Notes under the pieces: model-generated | Told to the model about the DNA's origin: nothing | The model's database searches: none | The model's input: the letters and a program-made list of their open reading frames with translations, nothing else | Assembly (NCBI RefSeq): GCF_018314255.1 | Contig: NZ_CP073066.1 | Location: forward strand, 682,001 to 746,000 | DNA from: Lentilactobacillus buchneri | GTDB taxonomy: Bacteria; Bacillota; Bacilli; Lactobacillales; Lactobacillaceae | DNA length: 64,000 nucleotides | Direction of reading: 5' to 3' | In this document: in pieces, positions 1 to 64,000 of the stretch | How the letters are laid out: each line of letters starts with the position of its first letter | How positions within the stretch are numbered: position 1 is the stretch's first letter | Program-made: the position numbers and the translations under genes

Positions 1-208
1 AACCAATTTTAATGTTTTTCTGCCACTTTATGTCCCCAGAAAGAGGCAGTTCACTTCCGGTAATGATCTTGATGAGCGTTGATTTACCAACCCCATTTTG
101 ACCCACCACGCCCATGTGCTCGCCTTTTTCAAGCGTAAATTCAGCATCTTTGTACAGATCCTTCTCAGCAAAGCTCATTGAAAGATTTGATACGGATAGT
201 AATGGCAA
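1..208 (-). CDS. ABC-F family ATPase, N-terminal part (cut by window edge)
   Basis: The first 69 codons of an ATP-binding-cassette protein are visible and the gene runs off the left edge. A Walker A motif, GQNGVGKST, lies at about residues 36-44. The upstream stretch (LLSVSNLSMSFAEKDLYKD) is the usual first strand of an ABC-F protein, a soluble ATPase acting on the ribosome. I chose a TTG start at 208 because GGAGTG lies 7 nt upstream and the reading frame fits; no ATG is suitably placed. The family call rests on the absence of a leading membrane domain and on the typical N-terminus. The subgroup (EttA, Uup, antibiotic target protection) cannot be told from this fragment. Confidence 0.75.
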   Translation of the reverse strand, partial: MPLLSVSNLSMSFAEKDLYKDAEFTLEKGEHMGVVGQNGVGKSTLIKIITGSELPLSGDIKWQKNIKIG

Positions 209-348
209 AAAAGTTCACTCCTTAATTAATTCGAAATACTACATACAATTTGTTACGTTACTCTTGTTTCCTATAGTAGTCAAACTAATCGTGCGAAGAT
301 TTCGCTTTGGTATATAATGGAAACATTACTTTTAAAGGATGATCATAA

Positions 349-702
349 ATGAATATCAGAGAAATTGAATACATTACAATCCCCGTCTCCAACCTGGAAG
401 TCAGCCTCAGATTTTACCACGAGGTCTTTGACCTGCAAATTGTTGATTTACCCAACGGTGATAAGGGAGCGGACATGCACAAAATGTTCCTTGACTTCCA
501 CGAGGAAGACAAGGTCGACAACCCAATCTCATTTGGCTTGATTGCTAAAGACAAAATGGCCGATATCAAAGCCCATTTGATTAACTACTTTGTGGATATC
601 GTGAGTGAACCGACCGAAAAAACTGAAGTAAGGAGAAACGTTAATTCGATCACGATTTTAGATCCTGACAAGAATCGGATCGAAGTTAACGAGTTCAGAT
701 AA
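349..702 (+). CDS. VOC (glyoxalase/bleomycin-resistance fold) protein
   Basis: A 117-residue protein with the start typical of the vicinal-oxygen-chelate superfamily (EIEYITIPVSNLEVSLRFY) and the usual ending (ITILDPDKNRIEVNEF). These match the first and last strands of the paired beta-alpha-beta modules. Members bind a metal and act as lyases, isomerases, dioxygenases or sequestering proteins; the substrate here cannot be named. AAAGGATG lies just ahead of the ATG and a TATAAT box is at 313-318. Its TAA stop is followed directly by the ATG of the next gene, so the two are probably co-translated. Confidence 0.75.
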   Translation: MNIREIEYITIPVSNLEVSLRFYHEVFDLQIVDLPNGDKGADMHKMFLDFHEEDKVDNPISFGLIAKDKMADIKAHLINYFVDIVSEPTEKTEVRRNVNSITILDPDKNRIEVNEFR

Positions 703-1377
703 ATGAATCCAACCAGGTATCTCATCACTAAATCAACGCAAATTTTAAAATTCGTGGGGTTTCTGGCAACTTATATTGTAGCGGAATCAGTTTTTGAAAT
801 TGCCGGTCAATACATCAAAGACCCTCTGAGTGCTCGTCACCTTCTGGGACTGGCACTGGTTTTGATTGCCGGGGCCCTGGCTTTGATCGGTTGGCGTTAT
901 GGTAAGCAGCTCGCTGCTAACAATCCACGGCATTTTGGCCGACGGCATCCGACTGCCAAGCGGATCGCCCAACTGTTATGGATTTTTATTTTGATGACGG
1001 CTATCCAGATACTTTGGCAGTGGCTCATTGCCAACCACGTCTTGACTACACCCAGCAATCAACAGGCTGTCGAAGCCGCCGAAGTCAAGATGCCCATGTG
1101 GAACATCTTTTTTGGCGGGATTCTCGCACCGATTTTTGAGGAGCTTATTTTTCGTGGCATCTTCATGAATTATTTCTTCAATAAAGATAACCGGCTGAAC
1201 AATCTTTTGGCAGTCATCGTCAGCGGCTCGCTGTTTGGGTTTGCCCATGAGATGAGCTTTGACCTGACTTGGATCATGTATTCCGCCCTCGGCTGCTGCT
1301 TATCGTTTGCCTACATGCATTTCCGTGATATTCGTTATAGTATCGCACTTCATATGATGAACAATTTGATTCCATAG
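703..1377 (+). CDS. CPBP-family intramembrane metalloprotease
   Basis: A 224-residue integral membrane protein with several hydrophobic segments. It carries the three family motifs: EELIFRG at about 145-151, LFGFAHE at about 177-183, and HMMNN near the C-terminus. The glutamates and histidines of these motifs form the metal site in CAAX-protease and bacteriocin-processing (CPBP/Abi) enzymes. In lactobacilli such proteins are often linked to bacteriocin immunity or peptide processing, but no bacteriocin gene is visible nearby. The start codon abuts the stop of the VOC gene, suggesting translational coupling. An ISL3 element begins 80 bp past its stop. Confidence 0.8.
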   Translation: MNPTRYLITKSTQILKFVGFLATYIVAESVFEIAGQYIKDPLSARHLLGLALVLIAGALALIGWRYGKQLAANNPRHFGRRHPTAKRIAQLLWIFILMTAIQILWQWLIANHVLTTPSNQQAVEAAEVKMPMWNIFFGGILAPIFEELIFRGIFMNYFFNKDNRLNNLLAVIVSGSLFGFAHEMSFDLTWIMYSALGCCLSFAYMHFRDIRYSIALHMMNNLIP

Positions 1378-1457
1378 GATGAGAATATGAACCGCACTAT
1401 TTAGTCATAAAACCAAATCACAATTAAAACAGAGATCGGGACACAGCTCACAATGAG

Positions 1458-2920
1458 GGTTCTACAATATCTGTTGTTGGTAATAGATTTTTATCTATTA
1501 CTGATGACAGATTTTTTGTTTATCATTAGAATAAAAAAGCGGACATCTCCCGTCCGTTAACTTGCTCCCACCACAGAATTAAGTCAAGAAAGAAAATGCC
1601 CTATGTCAAATGATACTACGAAAATGTTGTTAGGAATAGATGATGAACACTTAATAATTGAGGAAGGACAAGTGGGTGATGATGGAGTGATTCGATTGGT
1701 GGGGTCCCTAAACTACACCCCCAAGGCATGCCGCAATTGTGGGATTATCAATGATCACCAAATTATTGGCTATGGTTGGCGGAAGACCACCATTAGATTC
1801 GCAAAAACATTGGGCAGCACCGTTATCCTGTGTCTCAATCGGCGAAACTTTCACTGTAAGGCTTGTCATACCAATTTCCTGGCGCAGACGAATGCGGTGC
1901 CGAAACACTGCACGATTTCAAATACGACCCGCAAACAATGCTTAGAAAAACTGACCGAACCGGTTTCGCTCAAACACATTGCCGATGAGTTATCCACTTC
2001 GGATTCATTCGTTGGTCGGCAGCTCTTGCGCGCTGAACGGGACTTTCAAACCAACTGGCACTATTTACCAAAAGTTCTCCTCATGGACGAAGTTAAAAGC
2101 ACTAAGAGCGCCACCGACGCGATGAGCTTTGAATTTATGGATGCGGAAACCCACGAATTGATCGACCTGTTACCCTTTAGGACCATCTATCAGCTTCAAA
2201 AGTATTTCCAGCATTACGACCAGGCTGCGCGAGAAAATGTGAAAATTATCGTCACCGATATGAACTATACCTATCCCAAATTGGTGGGGCAGATCTTTCC
2301 GAACGCCATCGTTGTCATCGATCCGTTCCACTTGGTTAACGCTTTAAATCGAGCTTTTAATAAGACGCGGGTGCGCCTCATGAAAACCCTGGCGACTTCC
2401 TCACGCGAGTATCACGCCCTAAAACGCTATTGGAAACTATTATTAACGCCGGAAAATCACCTCAACTACGAAGCTTTCCGTAAGTGGACAAACTTCCCTT
2501 ATCCAGCGACTGCCACTGATGTGGTTGATGCTTTATTGGACATTGATCCCGAGCTCAAGCAAACTTACAACGTGATGAATCGGTTACGTGAAACCATCAA
2601 AAACCGTGATTGGCCCAACTATAATCAAGTATTCCATCACTTAGAGGGCTGCTCGGAAGAGATGTTGGCAACCCTCCAGACCCTAGCGACTCATCATGAT
2701 GAAATTGGCAATACCTTTACTCACCATTACACCAACGGGCCCTTAGAAGGTTCAAACAACAAGATTAAAGTCATTAAACGCACTGGATTTGGTTACCGAA
2801 ACTTCTTCAGATTCCGGCTAAGAGTGCTGTTCGCTTTTCGAGTTCATACAAAAAGAGCTCTAATCACCAAGTGATTAGAACTCCAATATTTTGTTCACCA
2901 ACAACAGTTGACGAAGAACC
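1458..2920 (+). mobile_element. ISL3-family insertion sequence, copy 1 (1463 bp)
   Basis: The left end begins GGTTCTACAATATCTGTTGT and the right end, read inward, begins GGTTCTTCGTCAACTGTTGT, giving imperfect terminal inverted repeats. An identical 8-bp direct repeat, ACAATGAG, flanks it at 1450-1457 and 2921-2928, as expected for ISL3 transposition. One transposase gene fills it. This copy differs at many bases from the other two copies in the window and is probably an older or separate arrival. The target lies in a hairpin. Confidence 0.95.
1603..2874 (+). CDS. ISL3-family transposase (copy 1)
   Basis: A 423-residue full-length transposase. The N-terminal half has paired cysteines of a zinc-binding region (CRNCG near 43 and FHCKACH near 85) and a helix-turn-helix region around 110-150. 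The catalytic DDE part follows: LLMDEVKS, then VTDMNY with VIDPFHLV, and the closing GPLEGSNNKIKVIKRTGFGYRNFF region that carries the glutamate. It should cut and rejoin the IS ends. No frameshift or stop is seen, so it may be active. The protein is highly similar to the other two copies, with differences such as IIEEGQV where they have KIENGKI. Confidence 0.95.
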   Translation: MSNDTTKMLLGIDDEHLIIEEGQVGDDGVIRLVGSLNYTPKACRNCGIINDHQIIGYGWRKTTIRFAKTLGSTVILCLNRRNFHCKACHTNFLAQTNAVPKHCTISNTTRKQCLEKLTEPVSLKHIADELSTSDSFVGRQLLRAERDFQTNWHYLPKVLLMDEVKSTKSATDAMSFEFMDAETHELIDLLPFRTIYQLQKYFQHYDQAARENVKIIVTDMNYTYPKLVGQIFPNAIVVIDPFHLVNALNRAFNKTRVRLMKTLATSSREYHALKRYWKLLLTPENHLNYEAFRKWTNFPYPATATDVVDALLDIDPELKQTYNVMNRLRETIKNRDWPNYNQVFHHLEGCSEEMLATLQTLATHHDEIGNTFTHHYTNGPLEGSNNKIKVIKRTGFGYRNFFRFRLRVLFAFRVHTKRALITK

Positions 2921-3039
2921 ACAATGAGCTATGCCTCGACCTCCGTTGAGATCCACTGTTATCTAGTTTAAACGTGGAACGATCGGCCGCTCCCGGCCAT
3001 TTAAGCAAAAAATCGAGTTATTCCAAGAACAGGAATAAC

Positions 3040-4508
3040 GGCTCTACAATATCTGTTGTTGGTAATAGATTTTTATCTATTACTGATGACAGATTTTTTG
3101 TTTTTCATTAGAATAAAAAAAGCGGACATTTCCTGTCCGTTCATCAAAACCAACAACCACGAAGATTTTAGAGAAAGAAGGAAATGCCCTATGTCAAATG
3201 ATACTACGAAAATGTTGTTAGGAATAGATGATGAACACTTAAAAATTGAGAATGGCAAAATAGGTGATGATGGGGTAATCAGATTAAATGGATCACTGAA
3301 CTATTCTCCCAAGGCCTGCCGCAATTGTGGGGTTATTAATGATCACCAGATCATTGGCTATGGTTGGCGGAAGACCACCATTAGATTCGCTAAAACATTG
3401 GGCAGCACGGTTATCCTATGCCTCAATCGGCGAAACTTTCACTGTAAGGCTTGTCATACCAACTTCCTGGCGCAGACGAGTGCAGTGCCGAAGCACTGCA
3501 CGATTTCAAATACAACCCGGAAACAATGTTTAGAGAAGTTAACGGAACCAGTGAGCCTCAAACACATTGCCAATGAATTGTCCACTTCGGATTCATTCGT
3601 TGGTCGGCAGCTCTTGCGCGCTGAACACGACTTTCAAACCAACTGGCACTACTTACCCAAAGTTCTCCTCATGGACGAAGTTAAAAGTACTAAGAGCGCC
3701 ACCGACGCGATGAGCTTTGAATTTATGGACGCGGAAACCCACGAATTGATTGACCTGTTGCCCTTTAGAACCATCTATCAGCTTCAAAAGTACTTCCAAC
3801 ATTATGACCAAGCCGCGCGAGAAAATGTGAAAATTATCGTTACCGATATGAACTATACCTATCCCAAATTGGTTGGGCAGATCTTCCCGAACGCCATCGT
3901 TGTCATCGATCCCTTCCACCTGGTTAACGCTTTAAACCGGGCTTTTAATAAGACGCGAGTGCGTCTCATGAAAACCCCGGCCACTTCCTCACGCCAGTAT
4001 CACGCCTTGAAACGCTATTGGAAACTATTATTAACGCCGGCCAATCACCTTAACTACGAGGCTTTCCGTAAGTGGACAAACTTCCCTTATCCGGCAACTG
4101 CCACGGATGTGGTTGATGCTTTACTGGACATTGATCCCGAGCTCAAGCAAACTTACGACGTGATGAATCGGTTACGTGAAACCATCAAAAACCGCGACTG
4201 GCCCAACTATAATCAAGCCTTTCACCACCTGCAGGGGTGCTCGGAAGAGATGTTGGCAGCCCTCCAAACCTTGGCGGCTCATCATGATGAAATTGGCAAC
4301 ACTTTCACCCACCACTACACCAACGGGCCATTAGAAGGTTCAAACAACAAGATTAAAGTCATTAAGCGCACTGGATTTGGTTACCGAAACTTCTTCAGAT
4401 TCCGGCTAAGAGTGCTGTTCGCTTTTCGAGTTCATACAAAAAGAGCCCTAATCACCAAGTGATTAGAACTCCAATATTTTGTTCACCAACAACAGTTGAC
4501 GAAGAACC
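3040..4508 (+). mobile_element. ISL3-family insertion sequence, copy 2 (1469 bp)
   Basis: The ends are GGCTCTACAATATCTG on the left and, read inward, GGTTCTTCGTCAACTG on the right. The 8-bp direct repeat GGAATAAC is at 3032-3039 and 4509-4516. It sits at the loop-proximal end of the long inverted repeat described as E1. Apart from a 37-bp end duplication in the third copy, this copy and the one at 48821-50326 look almost identical, pointing to recent transposition. Confidence 0.95.
3191..4462 (+). CDS. ISL3-family transposase (copy 2)
   Basis: A 423-residue transposase with the same zinc-binding, helix-turn-helix and DDE regions as copy 1. The frame is open further upstream, but the ATG at 3191 is preceded by GAAGGAAA and gives the same N-terminus (MSNDTTKMLLGIDDEH) as copy 1, so it is taken as the start. 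The protein appears to differ from the third copy at a single residue (KTPATSS here, KTLATSS there). It is intact. A short hairpin (GCGGACATTTCCTGTCCG) lies in the IS between the left end and the start codon; its T-rich side would stop transcripts antisense to the transposase. Confidence 0.95.
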   Translation: MSNDTTKMLLGIDDEHLKIENGKIGDDGVIRLNGSLNYSPKACRNCGVINDHQIIGYGWRKTTIRFAKTLGSTVILCLNRRNFHCKACHTNFLAQTSAVPKHCTISNTTRKQCLEKLTEPVSLKHIANELSTSDSFVGRQLLRAEHDFQTNWHYLPKVLLMDEVKSTKSATDAMSFEFMDAETHELIDLLPFRTIYQLQKYFQHYDQAARENVKIIVTDMNYTYPKLVGQIFPNAIVVIDPFHLVNALNRAFNKTRVRLMKTPATSSRQYHALKRYWKLLLTPANHLNYEAFRKWTNFPYPATATDVVDALLDIDPELKQTYDVMNRLRETIKNRDWPNYNQAFHHLQGCSEEMLAALQTLAAHHDEIGNTFTHHYTNGPLEGSNNKIKVIKRTGFGYRNFFRFRLRVLFAFRVHTKRALITK

Positions 4509-4567
4509 GGAATAACTCGATTTTTTGCTTAAATTCTGGGATCAAAACGCCTTGCGTTCCACTCTAT

Positions 4568-4924
4568 TTAATTAGAATGATTCAACTTTTCCTTAGCTGC
4601 TTTAGGCACCTGTGAATAAGGAATTCCCTCATAGTCAACGACATTCTTCGATCTTGAGTAACCAATCTTGATATAGTGACCTTTGACGAAATACTTACCG
4701 TCAACCGAGCCCACTTCAAGGGTCTTACCCTGACCTTTGTCATTGTAAGCCTTAATCAAATAGTAATGAACATCCGGGTTATTGCCGGGCGAATTCTCAG
4801 TTCGTTCCAATTTGCCAACTTGGCCATAGTAAAAGATTCTCGCATAATTGTGATGATACCAGATACCGCCAATTGCACCAAGCACAACAAGAACCGCCAA
4901 AATGATAATTGTTCTTTTCTTCAT
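4568..4924 (-). CDS. YxeA-like (DUF1093) membrane-anchored protein
   Basis: A 118-residue protein with an N-terminal hydrophobic segment at about 5-23 (TIIILAVLVVLGAIGGIWY) and an exported domain of about 90 residues. The pattern YYLIKAYNDKGQGKTLEVG followed by LKxGHYIKIGYSRSKNVVDYEGI-type strands is that of the DUF1093/YxeA family, small beta-rich exported proteins of Bacillales and lactobacilli with no settled function. GAGGGAGA precedes the start. The gene stands alone; the hairpin element E1 begins 5 bp beyond its stop. Confidence 0.7.
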   Translation of the reverse strand: MKKRTIIILAVLVVLGAIGGIWYHHNYARIFYYGQVGKLERTENSPGNNPDVHYYLIKAYNDKGQGKTLEVGSVDGKYFVKGHYIKIGYSRSKNVVDYEGIPYSQVPKAAKEKLNHSN

Positions 4925-5002
4925 GGTCGATCTCCCTCATATTCTGTCTATGGACAAACTATATCTAATCCCAACCAGCCTGTCAATCAATTTGCCAGGT
5001 CA

Positions 5003-6187
5003 CTATTTAGGCATCATTTCTTCCAAATAACGTTCCAGACGTGGATCGTGGGCGTGCAGATACATCCCTTTAATCCCCCGCCTCAGCAAAACGTTCAATG
5101 AATTTCTTAGCAGTTCAACTTTACTTTCTTCATAATCTTTTTTCGACATGTCGGAACGATGCTTGAAGATCTCCACGTCAGTGACTTTGCTGGGATCGAC
5201 GCCCAGACGGTTATCGGCAGTTAAATAAAACGGCGGCCCAATGATAATCCCAATGTAGTTCAGATCAAACCCCTGAACCGTGTAAATGCTGCCGACCTCG
5301 TCAATCGTTTGTGGCTGCTCAGCCCATGGGGTACTGGTGAAATTATATTGATCCCAAGGTAGATGAAAGTTGCCTTCGTTGACCAAATGTTTCCCACCAT
5401 CCAAGGTTGAGGGATAGCCACTGGTTGACGTCATTCGCGATAAGCCATACTGGTCGTTTTTCTTGATGATCGTTTGAAACATCTTTTCAGCATCGGCAAA
5501 AATACGAAAGTCATAGTCGCCAACGTCACTGGGAATCGCGGGTATAACATCCCCGTCAATAAAGTGATCCAGCCAATTCATCAGCTTCGGGCCGGCCTGC
5601 ATTCTAAACTGCTGCTTAAGATGCACTAAATCGTGAGGATATGGGGCGATCAATTTTTCCAATCTGGCTTTATTCCAAAAGCTCTTGGTTCGCAACACTT
5701 GATGCGGATCAAAAACAACAATCGTCACCCGGCTTAAATTGATGATGTCCTGCAGCTGATTGTCACCATAGTAGTTATTGTAGTGATCCGGCTTGCTCAG
5801 CAACAAATGGGCCTCATCGACAACCGTCAAATTGACCTGTTTGCCCTGCTTATGCATCTGATTGATAAAGCTCGTCGGCCGCTGATAGTACTTTTTCAGC
5901 ATGTGTGGGGTTTGCCCAGCCAACTCGCGATACACTTTTAGGAGTTCGGGATGATTGACCAGAAAATAGGCATCGTCAACGACTTGGGCCAACTCGGTAA
6001 ACAGTTGATTCAAGATCAAACTTTTGCCGGTCCCGGCATCCCCCATCAAAACAAACACCGCGTGCCCGTCTTCTTTTAAATGTTGGCGAGAAAAGGCGTC
6101 AATTTGCTTTAAAACAGCTTTCTGGTGGTCAGTCAGTTCAATATTTTTCGAAAATGCATTTAAGGTGTGCGATTCCAAAGATTCCAT
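5003..6187 (-). CDS. DUF2075 P-loop ATPase / helicase-like protein
   Basis: A 394-residue protein with Walker A GDAGTGKS at about 49-56 and Walker B VVDEAH at about 122-127, then RMQAGPKLMNWL and YTVQGFDLNYIGI, which resemble the helicase motifs of DUF2075 proteins. These are ATPases related to superfamily 1 helicases, often annotated as ATP/GTP-binding proteins; their cellular role is unclear. The frame extends upstream to 6277, but the ATG at 6187 has AGAAGGAGT 5 nt ahead and is the better start. A nuclease domain, which some relatives have, is not apparent here. It is a single-gene unit. Confidence 0.75.
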   Translation of the reverse strand: MESLESHTLNAFSKNIELTDHQKAVLKQIDAFSRQHLKEDGHAVFVLMGDAGTGKSLILNQLFTELAQVVDDAYFLVNHPELLKVYRELAGQTPHMLKKYYQRPTSFINQMHKQGKQVNLTVVDEAHLLLSKPDHYNNYYGDNQLQDIINLSRVTIVVFDPHQVLRTKSFWNKARLEKLIAPYPHDLVHLKQQFRMQAGPKLMNWLDHFIDGDVIPAIPSDVGDYDFRIFADAEKMFQTIIKKNDQYGLSRMTSTSGYPSTLDGGKHLVNEGNFHLPWDQYNFTSTPWAEQPQTIDEVGSIYTVQGFDLNYIGIIIGPPFYLTADNRLGVDPSKVTDVEIFKHRSDMSKKDYEESKVELLRNSLNVLLRRGIKGMYLHAHDPRLERYLEEMMPK

Positions 6188-6322
6188 TGGGTTACTCCTT
6201 CTCTCAAAGCTCATAATATCATGATAACTTTTCGCCGTTTTAATTTCCAGAAAGATCAAGCTTGCAATCGCTACCAATTATCATGAATAATAGAGACAAA
6301 CAAATCAGCGAGGAGAATCAGC

Positions 6323-7891
6323 ATGCCAACTTTCATTAATGGAAAAATATTCACTGGAATTGACCAGACGACTTTTGTTTCAGCGATGACAATTGAAGAT
6401 GGTCACGTCACTTGGATTGGTGAATCCGACGAGATCAATGATTCCGAGACAATTGACCTGCACGGCAAAACGGTCTTACCAGGATTGATCGACGTCCACA
6501 CCCATCCCAAATATATTGCCGACGCTCTGCATGGGGTTGCCTGCACACCGCCCAACGTCAATAGCATCAAAGACATGCAAGCTGCCCTACGTCAATCACC
6601 GGCCTTTGGAAAAGGCCCAGACACTTGGATCGAGGGCTGGGGCTTTGATGAAACCAAATTAGCCGAGCACCGGACGCCAACTGTCGATGATCTGGATGAA
6701 ATTTCCACCACACAGCCGATTTTTGTTTATCGGTCAGATTGCCACTCATCAATCGGTAATTCCAAAGCGCTGGAACTGGCGGGGATCACTGCAACGACCC
6801 CGGATCCGGTTGGCGGCTTCATTGGCCATTTTGATGACGGCCGGCCGAATGGTTACATGAAGGAAGTCGCCGCTACCCAGTTGTTAATCAAGGCGAAATC
6901 AGCCCAAAGTTATCAGGGCGATGTCGATAATATGGCGAACAGCTCCAGACATTATCTCCAAAACGGCATTGTCGCCATCGGTGAAATGATGGGGCGCATT
7001 CGCCCGTATGATTCGCTCAAACTTTACCAAGATGCTGTCAAGGCCGGTTTCAAACCAAAGTCATCCATTTACTACGTCTACGATGAAGTAGCCGGCAATA
7101 CCCACCTGCAACCGACGAATGATGATCAGTTGCGGGTTGCAGGCATCAAGGTCTTCATGGACGGCAGTATTTCCGGTGAAACCGCCTATAATCAACAACC
7201 TTATCCGAGCGGCCAAAATGGAGTCTGCCTGACGGACGCAACCAAACTCAAGCAAGCTGTCACCTATGCCAAACAGCAGCATCTCCAAGTTGCCATCCAT
7301 GCGATGGGCGACGCAGCGATCCAATTGATTTTGGATGTGACTGATAAACTGCAACCGTGGCTATCCGACCGGCCGTCAATCAGAATCGAGCATGCTTCCA
7401 TTCTGAGCAATCAAATGCTTAAACAAATCAACATGGCAACCATGAACTACGCCCTGGTGACCCAACCGATTTTCTTCTTTGCCGAGGATGAATCGTACCG
7501 TCACTATCTTTCCCCGCAGCAGTTCAATGAAGCCTACCGTGTGAAATCAATGATGAACACCAAAGCCGAGTTTGCCCTGAGCTCCGATGCCCCCTGCACA
7601 CCATGGGCTGAACCGGATAGCCCATTTGTGAACATTTACGCCGCAGTCACTCGAACCGCGGTCAATGGTGACGTTGTTAATCCTGAAGAAGCCATTACGG
7701 TTCCCGATGCAGTGCTTGCCTACACCAGTTGGCCGGCTAGGATTGGCGGTTTTAGTGATAACGGCCAGCTGACTCCTGGATATGCCGGGGATTTTGTTGT
7801 GCTTGACCGGGATATTTTCTCCGTACCGCATGAGGAGTTGAAAGATATTCGGGTTGCTGAGACTTGGATGGGTGGAGAACAGGTGTATTAG
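6323..7891 (+). CDS. Metal-dependent amidohydrolase, YtcJ type
   Basis: A 522-residue member of the amidohydrolase 3 group. The metal-binding GLIDVHTHP lies at about 53-61. Further ligands are suggested by GIKVFMDGSISG (lysine site), HAMGDAA, RIEHAS and SSDAPCTPW, the last holding the catalytic aspartate. Such enzymes are cytoplasmic TIM-barrel hydrolases of amide or ester bonds; the natural substrate of YtcJ-like proteins is unknown. No signal peptide is seen. GAGGAGAA precedes the ATG. The gene is monocistronic and ends at a strong terminator. It is complete, with all metal-site motifs present. Confidence 0.85.
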   Translation: MPTFINGKIFTGIDQTTFVSAMTIEDGHVTWIGESDEINDSETIDLHGKTVLPGLIDVHTHPKYIADALHGVACTPPNVNSIKDMQAALRQSPAFGKGPDTWIEGWGFDETKLAEHRTPTVDDLDEISTTQPIFVYRSDCHSSIGNSKALELAGITATTPDPVGGFIGHFDDGRPNGYMKEVAATQLLIKAKSAQSYQGDVDNMANSSRHYLQNGIVAIGEMMGRIRPYDSLKLYQDAVKAGFKPKSSIYYVYDEVAGNTHLQPTNDDQLRVAGIKVFMDGSISGETAYNQQPYPSGQNGVCLTDATKLKQAVTYAKQQHLQVAIHAMGDAAIQLILDVTDKLQPWLSDRPSIRIEHASILSNQMLKQINMATMNYALVTQPIFFFAEDESYRHYLSPQQFNEAYRVKSMMNTKAEFALSSDAPCTPWAEPDSPFVNIYAAVTRTAVNGDVVNPEEAITVPDAVLAYTSWPARIGGFSDNGQLTPGYAGDFVVLDRDIFSVPHEELKDIRVAETWMGGEQVY

Positions 7892-7896
7892 GACAC

Positions 7897-7927
7897 AAAA
7901 AAGGCACTCAGCTGAGTGTCTTTTTTT
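7897..7927 (+). terminator. Rho-independent terminator after the amidohydrolase gene
   Basis: AAAAAAGGCACTCAG pairs with CTGAGTGTCTTTTTT, giving a tight stem and a run of seven T. The A-run on the left means it could also work for the convergent transporter gene on the other strand. Confidence 0.85.
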
Positions 7928-7969
7928 ATGGGGTTTTAACAGGGTGCTCACAGATTTAGAAAATCTTGC

Positions 7970-9241
7970 TTATTCTTTAGGTTTACCGCTTTCGTCACAT
8001 TCACCAGCTTGAACAGGATTTTCTTTCTTCAAAGCAAATGCTGCAAAGACAGTAACAACAGCTACAATGGCACCAAGAATCAGGTATGTTTGATGGAAAC
8101 CAATTGCATCGTATAAGTTACCGGCAACACTTGAGAAGATGAAGACTGATATTTGCTTGGCAAAGTTCGACGCTAAGGCATACACAGTTGCGTATACACC
8201 AATATCGAAGGCACCAGCAATATACTTCATAATTGATACAAGAACCAATGGCATTTCAAGTCCGGCTAAGAGTCGAAGAACAATGACCCAAATCAAACTT
8301 GGCGACAATGCACTACCAATGATCCGAATAGCTAAGATACAGCCATAAGCGATCAAACCATTTCGTGAACCAATCCGGTTGATAATCCATGGCATTGGGA
8401 ACATGAGCAGGAATTCCAGACCAATTTGAGCAGTGGTCATGTAACTATATGCTTGAGTTCCTTGAGCTGCAGTATTAAAGAATGTCTTGAAGAAGATGAT
8501 GAACTGTTGATCAAAGACATCGTAAATGGCTGAAGCCCCAATGTAGAAGATTGATAGGTACCAGAAGTTCTTAATTTTAAAGATCTTACCGATTTGACCC
8601 CAGTCAATCTTGTCTGAAGTGTTACCAGCTGCAGATGCATTTTCCAAGTGAACTTTATCACTGAAGATCAGTAGTCCAGTTAGGATAATTGCTGAAACGG
8701 TACATGCCCAGAAGATTGAGTATGGTTTCCAGATGAACAATTGTCCGCCCAGGAATGAAGCACACATCCCGGCTAAGGAGCCACCCATTCGTGAGTGACC
8801 ATATTCAAATCCGTTTGCCAAACTTGCACGTTGAACATACTGCTCAATTACTGAAACACCACCGTTGAAGATGAAACTAAGGAAGATACCAGTAATAACG
8901 GCTGCAAACATATTGCTTATGTGAGCAAATGGTATAAACAGCCACTGGAAGTATGGTCCAATAAAGATTGCGGCGATCGCAATTGTGATAATTAAGTTCT
9001 TTTTAAATAATAGCTTATCTGAAATAACACCAAATGCTGGTTGGAACAGTAATGACATTCCGGCCATCATTGAGAATACAACTCCGGCTTCTGCCCCATT
9101 TAAATGGGCAACTTGTTCCAGCCAAAGGGTTAAATAACCATTAATAATTTGCCAGTTAAAGAAGTAGGTAAAATGAGTAAATGGAAAGCCCCAAAAATCC
9201 TTCTTCTCTTTCTTTTCAGGCATTTTTGCACTGTTATCCAT
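7970..9241 (-). CDS. MFS oligosaccharide transporter, LacY-like (OHS family)
   Basis: A 423-residue membrane protein with about 12 hydrophobic segments. The start (FWGFPFTHFTYFFNWQIINGYLTLWLEQ) and the first-loop region QPAFGVISDKLLFKKN resemble the oligosaccharide:proton symporter group that includes LacY and raffinose or sucrose permeases. It lies 25 bp downstream of the GH43 gene on the same strand, so the pair probably forms an operon in which a short arabinose- or xylose-containing oligosaccharide is taken up and cut inside the cell. GGAGG lies 8 nt before the ATG. The exact sugar is inferred from the neighbour only. Confidence 0.85.
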   Translation of the reverse strand: MDNSAKMPEKKEKKDFWGFPFTHFTYFFNWQIINGYLTLWLEQVAHLNGAEAGVVFSMMAGMSLLFQPAFGVISDKLLFKKNLIITIAIAAIFIGPYFQWLFIPFAHISNMFAAVITGIFLSFIFNGGVSVIEQYVQRASLANGFEYGHSRMGGSLAGMCASFLGGQLFIWKPYSIFWACTVSAIILTGLLIFSDKVHLENASAAGNTSDKIDWGQIGKIFKIKNFWYLSIFYIGASAIYDVFDQQFIIFFKTFFNTAAQGTQAYSYMTTAQIGLEFLLMFPMPWIINRIGSRNGLIAYGCILAIRIIGSALSPSLIWVIVLRLLAGLEMPLVLVSIMKYIAGAFDIGVYATVYALASNFAKQISVFIFSSVAGNLYDAIGFHQTYLILGAIVAVVTVFAAFALKKENPVQAGECDESGKPKE

Positions 9242-9266
9242 AACATGTGCCTCCTATTAAAATTTA

Positions 9267-10232
9267 TTAATCATAATTATAAGGAACAGGCTTGCCAAAG
9301 TTAGGCGTCCCGTCTTCGTTCCAAGTAAATGGCTGAACCTTGGTGTGACGGTTCGGATCATACAGTGGATCACCCTTAATTTCAGTGTAATCACGGCAAT
9401 GGTAAACCAAAATATCTGTCTTGCCATCTTCCCCAACCGTAAAGGAGTTGTGGCCAGGTCCGTATTGATGGGTTGCCATATCACTTTGGAAAACCGGCTT
9501 CTTGGACTTGGTCCAGTTGCTTGCGTCCAACAAATCTTGATCATCCGGGATACTTAACATCCCCATTGCGTAGTGTTCATCGGTGGCACTGGCAGAATAC
9601 GTCAGGAAGAAGCGGCCATTGCGATGGATAACAGCTGGTCCTTCATTAACCCAAAAACCAATCGTTTCCCAGTCAAATTCAGGTTTTGACAGCATGACTG
9701 GCTTCGTTTTGAACGTCCATGGGTTTTCCATTTCAGCAATGTACAAGTTGGAATTACCCTTGATGTCAGGATCTTTTTGAGCCCACACATAGTACAACAT
9801 GTCATTCGCCTCAAAACAGGTTGCGTCAAGCGAGAAACTATCCATGCCTGTCTTCACTTGACCGTGTTCGAACCAATCGTCTTCGCTGCGCATTGGATCA
9901 GCATTGTCACATTCAATACAGAACATTCTGTGTTGGAACATGCCGTTCTTATCCAAGGCTGTGGTTTCTGCAGCAGCAAAGTAGATGAACCACTTGCCAT
10001 CAATGTAATGAATCTCCGGTGCCCAAATCAATTGACTCATGGGACCGCTTTCATGTTTCCGCCAAATTGTCCGCGGAGCTGCATGGGCAAGTCCTTCCAA
10101 TGTTTTGGCACGACGAATTTCAATTAGGTTATATGCCGGTACAGAGGCAGTAAAGTAATAGTATCCGTCTGTGTGTTTGTAGATGTATGGATCAGCCCGC
10201 TGAACAATGAGCGGATTCGTATAAACTGTCAA
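9267..10232 (-). CDS. Glycoside hydrolase family 43 (arabinofuranosidase/xylosidase type)
   Basis: A 321-residue intracellular enzyme without signal peptide. The GH43 five-bladed propeller motifs are visible: RADPYIY near 12 (catalytic base Asp), WAPEIHYIDGKWFIYF near 70, SLDATCFE near 134 (pKa-tuning Asp) and VNEGPAVI near 193 (acid Glu). GH43 enzymes release arabinose or xylose from short oligosaccharides. The start is a TTG at 10232 with AGAGGAG 6 nt ahead. It is the first gene of an operon with the LacY-like transporter and faces an ArsR-type regulator across a 270-bp control region with several repeated sites. Confidence 0.9.
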   Translation of the reverse strand: MTVYTNPLIVQRADPYIYKHTDGYYYFTASVPAYNLIEIRRAKTLEGLAHAAPRTIWRKHESGPMSQLIWAPEIHYIDGKWFIYFAAAETTALDKNGMFQHRMFCIECDNADPMRSEDDWFEHGQVKTGMDSFSLDATCFEANDMLYYVWAQKDPDIKGNSNLYIAEMENPWTFKTKPVMLSKPEFDWETIGFWVNEGPAVIHRNGRFFLTYSASATDEHYAMGMLSIPDDQDLLDASNWTKSKKPVFQSDMATHQYGPGHNSFTVGEDGKTDILVYHCRDYTEIKGDPLYDPNRHTKVQPFTWNEDGTPNFGKPVPYNYD

Positions 10233-10305
10233 AGTAAACTCCTCTTTTCTTGATTGACTACGTAGTATTGATATCCCTTGTGCACATCTTTATGATATTT
10301 CTTCA

Positions 10306-10319
10306 GTAAAGCGGTTACA
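10306..10319 (-). promoter_or_regulatory. Candidate cre / LacI-family operator upstream of GH43 gene
   Basis: On the minus strand the sequence is TGTAACCGCTTTAC, which matches the CcpA cre consensus at about 12 of 14 positions and resembles other LacI-family operators. It lies about 75 bp upstream of the GH43 start. A second related site is at 10388-10399. Catabolite repression of this sugar operon would be expected. Confidence 0.5.
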
Positions 10320-10328
10320 AGCCATAAC

Positions 10329-10466
10329 ATAAATGTTCAATTAACTTTTGACTTAAAACCGTGGTTTTGCTAATATAAAGACGATTAGTAACCGGTTACA
10401 AAAATAAGATTAACATTTATATTGATTTAAACGTTTTTACTGCTAATCAATCAATAAATGTTAATT
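10329..10466. promoter_or_regulatory. Three copies of an ATAAATGTTAAT motif in the divergent control region
   Basis: The motif occurs at 10329-10342 (ATAAATGTTCAATT), inverted at 10409-10420 (ATTAACATTTAT) and direct at 10453-10466 (AATAAATGTTAATT). No other motif is repeated so clearly between the GH43 operon and the regulator gene. The copies are good candidates for binding sites of the divergently encoded ArsR-type regulator. This assignment is inferred from position only. Confidence 0.5.
10388..10399. promoter_or_regulatory. Perfect palindrome GTAACCGGTTAC, LacI-type operator candidate
   Basis: The 12-bp palindrome has the central CG and inverted GTAAC/GTTAC halves usual for LacI/GalR-family operators. 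It resembles the site at 10306-10319. No LacI-family gene is in the window, so the binding protein would be CcpA or a regulator encoded elsewhere. Confidence 0.5.
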
Positions 10467-10502
10467 GGTTGATTTAGTCAGATTGAGAGTGAGGTCACAA
10501 AG

Positions 10503-11393
10503 ATGGATTTAGATATTTCTCAAGATTCGCTTGAGGTATATAAAGCCTTGGCAAGTCCAGTTCGAATTCAAATTATCCAAACACTTTCATCAAAGCGGAT
10601 GAGTGTTCAAGAATTGTCAAAAAAATTAAAATTAAGCAGCACCATTATCCTGATGCATCTGAGTAAGCTGGAAGATGCCGGAATCATCGGATTTGAACGT
10701 GAAGGTCACAGTAAAATTTCCTACTTAAAAGTTGATAATATCAACGTCCACTTTCCGACGACCATTTATCCCGCGTTTGCAGAATATGAGACACAAGTCC
10801 CTGTCGGTCAATTCACTGATTACTCAGTAACCCCTTCGTGCGGTCTGGCTGGTAAAAATGACTATATTGGCAAGGTCGACAATCCCAAGTACTTTATGAG
10901 CCCTGAGCGGATTAAGGCTGGAATGATTTGGTGGACGAACGGCTTCGTGGAATACCAGTTCCCGAACTACTTAGAAGAAAAGGACAAACTGGAAATGTTG
11001 GATTTGTCCATGGAACTCGGGTCGGAATTCCCTTTCTCCAACAATGTCTGGCCTTCTGACATTACGTTTTACATCAATGATGTTGAAATTGGTACGTGGA
11101 CCAGTCCAGGTGACTTTTCCGATATTCGGGGTAAGTACACGCCCGCGTGGGTTCCCGACAACGTTAACCAATATGGTCAGCTTAAAGTGGTTCGCATCAC
11201 CGATCATGGTAGTTATCTGGACGGTCAACCCTTTACCGACATTTCCATTGATGACATTGATTGGAAGAAGCCAACGTTCACGGTTAGATTTGCGATTAAA
11301 GATAGTGCGAAGCACAAAGGTGGCTGCACCATTTTTGGTCAAGGATTTGGCAATTATGATCAAGATATTCAAATGAAGCTATTTCACAGTTAA
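10503..11393 (+). CDS. ArsR-type regulator with large C-terminal domain
   Basis: A 296-residue protein. Residues 10-75 form an ArsR-like winged helix (YKALASPVRIQIIQTL, then VQELSKKLKLSSTIILMHLSKLEDAGII). The remaining 200 residues are not an ArsR feature. They are rich in aromatic and beta-forming residues (MIWWTNGFVEYQF, PSDITFYINDVEIGTW, TFTVRFAIK) and look like a beta-sandwich, possibly a sugar-binding sensor. No metal-sensing cysteine cluster is present. The gene faces the GH43/transporter operon and probably controls it. The first ATG at 10503 follows GTGAGGTCAC, a moderate ribosome site. Confidence 0.7.
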   Translation: MDLDISQDSLEVYKALASPVRIQIIQTLSSKRMSVQELSKKLKLSSTIILMHLSKLEDAGIIGFEREGHSKISYLKVDNINVHFPTTIYPAFAEYETQVPVGQFTDYSVTPSCGLAGKNDYIGKVDNPKYFMSPERIKAGMIWWTNGFVEYQFPNYLEEKDKLEMLDLSMELGSEFPFSNNVWPSDITFYINDVEIGTWTSPGDFSDIRGKYTPAWVPDNVNQYGQLKVVRITDHGSYLDGQPFTDISIDDIDWKKPTFTVRFAIKDSAKHKGGCTIFGQGFGNYDQDIQMKLFHS

Positions 11394-11421
11394 TAATATA
11401 TAGAATGGATGGCGAGATTTA

Positions 11422-12021
11422 ATGGAATTTGAGGATCGAATGCGGGAATTTATCTTAAGCTTTTTAGACACGCAGCCTAACCATGTTGATCTAAAGACAG
11501 TCCAGAAACTGATCGATTATGGTAAGAACAACAAATATACTGCGCCAATGCTATTAACTCAGCTCAATCAAATGGACGATGCTCACGAAAAAGTCCTGAC
11601 AGTCACCTTTGACGTTGATTTTATTGATGGTGTCAAGCTCTTCAATAATCATGCAACCAAGTGGTTGACGGACAAAGGAAAAGCCTATATTCAGGAATTA
11701 AAACGTGCCCAAAACAAAGCCGAAACAATTGATTTTCCAAAGGACGATACCCAAACTGAAAGTACCGAATTTGATGGTTATTTATCTCAACTGATGTCGG
11801 TCGGAAAATCAATGAAAAGCCAGTCGGAACGCCTGACCCTGCAAGAATTTGCTTTAGAGTTGAGGCATTTATTAACTGACACGAAAAAGCTGGACAAAGG
11901 TGCCCTCAACAAATTCAAACCCTTCGTCGATCGCAACTGGAACGAGCTTTCAACCCCAATGACGCCGATCTTGGTCGAATTATCAAGGCGCTTTCTGATC
12001 GAAAATAGTTATGATGATTAA
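11422..12021 (+). CDS. Uncharacterised cytoplasmic protein, 199 aa
   Basis: I do not recognise this protein. It is hydrophilic, mostly helical by composition, and has no signal peptide or membrane segment. The N-terminal 90 residues (MEFEDRMREFILSFLDTQP and VDLKTVQKLIDYGKNN) could be a small helical, winged-helix-like domain. A charged linker around 95-115 separates it from a C-terminal helical part. It begins 28 bp after the ArsR-type regulator and is likely co-transcribed, so a role in the same sugar response is possible. A terminator follows directly. It is complete, with GGCGAGA ahead of the ATG. Confidence 0.6.
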   Translation: MEFEDRMREFILSFLDTQPNHVDLKTVQKLIDYGKNNKYTAPMLLTQLNQMDDAHEKVLTVTFDVDFIDGVKLFNNHATKWLTDKGKAYIQELKRAQNKAETIDFPKDDTQTESTEFDGYLSQLMSVGKSMKSQSERLTLQEFALELRHLLTDTKKLDKGALNKFKPFVDRNWNELSTPMTPILVELSRRFLIENSYDD

Positions 12022-12034
12022 ATAGGACTAACTA

Positions 12035-12079
12035 AAACGAGCACCAAACTCAACCAATCGCTGAGTTTGATGCTCGTTT
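12035..12079. terminator. Terminator between the 199-aa gene and the convergent esterase gene
   Basis: AAACGAGCA and CAAACTCA pair with TGAGTTTG and TGCTCGTTT around a small loop. The stem has A- and T-runs on both sides, so it can serve both converging genes. Confidence 0.8.
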
Positions 12080-12105
12080 AATATCTACTTAAGGTAGAAA
12101 ATCTA

Positions 12106-12816
12106 TTATAAAGACTGAAGCCATTCAAGACACAATGGGAACCACTTGGCAAAGTGTTCATCGGTCCGGTCGCGATTAACGACGCCGACAAATTGGTTGG
12201 CTAGGCTGAAGCCATGACCGCCAGTGGCAAATTCATGGACTTCAAAGTTAACATTATTCTTAAACAGTGCTTCGGTGTATGGATAGATGTGGTCGATGTA
12301 TGGTGCCAAGCCATCGCTTCTAGCACCAAAAAGAAATGTTGGTGGTGTGTTTTTGGTAACTTGCTTGGTAACATCTTCACTGTGAATCCCAATTTTTTCA
12401 TCAAGGGCCTGTGTTAATACAGGGTAGCCCAAGATGGCAAACTTAGCTTTGGTATCCTTCTGATTGGAATATGCTGCGGCAAGTTGGCCACCGGCAGAGA
12501 AGCCGATTACCCCTAATTTGTCGGTGTCGACATTCAAATCTTTGGCATGGTCTGTGATATAATCAAAGGCCATGGAGATGCTTTGCTTGGCATCTTGATA
12601 ATTTTTCTTTTCGTTAACTGGATACTCCACAACGAATGCCTGGTAACCTTTGGTTAAAAAGGTCAGGGCAACCCGGGCAGCATCACGTTCTTTAAATGTT
12701 TTGTAACTACCACCGGGGATTACCACGATTCCAGGCAGTGCAACGTCACTATCAGCATCGTAAATGTCTAATTTAATCTCTTTGTCTTTATCAAATACAA
12801 CTTGTTTAAAATTCAT
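12106..12816 (-). CDS. Alpha/beta-hydrolase, acetyl-esterase type
   Basis: A 236-residue cytoplasmic hydrolase of the BD-FAE/acetyl-esterase kind. IPGGSY at about 33-38 is the oxyanion loop (HGGG-like). GFSAGG at 105-110 holds the nucleophile Ser107. An aspartate in ARSDGLAPYIDH and the histidine of GGHGFS complete the triad. Related enzymes deacetylate xylan-derived oligosaccharides, which would fit the nearby GH43 operon, but this is inference. The frame is open upstream to 12855; the ATG at 12816 with GAGGTGATT ahead gives the usual N-terminus and is preferred. Confidence 0.8.
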   Translation of the reverse strand: MNFKQVVFDKDKEIKLDIYDADSDVALPGIVVIPGGSYKTFKERDAARVALTFLTKGYQAFVVEYPVNEKKNYQDAKQSISMAFDYITDHAKDLNVDTDKLGVIGFSAGGQLAAAYSNQKDTKAKFAILGYPVLTQALDEKIGIHSEDVTKQVTKNTPPTFLFGARSDGLAPYIDHIYPYTEALFKNNVNFEVHEFATGGHGFSLANQFVGVVNRDRTDEHFAKWFPLCLEWLQSL

Positions 12817-13005
12817 ACAATCACCTCTTCTTCTATGATAAGTGGTGACCGGCAAAATTGCTATTGAAAAAACAATTTATTATTGGTGATTTCCTTGATA
12901 CACGTGGGGTTGACCCTCACATTGGAATATTTTATTTGCTTATTGCAATTTTTTATAACCTTCAAAAGTATTTTGTCGTATAATTAGAAAGTTAATAGTA
13001 GGTAT

Positions 13006-13041
13006 ATTATTATAGGTACGGGGAACGGTACCTATAATAAT
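13006..13041. promoter_or_regulatory. Perfect 14-bp palindrome in the leader of the SGNH hydrolase gene
   Basis: ATTATTATAGGTAC at 13006-13019 and its exact complement at 13028-13041 enclose an 8-nt loop. It lies downstream of a TATAAT box at 12979-12984 and 42 bp upstream of the start codon, so it would be transcribed. It may be an operator or a 5' mRNA hairpin. No T-run follows, so it is not a terminator. The GGTACC core recalls the two sites ahead of the MarR gene. Confidence 0.6.
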
Positions 13042-13083
13042 TCGAATGGTTCGTAAATATCAATTTTCTGGGGAGAAAATTCA

Positions 13084-14130
13084 ATGATTAATTTCTTTAA
13101 TAAACACATCAAGCTGTTCTTTGCGGCCTTCGTTGTGGCATCAATTTCGTTTGGAATTTATAGCCACCCCACCGCAGACAAAGCAAGTGTTCAAGTTGAA
13201 TACACAACGCAAACGCATCCGCATGCCTTTGCGCTGAAGAAGAATGCCAAGCTGTACACGGATGTTCATTTGGCTAAATCAGTCAGCGCCAAGAAGTTTT
13301 TGAAGACGGCCTGGTATCGGAGTCAAGCTGCCAAATTGATTTGTGGCGGCAAGAGCAAGATCGTCTATCGGATCAGCAGTGCCAACCAAAAGTACAAATT
13401 CTGGGTATTGAATTCAGCTGTTACCGATATTACGTCGAAATCATATAACGTCAAATTGGCTTCTGCCGGTAATAAATACGCTGGCGAAAAGATCGGCGTC
13501 TTTGGTGATTCAATTCCTGCAGGTTGGGACGGCTATCACTTCTATTTGAACAGTTCTTACCCTGACTGGACAGCCAAGTATCTCGGCACCAACACCGCCG
13601 TTGAAAACTTCGCCTGCCCGAGCGGCCGAATTGTTGGCAATCGGTATGCTTATCTGGGAACAACCTTGGTTCCACAGGATTTGTCAGCTGCAATCAAGGC
13701 CCACCGAAATGACATCAAGAAGATGAACGTCATCTTCGTTCATATCGGGACCAATGATTACACCAACTATTCCGGTTCGGGAAGTTTGAAGAATGTGATG
13801 CGCCACCTGCGCTACAACATTAAGCTGATTCAAAAGTTGAATCCGTCCGCCAAGATTTACGGTATCCTACCAATTTCACGGTTTGACGCCAATGGCATGA
13901 ATCGTGACAACATGAGTGATATGTATGGCTACACCTACCACGACTTGCGGGCAGCTGAAGCAAGGCTCTACAAGTCAATGGGCGCCAAAGTGGTCAACTT
14001 CCAACAGATCGCACCCAACATTATCACCGACAGCAACAAGGACATCACTTTGAAGGATCATGAGATTCATCCAACTGCCCAAACAGCTCAGAAGCTGGGG
14101 TATGCGTTGGCTAAGTCGATTGTTAAATAA
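13084..14130 (+). CDS. Secreted SGNH/GDSL hydrolase with N-terminal SH3-like region
   Basis: A 348-residue exported protein. Residues 8-27 form a hydrophobic signal or anchor. Residues 45-125 are lysine- and tyrosine-rich and resemble the SLAP/SH3-like wall-binding repeats of lactobacilli. The catalytic SGNH domain starts near 135: GDSIPAG (nucleophile Ser143), a block II glycine near 181, GTND at 222-225 and DHEIHP near 325-330, which holds the catalytic histidine. Such enzymes are esterases or deacetylases of wall polymers or glycans. GGGGAGAA precedes the ATG. The last block has D one position further from H than the usual DxxH. Confidence 0.85.
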   Translation: MINFFNKHIKLFFAAFVVASISFGIYSHPTADKASVQVEYTTQTHPHAFALKKNAKLYTDVHLAKSVSAKKFLKTAWYRSQAAKLICGGKSKIVYRISSANQKYKFWVLNSAVTDITSKSYNVKLASAGNKYAGEKIGVFGDSIPAGWDGYHFYLNSSYPDWTAKYLGTNTAVENFACPSGRIVGNRYAYLGTTLVPQDLSAAIKAHRNDIKKMNVIFVHIGTNDYTNYSGSGSLKNVMRHLRYNIKLIQKLNPSAKIYGILPISRFDANGMNRDNMSDMYGYTYHDLRAAEARLYKSMGAKVVNFQQIAPNIITDSNKDITLKDHEIHPTAQTAQKLGYALAKSIVK

Positions 14131-14138
14131 ATAAACAC

Positions 14139-14184
14139 AATAAGTTCCCTGCTTAGCAAATACTAGGCGGAGAACTTATTTTTT
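14139..14184 (+). terminator. Terminator after the SGNH hydrolase gene
   Basis: AATAAGTTC pairs with GAACTTATT, followed by a T-run. It separates the hydrolase from the distal end of the CRISPR array. Confidence 0.8.
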
Positions 14185-14226
14185 GTGGTGGAAGATGATC
14201 CAGAATGAATGATCTGTTGAGAAACC

Positions 14227-14856
14227 ATCTCTAACCTTATTGATTTAACATCCTTCTAAAACAATTACGTGGCATGACATTCGTTTAGAAACGGGTTTAA
14301 CCTTATTGATTTAACATCCTTCTAAAACCGTCCACTTGAGAATCATCCAGCCCGCCGAGGGTTTAACCTTATTGATTTAACATCCTTCTAAAACAACGAC
14401 TTGGGCCAAACCAAAGAAGAAATTGGGTTTAACCTTATTGATTTAACATCCTTCTAAAACTTGCTTTTGGACTGCAGTTTAGAAGTGAAGGGGTTTAACC
14501 TTATTGATTTAACATCCTTCTAAAACCAAATAAGTCGGCATTATCAATAAAGTACTGGGTTTAACCTTATTGATTTAACATCCTTCTAAAACTTTCCGTC
14601 GGCAATAGCTTGCTGAGTTTCCGGGTTTAACCTTATTGATTTAACATCCTTCTAAAACATATGATTTTTGGTATCACGTTTGTAGCTGGGGTTTAACCTT
14701 ATTGATTTAACATCCTTCTAAAACAGTTTGGAGACGTTTCAATCGAGATTAGTGGGGTTTAACCTTATTGATTTAACATCCTTCTAAAACATAATCCTCG
14801 ATTCTTTTAGTTTAACATCAGGGTTTAACCTTATTGATTTAACATCCTTCTAAAAC
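14227..14856 (-). CRISPR. Type II-A CRISPR array, 10 repeats and 9 spacers
   Basis: Ten 36-bp repeats start at 14227, 14293, 14359, 14425, 14491, 14557, 14623, 14689, 14755 and 14821, with nine spacers of exactly 30 bp. On the plus strand the repeat reads GGGTTTAACCTTATTG, then ATTTAACATCCTTCTAAAAC. The copy at 14227 is altered in its first six bases (ATCTCT), which marks the old, distal end. The leader side is therefore at 14857, next to csn2, and transcription runs on the minus strand. The repeat resembles that of L. buchneri type II-A systems (recalled, not searched). No spacer visibly matches another part of the window. Confidence 0.98.
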
Positions 14857-14873
14857 CGATTTTTTATAACCGA

Positions 14874-14901
14874 ATTTTAATGCATTATAAATGCCAATCA
14901 A
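14874..14901 (-). promoter_or_regulatory. Predicted pre-crRNA promoter overlapping the end of csn2
   Basis: On the minus strand TTGATT (14896-14901), a 16-bp spacer and TAAAAT (14874-14879) form a plausible promoter. Its -35 box lies inside the last csn2 codons and transcription would begin about 10 nt before the first repeat. Only 28 bp separate csn2 from the array, so the leader must be short or overlap csn2. Confidence 0.55.
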
Positions 14902-15556
14902 CAAAGTCCTCGTCGATGTAGTAAAAGTCGCAATTGGTATAAAGCTCCTGTGACTTCATATCTGTGAATTCTACTAATAATGTCGAGATTCCCGTGGAAC
15001 TTGCGAGGTTGGATAGATCAATGAATTGCTGCTGATTAAGATAATGAGCGACATTAGTTAAACCAACAGCCGACTTCAATCCGCACTCTAAATGAATTTT
15101 GATAATTGATTCAATTATAGCATAAGGGTTCTGCATGGCATCGGTGTTAAAGTGAATTTTACAGTATTTAAACAGCCTCTTTAAATCCCAATCATAGGTG
15201 ACTTCCAGAGGTAAATCGATCATAAACAAACACTGCTGGACGACCGTATACAATTGATTATTAATATCAGTTATCGATTTACGCTGATCATCAGTCAACA
15301 CAGCCTCTAATTGCTTAAAAATGCCAGAATTATACTTGTCACTGACACCATCGCTGAGTCCGACATCTCCCTGCCAATCAATTACATCTTTAACTTCCAC
15401 TAACTCAAAATTGTCATCAAACACTTTTACCTTGTCACTAAAAGAACTCAGTCCAACAACTAGATCATGATAGACGGTTGGATTGTTAGTGGCAATAACC
15501 GTGGGATTCTTTGAATTCAGCTCAATTTCTTGATGGCCGGCATACGAAATTTTCAT
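14885..15556 (-). CDS. csn2: CRISPR-associated protein Csn2
   Basis: A 223-residue protein in the position and of the size of Csn2, the DNA-end-binding ring protein needed for spacer acquisition in type II-A systems. The N-terminus (MKISYAGHQEIELNSKNPTVIATNN) and the fragments VVGLSSFSDKVKVFDDN and LKRLFKYCKIHF fit the family. Its start overlaps the cas2 stop by 4 nt, indicating translational coupling. It is the last gene before the array. Csn2 is what assigns the locus to subtype II-A rather than II-C. Confidence 0.9.
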   Translation of the reverse strand: MKISYAGHQEIELNSKNPTVIATNNPTVYHDLVVGLSSFSDKVKVFDDNFELVEVKDVIDWQGDVGLSDGVSDKYNSGIFKQLEAVLTDDQRKSITDINNQLYTVVQQCLFMIDLPLEVTYDWDLKRLFKYCKIHFNTDAMQNPYAIIESIIKIHLECGLKSAVGLTNVAHYLNQQQFIDLSNLASSTGISTLLVEFTDMKSQELYTNCDFYYIDEDFVDWHL

Positions 15557-15858
15557 AGAATGATCGTCCTTTCAGAAGAATTTCGAACATCTTCCTTGGG
15601 TTTGCCGGCAATAAAATGCATGTCGTTATATTGCTTCTCAGTCATAATTAACGATTGAATCAACCCTTCAGGAGGGGCAATGGCTGCAATCCGCTTCTCC
15701 ATAAAATCAGCGGACTTCTTGTTAACGCAGACTCTTACATAAACAGAAAACTGGATCATCAAGAAGCCTTCATTGATCAAAGCCTTGCGAAACTTCCGAT
15801 AATTCCGACGATTCTCACTGGTTTCAACCGGCAAATCAAACATTACCATTAATCGCAT
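15553..15858 (-). CDS. cas2: CRISPR-associated endoribonuclease-fold protein Cas2
   Basis: A 101-residue Cas2 with the typical first strand MRLMVMFDLPVET, holding the conserved aspartate, and the ferredoxin-like pattern YRKFRKALINEGFLMIQFSVYVRV. Cas2 dimers bridge Cas1 dimers in the integrase complex. The frame is open to an ATG at 15873, but the ATG at 15858 has GAGGT 8 nt ahead and gives the normal family start. Either way it overlaps the end of cas1, and its stop overlaps the csn2 start. Confidence 0.92.
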   Translation of the reverse strand: MRLMVMFDLPVETSENRRNYRKFRKALINEGFLMIQFSVYVRVCVNKKSADFMEKRIAAIAPPEGLIQSLIMTEKQYNDMHFIAGKPKEDVRNSSERTIIL

Positions 15859-16741
15859 TATTCGGTACCTCATTTTTCAATTCCACCTCAATTTGAATTT
15901 CGTCAGTCTCACCACTTAAATATTTCAAACAATTCCGGACGTGTTCGGAAATAATATTTCGAAATAACATTTCTTTGCCATTAAATTTCATCTCAAGATT
16001 TAACAGGTCCACCAAGCCAAATTTGACATCTGGCGTCAATTCTTTGAAATTTTGATTTGCCAGCCAGTAATCGATAACGGGCCGAAAGGGCTCCATCAGG
16101 TCAGATCCTAAATTGAATTGATTATCATTGCTGTGATGATGGATTCCTAAGTATGTGAGGTAACCATTGGAAACGATCTCCCGATTAACGTTGGATAACA
16201 AAATTGAATAGCCATAATTTAAGGCAGCATTCACCGGCGAAAAATCACGCCGGCTAAACTTATTATCAAACAACAGCGGGAAATATTTCCGTACAACTAC
16301 CGCCTCCCGATTGGTGACGTCATCAATTTCCAATTTATCAAGTTCCGCAATCAAATCACTGTTTTCAACGCCATAAATCGATAAAACATTAACCTGATTG
16401 ACGATTTTGCTTGCAACAATCCTCGTCCAAAGAAACTGCTGGCGTTTCTCATCCCAACAAAACTGTTTCTTGATTAAATCAACGTCCCGACTATTTGGAT
16501 AATACCCAACCGTTTCACAAACCGGCTCATTGGCATTATCGGTAAAAATGATTTTGACCTGACTTTTCACCAGCTCACTAATCAAAGCAGTGGTAATGAC
16601 TGCCTGAGTAGTTGATACCAACAATAAATCAATATCTTCAATTGGCACTTGATTGATGCCGTCCATCGTTTGGACAATCATATTTCGTGATGAATATGAC
16701 ATCTTTGCGTGCTGCGATATGACAACTGATCGCCATCCCAT
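15836..16741 (-). CDS. cas1: CRISPR-associated integrase Cas1 (type II)
   Basis: A 301-residue Cas1, the metal-dependent integrase of spacer acquisition. The start MGWRSVVISQHAKMSYSSRNM and the LLVSTTQAVITTALISELV region are typical of type II Cas1. The active-site region shows NREAVVVRKYFPLLF (Glu) and LGIHHHSNDNQFNLGSDLMEPFRP (His and Asp). The enzyme acts with Cas2, Csn2 and Cas9 at the leader-repeat junction. AAGGGAGA precedes the start. A 206-bp gap holding the tracrRNA on the opposite strand separates it from cas9, so cas1-cas2-csn2 may have their own promoter. Confidence 0.95.
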   Translation of the reverse strand: MGWRSVVISQHAKMSYSSRNMIVQTMDGINQVPIEDIDLLLVSTTQAVITTALISELVKSQVKIIFTDNANEPVCETVGYYPNSRDVDLIKKQFCWDEKRQQFLWTRIVASKIVNQVNVLSIYGVENSDLIAELDKLEIDDVTNREAVVVRKYFPLLFDNKFSRRDFSPVNAALNYGYSILLSNVNREIVSNGYLTYLGIHHHSNDNQFNLGSDLMEPFRPVIDYWLANQNFKELTPDVKFGLVDLLNLEMKFNGKEMLFRNIISEHVRNCLKYLSGETDEIQIEVELKNEVPNNAINGNV

Positions 16742-16754
16742 AATAAAATCTCCC

Positions 16755-16783
16755 TTGCCTCAATTACTGAATTGGGGTATCAT
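16755..16783 (+). promoter_or_regulatory. Predicted tracrRNA promoter
   Basis: TTGCCT (16755-16760), a 17-bp spacer and TATCAT (16778-16783) lie just upstream of the anti-repeat on the plus strand. Transcription would start near 16790, at the base of a small hairpin (GTTGGG/CCCAAC). Confidence 0.55.
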
Positions 16784-16790
16784 TATTTTT

Positions 16791-16946
16791 GTTGGGTAGC
16801 TCCCAACATGTTTGACCTTATTGATTTAACATCCTGTGTTAAAATCAAGCAAAGCGCTTTGCGCGGAGTTTCAACTTTTGACCCATTATATGGGCATTAC
16901 ATAAGCGAAAGGAACCATTCTTCAGTTGGAGAATGGTTCCTTTTTT
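16791..16946 (+). ncRNA. tracrRNA of the type II-A system
   Basis: The region lies between cas1 and cas9, on the strand opposite to them. The anti-repeat at about 16810-16845 matches the repeat over GTTTgACCTTATTGATTT and onward at 25 of 26 positions, then diverges (TGTGTTAAAATC for TTCTAAAAC), leaving the usual bulge. Downstream come a nexus-like hairpin (GCAAAGCGCTTTGC near 16850), a second hairpin (CCCAT/ATGGG near 16885) and a strong terminator (GGAACCATTC/GAATGGTTCC plus six T, 16911-16946). A small hairpin GTTGGG/CCCAAC opens the predicted transcript. It pairs with pre-crRNA for processing and loading into Cas9. The exact 5' end is uncertain. Confidence 0.9.
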
Positions 16947-16947
16947 G

Positions 16948-19900
16948 TTACAAGTCCTTCAGACTGACGGTTCTTTCGAATAAACCTGTTGGTGACTGAT
17001 AACGAATCTTTGCCTCATCTGACAGCAGAATTCCATTAGGCTGTTGTAATTGACCAAACGGCGTGGTGATGCCGATATCCTTTAAATTTCCAAATGTTGG
17101 ATTTGCATGTAATCCATTCAATACTTCTTCCAAGATCTCCCGTTTTCCAGAAGACGCCTTAGTATTCCCATCAAAGACATTATGATTAGGAAATGAGATG
17201 AATTTGCTGAAACCAAGATTCAACTTGTGACGAAATTTATTCATATCATATAAAGAAAAGTACTGATTAACCTTGTCTAAAATCTCAGTGTAGACGTTAT
17301 TGTAATCCATACTTTCTTGCAGGGGATCTAATCTTCCTTTGCTTGCAAGTGTCTTGACAGATTGATCGGAGAGTACCAACTGCTTGGCGTTATATTGATA
17401 GGTCGAGCTTCCAAGCATGAACTTCTTATCACCATCAATCATCAATTGTCGGTACATTACTTTTCCTAAAACAATCTCAAAGTCTTCAACGACTTGGGTG
17501 ATCTCTCCCGTTTTCCGACTCTTCTTAGTCTTCGTGAGTTGTGGTGTCAATACATCTTTGAGAGCCCGGTCATAGTCCGCATCACTGACTTTTTTCGCGG
17601 CGTCTAAACGATCCCGTGCCCGCATTGGCACACCGACAACCCTATATTTATCGCCCTTCTTATTATGAATTCTGACAATTGCCATATACGCATCCGCACT
17701 GCCGCTATATCCACCATAGACATTAATCGGTCGATCAGCTTTTATCGGAATCAATTTTCGTTTGCCAGCATCTGATGCGGGATAAACGGTTTGATTGAAC
17801 ATTGCACCGCGAAGCGTATAAACTTCGTGTGAAATCAGCATGAATTTATAATGGTAAACATCCTTTAACTGCTGAATTGAATTTTCGCGGTCCCATATTA
17901 CTTCACCAGTCTCGGCATCAGCGATCTTTTCTTGAGTGTCATCAGTCAGATCATGGAGGAAATTAAAATTCCGCATGGTGACTTTATCTTCTTTAAACTT
18001 CTTGAAATCACCATAGACGAAGTATGGACGTAGCTTGATGTATCGATGGTACAAATATCTACCTAAAAAGGCTGTTAAGTAGGCGTCAAACGCATGATGA
18101 TAGTCATTGATCTCACGATTCTTGATAAACCCAAACTCATCTCTCATCTGATGGTTCATCCGGGCAGTAATTTCAATAATCTTGGTATCATCATTGCGAT
18201 ACTTGTCTCCCAAAATGTTCGCGACCAGTTTGATAACTTGGCTGGTTTCAACCAACTGTCGACGAATGAATCCATGCATCGCATACTTACTAATGGTATC
18301 GGGATCTGTTTGAAGGTTCTTGAGTTTGCGCTTACTAATCAAGCCTGCTTCAGCAAGCTGTTTCCAGAAGTGCCCCATCTTGGCACCAAACAATTGAACA
18401 GGTACATTATCAGATTTGCCATTGTTAATCGCCTTCGATACCAATACACGGTTGTTGAGTGAATCATCTTTGACGAACGCCTGTGGCAAAATATGATCAA
18501 TATCATAAGTACTAATTTCATCGATGTTGATTGGCTTTCCTGTGTAGATATCCTTCCCAAGTTGCGTGAAGTACAAGTACAACCGATCAATCAGGCCCTT
18601 CTTAGACTTTGCTGCATTGTCCAGTTCAGAAAGTAACTCGGGATTGATTGATTTAGCCAAAGATTTAGCAGTATCTTTTAAGGTATTTTCAAGTTGCCGT
18701 TGTCGTGAAATTGTCCGACGTGGATTACGGTCCTCTGAACGGGTAAACTCGATGGAAATATACTTAGGCGCAACTCCGCCCATGGCCTTTTGGATATCAT
18801 CAACGACTTTAACCACTTGGCGGATGGCCTTCTTATTTTGTGGAGAAGTGTATGCATCTGCCAACACATCTTCCACGTCGACTGCCTTCATTTGGTCAGC
18901 ATTCGCTTCGTGAATCCGTTTGGCAAAATCATTGTCAGACTGAATTTGCATGAAATTTTTATTGGTATTCCAAAGTTCGTCAATGATTCGTTCGCCTTGG
19001 TCATTGACAATTCCAGTTAACAGTTTCTTGGAAAGCCGGCCCCAACCTTGGTAACGACTGGATTCTAAAACATCTTTTTGCTGATCAGATAACCACGTAA
19101 TTTCGTTAAGCTTTTCCCGGAGGATTCTTTTGTCCTCAAATACAGTTGACCATTCAACAATCTTCTCGAAATCATCTTGAAGATCTGGTTCGTCAACCTT
19201 ATTACCAAATAATTTCTTGAAATCATTGTAGGTCCCCAAAGAATTGTTGAAATACTCTGGGTCTGATAAACCTGAAATCTCCGGATCACTGGGTAATCCA
19301 GTCTTAGACTTAATGTAGTTTTGCAGCTTCTTGACTGAGATATGCTTGTAGTTTTCGAAGAGATCCTGGAATATGGCCTGTTTATCAGCAACTTTCAATA
19401 ATTTGCCGTTAACCCGGACCATGTTCAACTCATTGAGGACTTTAAACTTCTCGTAAAGTAAACTTTCGTCCGGAAGAACATCTTCACCGATTAAGTAAGT
19501 ATCTTTGGTGGTCATTCGTTTGATGAATCTGTTCGCGGATGCGTTCCGGTCAACCTTTTCATCAAAATTCCAAGGGGTAATCTGCCCAGCTTCCTTACCC
19601 TTACGCTCCATCCAAGAAAAAACAGTCTCTGCTGATTTGGCCTGGTCGTCCGGCGTTATCATTGGCCCAACATAATATGGGACCCTAAAGGCAACCAATT
19701 CTTCAATCTTGTATTTTGCAAGGTGAAGATCATGCTTGTTTGGATTGATCTCGGCAAGCCATGGGTAATATTTGCTTTGATGTTCAATGATTTCATCAAG
19801 TTCTCTTTGATGCAGTTGATGAGGAATCACACCATTTTGTGATGTTCGTTGCTTTGGCATAAATTTTTCTGCATCAATCAGATCCATAATTTGCTTTGAA

Positions 19901-21063
19901 AGATCTGAATCATCCAAATTTTTCTTGACGCTCGACCAGAAGTCAGCTTGTTCGATGACTTTACCATCGTCACCCACGTATTGACTATATGCCTTCTTTA
20001 AGGCGGCTTTCTTCTTCGGATCAGCGAGTTGATCAATTATCTTTTTATACAACTTCAAGTGGTCATGATGATCATTGTACTTTTCGATCATTGATTCTGA
20101 TAATGACATGCCATTAGGAACAATTTGATTCAAAGTTACTTGAGAATATAAGTTCTGTAGGATAGCAATAATTGATTGTTGGTTTTCGTCCATTTCAGGT
20201 AAAATCTTTTGCAGTTTAGCATCAATATCTTCCTCATCGAATTTGAGTGCCCATGACTTGGAATCTACTGGCGTACACTGTACGACAACGTCGAGTTTTG
20301 ATTTGTAACCTAAAATGGCATTAATAATTTCTGACGCAATTTTTCCATTAATCTTATCTGTAGCTTTATCATCCACAGAGACAGGAACAATCTTTGGAAT
20401 TTGCTTTTTCTTGTCAAATTTACGAATTGAGGGATCGAGGAACTGATGGCCAATATCTTCGCTATTTGCGAGATTAATTTGAAACGACTCTTCAGGATTA
20501 ATTGCGGTATACAACTCATTTAACTTTTTAAATTGGTCAACAAAATTAACTTTGGACGCCTTAAAGGAATCTACTGGTGTTGAGTTTAAGAAGTTGCCAC
20601 GATATTTCACAATGTGGTGAATGGCCAAGTAAACCATCCGAATATCAAATTTTTCATCTTGCGTCATTAATGCATGACGTAAATGATAAATGGTCGGATA
20701 ATCCTTGTGGTACTGCATGTCGGTTAAATCCGGGAAAAGCATGGAACCCTTGAACTCTTTGCGTGAATCTTTTGGCGACAAATTGGATTGCTTCAACCTG
20801 GCGAAAAACGTGGAATCGACAGGTGTAATATATGGGTCAAATATTTCTTCTAATAACTTCAATCGCCACTTCCGTCGACTCAGACGCCGTCGAGTGGTTC
20901 GAAACATCCTGCGGTCAGCAGCGGGGTTGCCTTCCTGAAACAACCGGGCACCGATTGCAGTCTTACCTTTGATCCGCAATGGTTTTCCATCTTCGCCGAT
21001 TGCAACCCAACCAATTGATGAGGTCCCAATATCGAGACCTATATGATAATTATTAACTTTCAT
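16948..21063 (-). CDS. cas9: CRISPR-associated endonuclease Cas9 (type II-A)
   Basis: A 1371-residue Cas9. RuvC-I IGLDIGTSSIGW holds Asp11. The arginine-rich bridge helix follows near 57-80 (RRMFRTTRRRLSRRKWRL). RuvC-II has Glu772 in SIEFTR, the HNH domain has DIDHILPQ with His857, and RuvC-III has HHAFDAY with Asp993. The C-terminal part is the PAM-interacting region. All nuclease residues are present, so it should cut both strands. The frame is open to 21111, but the ATG at 21063 has AAGGAG ahead and gives the normal start. Length and context fit L. buchneri Cas9, whose PAM I recall as AAAA; this is not shown by the sequence. Confidence 0.98.
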   Translation of the reverse strand: MKVNNYHIGLDIGTSSIGWVAIGEDGKPLRIKGKTAIGARLFQEGNPAADRRMFRTTRRRLSRRKWRLKLLEEIFDPYITPVDSTFFARLKQSNLSPKDSRKEFKGSMLFPDLTDMQYHKDYPTIYHLRHALMTQDEKFDIRMVYLAIHHIVKYRGNFLNSTPVDSFKASKVNFVDQFKKLNELYTAINPEESFQINLANSEDIGHQFLDPSIRKFDKKKQIPKIVPVSVDDKATDKINGKIASEIINAILGYKSKLDVVVQCTPVDSKSWALKFDEEDIDAKLQKILPEMDENQQSIIAILQNLYSQVTLNQIVPNGMSLSESMIEKYNDHHDHLKLYKKIIDQLADPKKKAALKKAYSQYVGDDGKVIEQADFWSSVKKNLDDSDLSKQIMDLIDAEKFMPKQRTSQNGVIPHQLHQRELDEIIEHQSKYYPWLAEINPNKHDLHLAKYKIEELVAFRVPYYVGPMITPDDQAKSAETVFSWMERKGKEAGQITPWNFDEKVDRNASANRFIKRMTTKDTYLIGEDVLPDESLLYEKFKVLNELNMVRVNGKLLKVADKQAIFQDLFENYKHISVKKLQNYIKSKTGLPSDPEISGLSDPEYFNNSLGTYNDFKKLFGNKVDEPDLQDDFEKIVEWSTVFEDKRILREKLNEITWLSDQQKDVLESSRYQGWGRLSKKLLTGIVNDQGERIIDELWNTNKNFMQIQSDNDFAKRIHEANADQMKAVDVEDVLADAYTSPQNKKAIRQVVKVVDDIQKAMGGVAPKYISIEFTRSEDRNPRRTISRQRQLENTLKDTAKSLAKSINPELLSELDNAAKSKKGLIDRLYLYFTQLGKDIYTGKPINIDEISTYDIDHILPQAFVKDDSLNNRVLVSKAINNGKSDNVPVQLFGAKMGHFWKQLAEAGLISKRKLKNLQTDPDTISKYAMHGFIRRQLVETSQVIKLVANILGDKYRNDDTKIIEITARMNHQMRDEFGFIKNREINDYHHAFDAYLTAFLGRYLYHRYIKLRPYFVYGDFKKFKEDKVTMRNFNFLHDLTDDTQEKIADAETGEVIWDRENSIQQLKDVYHYKFMLISHEVYTLRGAMFNQTVYPASDAGKRKLIPIKADRPINVYGGYSGSADAYMAIVRIHNKKGDKYRVVGVPMRARDRLDAAKKVSDADYDRALKDVLTPQLTKTKKSRKTGEITQVVEDFEIVLGKVMYRQLMIDGDKKFMLGSSTYQYNAKQLVLSDQSVKTLASKGRLDPLQESMDYNNVYTEILDKVNQYFSLYDMNKFRHKLNLGFSKFISFPNHNVFDGNTKASSGKREILEEVLNGLHANPTFGNLKDIGITTPFGQLQQPNGILLSDEAKIRYQSPTGLFERTVSLKDL

Positions 21064-21277
21064 GCTCGTAAACTCCTTGGAATATTGTTGCCCTGTAAAT
21101 CGCCTTGGCACATCATCTATTATGCATTAACCGGCAATTATCCGAAACCCTTTTGGCATAGATTGGTTGGGAATTTTTCGATCCATTTATTGATCTTGCA
21201 TCCAGTTAAGGTCTTATAAAGATCTTCAATGTAGAATGCCGCATTTTTAGAACCATCGATCCTCCTTAAGCTCACAA
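21064..21277. other. Intergenic region upstream of cas9 with a possible small ORF remnant
   Basis: The cas9 promoter must lie here but no box pair stands out. On the minus strand AAGGAGG at about 21260-21266 precedes an ATG (21256) opening a 16-codon ORF that ends at 21206. In another frame, a longer stretch of about 45 codons (containing NAAFYIEDLYKTLTG and KWIEKFPTNL) reads like real protein until a stop near 21140. This may be a decayed gene end or a frameshifted small peptide gene. I do not recognise it. Confidence 0.35.
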
Positions 21278-21327
21278 AAAAACTCCTTTTGAGCGGACCA
21301 GCAGGTGAGCTGGTCCGCTCAAAAGGA
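21278..21327 (-). terminator. Strong terminator downstream of the 132-aa orphan gene
   Basis: CCTTTTGAGCGGACCAGC (21285-21302) and its exact complement (21309-21326) enclose AGGTGA. On the minus strand a run of seven T follows, so it ends the transcript of the gene whose stop is at 21367. Confidence 0.85.
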
Positions 21328-21366
21328 ATTCATTTTATCCATCCATTTCTTCATTACAACCTGCCT

Positions 21367-21765
21367 CTAATAAAATGGATGTGGCCCTTCGTTTCTGTGC
21401 TCAAATATTTTGTTCTCCAGAGCAATTCGGCTTTTTTCAGGCAACGTTGGTGGAACCAGTAACAAAACTGGGCAGCCATCATGTTGGGAAAATACTTGGT
21501 CCTTTTCAACACCATCGATTAAGAATTGACCATCGGGCATTCGATAAACATCATAACCGAGTTGAGAAGAATTGTAGCCGATCGCATCACTCATTTCAAC
21601 ATCTGACATGCCTTCCGTATTCGAAGTGAGGCCCATAACTACCCCATAGTCAAAATCAAAGAGGCGAAGGCGGGGGTCATTTGTTTTGAAAATTCTAGTT
21701 TGGAGTTTATGATGCCCTGACTGTTTATATCTTTTCTTAACTCGCTTAAGCTTATCAGCGTTCAT
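21367..21765 (-). CDS. Uncharacterised protein, 132 aa
   Basis: I do not recognise this protein. It is soluble with a basic N-terminus (MNADKLKRVKKRYKQSG). The middle part (LRLFDFDYGVVMGLTSNTEGMSDVEMSDAIGYNSSQLGYDVYRMPDGQFLIDG) looks beta-rich and folded, and the end (FEHRNEGPHPFY) is proline/histidine-containing. It has no signal peptide or membrane segment. AGGAGG lies 10 nt before the ATG and a strong terminator follows, so it is a real single-gene unit. It sits next to cas9 on the same strand but is separated by the terminator, so a CRISPR link is not supported. Confidence 0.6.
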   Translation of the reverse strand: MNADKLKRVKKRYKQSGHHKLQTRIFKTNDPRLRLFDFDYGVVMGLTSNTEGMSDVEMSDAIGYNSSQLGYDVYRMPDGQFLIDGVEKDQVFSQHDGCPVLLLVPPTLPEKSRIALENKIFEHRNEGPHPFY

Positions 21766-22019
21766 TTACGACTGTCCTCCTGCTATTTTACGTGCTTTTA
21801 CCAAGCAATTTTGTTATAGGAAAATAAGTATCTATAGCATACAACCCCAATAGAAACGAGACAATGCACTTTAATGAATGTTAATCAATATACACTTTGT
21901 CCGAGGTTGAGGGAGAAACGGCCAACCACTGGCGTTTAGTAACCACTGAAGATGCATTTTCTTCTAAAATCCACGGCGTTATTTCCACCACAAAAAAGAA
22001 TGCACTCACAAGGCTGTGG

Positions 22020-22460
22020 CTATTTCACAGCAAAGGGATCCGCCAAATGATTCTTAGCCTTCTCATCTTGCACATAGGCAACTTCCCGATCAATAATTGC
22101 CTGAGAATTTGGATCAGTATACACGTTCAGCTTGTAATCAATTTCTTTCAGATTGTCTGCCAACAGCCGCTGTTTTGCCAAAACCTCTTGGCGATGCTTT
22201 AACAACAGCTGTTTGCGGTCATCAATCGAAGCGGCTCCCTGCATACAGTAACCAATGTATTTCTTAATGTCCTTAATCTTCATATCAGTGTTCTTCAAAC
22301 AGCAAATGGTGTGAATAAAATTCAAGTCAGAATCGGTAAACTCACGATATCCGGCCTCGTTTCGGGAAACAAACGGCAAGAGCCCCTGCTTGTCGTAATA
22401 CCGCAGCGTGTAAATGGAAAGGCCGGTCTTTTCGGCGACCTCTTTAATTGAATAAGTCAT
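22020..22460 (-). CDS. MerR-family transcriptional regulator
   Basis: A 146-residue regulator. The N-terminal winged helix is clear: YSIKEVAEKTGLSIYTLRYYDKQGLLPFVSRNEAGYREFTDSDL. It is followed by a helical linker (IKDIKKYIGYCMQG) and a coiled-coil dimerisation helix near 80-115. No metal-binding cysteine pattern is seen, so it resembles the MerR group paired with reductase or dehydrogenase genes. It faces the NAD-dependent reductase gene and probably controls it through the dyad at 22493-22508. The frame extends to 22493, but the ATG at 22460 with AAGGGATGATGAG ahead gives the usual start. Confidence 0.85.
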   Translation of the reverse strand: MTYSIKEVAEKTGLSIYTLRYYDKQGLLPFVSRNEAGYREFTDSDLNFIHTICCLKNTDMKIKDIKKYIGYCMQGAASIDDRKQLLLKHRQEVLAKQRLLADNLKEIDYKLNVYTDPNSQAIIDREVAYVQDEKAKNHLADPFAVK

Positions 22461-22487
22461 CTCATCATCCCTTTTAAGTTTAATGTC

Positions 22488-22518
22488 TTGCACTAGAGTG
22501 TACTCTAGCCTTTAGGAT
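22488..22518 (+). promoter_or_regulatory. MerR-type promoter with 19-bp spacer and internal dyad
   Basis: TTGCAC (22488-22493) and TAGGAT (22513-22518) are separated by 19 bp, the over-long spacing typical of MerR-activated promoters. The perfect dyad CTAGAGT-GT-ACTCTAG (22493-22508) lies within the spacer. The promoter drives the reductase gene that starts at 22549. Confidence 0.75.
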
Positions 22519-22548
22519 AAAGATATTAAATTAACGAGGAGAATATAA

Positions 22549-23580
22549 ATGATTAAAAAAGTATTAGTAACTGGCGGGAACGGCTTTCTGGGCCTCCGAA
22601 TTATTTCGCAATTGTTGGCTAAAGGTTATGACGTCAGAACCACGCTGCGTTCTCTCGACAAGCAATCACTGGTATTGGATACGTTAGCCGCCAACAACAT
22701 TGCAAATCTCGACCAGCTGGAATTTGTTCGAGCTGATTTATCAAAAGACGATGGCTGGCAGGAAGCAATGAACGGCATCACAGATGTCATGAGTGTCGCA
22801 TCCCCCGTATTCTTCGGTAACACCAAAGATAAAAATGCGGCAATGCGACCAGCAATCGACGGCATCACCCGAAACGTCCAAGCTGCACAGAATGCGGGAG
22901 TAAAGCGACTTGTCATGACCGCGAATTTTGGCGGCGTTGGTTTCAGCAATCTGGACAAAAATAGTATCACCGATGAAAATGACTGGACCAATCCGGATCA
23001 AAAGGGCCTTTCCCTATATGAGAAATCAAAATTACTCGCTGAAAAAGAAGCTTGGAAGCTGGTGAATGAGTCTGACAATTCAATGGCGTTGACAACTATC
23101 AATCCAGTTGCCATTCTCGGACCGGCAATGAACGGGCATATATCAGGGAGTTTCGGTATTTTGGAAAACTTGATGAATGGCAGCATGAAACACATTCCCA
23201 ACATTCCGCTCAACATTGTTGACGTCAGAGACGTTGCCGATTTGCACATTCGCGCCATGGAAAATCCAAATGCCGCCGGGGAACGTTTTATCGCCACCGC
23301 CGACGGCCAGATTACCATGCCGGAAATGGCAACAATTATCCGACAGCATTACCCCCAACTGAAAAGCGAAGTTGCCGATAAAATTTTACCAAACTGGGTG
23401 GTGAGGGTCGGTTCCCTATTCAACCAACAGGCAAAAGAAGGTCAACTGTTACTGGACGTGAATCGGAATGTCAGTAATCAAAAAGCCCGCGACCTGCTGG
23501 GGTGGCAGCCAGTCGGCAGTATTGAGAAAACAATTCTGGATACGCTTCAGAGCATGGACAAATTTGACCTGTTGAAGTGA
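22549..23580 (+). CDS. Extended SDR: NAD(P)-dependent epimerase/reductase
   Basis: A 343-residue extended short-chain dehydrogenase. The Rossmann motif TGGNGFLG lies at 8-15, and the active-site YxxxK is YEKSK with Tyr157 and Lys161. TTINPVAILGPAM and DVRDVADLHIRAMENPNAAGERFI are typical of dihydroflavonol-4-reductase-like enzymes. These cytoplasmic proteins reduce aldehydes or ketones with NADPH, and in bacteria often answer to reactive carbonyl stress. A MerR-family gene faces it and a MerR-type promoter lies between, which fits inducible detoxification. The true substrate is unknown. GAGGAGAA precedes the ATG. Confidence 0.85.
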   Translation: MIKKVLVTGGNGFLGLRIISQLLAKGYDVRTTLRSLDKQSLVLDTLAANNIANLDQLEFVRADLSKDDGWQEAMNGITDVMSVASPVFFGNTKDKNAAMRPAIDGITRNVQAAQNAGVKRLVMTANFGGVGFSNLDKNSITDENDWTNPDQKGLSLYEKSKLLAEKEAWKLVNESDNSMALTTINPVAILGPAMNGHISGSFGILENLMNGSMKHIPNIPLNIVDVRDVADLHIRAMENPNAAGERFIATADGQITMPEMATIIRQHYPQLKSEVADKILPNWVVRVGSLFNQQAKEGQLLLDVNRNVSNQKARDLLGWQPVGSIEKTILDTLQSMDKFDLLK

Positions 23581-23590
23581 ATGCACCATC

Positions 23591-23640
23591 AAAAAAGGCA
23601 TTAACCCACGTCACAAAACGTCACTGAGGTTAATGCCTTT
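23591..23640. terminator. Shared terminator of the reductase and surface-protein genes
   Basis: AAAGGCATTAACC pairs with GGTTAATGCCTTT over a 21-nt loop. Six T follow on the minus strand and three on the plus strand, so it serves mainly the minus-strand surface-protein gene. Confidence 0.75.
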
Positions 23641-23653
23641 AGTCGACCATGAT

Positions 23654-24823
23654 TTAATTATCAACTTTACCGAGGATAAACACATAGCCATATCGACTTG
23701 CCAAATCACCAGATTCACCACTTGGCATGACAATGTTATTGACAATTTGAATGCCGAGTTTGTATCCAGATAAGGACGCCCGCTTACTGTCGGTGTAGCC
23801 TTCCGCATTCAGCAATTTCTTAACACCGGCAATTTTGGTTGCGTTGGACGCATTGTGGTTGGTGTAAAGCCACTTTTGAATTGCCGGGAACGTCTTGATA
23901 TCGGTGTAGCCGGTTGTACTGATCGGACTCGGATCACCATCAATATCATTATCAAAGCTGTCATAATTATAGGCAGCGATCTTTGATAACCCCAAATCCG
24001 GCTGAGAGTTAGGGAATAACTTAATAATTTCTCTGGCGAGTTTTTGATTCTTACCGGTTTGAAGATACTGGTTAAAATCGGTATTATTCACAAAATAACC
24101 AATATCAACATAATTCATTCCGGTATGATCGGGATTAAGCCCACCCGTGATCGCAGATTCTGCAACGTACCCCCTGGTACTCTTGGTGGTACCGTTTAAA
24201 GTCCCGGACAGGTAGACGTACTTGGTATCTTTCCCATTGTGCTGCATGACAACTGTATGGGTTTTCTGGAACACAGCACCAGGATAATCCTTCAGGTTCG
24301 CCCGTTTCTTAGTATGGGTATAATTCCATACGTAAACATTTTTTGCTTTGTACGAATCCTTTACGTGGAAATAATCGTACTTGTTATACCACTTTGTGCT
24401 GATAATTTGATACCCATATGGGCTAAATCCGGGAGTCAAAGCATTTGTTCGAACATACCCCTGCATGTTGCCAGTCCGGTTGGCAACGTAATAGTAAGTC
24501 GCACTCTTCAATTTGTGATAGATGCGAACCTTTTTCTCGACAAACCACGTGGTTGTTTTGTGATTGGCGAGTTTGTAACCCTTTTTGTAGAAGACATTCG
24601 ACTTGATATTTTTGTCAAATTCCTGGTTATTCCACACGGACGCCTTGGTTTTGGCCTTCGCGTGAAAGGCAACATCTTCAGTATAGTTGCTGTAATTTTG
24701 ATAAGTCTTCAGCGTTTTCACCCGATAATTATTGTGGGCTGCCTGTGCGGGCTGTGGGCTGGCCACCACAGCAAATACGACAAAGGCCAGCATCACACCG
24801 ACAAGCTTAACGAGTTTTTTCAT
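23654..24823 (-). CDS. Secreted surface protein with SH3-like repeats, 389 aa
   Basis: An exported protein with a clear signal peptide (basic MKK, hydrophobic core, PAQAAHN cleavage region near 29). Residues 35-225 are rich in tyrosine, lysine and threonine and read as two or three repeats of the lactobacillar SH3-like wall-binding type (for example YYVANRTGNMQGYVRTNAL and VYLSGTLNGTTKSTRGYVAESAI). The C-terminal 150 residues (LGLSKIAAYNYDSFDNDIDGD, KTFPAIQKWLYTN) form a separate domain I do not recognise. No LPXTG anchor is visible, so attachment would be non-covalent. GAGGGGG precedes the ATG. Confidence 0.75.
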   Translation of the reverse strand: MKKLVKLVGVMLAFVVFAVVASPQPAQAAHNNYRVKTLKTYQNYSNYTEDVAFHAKAKTKASVWNNQEFDKNIKSNVFYKKGYKLANHKTTTWFVEKKVRIYHKLKSATYYYVANRTGNMQGYVRTNALTPGFSPYGYQIISTKWYNKYDYFHVKDSYKAKNVYVWNYTHTKKRANLKDYPGAVFQKTHTVVMQHNGKDTKYVYLSGTLNGTTKSTRGYVAESAITGGLNPDHTGMNYVDIGYFVNNTDFNQYLQTGKNQKLAREIIKLFPNSQPDLGLSKIAAYNYDSFDNDIDGDPSPISTTGYTDIKTFPAIQKWLYTNHNASNATKIAGVKKLLNAEGYTDSKRASLSGYKLGIQIVNNIVMPSGESGDLASRYGYVFILGKVDN

Positions 24824-24918
24824 GAATGAACCCCCTCTTTCAATAACAGAATATCATGATTAAGTTACCACTGTGTTAAATAATGTATTCATTTTCATGA
24901 TGGATTCAGATTGGTGTG

Positions 24919-24947
24919 TTGACGAAAGGTAGACAATCATTTAAAAT
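24919..24947 (+). promoter_or_regulatory. Promoter of the tryptophan-transporter leader
   Basis: TTGACG (24919-24924), a 17-bp spacer and TAAAAT (24942-24947) make a strong promoter. It starts transcription near 24954, about 26 nt before the leader ORF. Confidence 0.75.
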
Positions 24948-24979
24948 TATAGGTATTCTATCACGAAAGGAAGATTGCT

Positions 24980-25018
24980 ATGAGTTCACTTGTTAATCGC
25001 AGTTGGCAAAGCCGGTAA
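24980..25018 (+). CDS. Putative Trp-codon leader peptide (12 aa)
   Basis: A short ORF, MSSLVNRSWQSR, has a strong ribosome site (GAAAGGAAG) 6 nt ahead and lies just downstream of a good promoter. It is followed by several competing hairpins and a terminator, ahead of an ABC transporter of the tryptophan type. It holds a single TGG codon at position 9. The arrangement is that of ribosome-controlled transcription attenuation: stalling at the Trp codon would favour the antiterminator. It is too short to be judged by coding statistics. Confidence 0.65.
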   Translation: MSSLVNRSWQSR

Positions 25019-25173
25019 CAAGTCACATCGACACAGATGCGACTTGATCTTAAGCATGCGATCATGAACGCATCTGTGCCGGCAATCTTTCGGAAAACGA
25101 ACGGTCTGGCCAGATGATTTCGGCAGGCCGACTTATCACGAGTATTTCGGTCAGACCGGAATGCTCGTTTTTT
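25019..25173 (+). promoter_or_regulatory. Attenuator: competing hairpins and terminator upstream of trpX
   Basis: Four pairings can be drawn. Hairpin A is CAAGTC (25019-25024) with GACTTG (25041-25046). Hairpin B is CACAGATGCG (25032-25041) with CGCATCTGTG (25069-25078) and excludes A. Hairpin C is CGGTCTG (25102-25108) with CAGGCCG (25124-25130). An alternative pairs CGGTCTGGCC (25102-25111) with GGTCAGACCG (25149-25158) and would break both C and the terminator. The terminator stem is ACGAG(25138)...CTCGT plus six T, ending at 25173. The T-box core AGGGTGGTACCGCG was not found, so a T-box riboswitch is unlikely. Confidence 0.65.
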
Positions 25174-25227
25174 GTTCGCATAACTGATGGCGTTACATAT
25201 TTATTCAAATTGAGGGAGACAGCTATT

Positions 25228-26229
25228 ATGAAGAAAAAATATTTAATTTCAGGTGTCGTGTTAATTTTTGTCGTAATCTTGGGGGTTGCATTTTTCCAAG
25301 GACAACAGAAGCAAAAGCCCCAGGCCAAGCCAACCGTGGGGATTCTCCAGTTGATGTCCCATCCAGCTTTGGATGCCATCCATAAAGGAATTATCCACGG
25401 TCTTGAAGAAGAGGGCTATAAACCTGGTAAGAACATCAAAATTGACTTTCAAAATGCCCAAAATGATCAAAGTAATTTGAAGACCATGAGCACCAAGTTT
25501 GCCAACGAGGACGCCGATCTTTCAATTGGGATCGCCACCCCATCTGCTCAGGCATTGGCCAACACCATTACCCACAAGCCCGTCATCTTGGGGGCCATCA
25601 CTGATCCTAAAGGCGCTGGTTTGGTAAAGAACAATGAAAAACCCGGCGGCAACATCACCGGTGTTTCCGATCAGGCACCTTTAAAAGAGCAGCTGAATTT
25701 GATCAAGCAATTCATGCCAAAAATGAAAACCTTGGGAATTATCTACACTTCCAGTGATGACTCCGCTGTTGCCCAATACAAGATGTTTGTCAAATTATGC
25801 AAACAGGAAAACGTCCGTCTCAAAGCATACTCAATCGCCAACACCAACGATTTGACCCAGGTTGCTGAACAAGCGGTTCGCTCAGTGGATGCCATTTATG
25901 TCCCAACCGACAACACGATTGCTGGGGCCATGCAGACACTGGTTGGCGCTGCCAATAACGCCAAAGTCCCTGTTTTCCCAGCTGTTGATACGATGGTCAA
26001 GCAAGGCGGCGTAGCAACTTACGGCATCGACCAGTATCAATTAGGAGTTGCGACCGGTAAGATGAGTGCCCAAATATTGAAGGGTAAGAAGAAGCCGTCA
26101 ACCACCCCAATTAAATTCTTCCGTCACGGAAAATTAATTATCAATGAAAAGCAGGCTAACAAGTTGGGAATCAAGATTCCTGCCAACCTCTTAAAAGAAG
26201 CCCAACAAAAAGGAGAATTGATCAAATGA
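25228..26229 (+). CDS. trpX: ABC transporter substrate-binding protein, tryptophan type (TrpX-like)
   Basis: A 333-residue exported binding protein of the ABC_sub_bind family (PF04392). Residues 5-24 are a hydrophobic signal or anchor. VGILQLMSHPALDAIHKGIIHGLEEEGY and the later GVSDQAPLKEQLNLIKQFMP are family hallmarks. In streptococci and lactobacilli this family with its permease and ATPase is annotated as the TrpXYZ tryptophan importer, and the Trp codon in the leader peptide agrees. No lipobox cysteine is obvious, so anchoring may be by the N-terminal segment. GAGGGAGA precedes the ATG at 25228, preferred over the open upstream frame. The stop overlaps trpY. Confidence 0.8.
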   Translation: MKKKYLISGVVLIFVVILGVAFFQGQQKQKPQAKPTVGILQLMSHPALDAIHKGIIHGLEEEGYKPGKNIKIDFQNAQNDQSNLKTMSTKFANEDADLSIGIATPSAQALANTITHKPVILGAITDPKGAGLVKNNEKPGGNITGVSDQAPLKEQLNLIKQFMPKMKTLGIIYTSSDDSAVAQYKMFVKLCKQENVRLKAYSIANTNDLTQVAEQAVRSVDAIYVPTDNTIAGAMQTLVGAANNAKVPVFPAVDTMVKQGGVATYGIDQYQLGVATGKMSAQILKGKKKPSTTPIKFFRHGKLIINEKQANKLGIKIPANLLKEAQQKGELIK

Positions 26230-27125
26230 GTATTATCGTCTCAGCCATCGGCCAAGGATTGACCTGGGGAATTGTCGGTATCGGCTTATTCCTGACTTTT
26301 AGAATTCTGGATTTCCCCGACATGACCGTTGAAGGAACCTTCCCCATGGGCGCAGCTGCCTGTGTCGCCGCCATTTATTCAGGGGCCTCACCACTAGTCG
26401 CAACTTTGATTGCCTTTGTGGCAGGCATGCTGGCTGGTTTGGTGACTGGTTTGCTGTATACCAAAGGTAAAATTCCGGTATTACTTGCCGGAATTCTGGT
26501 GATGACCGCTGCTTACTCAGTCAACCTGAGAATCATGGGCAGAGCCAATTTATCGCTCTTCGACAAACCCACCATGTTAAAGAACCACTTTTTGGAATCC
26601 TTACCACCCTATTTTGACAGTGTCCTTCTTGGGATCGTCGTGGTTGCCATCGTCACAGCACTTATTGTTTACTTTCTCCAGACCAACCTCGGCCAAGCAT
26701 TTATTGCCACCGGTGATAATCCCAACATGGCCCGCTCACTTGGCATCAGCACAGATGCCATGCAGATTATGGGCTTGGGTGTTTCTAACGGTTTAATTGG
26801 CCTTGGTGGCGCCTTGGTTGCTCAAAATAATGGTTTTGCCGACGTCAATATGGGAATCGGTGTCATCGTGGTTGCCCTGGCTTCCATCATTATTGGTGAA
26901 GTCGTCTTTGGCGATTTGACGATGAACCAGCGGCTGATCGCAGTGACCATCGGGAGTATCTTGTACCGATTTGTTATTTTGCTGGTTCTCAAGCTCGGCT
27001 TCAACGCCAACGATTTGAACCTAATTTCAGCTATCGTCTTGGCATTATTCATGATGTTCCCGGTTTTGGAAAAACGCTTCCGAATCCGCCATACTTTAGC
27101 AAAGGGGATGACCAAACATGACTGA
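26226..27125 (+). CDS. trpY: ABC transporter permease, tryptophan type (TrpY-like)
   Basis: A 299-residue membrane protein with about eight to nine hydrophobic segments, of the branched-chain/LIV permease superfamily. LTFRILDFPDMTVEGTFPMGAA and FIATGDNPNMARSLGIS are typical of permeases that pair with ABC_sub_bind proteins; the second is the cytoplasmic loop contacting the ATPase. It overlaps the stop of the binding-protein gene by 4 nt and its own end overlaps the ATPase gene by 8 nt, so the three genes are one translationally coupled unit. Confidence 0.85.
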   Translation: MSIIVSAIGQGLTWGIVGIGLFLTFRILDFPDMTVEGTFPMGAAACVAAIYSGASPLVATLIAFVAGMLAGLVTGLLYTKGKIPVLLAGILVMTAAYSVNLRIMGRANLSLFDKPTMLKNHFLESLPPYFDSVLLGIVVVAIVTALIVYFLQTNLGQAFIATGDNPNMARSLGISTDAMQIMGLGVSNGLIGLGGALVAQNNGFADVNMGIGVIVVALASIIIGEVVFGDLTMNQRLIAVTIGSILYRFVILLVLKLGFNANDLNLISAIVLALFMMFPVLEKRFRIRHTLAKGMTKHD

Positions 27126-27891
27126 ACCAATCTTCGAATTAAATGACATTGTGGTCACCGTCAACCACGGCACACCTGAGCAGATTAACATCATGGATCA
27201 CGTGAATTTATCTGTCTTCCCTGGCGACTTCATTACGATTCTCGGTTCTAACGGGGCCGGTAAATCGACCTTGTTCAACGTCATTGGCGGCAATCTCCCT
27301 GTGACCAGCGGCCAAATTCTCCTGAACGGCAAGGACATCACCAGCATGTCGGTTGAGAAGCGGACCCGGTTCTTAAGCCGAGTATTCCAGGATCCCAAAA
27401 TGGGAACTGCGCCACGGATGACGGTGGCAGAAAATCTGCTGCTGTCCGAAAAGCGTGGCCAACGTCGCGGCTTTGCACCGCGGCATCTCAAGACGCACAT
27501 GGATAAATTCAAGCAAATCACCTCAGTGATGAATAACGGTTTGGAACATCGGCTGAACACGGCAACTGGCAAGCTTTCCGGTGGCCAGCGACAGGCCTTG
27601 AGTTTCTTGATGGCCACCATCAAGCGCCCCGACATCCTGTTATTGGATGAGCACACCGCAGCCCTTGATCCGCAAACTTCGCAAGAATTGATGACTGCCA
27701 CGAACGATCAAATTACCCGCAACCATTTAACCTGTTTGATGATCACCCACCATTTGGATGATGCCCTGAAATACGGAAATCGCTTAATTGTCTTGGATAA
27801 CGGTCGAATCACTTACGATATCGCCGGTGACGAGAAGGATAATCTCACCAAGGAAGAGTTGCTGAGTTTCTTTAATGATATTGAAGAGTAA
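27118..27891 (+). CDS. trpZ: ABC transporter ATPase, tryptophan type (TrpZ-like)
   Basis: A 257-residue ABC ATPase that powers the importer. Walker A is GSNGAGKST (about 43-51), the signature is LSGGQRQAL, Walker B is ILLLDEHTAALD, and the switch histidine lies in MITHHLDDAL. All catalytic motifs are intact. It ends the three-gene operon and is followed by a terminator at 27926-27963. Confidence 0.9.
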   Translation: MTEPIFELNDIVVTVNHGTPEQINIMDHVNLSVFPGDFITILGSNGAGKSTLFNVIGGNLPVTSGQILLNGKDITSMSVEKRTRFLSRVFQDPKMGTAPRMTVAENLLLSEKRGQRRGFAPRHLKTHMDKFKQITSVMNNGLEHRLNTATGKLSGGQRQALSFLMATIKRPDILLLDEHTAALDPQTSQELMTATNDQITRNHLTCLMITHHLDDALKYGNRLIVLDNGRITYDIAGDEKDNLTKEELLSFFNDIEE

Positions 27892-27925
27892 CGCACGATT
27901 GCTTTTATAATTAAAATGTCAACTT

Positions 27926-27963
27926 GGTCGGTGCATGCGAATCCGCATGTACCGGCCTTTTTT
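27926..27963 (+). terminator. Terminator of the tryptophan-transporter operon
   Basis: GGTCGGTGCATGCG pairs with CGCATGTACCGGCC (two G-T pairs) and six T follow. Confidence 0.9.
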
Positions 27964-28233
27964 CTTGCTTCCATTTTTGAGAGAAGGTTCAAATCCTTTA
28001 AAATCTGAGTAAAATGAGACCTACCATTCGGTTTATGAGAAATTTTAAAGCGCTTTCTTTGTATATTCTATATCTTCCTATTTATAATGAGGGCGTACAA
28101 AGTGTCTATAATCATTTGTGATTGTGAATTTTCTATATAATTTTAACTTATGTAAATAATTCGATTTTTCTTCACAGAATCTTTATAGATTTTTTGTAAA
28201 CTATAGTCAGTAAAGGAAAAGGAAGTGAACATT
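27964..28233 (+). promoter_or_regulatory. AT-rich upstream region of the YfcC gene with a cre-like site
   Basis: TTAAAGCGCTTTCT at 28045-28058 matches the CcpA cre consensus TGWAARCGYTWNCW at 13 of 14 positions. TATAGT at 28202-28207 could be the -10 box. The stretch between is AT-rich, including TGTAAATAATTCGA, which faintly recalls an ArgR box. No gene is seen here. Control by carbon source is likely, arginine control only possible. Confidence 0.5.
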
Positions 28234-29754
28234 ATGCAAAATCAACAATCAACTCCAAAGAAACGTCGATTTAAGATGCCTTCAGCCTACACCATCTTAT
28301 TTCTGATCATTATTTTTGTTGCTATTTTAACTTGGATCATCCCTGCCGGACAGTATAGCACCGACAAAGCCGGCAATATCATTGCCCACACTTACAAAGC
28401 GGTGGCTTCTAATCCGCAGGGAATCTGGGACGTCTTCTCCGCCCCGATTTATGGAATGGTCGGAAATGATACGACGGAAGGCGCGATCTCCGTTTCACTG
28501 TTCATCCTGGTGATTGGGGGCTTCTTGGGAGTCGTCAATCAAACTAAGGCGCTTGATGATGGAATTGCGACTGTTGTGTCAAAATACAAAGGCAAGGAAA
28601 AAGTTTTGATTCCCCTGCTGATGATTTTGTTTGCACTTGGTGGGTCAACTTACGGCATGGCCGAAGAAACCATTGCCTTTTACCCACTGCTAATTCCAGT
28701 CATGATTGGGGTCGGCTTCGATTCACTAGTGGCCGTCGCAATTGTCTTGGTTGGTTCGCAGGTCGGATGTTTGGCATCCACGGTTAACCCATTTGCGACC
28801 GGGGTTGCCTCACAAACGCTGCACATTTCACCCGGAGATGGGATTATTTCCCGGGCGGTCCTGTTTGTCATCGTGGTGGCAATCAGTATCCTGTTTGTTT
28901 ACCGATACGCTGCCAAAATTGAAAATGATCCTTCAAGGTCTTACGTCTTTGAACAGCGTGAAGAAGATTTGAAACGATTTGCGTTGAACCATGAAGACCA
29001 ACCCGGCACTAAGATGACCGGCCGACAAAAAGCCGTTCTCTGGATGTTTGGTTTGACATTCCTAGTCATGATCATGGGCTTGATTCCATGGGACCAAATC
29101 AACAAGAACTGGACCTTCTTTACCAGTTTCACCAAATGGGTTCAAGATGTGCCATTCTTAGGTAGTCTGGTTGGTTCCAACCTGGTACCATTTGGTTCCT
29201 GGTACTTCACTGAAATTACGACCCTCTTCTTCTTGATGGCAATCGTGGTGATGTTCGTCTTCCATATGAAGGAATCCACATTTATCGAATCATTCTTAGC
29301 CGGAATGAGTGACTTCATGGGTGTAGCAATTGTTGTTGCTGTTGCCCGTGGAATTCAAGTTGTCATGAATGATGGAAACATCACCGCAACCGTTCTCCAC
29401 TGGGGTGAAATGGGCTTGTCCAACCTCGGGTCGGTTGTCTTCATCATCTTGGCATACATCTTCTACATCCCAATGTCCTTCTTGATTCCATCAACGTCAG
29501 GCCTGGCAGCCGCTACGATGGGCATCATCGGCCCAATGGGTAAGTTCGCCGGTGTTGACCCAAGCTTGGTTGTAACAGCTTACCAGAGTGCATCCGGCTG
29601 GGTTAACCTAATCACACCAACATCGGGCGTTGTGATGGGAGCCTTGACAATTGCCCACGTCAACATCACGACTTGGTGGAAATTCATGTTCAAATTGATG
29701 GTTTACTTGTTCTTAGCGACTGCGATTTTCCTGGGGGTAATGGCACTGCTGTAG
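28234..29754 (+). CDS. YfcC-family transporter (basic amino acid / C4-dicarboxylate type)
   Basis: A 506-residue membrane protein with about 12 segments. The opening (PSAYTILFLIIIFVAILTWIIPAGQY) and IYGMVGNDTTEGAISVSLFILVIGGF are typical of the YfcC/DcuC-like group, often annotated as arginine-ornithine antiporter-like or short-chain fatty-acid transporters. The substrate cannot be read from the sequence. A dipeptidase gene follows 359 bp downstream, a frequent pairing that would suit uptake or export of amino acids or peptides. The start is the ATG at 28234 with AAGGAAG 9 nt ahead; a GTG at 28225 overlaps that site. Its stop codon overlaps the first long hairpin repeat. Confidence 0.75.
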   Translation: MQNQQSTPKKRRFKMPSAYTILFLIIIFVAILTWIIPAGQYSTDKAGNIIAHTYKAVASNPQGIWDVFSAPIYGMVGNDTTEGAISVSLFILVIGGFLGVVNQTKALDDGIATVVSKYKGKEKVLIPLLMILFALGGSTYGMAEETIAFYPLLIPVMIGVGFDSLVAVAIVLVGSQVGCLASTVNPFATGVASQTLHISPGDGIISRAVLFVIVVAISILFVYRYAAKIENDPSRSYVFEQREEDLKRFALNHEDQPGTKMTGRQKAVLWMFGLTFLVMIMGLIPWDQINKNWTFFTSFTKWVQDVPFLGSLVGSNLVPFGSWYFTEITTLFFLMAIVVMFVFHMKESTFIESFLAGMSDFMGVAIVVAVARGIQVVMNDGNITATVLHWGEMGLSNLGSVVFIILAYIFYIPMSFLIPSTSGLAAATMGIIGPMGKFAGVDPSLVVTAYQSASGWVNLITPTSGVVMGALTIAHVNITTWWKFMFKLMVYLFLATAIFLGVMALL

Positions 29755-29867
29755 AGCGCGACGAGGCCCGGGTGATGCGGTTTCTAAGGGTACTGTGATT
29801 AAAGCCCCTGGTTTTGGGGCTTTAATCACAGTACCCTTAGAAGTTAGCATCTGGGCCGTCGGAGCGC
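29754..29867. repeat. Long hairpin repeat, second family, unit A (114 bp)
   Basis: The unit begins GAGCGCGACGAGGCCCGGGT and ends GGGCCGTCGGAGCGC. Between lie perfect 27-bp arms (from TTCTAAGGG to GCCCC and back) around a TGGTTTT loop. Its first base is the last base of the YfcC stop codon. The ends match unit B, while the inner arms are unrelated to it. No T-run follows. Confidence 0.9.
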
Positions 29868-29877
29868 ATTTCAATCA

Positions 29878-29995
29878 GAGCGCGACGAGGCCCGGGTGAC
29901 CCCGGAGTGTAAGCCGAAAGCTTTGATGATGGACGTTTTTGGTCCATCATTAAAGTTTTTGGCTTACACAGTAGGGGTCAGGGCCGTCGGAGCGC
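29878..29995. repeat. Long hairpin repeat, second family, unit B (118 bp)
   Basis: The first 22 bp equal those of unit A and the last 15 bp (GGGCCGTCGGAGCGC) are also the same. The inner arms (ACCCCGGAGTGTAAGCC and its near-complement GGCTTACACAGTAGGGGT, then GATGGAC/GTCCATC) are quite different from unit A but self-complementary, with a few mismatches. Ten bases separate the two units. Confidence 0.9.
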
Positions 29996-30009
29996 CTTTC
30001 CACTCGGTA

Positions 30010-30113
30010 AAAAGAACCCACAAACACCCATCAACCTCAAACAAAAGCCACCAACCAAAACCACTAACAACAACCAAAAACCAAAAAACTCAACCTAGGA
30101 GGCACCAACAAAA
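30010..30113 (+). promoter_or_regulatory. A/C-rich leader ahead of pepV
   Basis: Nearly the whole stretch from 30010 to 30095 consists of A and C (AACCCACAAACACCCATCAA and similar), which cannot fold on itself. AGGAGG follows at about 30099-30104, close to the ATG at 30114. It probably gives an open, well-translated leader. No clear promoter box is visible in it. Confidence 0.4.
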
Positions 30114-31460
30114 ATGTCTGAAAAATTAGTCACAGAAACAGAACAAAACGAAGCTGTTGAAGGCTTAAAACGCTTAGTCAGCAAACCTTCAGTCAATGAT
30201 CCAGCCACCGTTTCCAAAACGACGCCATTTGGTCAAGGAATCGACGACGCATTAACCGAAGTCTTACAGATCGCTGAAGAAAATGGCTTCAAGACGTTTA
30301 AAGATCCTGAAGGCCATTATGGCTATGCTGAAATTGGCTCCGGCGATAAGATCTTTGGCATTATTGGCCACATGGACGTTGTCCCGGCCGGTGATCCAAA
30401 TGATTGGGATTCCGATCCATTTACCGCAACCATCAAAGATGGCTACATTTACGGCCGTGGCACCCAAGACGACAAAGGTCCTTCGATGGCAGCCATGTTC
30501 GCCGTCAAAGCCCTAGTTGATCGTGGGTACAAGTTCAACTGCCGCATTCGATTTATCTTCGGCACCGACGAAGAGACCCTTTGGCGTGGGATTGCTGTGT
30601 ATAACCAAAAGGAATCCCCAACTGATTTTGGAATCGCACCCGATGCCGAATTCCCACTGATTTACGCAGAAAAAGGGCTGGAACAGTCCTACCTGGTTGG
30701 TCCCGGGATGGATGATCTGTCCCTCGATTTGGAAAATGCTTTTAACGCCGTCCCTGCCAAAGCCCCTTACAACGGGCCAAAGCTGGATGAAGTCAAGGCA
30801 TCCCTGGACAAACACGGCTTCAAATACGAAGACCATGGCACTGATGGCATCACCGTCGTTGGTAAAGCGGTTCATGCCATGAATGCCCCTCAAGGTACCA
30901 ATGCAGTCTTGCGTTTGGCAATTGCCTTGGACAACGTCTTTGACAGCCCCGTACTCGACTTCTTTGGCAAGAAATTCCAGGAGGACGCTACCGGTACCAA
31001 TCTGCTTGGCGATGTCGAAGATGAGGCGTCTGGTCATTTGACCATGAATATTTCCAGTCTCAAAATTGATCAAAAAGAAACTCGCATGCAAGTCGACATG
31101 CGGATTCCCGTCACCGTTAATCATGACGAATTGATTGAAAAGCTCAAGGAGGCGGCCGAACCATATGACCTGCACTACGAGGCATTTGACTATGTTGCCC
31201 CACTGTATGTGCCAACTGACAGTGATTTAGTCAAGACGTTAATGTCAACCTACAAGGATTTGACCGGCGATGACACCCAACCGCAAATTTCCGGCGGTGC
31301 CACATTTGCCCGAACCATGAACAACTGCGTGGCTTATGGTGCCATGCTGCCAGGAACCCCTGATTTTATGCATCAGGTCAATGAAAATTGGGAGCTTAAG
31401 AGTATGTACAAGGCAATGGATATTTACGCTGAAGCAATTAAACGTCTCTGCACAGACTAA
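30114..31460 (+). CDS. pepV: Dipeptidase PepV (M20 family)
   Basis: A 448-residue cytoplasmic zinc dipeptidase. Metal-site motifs are IIGHMDVVPAG (His, about 84), GRGTQDDKGPS (Asp, about 116), GTDEETLWRG (catalytic Glu and ligand) and PDFMHQVNE near 422 (His). A lid domain sits between about 190 and 380. PepV releases amino acids from dipeptides made by the proteolytic system and is typical of lactobacilli. All expected residues are present and the length is close to that of known PepV (about 470). It stands alone, with a strong ribosome site and a downstream terminator. Confidence 0.9.
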   Translation: MSEKLVTETEQNEAVEGLKRLVSKPSVNDPATVSKTTPFGQGIDDALTEVLQIAEENGFKTFKDPEGHYGYAEIGSGDKIFGIIGHMDVVPAGDPNDWDSDPFTATIKDGYIYGRGTQDDKGPSMAAMFAVKALVDRGYKFNCRIRFIFGTDEETLWRGIAVYNQKESPTDFGIAPDAEFPLIYAEKGLEQSYLVGPGMDDLSLDLENAFNAVPAKAPYNGPKLDEVKASLDKHGFKYEDHGTDGITVVGKAVHAMNAPQGTNAVLRLAIALDNVFDSPVLDFFGKKFQEDATGTNLLGDVEDEASGHLTMNISSLKIDQKETRMQVDMRIPVTVNHDELIEKLKEAAEPYDLHYEAFDYVAPLYVPTDSDLVKTLMSTYKDLTGDDTQPQISGGATFARTMNNCVAYGAMLPGTPDFMHQVNENWELKSMYKAMDIYAEAIKRLCTD

Positions 31461-31481
31461 CCGTGACGTTCATGAAATATA

Positions 31482-31517
31482 AAAAATGCTCGGGAACCAA
31501 TCGTTCTCGAGCATTTT
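31482..31517 (+). terminator. Terminator of pepV
   Basis: AAAAATGCTCG and GAAC pair with GTTC and CGAGCATTTTT around CAATC. A- and T-runs lie on both sides, so it may also serve the convergent sugar-transporter gene. Confidence 0.85.
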
Positions 31518-31542
31518 TGTGTCTCTATTAATCTAAGCGAGT

Positions 31543-32931
31543 CTATTTGTTTTGAGCAGCCGACTTCAATGCGGCATTCTTTCGCATATCCATTTCAATT
31601 TGTTCAAGCGTCTTGCCACGGGTTTCTGGCACCATGTAGATGACGAAGAAGATTGAAACGATCGCAAAGAAGGTAAAGACGGCAAATGGTCCACCAACAT
31701 TGTTGTTAAACATGTGAAGTAATTCCAAGAAGAATTGTGAAACGATAAAGTTTCCAATCCAGTTGGCAGCGGAACCAATTGAAGTTCCGACTCCACGGAC
31801 ATTCAATGGGAAGATTTCACCGATCATCAACCAGCAAATTGGGCCCCATGAAACGGCGAAACCAAAGATATAAATTCCAATCAGGATCATGGTTGGAACA
31901 GCAGCGTCTTGAACTTTTAAAGTGAAGTTCAAGATTGAGAGAATTCCAATTGACAATGCCATGACGATTGAACCAAATAGCAGAATGGTTCTTCGGTTGA
32001 ATCGATCCATGATATTGTATGCCAAGATCGTGCAGAGGAAGTTGACAATCCCAATCCCAACAGAAATCCAAATAGCGTTACTCTCAGGGAAACCAAAGCC
32101 TTTAATGAAGACTTGCGGCAGGAAATAAATCACTGAATTAATTCCAACTAACTGTTGAAGCAGCATCAGCAAAATCGCAACAATCACTGCTGGGCGAGCA
32201 AAGGTAAACAGCTCTTTGAGACCGCCCTTGGGTTGGTTGGCAACTTCTTGAATCCCAGCCAATTCCTTGTCAGGATCCTCATCTGTCTTTGCCCGGAGTT
32301 CATGAAGAACGTCCCGAGCCTCGTCAATCCGACCCTTTTCAACCAAATAACGTGGTGATTCGGGGAGAATGATTGAACCGACAAACAGCATCAAAGCTGG
32401 AATCAAAGCGGATCCAAGCATCCAACGCCAGTCACGTAATCCCAGCAGATTGTGATGTAAGAATCCTAAGTTGGAAACGTATGCTAACAGGATTCCTAAA
32501 GTAATCATCAACTGAAACATCGTACCAAGTGAGCCACGGTGCGGTGCATCAGCCAACTCTGCCAAATAGGCTGGCGTTAAAGCTGACGCAGATCCGACAG
32601 CAAAGCCTAAGATGATTCGGGCAATGACCATTGATACAAATCCTTGGGCAAACATTGACAGTCCTGATCCAATTAAGAATAGGATCGAGGCTAAAACCAA
32701 CAGGCGCTTTCGACCAAACCGGTCCGAAAGTGAACCAATCGACAACGCACCAACAGATGAACCAATCAAAACAGACGAGACAATGAACCCAGTCTGTTCA
32801 GTTCCTAAATTAAAATTGCTTTCAATCAATGGTGAGGCACCTGAAATAATACCAGTATCAAATCCAAATAGAAGGCCACCTAATGCACCAAAGAAGAAAA
32901 TAAAGAACGTACTTAAATGACGTGCTTTCAC
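31543..32931 (-). CDS. Sugar porter of the MFS (XylE/AraE/GalP type)
   Basis: A 462-residue transporter with 12 predicted segments. Sugar-porter signatures are plain: GFDTGIISGA near 24, DRFGRKR near 65, PESPRYLVEKGR near 193, QQLVGINSVIYFLP near 250 and PETRGKTLEQIE near the end. These are proton-linked importers of hexoses or pentoses such as xylose, arabinose or galactose; which one cannot be told. It is a single gene, transcribed away from the MarR regulator, across a 333-bp region. All conserved motifs are intact. Confidence 0.9.
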   Translation of the reverse strand: MKARHLSTFFIFFFGALGGLLFGFDTGIISGASPLIESNFNLGTEQTGFIVSSVLIGSSVGALSIGSLSDRFGRKRLLVLASILFLIGSGLSMFAQGFVSMVIARIILGFAVGSASALTPAYLAELADAPHRGSLGTMFQLMITLGILLAYVSNLGFLHHNLLGLRDWRWMLGSALIPALMLFVGSIILPESPRYLVEKGRIDEARDVLHELRAKTDEDPDKELAGIQEVANQPKGGLKELFTFARPAVIVAILLMLLQQLVGINSVIYFLPQVFIKGFGFPESNAIWISVGIGIVNFLCTILAYNIMDRFNRRTILLFGSIVMALSIGILSILNFTLKVQDAAVPTMILIGIYIFGFAVSWGPICWLMIGEIFPLNVRGVGTSIGSAANWIGNFIVSQFFLELLHMFNNNVGGPFAVFTFFAIVSIFFVIYMVPETRGKTLEQIEMDMRKNAALKSAAQNK

Positions 32932-33264
32932 GATTATCCCTCCTTAGGGGATCATTTCTGAATCAATCAAATCTTGTAATCCCTTTCATTTGAAACAAAA
33001 ATACATTAAAACAGTTCAGTATTCATACTCCCCCTTTAGATACTCAATTTGTACTATCCTTCAGTATAAAAACGTTGAGGCTAAAATTCAAGAAATTACA
33101 TTTTTGACTTACTAATATTCAGTTGATAACCAATCAGATTTAAAGCTAATTTGTAATTCGTTATAATAGTTAGGTACCGAAACACTTTGCTTGTGTTCAA
33201 AAAAATTCAGTGTATACTTCTTATTGTTAGGTACCTAAGTATAACAATTTAAAGGAGAATGAAT
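32932..33264. promoter_or_regulatory. Divergent control region of the sugar porter and marR genes
   Basis: No gene is seen. Toward the regulator there are TATAAT (33162-33167) and a TTGTGT/TATACT pair (33191-33196, 33213-33218). Two TTAGGTACC sites overlap or follow them: 33170-33181 (TTAGGTACCGAA) and 33227-33238 (perfect palindrome TTAGGTACCTAA), 57 bp apart. They are likely MarR operators for self-control. Toward the porter there is a small dyad AGTAT/ATACT near 33024, and no cre match. Confidence 0.55.
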
Positions 33265-33834
33265 ATGGCAGATATTAATAAAAGAGAACTATTAGGCAAG
33301 TTCTTCGGCTTCCTTCATGGAACCCAACGATTTGCCCGTCACCAAGAACGGCCTTACCATTTGCGGGGCCAAAACAGAGTCCTGGTTATCCTGTCCAAGG
33401 AAGGCACACTGATTCAAAGTCAGTTGGCTGAAATCATGGACATCCGACCATCATCAATGACTGAATTGTTGTCCAAGTTGGAAGAGCGCGGCTTGATCAC
33501 CCGGACTCCTGACGAAAACGACAAACGAGTTACCAATGTGGCCATCACCGACGAAGGCAAGAAAGCCATCGAAGACGATGATTCCACTGATGACATGCTC
33601 GACCAAATTTTTGCGGGGCTCTCTGATGAAGAATTGGCTCAATTAAACGAACTGTTGAGTAAATTGAACACGTCACTCAAAGAGAAACTCCCTGACCACG
33701 ACGACGAACCAGGTTGGGGACACCGTTTCCCTCACCGCGGATTTGGCGGCGGCCCTCATGGCCATCACGGCTTTGGTGGTCCCCACGGCGATCCTCGCGG
33801 TCATGGACCAATGGGATTCGCGCCAAGAGATTAA
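33265..33834 (+). CDS. MarR-family regulator with His/Gly-rich C-terminal tail
   Basis: A 189-residue protein. Residues 1-140 are a normal MarR winged helix: RVLVILSKEGTLIQSQLAEIMDIRPSSMTELLSKLEERGLITR, then the wing DENDKRVTNVAITDEGKKA. The final 45 residues are unusual: repeated Gly, His, Pro, Arg and Phe (GFGGGPHGHHGFGGPHGD). Such a tail could bind metal ions or be a flexible interaction arm. The ATG at 33265 lies 7 nt after AAAGGAG and is preferred to the one at 33259. Two palindromic TTAGGTACC sites upstream suggest self-regulation. The gene may also control the divergent sugar porter. Confidence 0.85.
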   Translation: MADINKRELLGKFFGFLHGTQRFARHQERPYHLRGQNRVLVILSKEGTLIQSQLAEIMDIRPSSMTELLSKLEERGLITRTPDENDKRVTNVAITDEGKKAIEDDDSTDDMLDQIFAGLSDEELAQLNELLSKLNTSLKEKLPDHDDEPGWGHRFPHRGFGGGPHGHHGFGGPHGDPRGHGPMGFAPRD

Positions 33835-33849
33835 GTTGTTTCATCACAG

Positions 33850-33876
33850 AAAGGCTGCCGATTTGGCAGCCTTTTT
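33850..33876 (+). terminator. Terminator after the MarR gene
   Basis: AAAGGCTGCC pairs with GGCAGCCTTT around GATTT, followed by T residues. Confidence 0.85.
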
Positions 33877-33907
33877 GCATACATATAATACTCTAACTTT
33901 TCACATT

Positions 33908-36562
33908 CTAACTCTTCACAAAATTAGCAATCACATCCTGTTTCTTACTCATCTTAATTTTCGCCTGAGCAGCTGCTAAGCGAGCCACCGGTACCCGGTA
34001 AGGTGAGCAGGAAACATAGGAAACATTGATCGACTCGAAGAACTCGATTGATTTGGGATCCCCACCAACTTCTCCGCAAACGCCGATTGGCAGGTTGGGT
34101 TTGGTAAACCGGCCTTTCTCAACAGCCATCTTCATTAATTCACCGACGCCGTCTACATCAACCGTTTGGAACGGATCTGCTTTGAGAAGCCCCTTCTCAA
34201 TGTATTCTGGCATGAACGAACCCACATCATCCCGGGAGAAGCCATAGGTCAGCTGGGTTAAATCGTTGGTGCCAAAGCTGAAGAAGTCGGATACTTCGGC
34301 AACTTTATCAGCAGTTAAGCAGGCCCGCGGAATTTCCATCATCGTTCCAACCGTGTATTTCAACCTGGTTCCTTGCTCGTTAAACAAGCTTTCGACCTGG
34401 TTCACAACGATGTCTCGAACCCAGCTCATCTCAGCCTTGGAACCGGTGAGTGGAATCATAATGTGTGGCTGAATTTCCAGTCCTTGGGTGTGCAGCTCCA
34501 AAGCAGCTCCAATGATTGCCCGTACCTGCATCTCATAAATGTCTGGGAAGGTTACAGCCAATCGATCGCCACGATGACCGAGCATCGGGTTGATTTCTTT
34601 GAGGGCATCCACTCGACGAACCAGGTATTCCGGGTCAATTCCCAACTGATCGGAAACTTGAGCAATTTCTTTGGCGTCGTGCGGTAAAAATTCGTGTAAT
34701 GGTGGATCCAGCAAACGAATCGTGACCGAACGGCCTTCCGATAAACGGAACAATTCGTAAAAGTCTCCCTGCTGCATCTGCAGTAACTCGGCCAGGGGGG
34801 CTTTTCGTTCTTCGGCGTCTTCAGCGATGATCAACCGTCTCATTTCCAGCAGTCGCTCCGGTTTGAAGAACATGTGCTCCGTTCGAGTCAGGCCAATTCC
34901 GTCAGCACCGAATTTCAGTGCTTGGGCAAAATCGGCAGGCGTGTCGGCGTTGGCATACACGCCCAGGTCTCCTTCCTGCTTGGACCAATCCAAAATTGTC
35001 GACAGGTCGTCATTGACCCTTGAATCATTGGTCTGAATCTGCCCGAAATAAAGGTTACCGTTAGTGCCGTCAACTGACAGCCAGTCTCCTTCGTGCAGCT
35101 CAGTTCCGGCAATGGTGGCGACCCCGTTTTGATAGTCAACCTGCAGATCATTCACCCCAACCGTCGCCGGGGTTCCCATGCCACGCGCCACAACCGCCGC
35201 GTGGGAAGTCATCCCACCACGGGAAGTGACAATCGCTTCACTAATGACCATCCCTTCAATGTCCTCTGGTGACGTATCCTGCCGAACCAGGATAACCTGC
35301 TGTTCCAAATCATCATGGGCAGCTTTGGCAGACTCAGCGGTGAAATAGATCTGGCCGGAAGCAGCTCCTGGTGAAGCCGGCAGACCACTGGCAGCCGGCT
35401 GGCTCTGCTGCAGGGCTTCCTCGTCGAATTCTGGGTAGAGAATCGCGCCAATTGAATCCGGATTAATTCTCAGCAACGCTTCCGTCCGAGAGATCAAGCC
35501 TTCTTCGACTAAATCAACCGCAATTTTAACTGCCGCGGTCGGCGTACGTTTGCCGTTTCTGGCTTGCAGCATGTACAGTGTTCCGTGTTCAATGGTAAAT
35601 TCCAAATCCTGCATGTCGCGGTAATGAATTTCCAGTTTCTTGGCAGTGGCCACAAACTCGTTGTAAAGATCGGGCATTGTGTCGGCTAATGTACTGATCG
35701 GCTGGGGTGTTCGAATCCCCGCCACAACATCTTCCCCTTGGGCGTTTAAGAGGTACTCCCCGAATAATTTGTTCTCCCCGGTTGCTGGATTACGGGTAAA
35801 CGCAACCCCAGTCCCCGAGTCTTCGCCAGCATTGCCAAAGACCATCATTTGAACGTTAACGGCGGTTCCCAAATCACTGGCAATATGGTTTTCCCGGCGA
35901 TAGACCTGGGCGCGATGATTGTTCCATGATTCAAAAACCGCATTCACTGCAGCAAGCAGTTGAACTTTGGGATCCTGCGGGAACTCTTTGCCGGCTTCGG
36001 CTATGTAGAGTTCTTTAAACTTACCGACAATTGTGTGCAAATCTGCCACCGTCAAGTCCAGGTCGGAGTCATAATGATTGGTGATTTTAATATCTTCGAG
36101 AATCTGGTCAAAAATGTCCTCGGGGATTTCGTACACCACGTTGCCAAACATCGCTAAGAGACGGCGGTAACTATCGTAGGCAAACCGTTCATTATCGGTA
36201 ATCGCCGCTAAAGTTTTAACAGTCTGGTCATTTAGACCAATGTTCAAGATGGTGTCCATCATCCCGGGCATTGAAATTGCCGCTCCGGAACGAACGGAAA
36301 CCAGCAACGGATTATCCGGGCTGTTGAATCGTTTCCCCACTTTAGTGCTTAATTGGTCGAGTGCCTGATCAATTTGTTCGAGCGTGTCGTCATTCAACTG
36401 ATTACCGTTGTCATAGAATGCCTGGCAGGCCTCGGTACTAATTGTAAATCCACTTGGAACCGGGAACCCCAGTGAGGTCATTTGTGCCAAATTAGCCCCT
36501 TTGCCCCCAAGTAAACGACGCATATCCTTGTTACCTTCTTCAAAGCGATAAATGTATTTCAT
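33908..36562 (-). CDS. ppdK: Pyruvate, phosphate dikinase
   Basis: An 884-residue enzyme that converts pyruvate, ATP and phosphate to phosphoenolpyruvate, AMP and PPi. The N-terminal ATP-grasp domain begins with GGKGANLAQMTSLGFPVPSGF. The central swivelling domain has GGMTSHAAVVARGMGTP with the phosphorylated His454. The C-terminal TIM barrel holds MLGHRGDRLAVT, FSFGTNDLTQLTYGFSRDD and GVCGEVGGDP with the catalytic cysteine. All are intact and the length is normal. It faces a CcpN-like repressor gene, as in other Firmicutes. The PpdK regulatory kinase (YqfL/PPDK-RP) that often accompanies the pair is not in the window. Confidence 0.95.
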   Translation of the reverse strand: MKYIYRFEEGNKDMRRLLGGKGANLAQMTSLGFPVPSGFTISTEACQAFYDNGNQLNDDTLEQIDQALDQLSTKVGKRFNSPDNPLLVSVRSGAAISMPGMMDTILNIGLNDQTVKTLAAITDNERFAYDSYRRLLAMFGNVVYEIPEDIFDQILEDIKITNHYDSDLDLTVADLHTIVGKFKELYIAEAGKEFPQDPKVQLLAAVNAVFESWNNHRAQVYRRENHIASDLGTAVNVQMMVFGNAGEDSGTGVAFTRNPATGENKLFGEYLLNAQGEDVVAGIRTPQPISTLADTMPDLYNEFVATAKKLEIHYRDMQDLEFTIEHGTLYMLQARNGKRTPTAAVKIAVDLVEEGLISRTEALLRINPDSIGAILYPEFDEEALQQSQPAASGLPASPGAASGQIYFTAESAKAAHDDLEQQVILVRQDTSPEDIEGMVISEAIVTSRGGMTSHAAVVARGMGTPATVGVNDLQVDYQNGVATIAGTELHEGDWLSVDGTNGNLYFGQIQTNDSRVNDDLSTILDWSKQEGDLGVYANADTPADFAQALKFGADGIGLTRTEHMFFKPERLLEMRRLIIAEDAEERKAPLAELLQMQQGDFYELFRLSEGRSVTIRLLDPPLHEFLPHDAKEIAQVSDQLGIDPEYLVRRVDALKEINPMLGHRGDRLAVTFPDIYEMQVRAIIGAALELHTQGLEIQPHIMIPLTGSKAEMSWVRDIVVNQVESLFNEQGTRLKYTVGTMMEIPRACLTADKVAEVSDFFSFGTNDLTQLTYGFSRDDVGSFMPEYIEKGLLKADPFQTVDVDGVGELMKMAVEKGRFTKPNLPIGVCGEVGGDPKSIEFFESINVSYVSCSPYRVPVARLAAAQAKIKMSKKQDVIANFVKS

Positions 36563-36833
36563 ATCATAACGTCCTTTCTGAACTAATTAGAGTGTTACAT
36601 TGGATGCATTTATCATATATGATACGTTTTAATAATGCAAATTAAATTTTAAAGAACGTTTTATTTAACGGTAATGAAATGTTGCTCTTAAAAGGGTTGG
36701 CACGTTGAAAAAGAATTTTACTACCAATCCGTTTTCTTAAATAAGACGTTTTATTGGATACATATTTGATCAGATATGATAGAATTGGACTAGTGGTACG
36801 GACCAACGACTATCGAAAGTGGGAGCGATTAAC
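36563..36833. promoter_or_regulatory. Divergent ppdK/ccpN control region with paired ATATGATA sites
   Basis: ATATGATA occurs at 36617-36624, within the perfect palindrome TATCATATATGATA (36611-36624) next to ppdK, and again at 36773-36780 by the regulator's own -10 box (TATGAT, 36775-36780). These resemble the TRTGHYATAYW boxes bound by CcpN in Bacillus subtilis. ACGTTTTA also occurs three times (36624, 36656, 36746). CcpN would repress ppdK during growth on sugar. Confidence 0.5.
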
Positions 36834-37448
36834 TTGAAACTATCCGACCGGCAAAACCAAATCGTCGACATTGTTAAACAGAAAGACCCCATCACCAGCC
36901 GCCAAATTGCTGCAGAGTTGGGGTTGAGTATGCCGACCATTCGATCCGACCTCAGACTCCTGACGGCATTCAACATTCTGGAAGCCAAGCCCAAAGTTGG
37001 TTACACCTACAATGATTCTCAAGCCAAGCCTTTAAGCTATCACAAGCTTTATGCGGAACCGATCGCTAATATTCTGCAGAAACCAACTGAGATTCGTGAG
37101 GATGCCACATTGACCGAGGCGGTCAACACCCTGTTTATCGAGGATGTCGGTTCCCTTTACGTCATTGGCGATCGTCAAGAACTGGTCGGCTTAATTTCCC
37201 GCAAGGATTTGTTACGGGCAACCCTGAATAATACCAATGCTTCACTGACACTTGCCAGTACAGTCATGACGCGAATGCCCAATATTTTCACCGTTACCCC
37301 AGATATGTCGGTCCTCCAAACCGGGCAGCTCTTATTGGATCGCAAAGTCGATTCTCTGCCAGTGGTGGATAAGGACCAGCCAACCAAAGTCGTCGGCAAA
37401 ATTACTAAAAATCGAATCTTTCAACATTTCATTACCAGTGTTGACTAA
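36834..37448 (+). CDS. ccpN: CcpN-like HTH-CBS transcriptional repressor
   Basis: A 204-residue regulator. Residues 1-60 form a helix-turn-helix (SDRQNQIVDIVKQKDPITSRQIAAELGLSMPTIRSDL). Two CBS domains follow from about 75 to 200 (EDATLTEAVNTLFIEDVGSLYVI and PDMSVLQTGQLLLDRKVDSLPVV), which sense adenine nucleotides in this family. CcpN represses gluconeogenic genes, and its position opposite ppdK fits. The start is set at the TTG at 36834 with GGGAG 8 nt ahead; a GTG at 36819 is in frame but has no ribosome site. Confidence 0.85.
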   Translation: MKLSDRQNQIVDIVKQKDPITSRQIAAELGLSMPTIRSDLRLLTAFNILEAKPKVGYTYNDSQAKPLSYHKLYAEPIANILQKPTEIREDATLTEAVNTLFIEDVGSLYVIGDRQELVGLISRKDLLRATLNNTNASLTLASTVMTRMPNIFTVTPDMSVLQTGQLLLDRKVDSLPVVDKDQPTKVVGKITKNRIFQHFITSVD

Positions 37449-37461
37449 TCATCCCACTCAA

Positions 37462-37493
37462 AAGAGCTCAGGCATTTGCCTTTGCTCTTATTT
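37462..37493 (+). terminator. Terminator after the ccpN-like gene
   Basis: AAGAGC and GGC pair with GCC and GCTCTT around ATTT, followed by an AT-rich run. It is a modest terminator. Confidence 0.6.
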
Positions 37494-37602
37494 AATTGGT
37501 GCAAAATGCCAGACCCCAGTTTTGATTTAAGTCTGTTTTAAGGTCAATAATGTATAAGTAAACTAGATTATTTTTACTAAGGACGGTGACTGCAAAACAG
37601 CT

Positions 37603-38610
37603 ATGTTGAAAAAGAGAATTGAATGGATTGATATCGCCAAAGCATACGGTATTATTGCGGTGGTGTTTGGCCACGCGTTAGCCAGCGGCACAACCACCAA
37701 CATTATTTATTGGTGGCACATGCCCCTGTTCTTCATTGTCGGCGGATTCTTCTTGAAGCCGATTGACACAACTAAATTAACTCATTGGAAAAAGTTCTTT
37801 AATAAACGCATTTACCGGGATCTGCTGATCTACTTTATCGCGGGGATCGGCTTGATCCTGTTGTATAGCATCTTGTATGACAAAAATTGGGATTACTTGA
37901 TTAACCACCTCTCAAGACTGTTGGTCGGGGGCCGGACATTGAACCTGTACACGTCAACGTTCTGGTTTGTGAACGTCTACCTGCTGTCAATTACGGCGGT
38001 GACCCTGTTGATTTCGACCGTTAAATCCAGAATTGGTCAGCTCACAATTGTCGGGTTGGGATTATTTATCTCTACCTGCTATGACAAAATTGATTGGGTG
38101 AACTTGTACAATTATCAAACAATGCCCTGGAACTTGGATATCGTCTTGATTGCTGCATTCTTTACCTACGTCGGTTATCTGTTTTTCCACACAAATTGGC
38201 ACTGGATTGAAAAGCCATTGCCGATTGGATTACTGGTTGGTGCTTCCTTGGCAATCATTGGCTTGTATCTTAATCAGAAATTCAGCTTTGAATTTTCGAT
38301 GAAATCTCATCTGATTCAATCATCAGAGCCGAAAATCTTGATGCTGGCCACCATCCCACTGATTTTTTCATTTGGTGTGATGGGGCTATCGGCACTTACC
38401 AGCAAGCTGTCGATTGGCTTGTTGCTGTCAACCATTGGTAAGCACACCATGATTATTATGTATTTACACGGCACCCTGCTGGACATCGCAGAACAGGCTG
38501 GTATTGAAAACGTGGCCGTCAAAGTGATGATTGCGTTGGTTATCCCAATGCTGCTGGCACTGCTCAAGCAGCCGGTTGTTCGAAGGAATAGTATTTATTT
38601 ACAAGGATAA
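37603..38610 (+). CDS. Acyltransferase 3 family membrane protein
   Basis: A 335-residue protein with about ten hydrophobic segments. The opening ERIEWIDIAKAYGIIAVVFGHAL-type sequence and WWHMPLFFIVGGFFL are the two histidine-containing motifs of acyltransferase family 3 (OafA/fucose 4-O-acetylase-like). Such proteins move acetyl groups across the membrane onto wall or surface polysaccharides. The target is unknown and no polysaccharide cluster adjoins it. The ribosome site is weak: AAGGA lies 18 nt before the ATG. Hairpin element E3 starts 9 nt beyond the stop. Confidence 0.8.
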   Translation: MLKKRIEWIDIAKAYGIIAVVFGHALASGTTTNIIYWWHMPLFFIVGGFFLKPIDTTKLTHWKKFFNKRIYRDLLIYFIAGIGLILLYSILYDKNWDYLINHLSRLLVGGRTLNLYTSTFWFVNVYLLSITAVTLLISTVKSRIGQLTIVGLGLFISTCYDKIDWVNLYNYQTMPWNLDIVLIAAFFTYVGYLFFHTNWHWIEKPLPIGLLVGASLAIIGLYLNQKFSFEFSMKSHLIQSSEPKILMLATIPLIFSFGVMGLSALTSKLSIGLLLSTIGKHTMIIMYLHGTLLDIAEQAGIENVAVKVMIALVIPMLLALLKQPVVRRNSIYLQG

Positions 38611-38619
38611 TAAAAGAGA

Positions 38620-38727
38620 GTGTGAAAGCGGACGTTTAGCAAGGGAAATTTAAGCACCGCCAGGCGGAAACCGAGTCAGGTTTTCGAGTGGTGGTGCTTA
38701 AATTTCCCTTGCTGTCCGCTTTCACAC
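38620..38727. repeat. Long hairpin element E3 (108 bp)
   Basis: The outer 14-bp stem is GTGTGAAAGCGGAC (38620-38633) with GTCCGCTTTCACAC (38714-38727). A five-base bulge GTTTA (38634-38638) on the left faces a single T on the right. The inner stem is a perfect 20 bp (38639-38658 with 38693-38712), capped by CCA...TGG and AACC...GGTT pairings. It starts 9 nt after the acyltransferase stop. The bulge and the 14-nt outer arm match the elements E1 and E2. Confidence 0.9.
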
Positions 38728-38836
38728 GTTTGATCCAAATAACAGTAAAACACCAGGAAACCGAGTCAGGTTTTCGGCTGGTGGCGCTTAAACCTCGCTT
38801 GCTGTCCTCTTTCACACGTTTGATCCAAATAACAGT
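38665..38836 (+). repeat. Imperfect tandem duplication of the E3 right half
   Basis: The segment ACCGAGTCAGGTTTTCG to CGTTTGATCCAAATAACAGT occurs at about 38668-38746 and again about 90 bp later, to 38836. The second copy lacks the left arm. Its former stem bases have drifted (TTAAACCTCGCTTGC for TTAAATTTCCCTTGC) while the flank CACACGTTTGATCCAAATAA is unchanged. An open frame crosses both copies on the minus strand, but it only mirrors the repeat. Confidence 0.8.
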
Positions 38837-38843
38837 GACACTC

Positions 38844-38890
38844 AAAAAAGGCTGAGATTACTAACAAATTGTTAGATCTCAGCCTCTTCT
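38844..38890 (-). terminator. Terminator downstream of the first GNAT gene
   Basis: GGCTGAGAT (38850-38858) pairs with ATCTCAGCC (38876-38884). Six T follow on the minus strand. Confidence 0.75.
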
Positions 38891-38929
38891 TTCTTGGTTC
38901 TGGAATCAACATCATGATCCCATATTCAA

Positions 38930-39418
38930 TTATTTAAAATCCAACTCTAAATACTCCGCGCCATCCAAGGGGTTAAAGCGGTACGGGTCGATTGGTTTAA
39001 AACCGGCGGCGTGATAAATTTTTAAAGCCCCGGTCATTGATTTCAAGGTGTCCAAACGAATCGCCTGATAGCCCAAACGCTCGGCACTGGCTAAAATTCT
39101 GGCGACCAGTTCCTGACCAATCCCGAGTTTTCGGAAGTCGTCACGAACGTAAAGCCGCTTCATTTCAGCAATCCCCGGTTCAAATTCATGAACAGCGACC
39201 ACACCAGCTAATTGATCATTCACATATGCTAAGATGAGATCTCCTTTGGGCTGGTTATACCGGGTCGCTAATTCATTTAATTCATCATTGAAGTCTTGGA
39301 ATCCCAGGTCGAATCCGAGTGACTTGGAATACTCAAGAAAAATCTGCTTGGCGGCGTTAAAGTCTGCCGCCGTACTGGCATGCTTATACTTCAGTTGTGC
39401 TGGTTGAGCTTGTTCCAT
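38930..39418 (-). CDS. GNAT-family N-acetyltransferase, 162 aa
   Basis: A cytoplasmic acetyltransferase. The acetyl-CoA loop is seen as VRDDFRKLGIGQELVARIL (R/Q-x-x-G-x-G/A, about 93-111). AIRLDTLKSMTGALKIYHAAGFKPIDPY is the usual last part, and MKRLYV precedes the CoA loop. Such enzymes acetylate small molecules or protein amines; the substrate is unknown. It ends near a terminator and begins 45 bp after the uracil permease gene ends, on the same strand, so it could be partly co-transcribed with that gene. Confidence 0.85.
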   Translation of the reverse strand: MEQAQPAQLKYKHASTAADFNAAKQIFLEYSKSLGFDLGFQDFNDELNELATRYNQPKGDLILAYVNDQLAGVVAVHEFEPGIAEMKRLYVRDDFRKLGIGQELVARILASAERLGYQAIRLDTLKSMTGALKIYHAAGFKPIDPYRFNPLDGAEYLELDFK

Positions 39419-39463
39419 GTAACCATCCCTCCTGACAATTAGGAGTAGTGTACAAAATTTGAG

Positions 39464-40822
39464 TTATTTATGCAAATGGCGCTGGTGAAGCAAGCGCTGC
39501 TTTTCTTCTTCGGCAGCTTTATCGGCCAACTGCTGTTCATGTTCCCGTTCACTGGCAGCTTTTTGCGGCAAAACCAAATTGAGAACAATTCCGATAATCG
39601 TGGCAAATGCCAAGCCGGTAAACTGGAACTTACCGAGTTGGAGATAAGCATTACCAACACCGATAACCATGACCGTGGACGCAATCATCAAGTTGCGCTT
39701 CAGGCCCATATCAACTTTATTTTCAACCATCACTTGAATCCCGGCAGTTGCGATCGTTCCAAACAACAGGAAGCTAATTCCTCCGATGACCGGCATCGGC
39801 ATCTGCATAATCAAAACATTCAATTTGTTCACGAAGGCAAACAGAATCGCAAACATGGCGGCACCCATCAGCACATAAACACTGTGGATCTTGGTAATCG
39901 CCATAACACCGATGTTTTCACCATAACTGGTCATGGCAGGTGCACCAACTAATCCAGCAAACAGCGAAGCAGCACCATCTCCGGCCAACGTCCGGTTCAA
40001 GCCGGGATCCTTGAAGAAGTCCCGGCCGGTCAATTCATCCAAGACCATAATGTGGCCCATATGCTCGGTCATCGTCACGAAGGCAATTGGCGTAATCGCT
40101 AAGATGGCAGCCCAATCAATGTGAAATTTGTAATCAATTCCAGGAATATCAAAGGCCGGAATTTTAAACCACGGGGCACTGGCAATCGCATTTAAATCAA
40201 CGATGCCACAGAAGACTGAGATGAGATAACCACAAACAATTGCTAACAAAACTGGAATCAGGCCGATGAAGCCTTTGAATAACATGTTAAAAATAATAGC
40301 TAAGAATAAAGTTGCCAAGGCAATCACAAAGTACAACAGGCTGTACTTGCCATTTTTCATCATCGCGTCTTGAGCGGCGCTACCAGCCAGTGACAGTCCA
40401 ATCACCATCACGATCGGCCCCACCACAATCGGCGGTAAAATATGGTCAACCCAGTCCGAGCCAACCGCCCAGATAATGGCTGCCACGATCATATACACAA
40501 TTCCGACACCAATGACCCCTTGAGCGATTCCGGGATACCCAGTGGTCTTCATGAGCGCCAGCATTGGCGTGATAAACGCAAAACTTGATCCCATGTATGC
40601 AGGAATTTTGCGTTGGGTAATCATGATGTGTAACAGTGTCCCGACACCGGATGCGAACAACGCGATGCTTGGGCTCAATCCAACCAACAGTGGAACAATG
40701 ACCGTTGACCCAAACATGGAAAACATGTGCTGCAATGATAATCCAACCCACGGGAAAAATTTGGGCATGTCATGGATGTCGAGAATCGCACGATCATCAT
40801 GAAATTCATTCTTGTCTGCCAT
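39464..40822 (-). CDS. Uracil/xanthine permease (NCS2), PyrR-regulated
   Basis: A 452-residue membrane transporter of the nucleobase:cation symporter 2 family with about 12-14 segments. KFFPWVGLSLQHMFSMFGSTVIVPLLVGL is the typical opening, and TEHMGHIMVLDELTGRDFF carries the substrate-site glutamate. The upstream leader holds a PyrR-binding hairpin and terminator, so the substrate is very likely uracil and expression drops when pyrimidine nucleotides are plentiful. UraA and PyrP are the names used for such genes. The C-terminal 30 residues are charged and glutamine-rich. Confidence 0.92.
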   Translation of the reverse strand: MADKNEFHDDRAILDIHDMPKFFPWVGLSLQHMFSMFGSTVIVPLLVGLSPSIALFASGVGTLLHIMITQRKIPAYMGSSFAFITPMLALMKTTGYPGIAQGVIGVGIVYMIVAAIIWAVGSDWVDHILPPIVVGPIVMVIGLSLAGSAAQDAMMKNGKYSLLYFVIALATLFLAIIFNMLFKGFIGLIPVLLAIVCGYLISVFCGIVDLNAIASAPWFKIPAFDIPGIDYKFHIDWAAILAITPIAFVTMTEHMGHIMVLDELTGRDFFKDPGLNRTLAGDGAASLFAGLVGAPAMTSYGENIGVMAITKIHSVYVLMGAAMFAILFAFVNKLNVLIMQMPMPVIGGISFLLFGTIATAGIQVMVENKVDMGLKRNLMIASTVMVIGVGNAYLQLGKFQFTGLAFATIIGIVLNLVLPQKAASEREHEQQLADKAAEEEKQRLLHQRHLHK

Positions 40823-40921
40823 AAATATTTGCCACCCTCAAAAGTATTTGAATCTTTCAACTCCGCTTCAGGGTGACCCCTTGATGAATTGTGACAGGCT
40901 CTCACTTGGAAAGTCATGCAA

Positions 40922-41045
40922 CAAAAAGGTGTCCACCCCGCGTTAGGCAAGGCAGACACCAAGTCGAGCAATTGCTCGTTCAATATCGTCCTCTTACCAG
41001 CCTCACGGGACCAGAGTTAAAGATTCATTCGTTGTGATAATTATA
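40922..41045 (-). promoter_or_regulatory. PyrR-dependent attenuator leader of the uracil permease gene
   Basis: Read on the minus strand, the leader starts from a promoter with TTGACA (41062-41067) and TATAAT (41040-41045), 16 bp apart. The PyrR-binding loop TCCCGTGAGGCTGGTAAGAG (about 40990-41010) matches the consensus ARUCCNGNGAGGYU. A terminator follows at 40922-40960 (GGTGTC/GACACC plus five T). PyrR bound to UMP would free the terminator and stop transcription. Confidence 0.9.
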
Positions 41046-41068
41046 ATATACCGTGGTTGCTTGTCAAT

Positions 41069-41524
41069 CTAATCTTGCAACTGCATTTCCATATCAATAT
41101 GGGGGATGCCGTCTTCCAGATAGACATCACTAACGTTCTTAAAACCAAACGATTTGTAAAATCCGTTGAGGTACTCCTGTCCAGCTAAGACAATTTTTCC
41201 AGTCTTGGGCATCAATGTCGGAATTCGATCAAGAGCAGTTTGCACCAACTCGCGTCCCAGACCGTCGCCGCGATGATTGGGGTCAACCACGACCCTGCCA
41301 ATCCGGGCAACCGTGGCGTTTTCCTCAGGAATAATCCGCGCATAGGCGGTGATGTTGTTTTGGTCGTCCTTAAACATCAAATGATAAGCGGTCAAATCGT
41401 CATCATCGACTTCTTGGTAGTAGCATTTTTGTTCAACCACAAAAACCGCCACTCTTAATTTGTAGATCTGAAATAATTCTTGAGTGGTCAATTCAGGAAA
41501 TGTTTTAACTTCATTTCTGTCCAT
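41069..41524 (-). CDS. GNAT acetyltransferase, ElaA type
   Basis: A 151-residue acetyltransferase with the ElaA-like opening FPELTTQELFQIYKLRVAVFVVEQKCYYQEVDDDD and a CoA loop VVVDPNHRGDGLGRELV (about 88-104). The end NGFYKSFGFKNVSDVYLEDGIPHIDM also fits ElaA. The substrate of ElaA proteins is not known. The frame opens at 41533, but AAAGG sits right before that codon, so the ATG at 41524 is the likelier start. It is transcribed away from the next gene across a short divergent region. Confidence 0.85.
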   Translation of the reverse strand: MDRNEVKTFPELTTQELFQIYKLRVAVFVVEQKCYYQEVDDDDLTAYHLMFKDDQNNITAYARIIPEENATVARIGRVVVDPNHRGDGLGRELVQTALDRIPTLMPKTGKIVLAGQEYLNGFYKSFGFKNVSDVYLEDGIPHIDMEMQLQD

Positions 41525-41627
41525 ATTTGCCATCCTTTAAGGTTTAAAAATACAAGTTTTTCGCTATCTGTTATAATATATTCAACTAGATCAACATGCA
41601 ATAAGAGAATCTAAATGAGGTATTAAT

Positions 41628-42242
41628 TTGAATAGGCATGACGATGAACCACAATATAAAAAGTATGACTTCAATTCTGAAGAAAATCGACGTCGACAAC
41701 GTCGCAAACAATACAGCGGCTGGTGGTTTGCTCTGCTGATTTTGATTATTGGGATTGTCTTGGCGCTTTCAATCAATTGGTTTGTGACATCTGGCAACCA
41801 TCGACAAGGAAGTTCAACCAATTCGATCAGCAAGACCATCAAAAAGTCCGAGAAAGAATTGTCCGGCAATTCTAAGAAGGGATCGCTGACTACCCAAGTT
41901 GAGAAGAATCGGGTGAATGCGTTTAGCAGTAAGCTCAAGGATGCTCAGCAAAATGGACTCAATCCAAAAGAACGTCAGCAATTCCAGCAAACCATCAACG
42001 AAGAGCAGAACCAATCCGTCAAGTCCCAGGAGCAAAACCTCTTGAACGGCGTCAAAAGTGATAAACCGGCTAAGCCACAGAAAGCTCCTGACCAATTCTC
42101 AAGCACCCACACATTTGCCTCTGTTCAGGATGCCAAGAACTGGGCAAATGCCACCAAGCAGCAATGGCTGAAGGCTGGTTACGTCAACTACACGATTACA
42201 TCGAACGGACAGGGATACTATGTCTTACGGTTTATCAAATAG
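41628..42242 (+). CDS. Single-pass membrane protein with charged linker, 204 aa
   Basis: A bitopic protein: a charged cytoplasmic start (RRRQRRK near 21-27), one membrane segment at about 31-53, then an extracellular serine/lysine/glutamine-rich linker. A small C-terminal domain (TFASVQDAKNWANATKQQWLKAGYVNYTITSNGQGYYVLRF) closes it. The last part has the size and strand-helix pattern of a small wall-associated domain, but I do not recognise the family. The start appears to be a TTG at 41628 with ATGAGG 7 nt ahead. Confidence 0.6.
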   Translation: MNRHDDEPQYKKYDFNSEENRRRQRRKQYSGWWFALLILIIGIVLALSINWFVTSGNHRQGSSTNSISKTIKKSEKELSGNSKKGSLTTQVEKNRVNAFSSKLKDAQQNGLNPKERQQFQQTINEEQNQSVKSQEQNLLNGVKSDKPAKPQKAPDQFSSTHTFASVQDAKNWANATKQQWLKAGYVNYTITSNGQGYYVLRFIK

Positions 42243-42306
42243 TTGGATTCATATTATTTTATTCTACGATTAAAAGACATATCATTGAGATGGAGGAGGG
42301 ATCGAT

Positions 42307-42816
42307 ATGGATATACAAGTTCCTTTAACAAAGGGTCTCTTAGCAGATAAGTACAGTAAGTATGCCGCCAAAAACGACATGCTTGACGGTAAGCCGATCG
42401 TTTCATTTCCAATTCAAATTAGCAACGTTCCAAAGGGCGCGCAATCATTAGCACTCACTTTATTGGACTGGGACGCGGTTCCGGTTAGCGGGTTTCCATG
42501 GATTCACTGGATTGCTGCCAACATTGCCCCTGACGTCACGGAAATCCCTGAAAATAACAGTCAGCAATTAAGGGTTCCAATGATTCAAGGACGCAACAGC
42601 ACTGCCGGCGGGCTAATTGGCAACACCAATCAGACGACTGCCTGGCACTATAATGGTCCCAACCCACCCGACAAAGTTCACAACTATCATTTATCAGTCT
42701 TTGCACTAGACACCCAGTTGCCTTTGAAAGACGGCTTCTGGTTAAATGAATTACAGGACGCCATGCGCGGTCATATCCTTGAAACTGCCGAATTCATTGT
42801 TCCAAGTAAACCGTAA
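42307..42816 (+). CDS. YbhB/YbcL-family (PEBP-like) protein
   Basis: A 169-residue soluble protein of the phosphatidylethanolamine-binding-protein superfamily. Key segments are SLALTLLDWDAVPVSGFPWIHWIAANI (DxDxP motif and the WxxxNI strand) and YNGPNPPDKVHNYHLSVFALD (GPxPP...H.Y). Bacterial members are called Raf-kinase-inhibitor-like, with no kinase role shown; they may bind small anions or lipids. GGAGGAGGG precedes the ATG. It is a single-gene unit. Confidence 0.9.
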   Translation: MDIQVPLTKGLLADKYSKYAAKNDMLDGKPIVSFPIQISNVPKGAQSLALTLLDWDAVPVSGFPWIHWIAANIAPDVTEIPENNSQQLRVPMIQGRNSTAGGLIGNTNQTTAWHYNGPNPPDKVHNYHLSVFALDTQLPLKDGFWLNELQDAMRGHILETAEFIVPSKP

Positions 42817-42913
42817 TTTTCTGAAAATGATTCTGTATTTCAGTTTTTAAGCGCCATTCGGTGGAATAATTAGTGATATAATGAACTTAAATTAATTTGT
42901 GGGAGGTTTCTTC

Positions 42914-43399
42914 ATGGAATCCAATTATAAAACCATCTTAGTGCCAGTCGATGGATCCAATCAATCAGAAGATGCATTGGCGAAAGGTGCACAATTTGCA
43001 AAAAATAATGATGCCCATCTCGATGTTCTTCACGTTTTGAGCACACAACAATACGGTTATAACTATGGTGGAATGGTCGATGGGGACGTTATTAACAACC
43101 TTGTTGAAGATACCACTGATTATCTGAACAAACTGGTCGATCGGATTAAGAAGGAATCTGGCCTTGATGATATTTCAATCCATATTCGTTTTGGTAATCC
43201 TAAGACCGTTATTTCAATGGAATTCCCACGAGACCACAAATCAGATTTAATTATCATCGGTGCTACCGGTATGAGTCGCCTGCAGCGAGTCCTCGAAGGA
43301 TCAGTTTCTTCATTTGTTGACCGCAACGCCAAGTGTGATGTCATGGTTATTCGGACCAATACCGAAAACAAACCTTATATACCATTCCCAAAAGACTAA
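42914..43399 (+). CDS. Universal stress protein, UspA family
   Basis: A 161-residue UspA protein. It opens with YKTILVPVDGSNQSEDALAKGAQFA, and the ATP-binding signature GATGMSRLQRVLEGSVS (G-2x-G-9x-G-S) lies near 127-143. ATP-binding Usp proteins help survival in acid, starvation or oxidative stress. The ATG at 42914 with GGGAGG ahead gives the normal start; an upstream frame from 42899 is not used. A terminator at 43407-43434 follows. Confidence 0.92.
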   Translation: MESNYKTILVPVDGSNQSEDALAKGAQFAKNNDAHLDVLHVLSTQQYGYNYGGMVDGDVINNLVEDTTDYLNKLVDRIKKESGLDDISIHIRFGNPKTVISMEFPRDHKSDLIIIGATGMSRLQRVLEGSVSSFVDRNAKCDVMVIRTNTENKPYIPFPKD

Positions 43400-43406
43400 A
43401 CAAATG

Positions 43407-43434
43407 AAAGCATTCAGCAATGAATGCTTTTTTT
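43407..43434 (+). terminator. Terminator of the universal stress gene
   Basis: AAAGCATTCA pairs with TGAATGCTTT around GCAA, with seven T. Confidence 0.88.
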
Positions 43435-43528
43435 GTTCTTAAAAAGACCCTTTCGTTGACGTTGCCAGTCAACACGGTATGATTAAATTAACGAATGTAA
43501 GCGCTGTACTTCGAGAGGAGAATCAACT

Positions 43529-45142
43529 ATGAAAGTTCTTGTAATTGGCGGAATTGCCGGCGGACCCTCGTTTGCAACCCGACTTCGACGAATCAATGAG
43601 GATGCTGAAATTATCATCTTTGAACGTGGCGCGGCAATCTCTGTTGCCAGTTGTGCCCTGCCCTATTACCTGGGAGGCTTAATTAAGGACCGCTCGGCAG
43701 TCATTGAACGGACGCCGGAGATATTAAAGCAGAAAAATAACATTGACGTACGGTTATTTAATGAAGTCACCCAGATTAATCCCGATGACAAGACGGTGGC
43801 AGTTAAAAATCTGCAAACCGGTGACACTTATACCGAGGATTACGACAAGTTAGTCATCGCAACCGGTGCCAGTCCCACGGTTCCAGAAATTTCCGGAATC
43901 CATGATGCCAATAATGCTTTCGTATTAAGAGCGGTCACAGATGCAGATAAGATCAAATCATTTATTGATGAAAAACATCCCAAGACGGTAACAGTCCTTG
44001 GAGCCGGTTCAATTGGCATTGAAGTCTCAGAAGCCTTTGTTGACAATCAAATGGACGTCACGATTATTGAACAAACCGGCCACGTTGCTGCACCATTTGA
44101 TCCTGAGATTACCGATATCGTTGCCGACGAACTCAAGAAGCAAGGGGTCCACGTTATTCTCAATGAAAGTGTCAAAGAGATTCAGGATCATGGGCATACC
44201 TTAATCTTAGACGATGGCTCAGTCCATCAAACCGATATGTTATTTTTAGGTACCGGAGTCAAACCGAATAGTGAGATCGCCGGTGCAGCCGGAATTTCAC
44301 TTTCTGATGATCACCATATTATCGTCGATAATCATCTGCAGACAAACATTTCAGACATTTATGCAATTGGTGACGTGATTGAAACGACCAGTTTAATCAC
44401 TGGCAAGCCAATTCCAAGCCTGCTCTCAAGCGCTGCTAATCGCCAAGGCCACTTGCTGGCGGACATGCTAAACGGCAGTCCGTTGGAATATAAAGGATTC
44501 ATTAGCGCAGGTGTTTCCAAATTCTTTGACTTGACTGCCAGTTTCGTCGGTTTTACCGAGCAAACGCTTCAACAAATGGGGATCACTAACTATCGAACCG
44601 TATTCATCACGCCATTTGATCGGGCTTACTTCTACCCCAATGCCGACCGAGTCAACTTCAAATTGATTTATGAAGATCAGACCGGTAAAATCCTCGGCGG
44701 CCAAGCAGTTGGCCGAAACGGCATTGATAAACGGATCGCAGAATTGTCGGTCGCAATTACCGGTAACTTGACTGCGTTTGACCTTCCATCTCTGGAAATT
44801 CCCTATTCGCCACCATATTCTTCAACCCGTGATGTACTGAATATCGCAGGTTATGTGGCCATTAACCAGTTAACCAACCAATCAGCCACGATCAAGATTA
44901 ACGACATTCCTGACGATGATCTTAAAAACGCCGTGTTCCTGGACATCAGGGAAGCTGGAAAACCAGTAACTGGATCGATCAAACCAACTTTGAATATTCC
45001 ACTTTCAGAACTCCGAGAGCGGATTGACGAGGTTCCTAAGGATAAAAAAGTTTATATTACCTTCCGAAAGGGTCTCGGCCCATACAACGCCACCCGTGTC
45101 TTAGCTGGAAAAGGCATTAATGCAACTATGATTGAAGAATAA
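43529..45142 (+). CDS. CoA-disulfide reductase-like flavoprotein with degenerate rhodanese domain
   Basis: A 537-residue FAD- and NAD(P)H-dependent oxidoreductase. It opens with VLVIGGIAGGPSFATRLRR (FAD-binding GxGxxG type) and has the redox cysteine Cys42 in SVASCALPYY, as in CoA-disulfide reductases and NADH oxidases. VTVLGAGSIGIEVSEAF near 155 binds NAD(P)H, and IYAIGDVIE near 272 contacts FAD. Residues 455-537 form a rhodanese domain, but its active-site cysteine is replaced by phenylalanine (YITFRKGLGPY for the usual CxxGxR loop), so persulfide transfer is unlikely. It probably works in thiol or oxygen stress. GAGAGGAG precedes the ATG. Confidence 0.88.
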   Translation: MKVLVIGGIAGGPSFATRLRRINEDAEIIIFERGAAISVASCALPYYLGGLIKDRSAVIERTPEILKQKNNIDVRLFNEVTQINPDDKTVAVKNLQTGDTYTEDYDKLVIATGASPTVPEISGIHDANNAFVLRAVTDADKIKSFIDEKHPKTVTVLGAGSIGIEVSEAFVDNQMDVTIIEQTGHVAAPFDPEITDIVADELKKQGVHVILNESVKEIQDHGHTLILDDGSVHQTDMLFLGTGVKPNSEIAGAAGISLSDDHHIIVDNHLQTNISDIYAIGDVIETTSLITGKPIPSLLSSAANRQGHLLADMLNGSPLEYKGFISAGVSKFFDLTASFVGFTEQTLQQMGITNYRTVFITPFDRAYFYPNADRVNFKLIYEDQTGKILGGQAVGRNGIDKRIAELSVAITGNLTAFDLPSLEIPYSPPYSSTRDVLNIAGYVAINQLTNQSATIKINDIPDDDLKNAVFLDIREAGKPVTGSIKPTLNIPLSELRERIDEVPKDKKVYITFRKGLGPYNATRVLAGKGINATMIEE

Positions 45143-45151
45143 TGAATCAAT

Positions 45152-45195
45152 AAAAGGGGATTTTTTGGACAAAATGTTCATTTAGCCCCCTTTTT
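45152..45195 (+). terminator. Terminator after the flavoprotein gene
   Basis: AAAAGGGG pairs with CCCCTTTTT over a loop of about 25 nt, followed by T. A moderate terminator. Confidence 0.6.
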
Positions 45196-45239
45196 CTGGA
45201 GCATCAACGTATAATATATGTAGATGGGAGTGTGATGAC

Positions 45240-45806
45240 ATGCCACGCAAACTAAGACCAAATGCAGCCGTTAAAAAAGTCTTGAAGATTTATCAACAAA
45301 ACTTTATGAGGAACCAATTTACGGCACCTCAAAACGATGCGCTGCATTTAATATTTAACTTAGGATATACAGTTAGTCCGGACGTCAACGAAAGTTCATA
45401 CGGCTATGTCAAAGTTGTCAATATGGACACGGGAAAATCGCTCGTCTTGACTAACCTCAGCGGTAACAAGGCGCTATTAGATGGTGGAACCACCATTATT
45501 TCTGAACCAGATCTTGACCTGGACACATTTGATTATGTTGATTATTTGAATTCGAAAGGTGACAATCCGGATTATCTGGCACCAACCGTCGCAAATCTGA
45601 AAATGCTGCGAAATCGATTAAATCAATTGAATGCGGATTTTGATCGCTTGAAAAAATTGCGAAATGATTATCAAGAACATCTGACCAGTATTGACTCAGA
45701 ATACAATAAGAAAGTTAGTTCTTTCATTACTATCGTCAATCAAGTTGAACGAATGTCCAACAAGATAACTGAAGAAGATGGCAAAAGTAACAATTCATCC
45801 AAGTAA
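45240..45806 (+). CDS. Uncharacterised protein with C-terminal coiled coil, 188 aa
   Basis: I do not recognise this protein. The N-terminal 110 residues appear globular (LRPNAAVKKVLKIYQQNF and VSPDVNESSYGYVKVVNMDTGKSLVLTN). Residues 115-180 form a likely coiled coil (NLKMLRNRLNQLNADFDRLKKLRNDYQEHL). No signal peptide or membrane segment is present. GGGAGTG lies ahead of the ATG and a terminator follows, so it is a real gene transcribed alone. Confidence 0.6.
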   Translation: MPRKLRPNAAVKKVLKIYQQNFMRNQFTAPQNDALHLIFNLGYTVSPDVNESSYGYVKVVNMDTGKSLVLTNLSGNKALLDGGTTIISEPDLDLDTFDYVDYLNSKGDNPDYLAPTVANLKMLRNRLNQLNADFDRLKKLRNDYQEHLTSIDSEYNKKVSSFITIVNQVERMSNKITEEDGKSNNSSK

Positions 45807-45833
45807 AAGTGGGAATTTTCCCGCTTTTTTTAT
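45805..45833 (+). terminator. Terminator overlapping the end of the 188-aa gene
   Basis: AAAAGTGGGAA pairs with TTTTCCCGCTTTT, followed by a T-run. The first A pair comes from the stop codon. Confidence 0.8.
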
Positions 45834-46010
45834 TTTATCACAATGGTTATTTATTTGGTACATATTTTATTTAAAGAGGGATTATTATATTTATTTTATT
45901 CCAAGCTAATCAGATTGTTATTATTTTTACCCCTAATTTTCATATTCACTCTATAAACTTACCCTGTTGCATAATTGTTTGCAAACATATTTTTTGGAGG
46001 GAATTATTTC

Positions 46011-46955
46011 ATGAACATTTCAAGAATCGCATTGGCATCACTTGTTTCATTTGGTGTATTAGGAGGAGCCAGTCTCAATGCTTCAGCAAATCACACCCAT
46101 TATCAACGAATCCTTTGGAACAAGACCATGGCACATCAAAAAGTCGCTTTGAAGAATGGTAAGGGCATTATTTGGAACAAACCATATAGAACTGCCAAAA
46201 ATTCTAAAATTACTTATCGTTTGTCACACAAGAAAGGTCTTGTGATGACCACTCTTCGCCATATGAAGGTTAAGAATGGAAGTATTTACTACTTTGTTAA
46301 GGCCGGTAAGATTAGTGGCTGGATTAACAAAAGTAGTTTGAAGCTTGTTAAGAACAGCTCTCCAAAGGCTGAGAATCAACCTTCTGGTACATCCACAGTT
46401 ACTCCGGCACAACCAACTGGATCCGTTCCAAATTCCGTTCACTATGGAGATACGACAAATAATCAAAATCCAGCTAAGAATGGTCAAAGTACCTCAGCTT
46501 CTGTTAATAATTACCCATCCGCCTCTTCCGTTAACCATTACCCAACGGATTCAAGCTCACAATCAACCGTCACTCCAGCAACAGACCTGTTCGGTAGTTA
46601 TACAACCGGTCACATTGTGGCTTTACCAGTCAAGTCCGATAAAAAAACATCCAAACTTTCAAAACTCCCACAAGGAGCAGTCGTTTATGAAAAGGTTTGG
46701 CAGGATGGCAAACTCGTTGAAAGTAACGTTTCGTCAACTATCGCTGTTGGAGCGCCTGTAAAAATTGCATTGGGCGATGAAAATCCAACTTCACAACTCT
46801 TAGTTCGTACCTTAGATGGTAAAGTTTCCGGATACGTTGACCGTAACCAAGTTTCAATTGGTGATCTAACCCAAGCGGAATTGAATCCAACCACACCAAA
46901 GACACCAGCTAAAACTGTTACACAGACGCCAGCTGCATCCAGTTCAGCCAAGTAA
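46011..46955 (+). CDS. Secreted surface protein with SH3-like domain and Ser/Thr/Pro-rich linker, 314 aa
   Basis: An exported protein: signal peptide to about residue 25 (ALASLVSFGVLGGASLNASAN). A lysine-rich SH3-like wall-binding domain lies at about 30-115 (IIWNKPYRTAKNSKITYRL, YYFVKAGKISGWINKSSLKLV). A Ser/Thr/Pro/Asn linker covers 120-195, with the near-repeats SVNNYPSAS and SVNHYPTDS. A second folded domain spans 200-290, and a Thr/Pro/Ala tail ends the chain. No LPXTG sorting signal is seen. The start is the ATG at 46011 with GGAGGGAA 8 nt ahead. Confidence 0.78.
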   Translation: MNISRIALASLVSFGVLGGASLNASANHTHYQRILWNKTMAHQKVALKNGKGIIWNKPYRTAKNSKITYRLSHKKGLVMTTLRHMKVKNGSIYYFVKAGKISGWINKSSLKLVKNSSPKAENQPSGTSTVTPAQPTGSVPNSVHYGDTTNNQNPAKNGQSTSASVNNYPSASSVNHYPTDSSSQSTVTPATDLFGSYTTGHIVALPVKSDKKTSKLSKLPQGAVVYEKVWQDGKLVESNVSSTIAVGAPVKIALGDENPTSQLLVRTLDGKVSGYVDRNQVSIGDLTQAELNPTTPKTPAKTVTQTPAASSSAK

Positions 46956-47154
46956 CAAATTTGGGAGCATAACCGCTCCCTTTACATACACCCCAACAAC
47001 TAATCACCAACATAAAACTAAGCCATCTTCTAAATCCATCAAATTCCCCCAACCCCCTGTTATGACAACTACCACTCGCCACTGCAAGCTTTCATTCATT
47101 TGCAATCATTTTTATCTTTGGTAAACTAGTTGTCATCGTTAACAGGAGGTATAC
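46956..47154. other. Intergenic region with weak terminator and promoter of the amino-acid permease
   Basis: GGGAGC/GCTCCC at 46964-46982 is a short hairpin with only three T, a weak terminator. The next 90 bp are A/C-rich. TTGCAA (47100-47105) and TAAACT near 47122 may form the permease promoter. AGGAGG precedes the next start codon. Confidence 0.4.
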
Positions 47155-48762
47155 ATGGATTCAAAAAACACAACAAAGATTGGACTTTTTCAACTTGTAA
47201 TGCTGACACTGGGATCACTAATCGGTTCTGGCTGGCTTTTCGGTTCTTGGGAAGCCACCAAAATCGCCGGTCCGGCCGCAATCATTTCCTGGGTTATTGG
47301 AGGAATTGTGATTGCTGCGATCGCATATAACTACGTCGAAATTGGCGCAATGTTTCCCGAAGCTGGCGGAATGAGTCGGTACGCCCAATATTCTCACGGC
47401 CCGCTGCTAGGATTCATTGCTTCATGGGCAAATTGGATTTCCCTAATCACTTTGATTCCCATTGAAGCAGTTGCTGCTGTTCAGTACATGAGTTCCTGGC
47501 CTTGGGCTTGGGCGAACTGGACGCATTCTTTCTTAAAGGATGGCACGATTACTACCTCAGGCTTGATGGTCGTATTCATGTTCATCCTAGTGTTCACACT
47601 GTTAAATTTCTGGTCAGTAAAACTATTGACCAGTTTCACCAGTTTAATTTCAATTTTGAAAATTGGGGTCCCTGCCCTCACAATTATCATGCTGACAATC
47701 TCAGGATTTTACCCACAAAATTATGGCCATTCAATTCACGAATTTATGCCATACGGCTCGGCACCGATCTTCGCTGCCACCTCAGCCGCAGGAATTATTT
47801 TCTCTTTCAACGCATTCCAAACGGTTATCAACATGGGAAGCGAAATTAAAAAGTCCCGGAAAAATATTGGACGTGGAATTTTCATTTCACTGCTAATTAG
47901 TGGTGTGATCTATATTTTGCTCCAAAGCACCTACATTACTGCCATGAAGCCCTCAACCCTAGCCGCAACCGGCTGGAGTGGGTTTGACTTCAACTCACCA
48001 TTTGCTGATTTAGCAATCATGCTTGGCATCCGCTGGTTATCTGTTCTACTCTACATGGATGCTTTCGTCTCACCTGTCGGCACCGGCGTTTCCTTTGCCG
48101 CGTCAACCGGGCGTGCGCTTTATGCAATGGAAAGTAACCAACATATCCCAAGCTTCATTGGTAAAATCAACCAAAAGTATGGCATCCCACGAGCAGCCAT
48201 GATCGTCAACTTGGTATTAAGCATGTTGATGGTCTCGGTGTTTAGATCTTGGTCCACATTGGCAACCGTCATTTCGACTTCGACCCTGATCGCTTATCTG
48301 ACTGGGCCGGTGACAGCCGTTGCCTTCCGTAAATTGGCCCCTAATTTTAAACGTCCGATTAAATTGAAGAACCTTGGTTGGATGGCACCATTGTCCTTTG
48401 TTCTGGCCTCTCTAGCCATCTACTGGGCAATGTGGCCAACGACCGTCGAGGTCATCTTGGTCATTTTGGTTGGGCTGCCGTTTTATTTCTATTACGAACA
48501 CCGGGCCGGCTATGTCGACACCAGGAAAGCTTTCTACTCAAGCATGTGGATGATTATCTATCTGATATTCATCTCGATTATGTCCTACATTGGTAGTGAA
48601 CAGTTCAACGGAATTAATTGGATTCACTACCCTTGGGACTTCGTTGTCATCGCCCTAGCCTCACTTGTGTTCTATTATTGGGGCATCAAAACGGCGCACG
48701 TCTTCCCAGACTTTTACCAAGCCAAGGAACTCAACGACACCGTCAAATTGGATGACGATTAA
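47155..48762 (+). CDS. APC-family amino acid permease (YveA/aspartate-symporter-like)
   Basis: A 535-residue transporter with about 12-14 segments. LGSLIGSGWLFGSWEATKIAGPAAIISWVIGG is the APC substrate-binding first helix, and SRYAQYSHGPLLGFIASWANW resembles the Bacillus YveA aspartate:proton symporter, as does the general length. The amino acid transported cannot be proven. It is a single-gene unit with AGGAGG ahead of the ATG. Its terminator (48777-48819) was the target of the third ISL3 copy, which now sits in the T-run. Confidence 0.85.
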   Translation: MDSKNTTKIGLFQLVMLTLGSLIGSGWLFGSWEATKIAGPAAIISWVIGGIVIAAIAYNYVEIGAMFPEAGGMSRYAQYSHGPLLGFIASWANWISLITLIPIEAVAAVQYMSSWPWAWANWTHSFLKDGTITTSGLMVVFMFILVFTLLNFWSVKLLTSFTSLISILKIGVPALTIIMLTISGFYPQNYGHSIHEFMPYGSAPIFAATSAAGIIFSFNAFQTVINMGSEIKKSRKNIGRGIFISLLISGVIYILLQSTYITAMKPSTLAATGWSGFDFNSPFADLAIMLGIRWLSVLLYMDAFVSPVGTGVSFAASTGRALYAMESNQHIPSFIGKINQKYGIPRAAMIVNLVLSMLMVSVFRSWSTLATVISTSTLIAYLTGPVTAVAFRKLAPNFKRPIKLKNLGWMAPLSFVLASLAIYWAMWPTTVEVILVILVGLPFYFYYEHRAGYVDTRKAFYSSMWMIIYLIFISIMSYIGSEQFNGINWIHYPWDFVVIALASLVFYYWGIKTAHVFPDFYQAKELNDTVKLDDD

Positions 48763-48776
48763 CATCTGATACATCA

Positions 48777-48819
48777 TAAAAAAGCCGACAACTGCATGAA
48801 CTGCAGCTGCCGGCTTTTT
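48777..48819. terminator. Terminator of the amino-acid permease gene, now abutting ISL3 copy 3
   Basis: AAAAAGCCG and CTGC pair with GCAG and CGGCTTTTT. The GCTTTTTG at its right end (48813-48820) is the 8-bp target duplication of the IS. The left arm, T-run included, remains whole, so termination should still work. The same stem would have served the convergent TauE/SafE gene. Confidence 0.85.
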
Positions 48820-48820
48820 G

Positions 48821-50326
48821 GGTTCTTCGTCAACTGTTGTTGGTGAACAAAATATTGGGTTCTTCGTCAACTGTTGTTGGTGAACAAAATATTGGAGTTC
48901 TAATCACTTGGTGATTAGGGCTCTTTTTGTATGAACTCGAAAAGCGAACAGCACTCTTAGCCGGAATCTGAAGAAGTTTCGGTAACCAAATCCAGTGCGC
49001 TTAATGACTTTAATCTTGTTGTTTGAACCTTCTAATGGCCCGTTGGTGTAGTGGTGGGTGAAAGTGTTGCCAATTTCATCATGATGAGCCGCCAAGGTTT
49101 GGAGGGCTGCCAACATCTCTTCCGAGCACCCCTGCAGGTGGTGAAAGGCTTGATTATAGTTGGGCCAGTCGCGGTTTTTGATGGTTTCACGTAACCGATT
49201 CATCACGTCGTAAGTTTGCTTGAGCTCGGGATCAATGTCCAGTAAAGCATCAACCACATCCGTGGCAGTTGCCGGATAAGGGAAGTTTGTCCACTTACGG
49301 AAAGCCTCGTAGTTAAGGTGATTGGCCGGCGTTAATAATAGTTTCCAATAGCGTTTCAAGGCGTGATACTGGCGTGAGGAAGTGGCCAGGGTTTTCATGA
49401 GACGCACTCGCGTCTTATTAAAAGCCCGGTTTAAAGCGTTAACCAGGTGGAAGGGATCGATGACAACGATGGCGTTCGGGAAGATCTGCCCAACCAATTT
49501 GGGATAGGTATAGTTCATATCGGTAACGATAATTTTCACATTTTCTCGCGCGGCTTGGTCATAATGTTGGAAGTACTTTTGAAGCTGATAGATGGTTCTA
49601 AAGGGCAACAGGTCAATCAATTCGTGGGTTTCCGCGTCCATAAATTCAAAGCTCATCGCGTCGGTGGCGCTCTTAGTACTTTTAACTTCGTCCATGAGGA
49701 GAACTTTGGGTAAGTAGTGCCAGTTGGTTTGAAAGTCGTGTTCAGCGCGCAAGAGCTGCCGACCAACGAATGAATCCGAAGTGGACAATTCATTGGCAAT
49801 GTGTTTGAGGCTCACTGGTTCCGTTAACTTCTCTAAACATTGTTTCCGGGTTGTATTTGAAATCGTGCAGTGCTTCGGCACTGCACTCGTCTGCGCCAGG
49901 AAGTTGGTATGACAAGCCTTACAGTGAAAGTTTCGCCGATTGAGGCATAGGATAACCGTGCTGCCCAATGTTTTAGCGAATCTAATGGTGGTCTTCCGCC
50001 AACCATAGCCAATGATCTGGTGATCATTAATAACCCCACAATTGCGGCAGGCCTTGGGAGAATAGTTCAGTGATCCATTTAATCTGATTACCCCATCATC
50101 ACCTATTTTGCCATTCTCAATTTTTAAGTGTTCATCATCTATTCCTAACAACATTTTCGTAGTATCATTTGACATAGGGCATTTCCTTCTTTCTCTAAAA
50201 TCTTCGTGGTTGTTGGTTTTGATGAACGGACAGGAAATGTCCGCTTTTTTTATTCTAATGAAAAACAAAAAATCTGTCATCAGTAATAGATAAAAATCTA
50301 TTACCAACAACAGATATTGTAGAGCC
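48821..50326 (-). mobile_element. ISL3-family insertion sequence, copy 3 (1506 bp, one end duplicated)
   Basis: The outer end (GGTTCTTCGTCAACTGTTGT...) is present twice in tandem, at 48821-48857 and 48858-48894, a 37-bp duplication. The other end is at 50326. The 8-bp direct repeat GCTTTTTG at 48813-48820 and 50327-50334 lies outside the duplicated end, so the outer copy of the end was the one used for insertion. Minus the 37 bp, the length equals that of copy 2 (1469 bp), and the sequence is almost identical to it. Confidence 0.95.
48904..50175 (-). CDS. ISL3-family transposase (copy 3)
   Basis: A 423-residue transposase, intact, with zinc-binding cysteines, helix-turn-helix and DDE catalytic regions as in the other copies. 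It appears to differ from copy 2 by one residue (Leu for Pro in KTLATSS). The frame is open far upstream, through the IS end into flanking DNA (to 50376), but the ATG at 50175 with GAAGGAAA ahead is the start shared by the other copies. The fused upstream reading is an accident of insertion. Confidence 0.95.
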   Translation of the reverse strand: MSNDTTKMLLGIDDEHLKIENGKIGDDGVIRLNGSLNYSPKACRNCGVINDHQIIGYGWRKTTIRFAKTLGSTVILCLNRRNFHCKACHTNFLAQTSAVPKHCTISNTTRKQCLEKLTEPVSLKHIANELSTSDSFVGRQLLRAEHDFQTNWHYLPKVLLMDEVKSTKSATDAMSFEFMDAETHELIDLLPFRTIYQLQKYFQHYDQAARENVKIIVTDMNYTYPKLVGQIFPNAIVVIDPFHLVNALNRAFNKTRVRLMKTLATSSRQYHALKRYWKLLLTPANHLNYEAFRKWTNFPYPATATDVVDALLDIDPELKQTYDVMNRLRETIKNRDWPNYNQAFHHLQGCSEEMLAALQTLAAHHDEIGNTFTHHYTNGPLEGSNNKIKVIKRTGFGYRNFFRFRLRVLFAFRVHTKRALITK

Positions 50327-50395
50327 GCTTTTTGAGCATCAAGTGCCCCTGCCAAGGTAATTCCATCATACCCCAAATCATATTGATTGGCGAAG

Positions 50396-51157
50396 TTAAT
50401 TCAAAAACTGCCAAACCGTTTTGGCAAAAAAGATAACTAGCACAATAATAATAATCGGTCTGGCAATCGCACTGCCATACCTTTTGTAATATGAGGCGCC
50501 AAGGAAATTACCCAAAATACTAAAGGCCCCGGCAGTAAGCCCTAACCAAACCAACACCTTACCATTCATCAAAAAGACTGCTAAGGCACAAACATTTGTC
50601 GTCAGGTTGATCACCATGGTGTTACCAGCAGCCAGGTTGATTGGCAAGTGGGCAATGCCGACCAACGTCAAAATCAAAAAGGTTCCGGTCCCCGGACCGT
50701 AAAAGCCATCCCAGACACCAAGGGATATGGAAATCAGAATCGTTGCGACAAACTGTGACCAAGTCAATGGCTTGGACTCAGCCAGTCGCGAGTTCAGCGA
50801 GTGTCGATTCAATAATAGATACAACGCCGTTATCGGCAAAACAAACAATAAAATCAGCCGAAAATAATAATCAGAAATATGTAAAGCCATGTTGGCCCCA
50901 AACGAAGAACCCACCATCGCAGCTAACACAGAGAAGAAAGCCAGTTTGACGCGGATATACCCGCTCCGCATAAATTCCAAGGTAGCGACTGTCGTCCCCA
51001 TGGCTGATGATAACTTGTTGGTTCCAACCGCAAAATGAGCCGGAATCCCAACCATCAGATAAGCTGGTAATGAAATCAGACCGCCGCCACCACCAATCGC
51101 GTCCACAAAGCCAGCCAGAAAAACCAACGGACAAACAACTAAAAATTCGCTGAGCAT
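50396..51157 (-). CDS. TauE/SafE-family sulfite/anion exporter
   Basis: A 253-residue membrane protein with about seven to eight segments. The two half-repeats open with VFLAGFVDAIGGGGGLISLPAYLMVGIP and LGVWDGFYGPGTGTFLIL, the glycine-rich signatures of the TSUP (TauE/SafE) family. Members export sulfite, sulfoacetate or related anions; the substrate here is unknown. The gene once ended near the terminator shared with the amino-acid permease. The third ISL3 copy now lies 62 bp beyond its stop. The protein itself is complete. Confidence 0.88.
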   Translation of the reverse strand: MLSEFLVVCPLVFLAGFVDAIGGGGGLISLPAYLMVGIPAHFAVGTNKLSSAMGTTVATLEFMRSGYIRVKLAFFSVLAAMVGSSFGANMALHISDYYFRLILLFVLPITALYLLLNRHSLNSRLAESKPLTWSQFVATILISISLGVWDGFYGPGTGTFLILTLVGIAHLPINLAAGNTMVINLTTNVCALAVFLMNGKVLVWLGLTAGAFSILGNFLGASYYKRYGSAIARPIIIIVLVIFFAKTVWQFLN

Positions 51158-51326
51158 CCCCTCATCTCTTTTCTTATAATAATTCCCAGTTTACTGCTAA
51201 ATGACTGATTATAAAACGCCAAATCCAAGTAAGATGCTGAAAACTATAAGCAATAAATTAATTTAAATTTACATGCTTGGAATAATTCCGATTGTGGTAT
51301 AAATATATATGAGGGGGATACATATC

Positions 51327-51731
51327 ATGAAAACAATGAAATGGTTATTACTGGCATTTGCCAGTTGTGCATGCTTGTTACTATTGACTGAAAATCCACG
51401 GGTTGACGCGGCCGGGTCGATTCCACATTGGTACTTGGGCAACTGGCAGGCAGTTAATGGCAAAGATGTTTACGTTGGCATTCGTCGAAACGAGGTCATG
51501 CTCCAAGTCAAAAACGACGGTGTTTACTGGAAGCCCGTCACTTGGAAGAAAGACACCCAAGAATCCGGCGTCGTTTTTGGCACCGGAATGGGCGCTAAAA
51601 ATTCGAAGACCTATTTTGTATTAGTCAAACAAAAGATCCAAAAGAAATGGTATATGATTATGACCATGAAACAAAGTAAAATCAAACCTAGTGATCTGAG
51701 GAAGCACCCGATGATCATGAAACGTTATTAG
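51327..51731 (+). CDS. Small secreted protein, 134 aa
   Basis: An exported protein of unknown role. The signal peptide (MKTMKWLLLAFASCACLLLL) ends near residue 29 (VDAAG). The mature part of about 105 residues is basic and beta-rich (HWYLGNWQAVNGKDVYVGIRR, YFVLVKQKIQKKWYMIMTMK). A cysteine occurs in the hydrophobic core, but a proper lipobox is doubtful. The ATG at 51327 with GAGGGGGA 8 nt ahead is preferred to the in-frame start at 51309. A terminator follows. Confidence 0.65.
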   Translation: MKTMKWLLLAFASCACLLLLTENPRVDAAGSIPHWYLGNWQAVNGKDVYVGIRRNEVMLQVKNDGVYWKPVTWKKDTQESGVVFGTGMGAKNSKTYFVLVKQKIQKKWYMIMTMKQSKIKPSDLRKHPMIMKRY

Positions 51732-51736
51732 ACACA

Positions 51737-51812
51737 AAAGTCACCCATGTGAGTTCTTGCCATGAGCTGAAGTTCATCCTTCAACCTTGGAAACCCCACA
51801 GAGGTGACTTTT
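51737..51812. terminator. Wide-loop terminator between the small secreted gene and the ECF operon
   Basis: AAAAGTCACC pairs with GGTGACTTTTT across about 55 nt that may fold further. A- and T-runs on both sides suggest it serves both converging transcripts. Confidence 0.65.
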
Positions 51813-51813
51813 T

Positions 51814-52614
51814 CTATATATCTCGATTTTTCTGCCAATAATCATTAACGGATAAATATGGCCGTGAATCACCCAGCGACTCCGCTACGGCCATAATGCG
51901 CGGTGGTAGTAATCCCACTCGCTGGACAAGTTCGTGATCGCTGAACAATTCCCGTGGACTGCCGGCGAAGCCAAACTTCCCGTGCTCCATGACATACACC
52001 GACTCAAACTCGGCGGCGACCCAATCCATGTCATGGGTGATGGTCACAACTTGGTGGCCCGAATTAGCCAACTGATGGAAAATTGCGGTCAACTTGCGCC
52101 GGCTTTCCCAGTCAAGTGACATCATCGGCTCATCAAATAAATAGATCGCCGGATCCACTGCCAAAACTGTCGCAACGCTCAACAGCTTGCGTTCAGACAA
52201 CGACAGATCATATGAATTTTCAGCTGTTTGATCATCCAAGCCAACTCTTTTCAGAGCTTCTAAAGCCCGCCTCGTAATCGTGTCGTGGTCATCCATGACC
52301 TGCGCGACACTCCACTCCACCTCTCGTTGAACCGTCGGGTTGAAAAGCTGATCGTCAGGATTCTGAAAAGTAATCCCAACCTTTTGTAACTTTTCGACTG
52401 GTTTGAGATCGTTAAAGTCTTCTCCATCGATCTTAATCACACCGGTTTGTGGTGTCAGTAATCCCGTCAACAATTTGAAGAGCGTTGATTTGCCGGCACC
52501 ATTTTGGCCGACAATTGCCACCATCGGATCGGCGAAGTGCTCGTCTTCAACATCCAAGCTAAAGGACCGTTCCGGATAGGTGAACGTCAGGTGATTCAGT
52601 TCAATTGTGGACAT
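51814..52614 (-). CDS. ECF transporter ATPase, second subunit (EcfA-type)
   Basis: A 266-residue ABC ATPase. Walker A is GQNGAGKST (about 37-45), and Walker B is IYLFDEPMMSLD with the catalytic glutamate. The signature is degenerate: LSLSERKLLS instead of LSGGQ. It overlaps the preceding ATPase gene by 14 nt and is last in a four-gene S-T-A-A operon. With its partner, in which the signature is normal but Walker B is altered, it would form an asymmetric motor for vitamin or cofactor uptake. AGGAGG precedes the ATG. Confidence 0.88.
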   Translation of the reverse strand: MSTIELNHLTFTYPERSFSLDVEDEHFADPMVAIVGQNGAGKSTLFKLLTGLLTPQTGVIKIDGEDFNDLKPVEKLQKVGITFQNPDDQLFNPTVQREVEWSVAQVMDDHDTITRRALEALKRVGLDDQTAENSYDLSLSERKLLSVATVLAVDPAIYLFDEPMMSLDWESRRKLTAIFHQLANSGHQVVTITHDMDWVAAEFESVYVMEHGKFGFAGSPRELFSDHELVQRVGLLPPRIMAVAESLGDSRPYLSVNDYWQKNRDI

Positions 52615-53437
52615 ATCGGGCCTCCTTTAGCTCAGCGTCATTTACCGGATACCGGCCGTCAGCCAAGTGCCAATCCATTTTTTGAGCAAGTTGCTGAATT
52701 GTCGGAGCTGGAATCTGCCAGTCAGCTGCCAAATGATTAAACACCTCACCCGGCCTGCCCTGAGCTACCAGTTGACCCTCGTTCAACACCCACACAACGT
52801 CGGCAACTTCGCACAGGTCGTCAATTTCACTGGTGACAATGAAGACAGTCGTGTCTTTGACTTGGCCCAGCCATTGGAAAAATTGCCGGCGGCCAAAGGG
52901 ATCCATCTCACTGGTCGGATCATCCATAATCAAAACAGCCGGATTAGCGGCAATCGCCGTGGCAATCGCCAACCGCTGGATCTGACCGCCGGAAAGGCTC
53001 TCGGGAGATAAATTCAACTGTTCAATCAGCCCCATTTGCGTGGCAACTTCTTCAACCCGTTTTTGAATCAGTCCTTCAGCCATTCCCTGATTAATCAAGT
53101 CAAAGGCGATTTCATCGGCAACCGTGTCTGCCAACCCACTTAGTTGGCCAGCTGGATTTTGCAGCACAACTCCAGTCATGGCATTATATGCGGGCCAATT
53201 ATCAGACACTCGCTGGCCAAACATGTGCCAGTCGCCCTCAATATCGGCCGAAACAATCTTGGGAATGACCCCTGCCAGCACACGGCACAAAGTCGATTTG
53301 CCGGAGTGGCTGTTCCCAATAATCCCAACCACCTGGCCCGACCGAACCTGCGCGTTAATCTGACGCAGTTGTGGTTGCTCAGTACCCGGATAACGGGTGG
53401 TCAAATTTTCAATTACAATCCGTTTATCTTCGTCCAT
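52601..53437 (-). CDS. ECF transporter ATPase, first subunit (EcfA-type)
   Basis: A 278-residue ABC ATPase. Walker A is GNSHSGKSTL, the signature is LSGGQIQRLA, and Walker B reads VLIMDDPTSEMD, with aspartate where the catalytic glutamate is usual. It pairs with the following ATPase, whose signature is degenerate, so only one composite site may be fully active. The start is placed at the ATG at 53437, after GGTGGAAGAT; a GTG at 53446 is in frame. It overlaps the EcfT gene by about 25 nt and the next ATPase gene by 14 nt. Confidence 0.88.
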   Translation of the reverse strand: MDEDKRIVIENLTTRYPGTEQPQLRQINAQVRSGQVVGIIGNSHSGKSTLCRVLAGVIPKIVSADIEGDWHMFGQRVSDNWPAYNAMTGVVLQNPAGQLSGLADTVADEIAFDLINQGMAEGLIQKRVEEVATQMGLIEQLNLSPESLSGGQIQRLAIATAIAANPAVLIMDDPTSEMDPFGRRQFFQWLGQVKDTTVFIVTSEIDDLCEVADVVWVLNEGQLVAQGRPGEVFNHLAADWQIPAPTIQQLAQKMDWHLADGRYPVNDAELKEARYVHN

Positions 53438-54207
53438 ATCTTCCACCCAATCAATAAAATTGCCAATCCAGTCAAAACAATGTGGAACGTCCGTGACAGG
53501 CGATACACGCGCTGGGAGGTTCTGACAGTCCGGTTGGGATTATCAAAACCTCTGAGCTGGAGGGAAATCGACCGTGCCATCGATTGATCCAAGGTCTTAA
53601 TCACCAATGGAATCAGCACCGGCAGGACTGACTTTAATTTCTGAATCAACGTTTTTTGCGGATTGGTTCCGCGAACTTTTTGAGCCTGCTGGATTTTCCG
53701 CATATTGCGCATCATTTCCGGCAAAATATAACACACCGACATCAAAACGTAGACGGTTTTATAAGACAATCCAGACAGCTCCAAATAGGCAGCGTTTTCT
53801 GAAATACTCGTGGTCAACATGAAAAAGCCACTGGTCAAAATAATCACCAATACTCGACAACCGAGAGTGGTAGCGTAAATTAAGCCTTCTTTGTAAAAGG
53901 ACACCCCAAGCACAGAAAACAGCACCGTTTGATTCCGACTGTAAAACAACCCTTGGATGATCAGCATGGTACCAATCAAAAACAGGCTGAATCCCAGTGC
54001 CTTAAATGTGGTCGAACTCAATTTGGAAAATAACAATAGCAGTGTTGCGACAAGAATCAGTCCGGCCTGAAGCAATAAATTCGTACTGGCAAAACTCAAC
54101 AACGTCATGTCCAAGATGAACAAGAGCTTAGTAATCGGATCGATCACCTGGTACCACTTGAGCTTGACCCGTGGTGCTCCAGAAATCAATGTTTGATCAG
54201 TCATCAT
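53413..54207 (-). CDS. ECF transporter transmembrane subunit (EcfT-type)
   Basis: A 264-residue membrane protein with about five to six segments. KLLFILDMTLLSFASTNLLLQ is the typical EcfT start. Near residues 165-200 lie the coupling motifs with A-R-G character (KIQQAQKVRGTNP and MARSISLQLRGFDNPNR), which contact the ATPases. It joins the S component to the two ATPases. Its start overlaps the S-component gene by 4 nt, and its end overlaps the first ATPase gene, so the module is tightly coupled. Confidence 0.85.
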   Translation of the reverse strand: MMTDQTLISGAPRVKLKWYQVIDPITKLLFILDMTLLSFASTNLLLQAGLILVATLLLLFSKLSSTTFKALGFSLFLIGTMLIIQGLFYSRNQTVLFSVLGVSFYKEGLIYATTLGCRVLVIILTSGFFMLTTSISENAAYLELSGLSYKTVYVLMSVCYILPEMMRNMRKIQQAQKVRGTNPQKTLIQKLKSVLPVLIPLVIKTLDQSMARSISLQLRGFDNPNRTVRTSQRVYRLSRTFHIVLTGLAILLIGWKIWTKINGL

Positions 54208-54806
54208 TTATCATCCCTAAAAAAGTTCACCATCCGCTGCGGCAGCTGACGATAGATAAAGAATGCCAGGTAAGCCACGCAGACTTTGTCCAAAATATCC
54301 AAGACAAACTCATCGGTAAATGAGGCCAACCACACTGGTGCATGATTGGCGACCATTACCGCAAATAATGAGTCACCCCAAGCGATCCCGGTCTGACCAC
54401 CCCAAAAGATGACATTGAGTGGCGTTGAAATGACAGCTGAAACAATGGCAATAATAATAGCAGAAACAAATACCCGGCGTGCTGACGAGAACCACCCATT
54501 GGCGTGCAAAACTCCGACAGCAATCCCAATTCCGATGCTGGTAATCGCATACACGGTTGAAATTGGCGATAAGGTCAACCCATAGATCACGTTGTTGATG
54601 AAACCACTGATGGCACCGGCAACCGGCCCAGCCAACATGCTGGCAAGAAAAGTTCCCAAAGACCCCAGCCAGACAGGCAGCTTTAACCCCTCAGCCAATG
54701 CTTTGGCAACATAGTTAATCCCCACAGCAGCGGGAATCAAAGTCATGGTGGCAGCACTTAACTTAAATTTCCACATACTGGTACGATGAATCGGTTCTGT
54801 TTTCAT
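54204..54806 (-). CDS. ECF transporter substrate-binding S component, substrate unknown
   Basis: A 200-residue membrane protein with about six segments and the usual S-component pattern: LGSLGTFLASMLAGPVAGAISGFINNVIYGL. It is the first gene of the four-gene operon and, having its own T and A subunits, belongs to a dedicated (group I) ECF module. The substrate would be a vitamin, nucleoside, queuosine precursor or similar. I cannot tell which from sequence, and no riboswitch is visible. AGGAGAAG lies ahead of the ATG. A palindromic operator-like site lies 28 bp upstream. Confidence 0.82.
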   Translation of the reverse strand: MKTEPIHRTSMWKFKLSAATMTLIPAAVGINYVAKALAEGLKLPVWLGSLGTFLASMLAGPVAGAISGFINNVIYGLTLSPISTVYAITSIGIGIAVGVLHANGWFSSARRVFVSAIIIAIVSAVISTPLNVIFWGGQTGIAWGDSLFAVMVANHAPVWLASFTDEFVLDILDKVCVAYLAFFIYRQLPQRMVNFFRDDK

Positions 54807-54834
54807 AATCTTCTCCTTTGATTTTGATTATCAT

Positions 54835-54876
54835 AAAAGTATCTTCTACTTTTAAGTAAAAGTAAAAGATACTTTT
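54835..54876 (-). promoter_or_regulatory. Nested AAAAGTATCTT palindrome, operator of the ECF operon
   Basis: AAAAGTATCTT (54835-54845) is the inverse of AAGATACTTTT (54866-54876), and CTACTTTT/TAAAAGTA is nested inside. It lies just downstream of a promoter with TTGACA (54916-54921) and TACAAT (54894-54899), 16 bp apart on the minus strand. Such a position suits a repressor. The binding protein is unknown. Confidence 0.6.
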
Positions 54877-55053
54877 AACTCGACTTGGCACTTATTGTAC
54901 AAGTTTCAGCTAAAATGTCAAGAAAGCGCCTACTCATTTTCTGGCCAAGTTGTGCTCAAAACGGTTAAGAAACCCATAAACTATCGACTGATTGGCCCAT
55001 GGACATTTCAATATGCCCATAATAAAATTATTAACAATCATCGGGGGGAAATT

Positions 55054-55887
55054 ATGCTACATCGTCATCGCAAATTATTGATAACTATTAGTCTATTAGC
55101 CGTGATCGCAATTGTCGGGGTGATTTTTATCAAAGCCACCCTTAGTCCAGATAAGACGCCAACCGCCGTCACTGCTGTTAAGGAAGAAGTCTTTCCTAAT
55201 CAGATTTTTGAATCATACAAATATCCTTATGACCTGCGGATTATCCACTCAAACGCCAAACTATACTCGGCGCCAGCCGGCACTAAAGGATCAAAATATC
55301 TAGGAACCGTCACATCCAATCATCTGACTCGGAGAATTGTTGGTCAAAAACGGGCCGATCTGAATCACCGGCGCGCTGAAGGTTATATTTCTTTCGCCCA
55401 AAATGGACATACTTACTGGGTGAGCGCACAAAGCGTGGTGTTTCGGAACCTCAACAAACTGAAAGGCAACAACCCCAAAATTGAGGCCGCGATCGATGCC
55501 GGACTCAAACTTGTCGGCAAATCCAAATACGATTACGGTGGCGGTCGCAACTTGAGTGACATCAAAAATCACAAGTTCGATTGTTCATCATTTGTCCGCT
55601 ACTGCTTCAGTAAGGCTGGCGTCACCCTTGGCAATCTGGATAGCGTCACGACATACACCTTGGTCACAATGGGGCGTCCGGTTAAATTTCAAAATATGAA
55701 ACGCGGTGATCTGTTCTTCTTCACCAATTCACGTGGTCAGGTCAACTCGCACGTTGCCATTTACCTTGGGGACCATCTATTCTTACACGACCACGGGCAA
55801 TCAGATACTGGTGGCGTGGGGATTTCAACCTTGAATGCCCCGGGGTGGCGGAATGAAGCCAATGGGACCGTTCGGCGGATTGAATGA
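55054..55887 (+). CDS. NlpC/P60-family cell-wall peptidase
   Basis: A 277-residue protein with one N-terminal membrane or signal segment at about 8-26. Residues 60-140 are an SH3-like region (LRIIHSNAKLYSAPAGTKGSKYLG). The C-terminal NlpC/P60 domain has the catalytic Cys177 in FDCSSFVRYCF, His233 in NSHVAIYLGDH and a third polar residue near 247 (FLHDHGQ). It should cleave peptide cross-links or stem peptides of peptidoglycan during wall turnover. The ATG at 55054 follows GGGGGGAA; the open upstream frame crosses the ECF promoter and is unlikely to be used. Confidence 0.88.
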   Translation: MLHRHRKLLITISLLAVIAIVGVIFIKATLSPDKTPTAVTAVKEEVFPNQIFESYKYPYDLRIIHSNAKLYSAPAGTKGSKYLGTVTSNHLTRRIVGQKRADLNHRRAEGYISFAQNGHTYWVSAQSVVFRNLNKLKGNNPKIEAAIDAGLKLVGKSKYDYGGGRNLSDIKNHKFDCSSFVRYCFSKAGVTLGNLDSVTTYTLVTMGRPVKFQNMKRGDLFFFTNSRGQVNSHVAIYLGDHLFLHDHGQSDTGGVGISTLNAPGWRNEANGTVRRIE

Positions 55888-55893
55888 GAAATT

Positions 55894-55938
55894 AAGGGTG
55901 CTTGGCAAAATTTGATGTTTTGCTCAGGGGCCCTTTTT
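55894..55938 (+). terminator. Terminator after the NlpC/P60 gene
   Basis: AAGGGTGCTTGGCAAAA pairs with TTTTGCTCAGGGGCCCTT with small mismatches, followed by T. Confidence 0.7.
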
Positions 55939-55966
55939 GGTTTCTGGAGATTACCCTTGCCGAATC

Positions 55967-56078
55967 GTGGAAAAATCAGCAGCTTCCGGCCATATAAGGG
56001 GGAGTAGCCAAGCATCCAAGACCTGGATGCTTGGCTACTCCCCTTTATATTCTGGAAGCTAAACGCTGATTTTTCCAC
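55967..56078. repeat. Long hairpin element E2 (112 bp)
   Basis: The outer stem is a perfect 14 bp (GTGGAAAAATCAGC with GCTGATTTTTCCAC). A single A (55981) faces TAAAC (56060-56064). Then GCTTCC pairs with GGAAGC, an internal loop GGCC/TCT follows, and a long central arm includes a perfect 20 bp (GGGGAGTAGCCAAGCATCCA). It ends 1 nt from the permease stop codon at 56080. The loop boxes equal those of E1, and the A/TAAAC bulge equals that of E3 read on the other strand. No T-run follows either side. Confidence 0.92.
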
Positions 56079-56079
56079 A

Positions 56080-57417
56080 CTAAAATACTTTATCCACTTC
56101 CGCAATATCCCTTCGCAACCCCTTTGCCTGGCGATCTCGGTCATCATAAAAGTACCACACGGCACTCAGTAAAAAGACCAGGACACCGGCAATGATCAAC
56201 TCCAGTGAGAAACTGAAAATCAAATAAGCAGTAACCAACAAGGCGATAATCGGAATCAAGTTGCCACCTCGCAGTCGGAACCCCAGCGGCAGTTTGGTGT
56301 GGTTGCGCAATTTAATCGCCGCTAAAATGGTTGGGACATACTGCACAAATGACGTAAATACGATAGCTGAGGCTAAGAACAAATAATTTCCTGAAAATAG
56401 CATCAATGCACAAAGCCCGCAGGACAGCAACAAGGACACGATTGGCACACCGCGTTTATTCTGCCTGCCCAGCACTCGCGGCAGCAATTGGTGTTCCGAC
56501 GCCAGTGAACTGGCAATCGTCGGCGTCGAAAATGAGACCGACAAGGCAACACCCAGAATGGAAATCAGCATTCCGACCAGTGCCAAATCATACCCAACTG
56601 TGCCGGCCAAGCGGTAAAAAGATGCGGCAATCGGCACGTTGTCGTTGGCTAAACTACTGCCAGACACGCCAATCGCCGTCAACTGGACAATCATGTACAA
56701 AGTTGCCGACGTCAACAGCACGCTGATCAGCGCTTTAGGAAGTGTCTTTTCGGGATGATCCATCTTGGAAGCAGCGATCGGCAAAAATGAAAAACCAGTG
56801 AACATATAAAAGACCATTCCAAAGCCGGTATTAATTCGACCGAATAATGACGAACCGTTTGACATCCCAGCACTCACATTGGCGTAATTTGCCGGATGAA
56901 TAAAGAACAGCCCCATCCCGACAAAAAGGACCAAAACACCAATCTTGGCGACCGTCGAGATATTATCGACCCAATCCATCAAACTGGGTCCAAACAAGTT
57001 AAGAATCGTCAAGACTGCCAAAATTCCCAGTGCCGCCATCAGATAATTGCCATGCTGGTTGAGGCTGGGAAACACACTGCGCAGGCTGGTTACAAATGCT
57101 GAGATTTCAGTGGCCATGGTAATAACACCCAATAGCCACGTAAAAATACCAATTTCAAATCCGGCAAAGCGACCAAAGGCCGTGTAAGTGTACAGCCAAG
57201 CACCACCATCCCCAGGAATTTTGCTGGCCAGGTTGGCGAAACACAGCGCAATCATGAGCACCGAGATGCCTGCCAGCATCATCAATCCGGCGCTTAAGTC
57301 ACCGACTTTGGCGTACACCCGGCTGGGCATCAAAAAGATCCCTGAGCCGACAATTCCGTCAACACCCAGTAAAAAGACGCTCAAAAAACTCAGTGGTTTG
57401 ATCTTTGAACGTGCCAT
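56080..57417 (-). CDS. APC-family amino acid permease, 445 aa
   Basis: A 12-segment transporter. The first helix LSVFLLGVDGIVGSGIFLMPSRVYAKVGDLS carries the glycine-rich APC substrate motif, and MVFYMFTGFSFLPIAASKMDHPEKTLPKALI is the usual sixth-helix region. The substrate is unknown. The gene starts 16 nt after the end of an MFS exporter gene on the same strand, so the two are probably co-transcribed. GGGAGG precedes the ATG. The C-terminal residues are charged. Hairpin element E2 follows 1 nt after the stop. Confidence 0.87.
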   Translation of the reverse strand: MARSKIKPLSFLSVFLLGVDGIVGSGIFLMPSRVYAKVGDLSAGLMMLAGISVLMIALCFANLASKIPGDGGAWLYTYTAFGRFAGFEIGIFTWLLGVITMATEISAFVTSLRSVFPSLNQHGNYLMAALGILAVLTILNLFGPSLMDWVDNISTVAKIGVLVLFVGMGLFFIHPANYANVSAGMSNGSSLFGRINTGFGMVFYMFTGFSFLPIAASKMDHPEKTLPKALISVLLTSATLYMIVQLTAIGVSGSSLANDNVPIAASFYRLAGTVGYDLALVGMLISILGVALSVSFSTPTIASSLASEHQLLPRVLGRQNKRGVPIVSLLLSCGLCALMLFSGNYLFLASAIVFTSFVQYVPTILAAIKLRNHTKLPLGFRLRGGNLIPIIALLVTAYLIFSFSLELIIAGVLVFLLSAVWYFYDDRDRQAKGLRRDIAEVDKVF

Positions 57418-57433
57418 GTGACAGCCTCCCCTT

Positions 57434-58879
57434 CTAAGCAGATTCCTTAGCAGCTGCCGGTTTTCTGCGCGATCCGAGGTAACGAACCAAAACGATCACT
57501 AATGCCACCGCGGAAATGACGGTTGCTGTCCAAAAGACGTTGGCAAATGCATGAATAAATGGTAAGCCGACACTGGCCGTGACTCGTTTAACCCCTGGCA
57601 GCTGGAAGAACAGCAAAGATGACCCAAAGCTAATCCCAATTGTCATCCCCAAGGTTCGGGCAAACGAATTCAATGATCCGGCAATCCCGGAGAGTGATTT
57701 GTCAACCAATCCCATCGTTAAAGCGTTGTTGGGCGACAGGAAGATAGCCATGCCAATCCCGTTTAAGATGATCGGTGGGATAATTTTCCACATATCCAAG
57801 TTATTCGGGAAGAATGCGTAACCGACTTGAGAAATCATCAAAATCAACAACCCGACAACGGTCATTAACTCCCGGTTGATCCGGTCGGCAAGATAGCCGG
57901 CAAATGGCGTCGTGCAAAGCATCGTCACCGACTGCAACATGATAATCAGCCCGCTGTAAAAGGCACTCATGCCGTTATAACTTTGAAAATAAAATGGCAG
58001 TAAAATGTTTGAAACTGAATTAACCAGCATAACCAGCGCCAATGCTGTAATCGACGTCATGAAGCCCCGGTTATGAATGACTTCCGGCGCAATCCACGGC
58101 AGGTTGGCCTTATCATCTTGAATAAACGCATACAGTGCAATAACCCCGCCAACGGCGAAGAAGATAATCCCCGTCAATAGTTTGGAACGGCCGGCTTGAA
58201 AGAATGAACCGCTCAAGAAGAAGATAATGATTCCAAGGGTAAATAAATTCTGCCCGGTCCAGTTGGCGCCCTGAGTGACCCGGCGAACATGCGCCCAAGA
58301 TTCTTTGGGAATCGGCAAAAACTTGAAACCAAGCCATAGAATGACAATCCCCAAAGGAACGTTAATCCAATAGATCCACCGCCAGCTGGAAGCTGAAATA
58401 ATCAGGCCGCCAATCCCGGGCCCGGAAATTGAGCCAACCGAAATGAACATCGAAATGACGGCTAAAGCTTCTGCCCGCCGTTTATCAGGAAAATACTGAG
58501 TGACAATCCCCATTGAGTTGGCCATAATCATCGCCGATCCAATCGCTTGAATCACCCGGCCAAATAAAATAATCGGAAAGTTCGGCGCAAAGCCGGTAAT
58601 CGCCGACCCGATCAAGAAGCCAATCCCCCCAGCTAAAAAGACCACATTTTTTGATAAGATGTCGCCGATGTGGCCAAACATCACCAACAGAATGGCTGTC
58701 GTAATCAAACCGATTTGAACGATCCACGTCGCCATACTACTGGAAATGTCCATGTCAATCGCAATTTTAGGGATCGCCAGGTTCGTACTGGAGCCGGACA
58801 AGGCCGTTAGAAATGAGAACATCCCCAACACCGCAATAATTGAATAATTCTTTCCCCTGCTTGTCGTGTTATCAGCCAT
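57434..58879 (-). CDS. MFS exporter of the 14-helix drug:proton antiporter group (DHA2)
   Basis: A 481-residue transporter with about 14 segments. The opening LGMFSFLTALSGSSTNLAIPKIAIDMDIS and the antiporter motif GPGIGGLIISASSWRWIYWINVPLGI (motif C, about 145-170) are typical of EmrB/QacA-like exporters. The drug or metabolite is unknown. It is first in a likely two-gene operon with the APC permease. GGAGG lies ahead of the ATG. All motifs are intact. Confidence 0.88.
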   Translation of the reverse strand: MADNTTSRGKNYSIIAVLGMFSFLTALSGSSTNLAIPKIAIDMDISSSMATWIVQIGLITTAILLVMFGHIGDILSKNVVFLAGGIGFLIGSAITGFAPNFPIILFGRVIQAIGSAMIMANSMGIVTQYFPDKRRAEALAVISMFISVGSISGPGIGGLIISASSWRWIYWINVPLGIVILWLGFKFLPIPKESWAHVRRVTQGANWTGQNLFTLGIIIFFLSGSFFQAGRSKLLTGIIFFAVGGVIALYAFIQDDKANLPWIAPEVIHNRGFMTSITALALVMLVNSVSNILLPFYFQSYNGMSAFYSGLIIMLQSVTMLCTTPFAGYLADRINRELMTVVGLLILMISQVGYAFFPNNLDMWKIIPPIILNGIGMAIFLSPNNALTMGLVDKSLSGIAGSLNSFARTLGMTIGISFGSSLLFFQLPGVKRVTASVGLPFIHAFANVFWTATVISAVALVIVLVRYLGSRRKPAAAKESA

Positions 58880-59083
58880 AATACCCCTCCTCTAGCTTTC
58901 AGTATCATTTATAACACTATGCAGGAAAAATTTTGGCTCTGACGACTTTTTTTGTTGAGGATCGGAGAGTTCAAAACAATTGCATTCAACGTGTCACTGG
59001 GGTCATTAAAAACACCCATTATCACTTTCACCTCAATGAATCAGTTATACTGATACTAACAGCAGTCATTCGGAGGTGAACCC

Positions 59084-59725
59084 ATGCTCACAACGATTAT
59101 GACCAGCATCCTCTCATTTATTGGGACCAACATCGACGATACCTTTGTCCTGGCAGTCTGGTTTTCACAAGTTGATGCTTCTTTGAGGCGCCGAGATATC
59201 GTTATCGGCCAATTCATTGGATTTGAAATTTTAGTGCTGGTCAGCGTGTTGGCGGCATATGGGCTCAGTTTTCTGCCAACAGAACAAGTCGGCTGGCTCG
59301 GAGTGGTCCCAATTGTTTTAGGGATCCGCAAATGGCTTCAGTATCGACATCAATTGATCGAAACTCATGAGACAGCTCACGTTAAAACCAAGCTCAACCA
59401 AGAGCTGAAAGTTGAACGGCACAAATCTGGGTTGCGAAAACTATTCAAGCCAGAGATTTTAGCCGTTTCATTAATAACAATCTCCAACGGTGCCGGGAAC
59501 CTAACCGTCTATATTCCCCTCTTCACGGAATATACCGTGGCCGAGTTGGGAATCACCGTTTTGGTCTTCTCGCTGATGACAGGCCTTTGGTGTTATATCG
59601 GCTATCAAATCGCTAACCTGCCGATCATCAAGGATAAATTGGAGCACTCAAAGCAAATCCTGATCCCGATAATTTTCATCGCGATTGGGGTTTATGTGCT
59701 CATAGAAAGTGGGGTCCTTGGGTAA
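59084..59725 (+). CDS. cadD: CadD-family cadmium resistance transporter
   Basis: A 213-residue membrane protein with about five to six segments and a charged middle loop (about 95-125). TSILSFIGTNIDDTFVLAVWFSQV, with the NIDDT motif, and the opening of the next helix are hallmarks of CadD. Such proteins give low-level cadmium (and possibly zinc) resistance by efflux or sequestration, and are common in lactobacilli. No cadX/cadC regulator gene adjoins it, which is the usual partner. CGGAGGTGAA precedes the ATG. Confidence 0.87.
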   Translation: MLTTIMTSILSFIGTNIDDTFVLAVWFSQVDASLRRRDIVIGQFIGFEILVLVSVLAAYGLSFLPTEQVGWLGVVPIVLGIRKWLQYRHQLIETHETAHVKTKLNQELKVERHKSGLRKLFKPEILAVSLITISNGAGNLTVYIPLFTEYTVAELGITVLVFSLMTGLWCYIGYQIANLPIIKDKLEHSKQILIPIIFIAIGVYVLIESGVLG

Positions 59726-59748
59726 AACAGGTGCTAATTGACTAATTA

Positions 59749-59797
59749 AAAATGGGCCTTCATCCGAATTTCAAAATTCAGGTGAAGGCCCATTTCT
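59749..59797 (+). terminator. Terminator after cadD
   Basis: AAATGGGCCTTCA pairs with TGAAGGCCCATTT. A second inner pairing (GAATTT/AAATTC) extends it. It could also serve the convergent recQ gene. Confidence 0.85.
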
Positions 59798-59843
59798 TAT
59801 AAAATTTAATGATTTAGCTGATATCAATCATCTGCGGGTACCA

Positions 59844-61622
59844 TCAAACTTCGGTCCCAACTTTCGGTTCAGCTTGATAATTCAAAATCACGTCCATAAA
59901 CTGCTCACCGTATTTCTCCAGCTTGCTCTCGCCAACACCCTTAACATCCAGCATCTGTGAGTCAGTCGTCGGCATCACGGCACTCATTTCATGAAGCGTC
60001 TTATCAGAGAAGATGACAAATGGTGGTACTCCCTGCTTCTCAGCCAATTCACGGCGGAGTTGTCTCAAGGCTTCAAATAAATCGTCATTTTCAGCGACAC
60101 TCTTAGTGGCCTTAACCGAGATTTTTCGAGTGACCTTCGTCTCACCTTGGAGCACGGCGGCACCTTTGGCAGTCACCTTTAACACGGGGAATTGGCCACC
60201 GGAAGCCACCAGGTAACCCCCGGCGGTCAGGTAGTCGATTAATGAAACCACATTTTTCTGCGAATCACCCTTCATAATGCCGTACGTGGAGAGCTGATTG
60301 AAATGAAAAGCTTTCACCTTTTGCACTTTGGAGCCGGTCAGTACTTGAGCCACTAGGCTTTTACCGAACCGTTCCTTCATCCGAAGAACACACGATAAAA
60401 CCTTCTGGGTGTCCACGGTAATATCCTGGGATTCGCGGGTATCAAGACAGTTGCTGCAGCGGCCGCAGGGTTGGCCGTCCTTCTCACCAAAATAGTTCAA
60501 AATAAACTGCTGCAGGCATTGCTGAGTATTGGCATACTGCGTCATAATCTGAAGTTTTTTGTAGGCTTGATGCTTACTTTGCTCGTCACGTTCAGATTGA
60601 TCAATAAAGAAATGCTGAGTCTGAACGTCTTTTAATTTGAACAGCAAAATCGCTTCACTGGGCAATCCGTCTCGACCAGCCCGACCAGCTTCCTGGTAAT
60701 ATTCTTCCAAACTACCAGGAACCGAATCATGAATTACGAACCGAACGTTGCTCTTGTCAATCCCCATTCCAAAGGCGTTGGTAGCGACCATCACCAAGGC
60801 GCGATCATAAAGAAAATCGTCCTGATTTTTTCGGCGTTGCTCCTTGGTCATGCCGCCGTGATACATAGTCACCGAGAATTTGTGCTTGGACAAAAGCTTC
60901 GTGACCCGCTCAACTTCTTTTCTGGTGCTGGCATAGATGATGCCGGATTCAGCGGCGTTTAATTTCAAATAATCCAGCATATATTTGTCGCTGTCTTGGT
61001 TCTGAATCACTTTAAAAGCCAAGTTGTCTCGGGCAAAACCCGTCTTGACTTCTTCTTTAATGTGCAGACGCTGCTTAATGTCGTCGGCAACTTGCGGTGT
61101 TGCCGTCGCCGTCAGCGCAACGATCGTCGGCTTGGTTGGCAAGTCATGAAGCCGTTCGGTCAATGCCAAATAACTTGGCCGAAAGTCGTGCCCCCATTGA
61201 GAAATACAGTGGGCTTCGTCGACCGCTACCAAATCAATCGGCAGGTTGGCCAAGCGGTTAAACGCCCCGGAATCCAAGCGTTCAGGAGAAACATACAGCA
61301 GCTTAACCTCACCGTCTCGAGCCTGCTGAAAGCGCTCGTCGATTTCGTCAAAATCCAGGCTACTGTTAATAAACGTTGCCGGAATGCCCGTTTCGTTCAG
61401 CGCGTCTACTTGGTCTTTCATCAAGGCAATCAGTGGCGAAACCACGAGGGTCAGGCCATCTTCTAACATTGCCGGAATCTGATAACACAGCGATTTCCCG
61501 CCGCCGGTCGGCATGATGGTCAAGACGTTTTGATGGGCCAAAATGTCGTTAATGACGGTCTGCTGTCCAGGGCGAAAGCTGTCATAGCCAAATTTAGTTT
61601 TTAATAGTTTTTCGGGCGTCAA
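59844..61622 (-). CDS. recQ: ATP-dependent DNA helicase RecQ
   Basis: A 592-residue RecQ helicase. Helicase motifs are MPTGGGKSLCYQIPA (I), DEAHCISQWGHDFRPSY (II plus the RecQ loop), VALTATATPQ (III) and QEAGRAGRDGLPSEA (VI). The zinc-binding cysteines are in CLQQFILNYFGEKDGQPCGRCSNC. A winged helix follows, and an HRDC domain ends the protein (about 505-580). It unwinds DNA 3' to 5' in repair. A GTG at 61652 is in frame but sits by the promoter; the TTG at 61622 with AGAGG ahead is likelier. Confidence 0.93.
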   Translation of the reverse strand: MTPEKLLKTKFGYDSFRPGQQTVINDILAHQNVLTIMPTGGGKSLCYQIPAMLEDGLTLVVSPLIALMKDQVDALNETGIPATFINSSLDFDEIDERFQQARDGEVKLLYVSPERLDSGAFNRLANLPIDLVAVDEAHCISQWGHDFRPSYLALTERLHDLPTKPTIVALTATATPQVADDIKQRLHIKEEVKTGFARDNLAFKVIQNQDSDKYMLDYLKLNAAESGIIYASTRKEVERVTKLLSKHKFSVTMYHGGMTKEQRRKNQDDFLYDRALVMVATNAFGMGIDKSNVRFVIHDSVPGSLEEYYQEAGRAGRDGLPSEAILLFKLKDVQTQHFFIDQSERDEQSKHQAYKKLQIMTQYANTQQCLQQFILNYFGEKDGQPCGRCSNCLDTRESQDITVDTQKVLSCVLRMKERFGKSLVAQVLTGSKVQKVKAFHFNQLSTYGIMKGDSQKNVVSLIDYLTAGGYLVASGGQFPVLKVTAKGAAVLQGETKVTRKISVKATKSVAENDDLFEALRQLRRELAEKQGVPPFVIFSDKTLHEMSAVMPTTDSQMLDVKGVGESKLEKYGEQFMDVILNYQAEPKVGTEV

Positions 61623-61793
61623 CCTGTTCAGTCCTCTTTTCGAATTAGTCACATACTATAGTATACGAAAAAATCAGCCCCATGTCTTCAACCATCCGGG
61701 GATCGAAGTTAACAACCGGCGACAAAATCCATGAGAGAAGCGTTTGCTTATGCTATTCTAAAAAAGGAATACTAATAGAAATGGGTGATGATT

Positions 61794-63032
61794 ATGCAGC
61801 AAATTTCCACAAAAACTTTAAATATGAATGTCCAAAAAGATTTGAATTTTACCTGGTCAACGCAAGCAATCCTTTTCTGTGCCATCATCATTGCCTGTAT
61901 CGGCCTCAACGTTGATTCCGCGCCCGTCGTCATCGGAGCGATGCTGATCTCGCCATTAATGGCGCCAATTGTCGGGATCGGCTACGGCTTGGGAAATAGC
62001 AATCCAAAGCTATTATCAAAAGCGGCGAGACTCTTTTTGATCCAGGTAACCATCGGGATCATCGGTGCAACCATTTACTTTTTCATTTTGCCATTAAATA
62101 CCGCCAGTGCCCAACTGCTCGCCCGAACCGAACCCACTCTCTGGGACGTTTTAATTGCTTTTTTTGGCGGTTTTGCCGGCGTCATCAGTTCTGCTAAAAA
62201 AGATGGTGGCAACGTCGTCCCCGGGGTTGCCATTGCCACGGCCTTAATGCCGCCGCTATGTACGGTTGGGTATGGGATTAGTCATCTCAACGCTTCATTT
62301 ATTTTGGGAGCGGGCTACTTATTTTTGATTAACGCCTTTTTCATCGCCCTGGCAACGGCAGCCGGGACCATCTTTTTCCGCATCCGTAGCGGTGAACGGC
62401 TGAATGTATCATTGCGCCAACAAGTTCTGATCGTCATCATTTCGATTATCATTGTCATTCCCAGCTCAATCTCAGCTTACACGATCGTCCACAATTCATT
62501 TGTCGACACGCAATTATCACAATTTATCAACGAGAAGCTCAGCAATCAATACATTGCCAAACAAAACGTTGACGGCAAAAATATTCAAATCTCGGTCATC
62601 GGCCAACGCTTGTCTGCCAGCCAAGTCGAGCAACTACAGCAGTCACTGAAGCAGTATCATCTCGGTGATTACCAGTTATCGTTGACACAGCTCACCAAAG
62701 GAAATTACATCACACCCAAAGAATTTCAAGATTATATGAAGCAATCAGACACTAATGACACAATTCAAACCAACACCAATTCAGCCGACAATGCCTCATT
62801 GACCAATGTCCAAAATGACATCGTCAAAAAATATCCCAAACAAATCAGCAATATTTTTGTTGGCCAAGTTCAAGACAAAGCCAATCACACGATTTCCCTG
62901 ATTGCCATTCAGCTCTCGGATAACGGCAAAGGAAAAGCGACTGAGATTGAGAAGGCTGCCACAAAGACTGCCGCTAATAACAATGTTAATGCCGTCGTTC
63001 GCATGATGACTCCTTCCCAACAGGGTGATTAA
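61794..63032 (+). CDS. DUF389 (TIGR00341-like) membrane protein
   Basis: A 412-residue protein. After a short start come about six hydrophobic segments (AILFCAIIIACIGLNVDSAPVVIGAMLISPLMAPIVGIGYG, then FFGGFAGVISSAKKDGGNVVPGVAIATALMPPLCTVGYG), the DUF389 signature. From about 235 on there is a soluble domain with two similar halves, rich in Gln and Asn. Function is not known. The frame also has GTG and ATG codons at 61785 and 61788; the ATG at 61794 with GGGTGA ahead is chosen with modest certainty. Confidence 0.82.
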   Translation: MQQISTKTLNMNVQKDLNFTWSTQAILFCAIIIACIGLNVDSAPVVIGAMLISPLMAPIVGIGYGLGNSNPKLLSKAARLFLIQVTIGIIGATIYFFILPLNTASAQLLARTEPTLWDVLIAFFGGFAGVISSAKKDGGNVVPGVAIATALMPPLCTVGYGISHLNASFILGAGYLFLINAFFIALATAAGTIFFRIRSGERLNVSLRQQVLIVIISIIIVIPSSISAYTIVHNSFVDTQLSQFINEKLSNQYIAKQNVDGKNIQISVIGQRLSASQVEQLQQSLKQYHLGDYQLSLTQLTKGNYITPKEFQDYMKQSDTNDTIQTNTNSADNASLTNVQNDIVKKYPKQISNIFVGQVQDKANHTISLIAIQLSDNGKGKATEIEKAATKTAANNNVNAVVRMMTPSQQGD

Positions 63033-63193
63033 AGTCACAATGTATGATTCTTTGATTATCAACTTGGCTTGTGCATAAAATAATAAGTTATCTTCCTTGT
63101 ACGCGCATAAAATTCGTAGTATTCTTCGCGTATGGAAGGGCTTACACGAATTGATTAGAGACGGTCGAGTTATTTTCGAAAGGAGTTTTTGTT

Positions 63194-64000
63194 ATGTCAC
63201 GACAAATTACTGGTGCGGTGATCGAAGAATTAAATGCACCGTTCAAGTTGGAAACACTTGAAGTCGACGATCAGCCAAAAGCACATGAAGTATTGGTGCA
63301 TATTGTTGCAAGTGGGATTTGTCACTCTGATGAAGCGGTTCGTAATGGGTCTGCCGGCGACTACGCATACCCTGGGGTTGTGGGTCATGAAGGTGCCGGA
63401 ATTGTCGAAAAAGTTGGTTCGTCAGTTACCACCGTTAAAGAAGGCGACCACGTCATTCTCTCATACGATTACGATGGGACTTGTCGTCACTGCTTAACCG
63501 GTCACCCATCTTCATGTATTAACTGGGGGAAGCTGAATTTTGCGGGCGTTCGTCCCGATGGATCAGTCGCCTTTACCCGTGAAGATGGTTCACCAATTCA
63601 TAATTTCTTTAACCAATCCTCATTTACCACCGAAACATTGGTTCAAGAACGAAACATTACGGTGATCGATAAAGATATTGACTTACGTAAAGTGGGCCCT
63701 CTCGGCTGTGGCTTTGTAACCGGATCTGGGACCGTATTTAACGGCTTAAACCCTAAAGAAGGCACAACGATTGCGATTGTCGGAACCGGTGCTGTGGGTT
63801 CCGCTGCTTTGATGGCTGCCAAGATTAAGGGCTGCTCAAAGATCATCTGTGTCGATATCCACGATTCACGTTTGGAAATGGCTAAAGAACTTGGCGCTAC
63901 CGATACAATCAACAGTCTGAACGAAGACTGGGTTGATAAAGTGCATGAAATCACCAATGGTGAAGGTGTTGACTTTGCAATTGATACCACTGGAATTTCA
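63194..64000 (+). CDS. Zinc-dependent alcohol dehydrogenase (partial, cut by window edge)
   Basis: The first 269 codons of a medium-chain zinc alcohol dehydrogenase. Catalytic zinc ligands are seen in SGICHSDEAV (Cys, His region), GHEGAG (Glu) and LGCGFVTG (Cys). The NAD site GTGAVGSAAL lies near 196. The structural zinc lobe reads YDGTCRHC...C, so the first of its four cysteines is replaced by aspartate. This family includes aryl-alcohol and acyclic alcohol dehydrogenases; heterofermentative lactobacilli use such enzymes to reoxidise NADH. AAAGGAG precedes the ATG. The right end lies outside the window. Confidence 0.85.
   Translation, partial: MSRQITGAVIEELNAPFKLETLEVDDQPKAHEVLVHIVASGICHSDEAVRNGSAGDYAYPGVVGHEGAGIVEKVGSSVTTVKEGDHVILSYDYDGTCRHCLTGHPSSCINWGKLNFAGVRPDGSVAFTREDGSPIHNFFNQSSFTTETLVQERNITVIDKDIDLRKVGPLGCGFVTGSGTVFNGLNPKEGTTIAIVGTGAVGSAALMAAKIKGCSKIICVDIHDSRLEMAKELGATDTINSLNEDWVDKVHEITNGEGVDFAIDTTGIS

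What the first reader, a model, noticed from the sequence alone, without database searches (positions are those of the whole stretch)
2974..56078. A family of long hairpins with fixed bulges and varying complementary arms, always just past a stop codon
Elements E1 (2974-3039 joined to 4517-4562), E3 (38620-38727) and E2 (55967-56078) share an architecture. Each has 14-nt outer arms beginning GTGG or GTGTG, then a bulge GTTTA (GTTTT in E1) in the sense of the upstream gene, facing one base on the other side, then an inner stem opening with G. E1 and E2 also share an internal loop (CCGGCCAT against ATTCTGG). The central arms are unrelated in sequence yet complementary. Outer-stem bases change in pairs: AA/TT in E2 is CG/CG in E1, and A-T is G-C a few bases inward. 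Each lies 5, 9 and 1 nt from a stop codon, with the bulge always on the gene side. They lack a T-run, so they are not ordinary terminators. The plan of conserved ends with variable palindromic core recalls integron attC sites, but their core sequences are absent.
Basis: partly seen in the sequence, partly recalled or inferred. Interest (0 to 1): 0.85.

Follow-up and report, generated by a model that had tools for sequence, protein, structure and literature searches.

The report
Widespread bulged hairpins at gene ends
More than a hundred lactic acid bacterial species carry a repeated DNA element, apparently not described before, that stands where a gene's transcription stop signal would be, folds into one long hairpin with a fixed kink, and changes the two sides of the hairpin together; what moves it is unknown.

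Summary
E1, E2 and E3 belong to one family; the window holds two more (E4, E5). A covariance model finds 123 places in this genome and matches in 141 of 251 genomes of the family (115 of them strong). The sense strand folds as a 14-bp outer stem, a 4-nt bulge (GNTT in 43 of 48 copies), a 7-bp inner stem, an internal loop and a long stem of free sequence; 27 of 29 tested pairs covary. A stop codon lies within -3..+14 nt of the 5' end at 35 of 65 sites and 22 of 41 further sites. Relatives without the element have an ordinary terminator there in 17 of 20 cases. In the free stem G.T outnumbers A.C 146:10, also in copies turned against the gene (31:2). Orthologous copies show both arms changed together. 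The own genome has no Y1 transposase and no reverse transcriptase. Best reading: a non-autonomous mobile palindrome, handled as a folded single strand, that lands at terminators. No Rfam match; no description found in eight searches aimed at it.

The parts
2958..3039 (-). E1, 3' half (3' box 2958-2973, outer and core stem) up to the insertion sequence
   Evidence: sequence; fold of joined element; continues at 4517-4565
3040..4508 (+). ISL3-family insertion sequence inside the loop of E1, target duplication GGAATAAC (3032-3039 / 4509-4516)
   Evidence: DDE_Tnp_ISL3 E=2.4e-50 for ORF 3056-4462; repeat read
4517..4565 (-). E1, 5' half; AGAGTG begins at 4565, two nt past the TAA stop (4568-4570) of the DUF1093 gene 4568-4924
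29753..29875 (+). E4, new member; its AG completes the TAG stop of the DcuC-type gene 28225-29754
   Evidence: R2 E=9.9e-17; sequence; PF03606
29877..30011 (+). E5, new member in tandem with E4
   Evidence: R2 E=3e-25
38617..38743 (+). E3, full element, 6 nt past the TAA of the acyltransferase gene 37603-38610
   Evidence: R2 E=7.2e-26; empty in the three best-matching relatives
38744..38833 (+). E3b, tandem second copy without its 5' arm
   Evidence: sequence, alignment
38844..38894 (+). terminator-like hairpin downstream of E3
   Evidence: sequence; hairpins directly after the stop in relatives
55951..56081 (-). E2, full element incl. 3' box; its AG forms the TAG stop of the amino-acid permease gene 56080-57417
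   Evidence: R1 E=2.7e-31, R2 E=9e-37 (E2 is in both training sets); fold

Best explanation
It is a dispersed, non-autonomous mobile element of the lactobacilli, about 130 nt of hairpin plus 3' box, up to about 215 nt as a whole unit in the youngest copies seen. It inserts at intrinsic transcription terminators, replacing or filling the terminator hairpin; since terminators here follow stop codons closely, its 5' end abuts or completes the stop codon. It propagates as a folded single strand of one fixed polarity, recognised through the bulge (GNTT), the internal loop and the single-stranded 3' box, by an enzyme not yet identified. The free core stem needs only to pair, so its sequence changes fast; hairpin-templated copying of one arm onto the other (replication template switching), plus exchange with sister copies, changes both arms at once. 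SHOWN: family, fold, covariation, placement, presence and absence between species, strand asymmetry, concerted arm change. INFERRED: that it moves, that it moves as a single strand, that an enzyme reads the bulge, and the copying mechanism. UNKNOWN: the enzyme.
For: Dispersal: 123 places in the own genome. Presence and absence: E3 empty in its three best-matching relatives; 20 sites judged empty in relatives, 17 with a terminator at the spot by rule, against 0-8 of 100 shuffles per site and 21 of 48 window genes. Closely similar copies at different loci in G016 (L187, L188, L191, L195, L196, L200). Position: stop within -3..+14 nt at 35/65, 22/41 (not used before) and 15/33 sites; mirrored antisense stops 0/42. 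Single-strand polarity: core GT:AC 146:10; by distinct context 83:10; reversed copies 31:2; a second set of 100 copies 139:6, three of which overlap the first set. Bulge-closing pair covaries without exception in 48 copies. Concerted change: in 16 ortholog pairs (flanks 88-99%) core pairs show 35 double Watson-Crick changes, 15 one-sided, 17 broken of 301, against 12/11/11 of 375 in the base. Four G010 copies have the internal loop turned into the complement of the other arm, which their G016 orthologs lack. Template switching is a published route to such changes (PMC8794818, abstract and passages read).
Against: No enzyme found: Y1_Tnp is absent from 10 of 16 carrier genomes of the genus including the own one, reverse transcriptase from 11 of 16. 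No movement was observed, only presence and absence; empty sites were picked by eye and could be losses. No clean target duplication; in the clearest pairs the flanks are inverted (terminator arms). At the E3 site a more distant relative (G019) has an element and G008 and G016 remnants (by eye). Only 12 of 65 filled own copies keep a terminator by rule in the 3' flank (2 in the 5' flank). The pairing of the two unit ends shows in 2 of 6 folded G016 units (L188, L191) and is weak over 198 copies (6.01 v 5.77, sd 0.08). Outside the core the strand bias is not seen: middle part (inner stem and internal loop) GT:AC 15:59, outer stem 10:4, all parts 171:73; I ascribe the 59 to the conserved A/C mismatch of the internal loop, untested. 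Reversed copies may have inherited their G.T pairs. The healed loops in G010 could be one sister copy spread over four sites.
Confidence: 0.5

Rival explanations
1. A functional RNA element: the sense transcript forms a 3'-UTR super-hairpin that ends, protects or processes mRNA (for example as an RNase III substrate), and is kept by selection in place.
For: G.U-tolerant pairing on one strand, covariation and conserved unpaired letters are RNA hallmarks; 57 of 106 own copies follow a stop codon closely in the gene's sense; orthologous copies keep pairing in place.
Against: In tandem contexts 25 of 60 copies point against the gene; the 18 reversed copies tallied are as well paired, with the same asymmetry. 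Orthologous genes often lack the element. No gene-class theme was tested.
Confidence: 0.25
2. Spread without an enzyme: replication forks stalled at terminator hairpins switch template to another hairpin through short shared arms (GGCTGGGAC/GTCCCAGCC), copying the element into a new terminator; the same process rewrites arms.
For: Sites are terminators; one native arm can be kept while the other is replaced (L193 v G010); unit ends resemble common terminator arms; arms change in concert.
Against: The conserved bulge, internal loop and 3' box need a reader or selection; free template switching would heal the bulge. Switching between dispersed loci is not shown.
Confidence: 0.15
3. Unrelated long terminators or chance hairpins grouped by eye.
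For: Long hairpins are common in the window (45 inverted-repeat pairs).
Against: Covariance-model E-values down to 1e-39, conserved bulge and 3' box in 48 diverse copies, 0 of 500 shuffles reaching the covariation.
Confidence: 0.01

Closest known systems
REP/BIME and REPINs (with RAYT, TnpA-REP)
   Same: Dispersed extragenic palindromes, single-strand hairpin of one polarity with an irregularity in the stem, clusters of copies (PMC3116915 and PMC8266576, passages read)
   Different: REPs are 20-50 nt; this hairpin is about 110 nt with a free core; no conserved GTAG tetranucleotide; no Y1_Tnp in the own genome; sits in place of terminators
Integron attC sites
   Same: Imperfect palindrome used as one folded strand, sequence-variable with conserved organisation, at the 3' end of cassette genes (PMC8876359, passages read)
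   Different: No GTTRRRY core (GTTT here), nothing like cassette exchange seen, a 4-nt bulge instead of single extrahelical bases (the latter recalled)
Bacterial MITEs
   Same: Short, dispersed, non-coding, inverted repeats (recalled)
   Different: Repeat sequence is not conserved between copies, only its pairing; no target duplication established
Group IIC introns
   Same: Insert after inverted repeats such as attC (PMC8876359 passage); terminators as targets recalled
   Different: No reverse transcriptase in the own genome, no Rfam match in the window
Stem-loop repeat families of Petrillo et al. (PMC2267715)
   Same: Repeated structured families in bacterial genomes
   Different: The main text names Lactobacillus once, L. 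johnsonii in a table (passages only); whether a cluster there is related was not examined

Membership tests
REP/REPIN | RAYT (Y1_Tnp) encoded in the genome | tested here: not met
   PF01797: 0 matches at E<=1e-5 in G000 and in 10 of 16 carrier genomes; 6 carriers do have Y1 proteins
REP/REPIN | conserved GTAG-like tetranucleotide 5' of the hairpin | tested here: not met
   only AGNGTG is conserved there, and its GTG lies in the stem
REP/REPIN | strand-specific single-strand hairpin | tested here: inconclusive
   GT:AC 146:10 in the core points to one strand, by sequence only; no biochemistry
Integron attC | GTTRRRY core at the 3' end | tested here: not met
   3' box reads CAC-NNTT-NNGC; the two T are invariant in 48 copies and the fourth base is not R in the consensus
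Integron attC | integron integrase in the genome | not tested
MITE | conserved terminal inverted repeat sequence | tested here: not met
   12 of 14 outer-stem pairs change on both sides among 48 copies
MITE | target-site duplication | tested here: inconclusive
   read by eye: no consistent direct repeat; flanks of the clearest cases are inverted
Intrinsic terminator | GC-rich stem followed by a T-run | tested here: not met
   hairpin is followed by the 3' box; a terminator by rule lies in the 3' flank of 12 of 65 own copies
Any Rfam 15 family | score above gathering threshold | tested here: not met
   0 in the whole window; six sub-threshold matches, five of them miRNA families, around E2
Group II intron | intron RNA and reverse transcriptase | tested here: not met
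   no Rfam match in the window; no PF00078 match in G000

The most novel reading that the evidence does not exclude
A new class of mobile element: a gene-less hairpin, recognised by the shape of one folded strand through a 4-nt bulge, that homes to transcription terminators across the lactobacilli and whose core sequence is free, continually rewritten on both arms at once by hairpin-templated copying. It would be neither REPIN, attC, MITE nor intron, and its recombinase would be unknown.
Probability: 0.35. Interest if true: 0.85.

Novelty: new variant of a known kind. Interest (0 to 1): 0.68.

Why it matters
It is numerous (123 places in a genome of 2.5 Mb), matches genomes in 24 of 40 genera examined in the family, has no Rfam match and was not found described in eight searches. 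It gives natural replicates for an open question: how long stems keep pairing while both arms change. Orthologous copies whose flanks are 88-99% alike hold cores that differ by several double changes, so selection and template switching could be told apart by counting over strains. It also points to transcription terminators as the landing site of a palindrome, which bears on annotation of gene ends and possibly on termination itself.

Tried and rejected
Y1 transposase as driver: rejected for the own genome. Reverse transcriptase as driver: rejected for the own genome. Rfam: nothing. Phage records: no match by blastn with one query. Plasmid records: six, one covering 88% of the query (L. kefiri, 74% identity, its first base being the last of a PTS gene), five covering 60%. 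Pseudoknot between bulge and 3' box: by eye, nothing convincing, dropped. Element ends first taken as a target duplication AAAAG: given up after the close-pair comparison. Hairpin energy in 3' v 5' flank: no clear difference (medians -14.4 and -13.4, 58 of 98 lower in 3'), so replaced by a terminator rule. Donors for changed cores (5' arm of 21 nt, 39 G010 and 61 G016 copies held, a part of all): near-identical donor (0.95 or more) for L251 and L267; for L238, L239, L240, L241, L242, L250, L252 and L275 the best sister copy scores 0.52-0.86, in several cases still better than the ortholog. Weak R2 matches may be generic hairpins: the wrong strand of real members reaches 63 bits, E about 1e-15, so 26 of the 141 positive genomes, with best E above 1e-16 by my count of the table, are doubtful; other perfect hairpins were not tried as decoys. 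Literature searches aimed at the element; one search was on template switching.
Full report
WHAT IS THERE. A blastn search of the own genome with E2 gave 16 other sites at E below 0.04 (my count of sites, both strands merged). A covariance model from 14 copies (R1) gave 84 matches in the own genome at E<=10, both strands counted, and matches in 19 of 60 genomes searched, the own one included: 16 of 24 in the genus, three of other genera, none outside the family. A second model from 48 diverse copies (R2) gave 141 matches, 123 distinct places, in the own genome at E<=0.001; only 150 of 651 candidates were scored. In the window it finds E2, E3 and two unreported tandem members, E4 and E5, right at the end of a DcuC-type gene. 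E1 cannot be scored whole because an ISL3-type insertion sequence sits in its loop.

ANATOMY. In sense: AGNGTG; outer stem of 14 bp; bulge GNTT (43 of 48 copies); inner stem of 7 bp opened by an A-T or T-A pair that covaries without exception (31 and 17 of 48); internal loop, often AGA against GGCC; a stem of about 26 bp with free sequence; a small loop; then CAC and a 3' box, consensus GTTTNNGCTAGRTAAC. In 48 copies 27 of 29 tested pairs changed on both sides, 325 cells against 94 in shuffles and at most 69 when slid. In a group of similar G016 copies the conserved unit goes on for about 80 nt; in two of six folded examples (L188, L191) its two ends pair to make a terminator-like base. Across 198 copies such pairing is above permutation but weak.

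PLACEMENT. ORFs were called crudely (at least 60 codons, no gene finder). A sense stop codon lies within -3..+14 nt of the 5' end at 35 of 65 own sites, against 0 of 42 antisense stops at the 3' end of the model (list). In 33 sites of relatives it is 15 (my count of the list). A further set of 41 own places, listed by R2 and not by R1, gives 22. At 26 of these 139 sites the offset is -2 or -1, that is, the first letters of the element complete the stop codon. Gene contexts over the 106 own sites: convergent 42, tandem with the gene 35, tandem against 25, divergent 4.

WHY THERE. Orthologous sites in G005, G010, G021 and G022 were compared. Twenty were judged empty by eye (3 for E3, 1 for E2, 9 in G005, 7 in G010); 17 have an intrinsic terminator by a fixed rule, against 0-8 of 100 single-base shuffles of each and 21 of 48 window ORFs, operon-internal ones included. 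The three misses are E3 and E2 in G021 and L035 in G005. Loci with an element, remnants or unclear alignment (for example L030, L033, L038, L042, L045, L047, L048) were not counted. So the element stands where the terminator stood; the stop-codon rule follows. In filled own sites a terminator by rule is found in the 3' flank in 12 of 65, in the 5' flank in 2, in shuffled 3' flanks in 3.

PRESENCE, ABSENCE AND REWRITING. E3 is absent from its three best-matching orthologs, but G019 has an element there and G008 and G016 remnants (by eye). At the E2 site G005 has outer arms without the core, G015 a different full copy, G022 a remnant, G021 none. Between G010 and G016, 18 copies paired by flank; 16 have flanks of 88-99% identity. 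Their core pairs: 234 unchanged, 35 changed on both sides to another Watson-Crick pair, 15 on one side, 17 broken; base pairs: 341, 12, 11, 11. Two new cores match a sister copy almost exactly; eight others have no near-identical donor among the copies held. In four G010 copies the internal loop has become the complement of the other arm, as expected from copying one arm from the other, unless one such copy spread to four sites.

STRAND. With scoring that treats both strands alike, the core stem holds 146 G.T and 10 A.C mismatches on the sense strand. The bias holds for copies with the gene (107:7), against it (31:2), for divergent ones (8:1), and in a second set of 100 copies (139:6), three of which are also in the first; by distinct sequence context 83:10 and 75:6. 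It does not hold in the middle part, inner stem plus internal loop (15:59), which I ascribe to the conserved mismatch of the loop without testing it; the outer stem has 10:4. Copies are related, so p-values are not quoted as independent. Read so, one strand of fixed polarity has been kept folded, whatever the direction of the host gene. This speaks against a symmetric cruciform as the thing selected and weakens a role inside the host mRNA; it leaves folded single-stranded DNA or an RNA of the source copies.

WHAT MOVES IT. Not a Y1/RAYT transposase in the own genome and not a reverse transcriptase. No other enzyme family was searched for. Spread by template switching between terminator hairpins needs no enzyme and remains open, but does not explain the conserved bulge and box.

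RANGE. R2 matches 141 of 251 family genomes in 24 of 40 genera, with at most 13 candidates scored per genome; 115 have best E below 1e-16 by my count, beyond what wrong-strand matches reach in the own genome. The full signature was read in copies of five other genera of the listing (g3, g4, g13, g37, g46); the other genera rest on the model score alone. An exact 3'-box pattern in named genomes hits only Lentilactobacillus and Secundilactobacillus (15 stretches). The names of genus and family for the window are inferred from equal contig lengths (G018 C113 and L. hilgardii NZ_GG669992.1, both 925,662), not stated by a tool.

WHAT IS KNOWN. Rfam 15 has no match at gathering threshold in the window. 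The searches listed under Tried and rejected found no description; subscription papers are not in the library. Closest in working are REPINs and attC; both fail defining tests here.

Noticed in passing
window 3040-4508; also L027 (3' flank): An ISL3-family insertion sequence sits in the loop of E1 with an 8-bp duplication, and the same IS end lies in the loop of the terminator-like hairpin after the copy in L027: the IS may prefer hairpin loops. Its end sequence recurs near 1466 and 50318.
   Followed up: partly
L089, L095, L098, L108, L355, L358 (partly L104): A subfamily carries an extra small hairpin of about 38 nt (CGCCAAGTAGGCTAG...CAGCCGGCCG) inserted in the 3' outer arm.
   Followed up: no
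G000 C1: Only 2 of 123 places fall in the first and 2 in the last tenth of the chromosome contig; if the contig starts at the origin, the element is depleted there. Origin position not checked.
   Followed up: no
L163 (G005): At the ortholog of L048 a decayed copy keeps a core-like hairpin followed by a run of T: a remnant that looks like a terminator.
   Followed up: no
L162 (Lactobacillus gasseri plasmid) and four similar records: 3'-half match (60% of the query, 78% identity) on plasmids of L. gasseri (four) and L. plantarum (one), hinting at transfer between genera.
   Followed up: partly
3' flanks of several copies: A recurring terminator GAGGCTGGGACAAAA...TTTTGTCCCAGCCTC is shared between loci and resembles the ends of the G016 unit; it may be a dispersed element in its own right.
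   Followed up: partly
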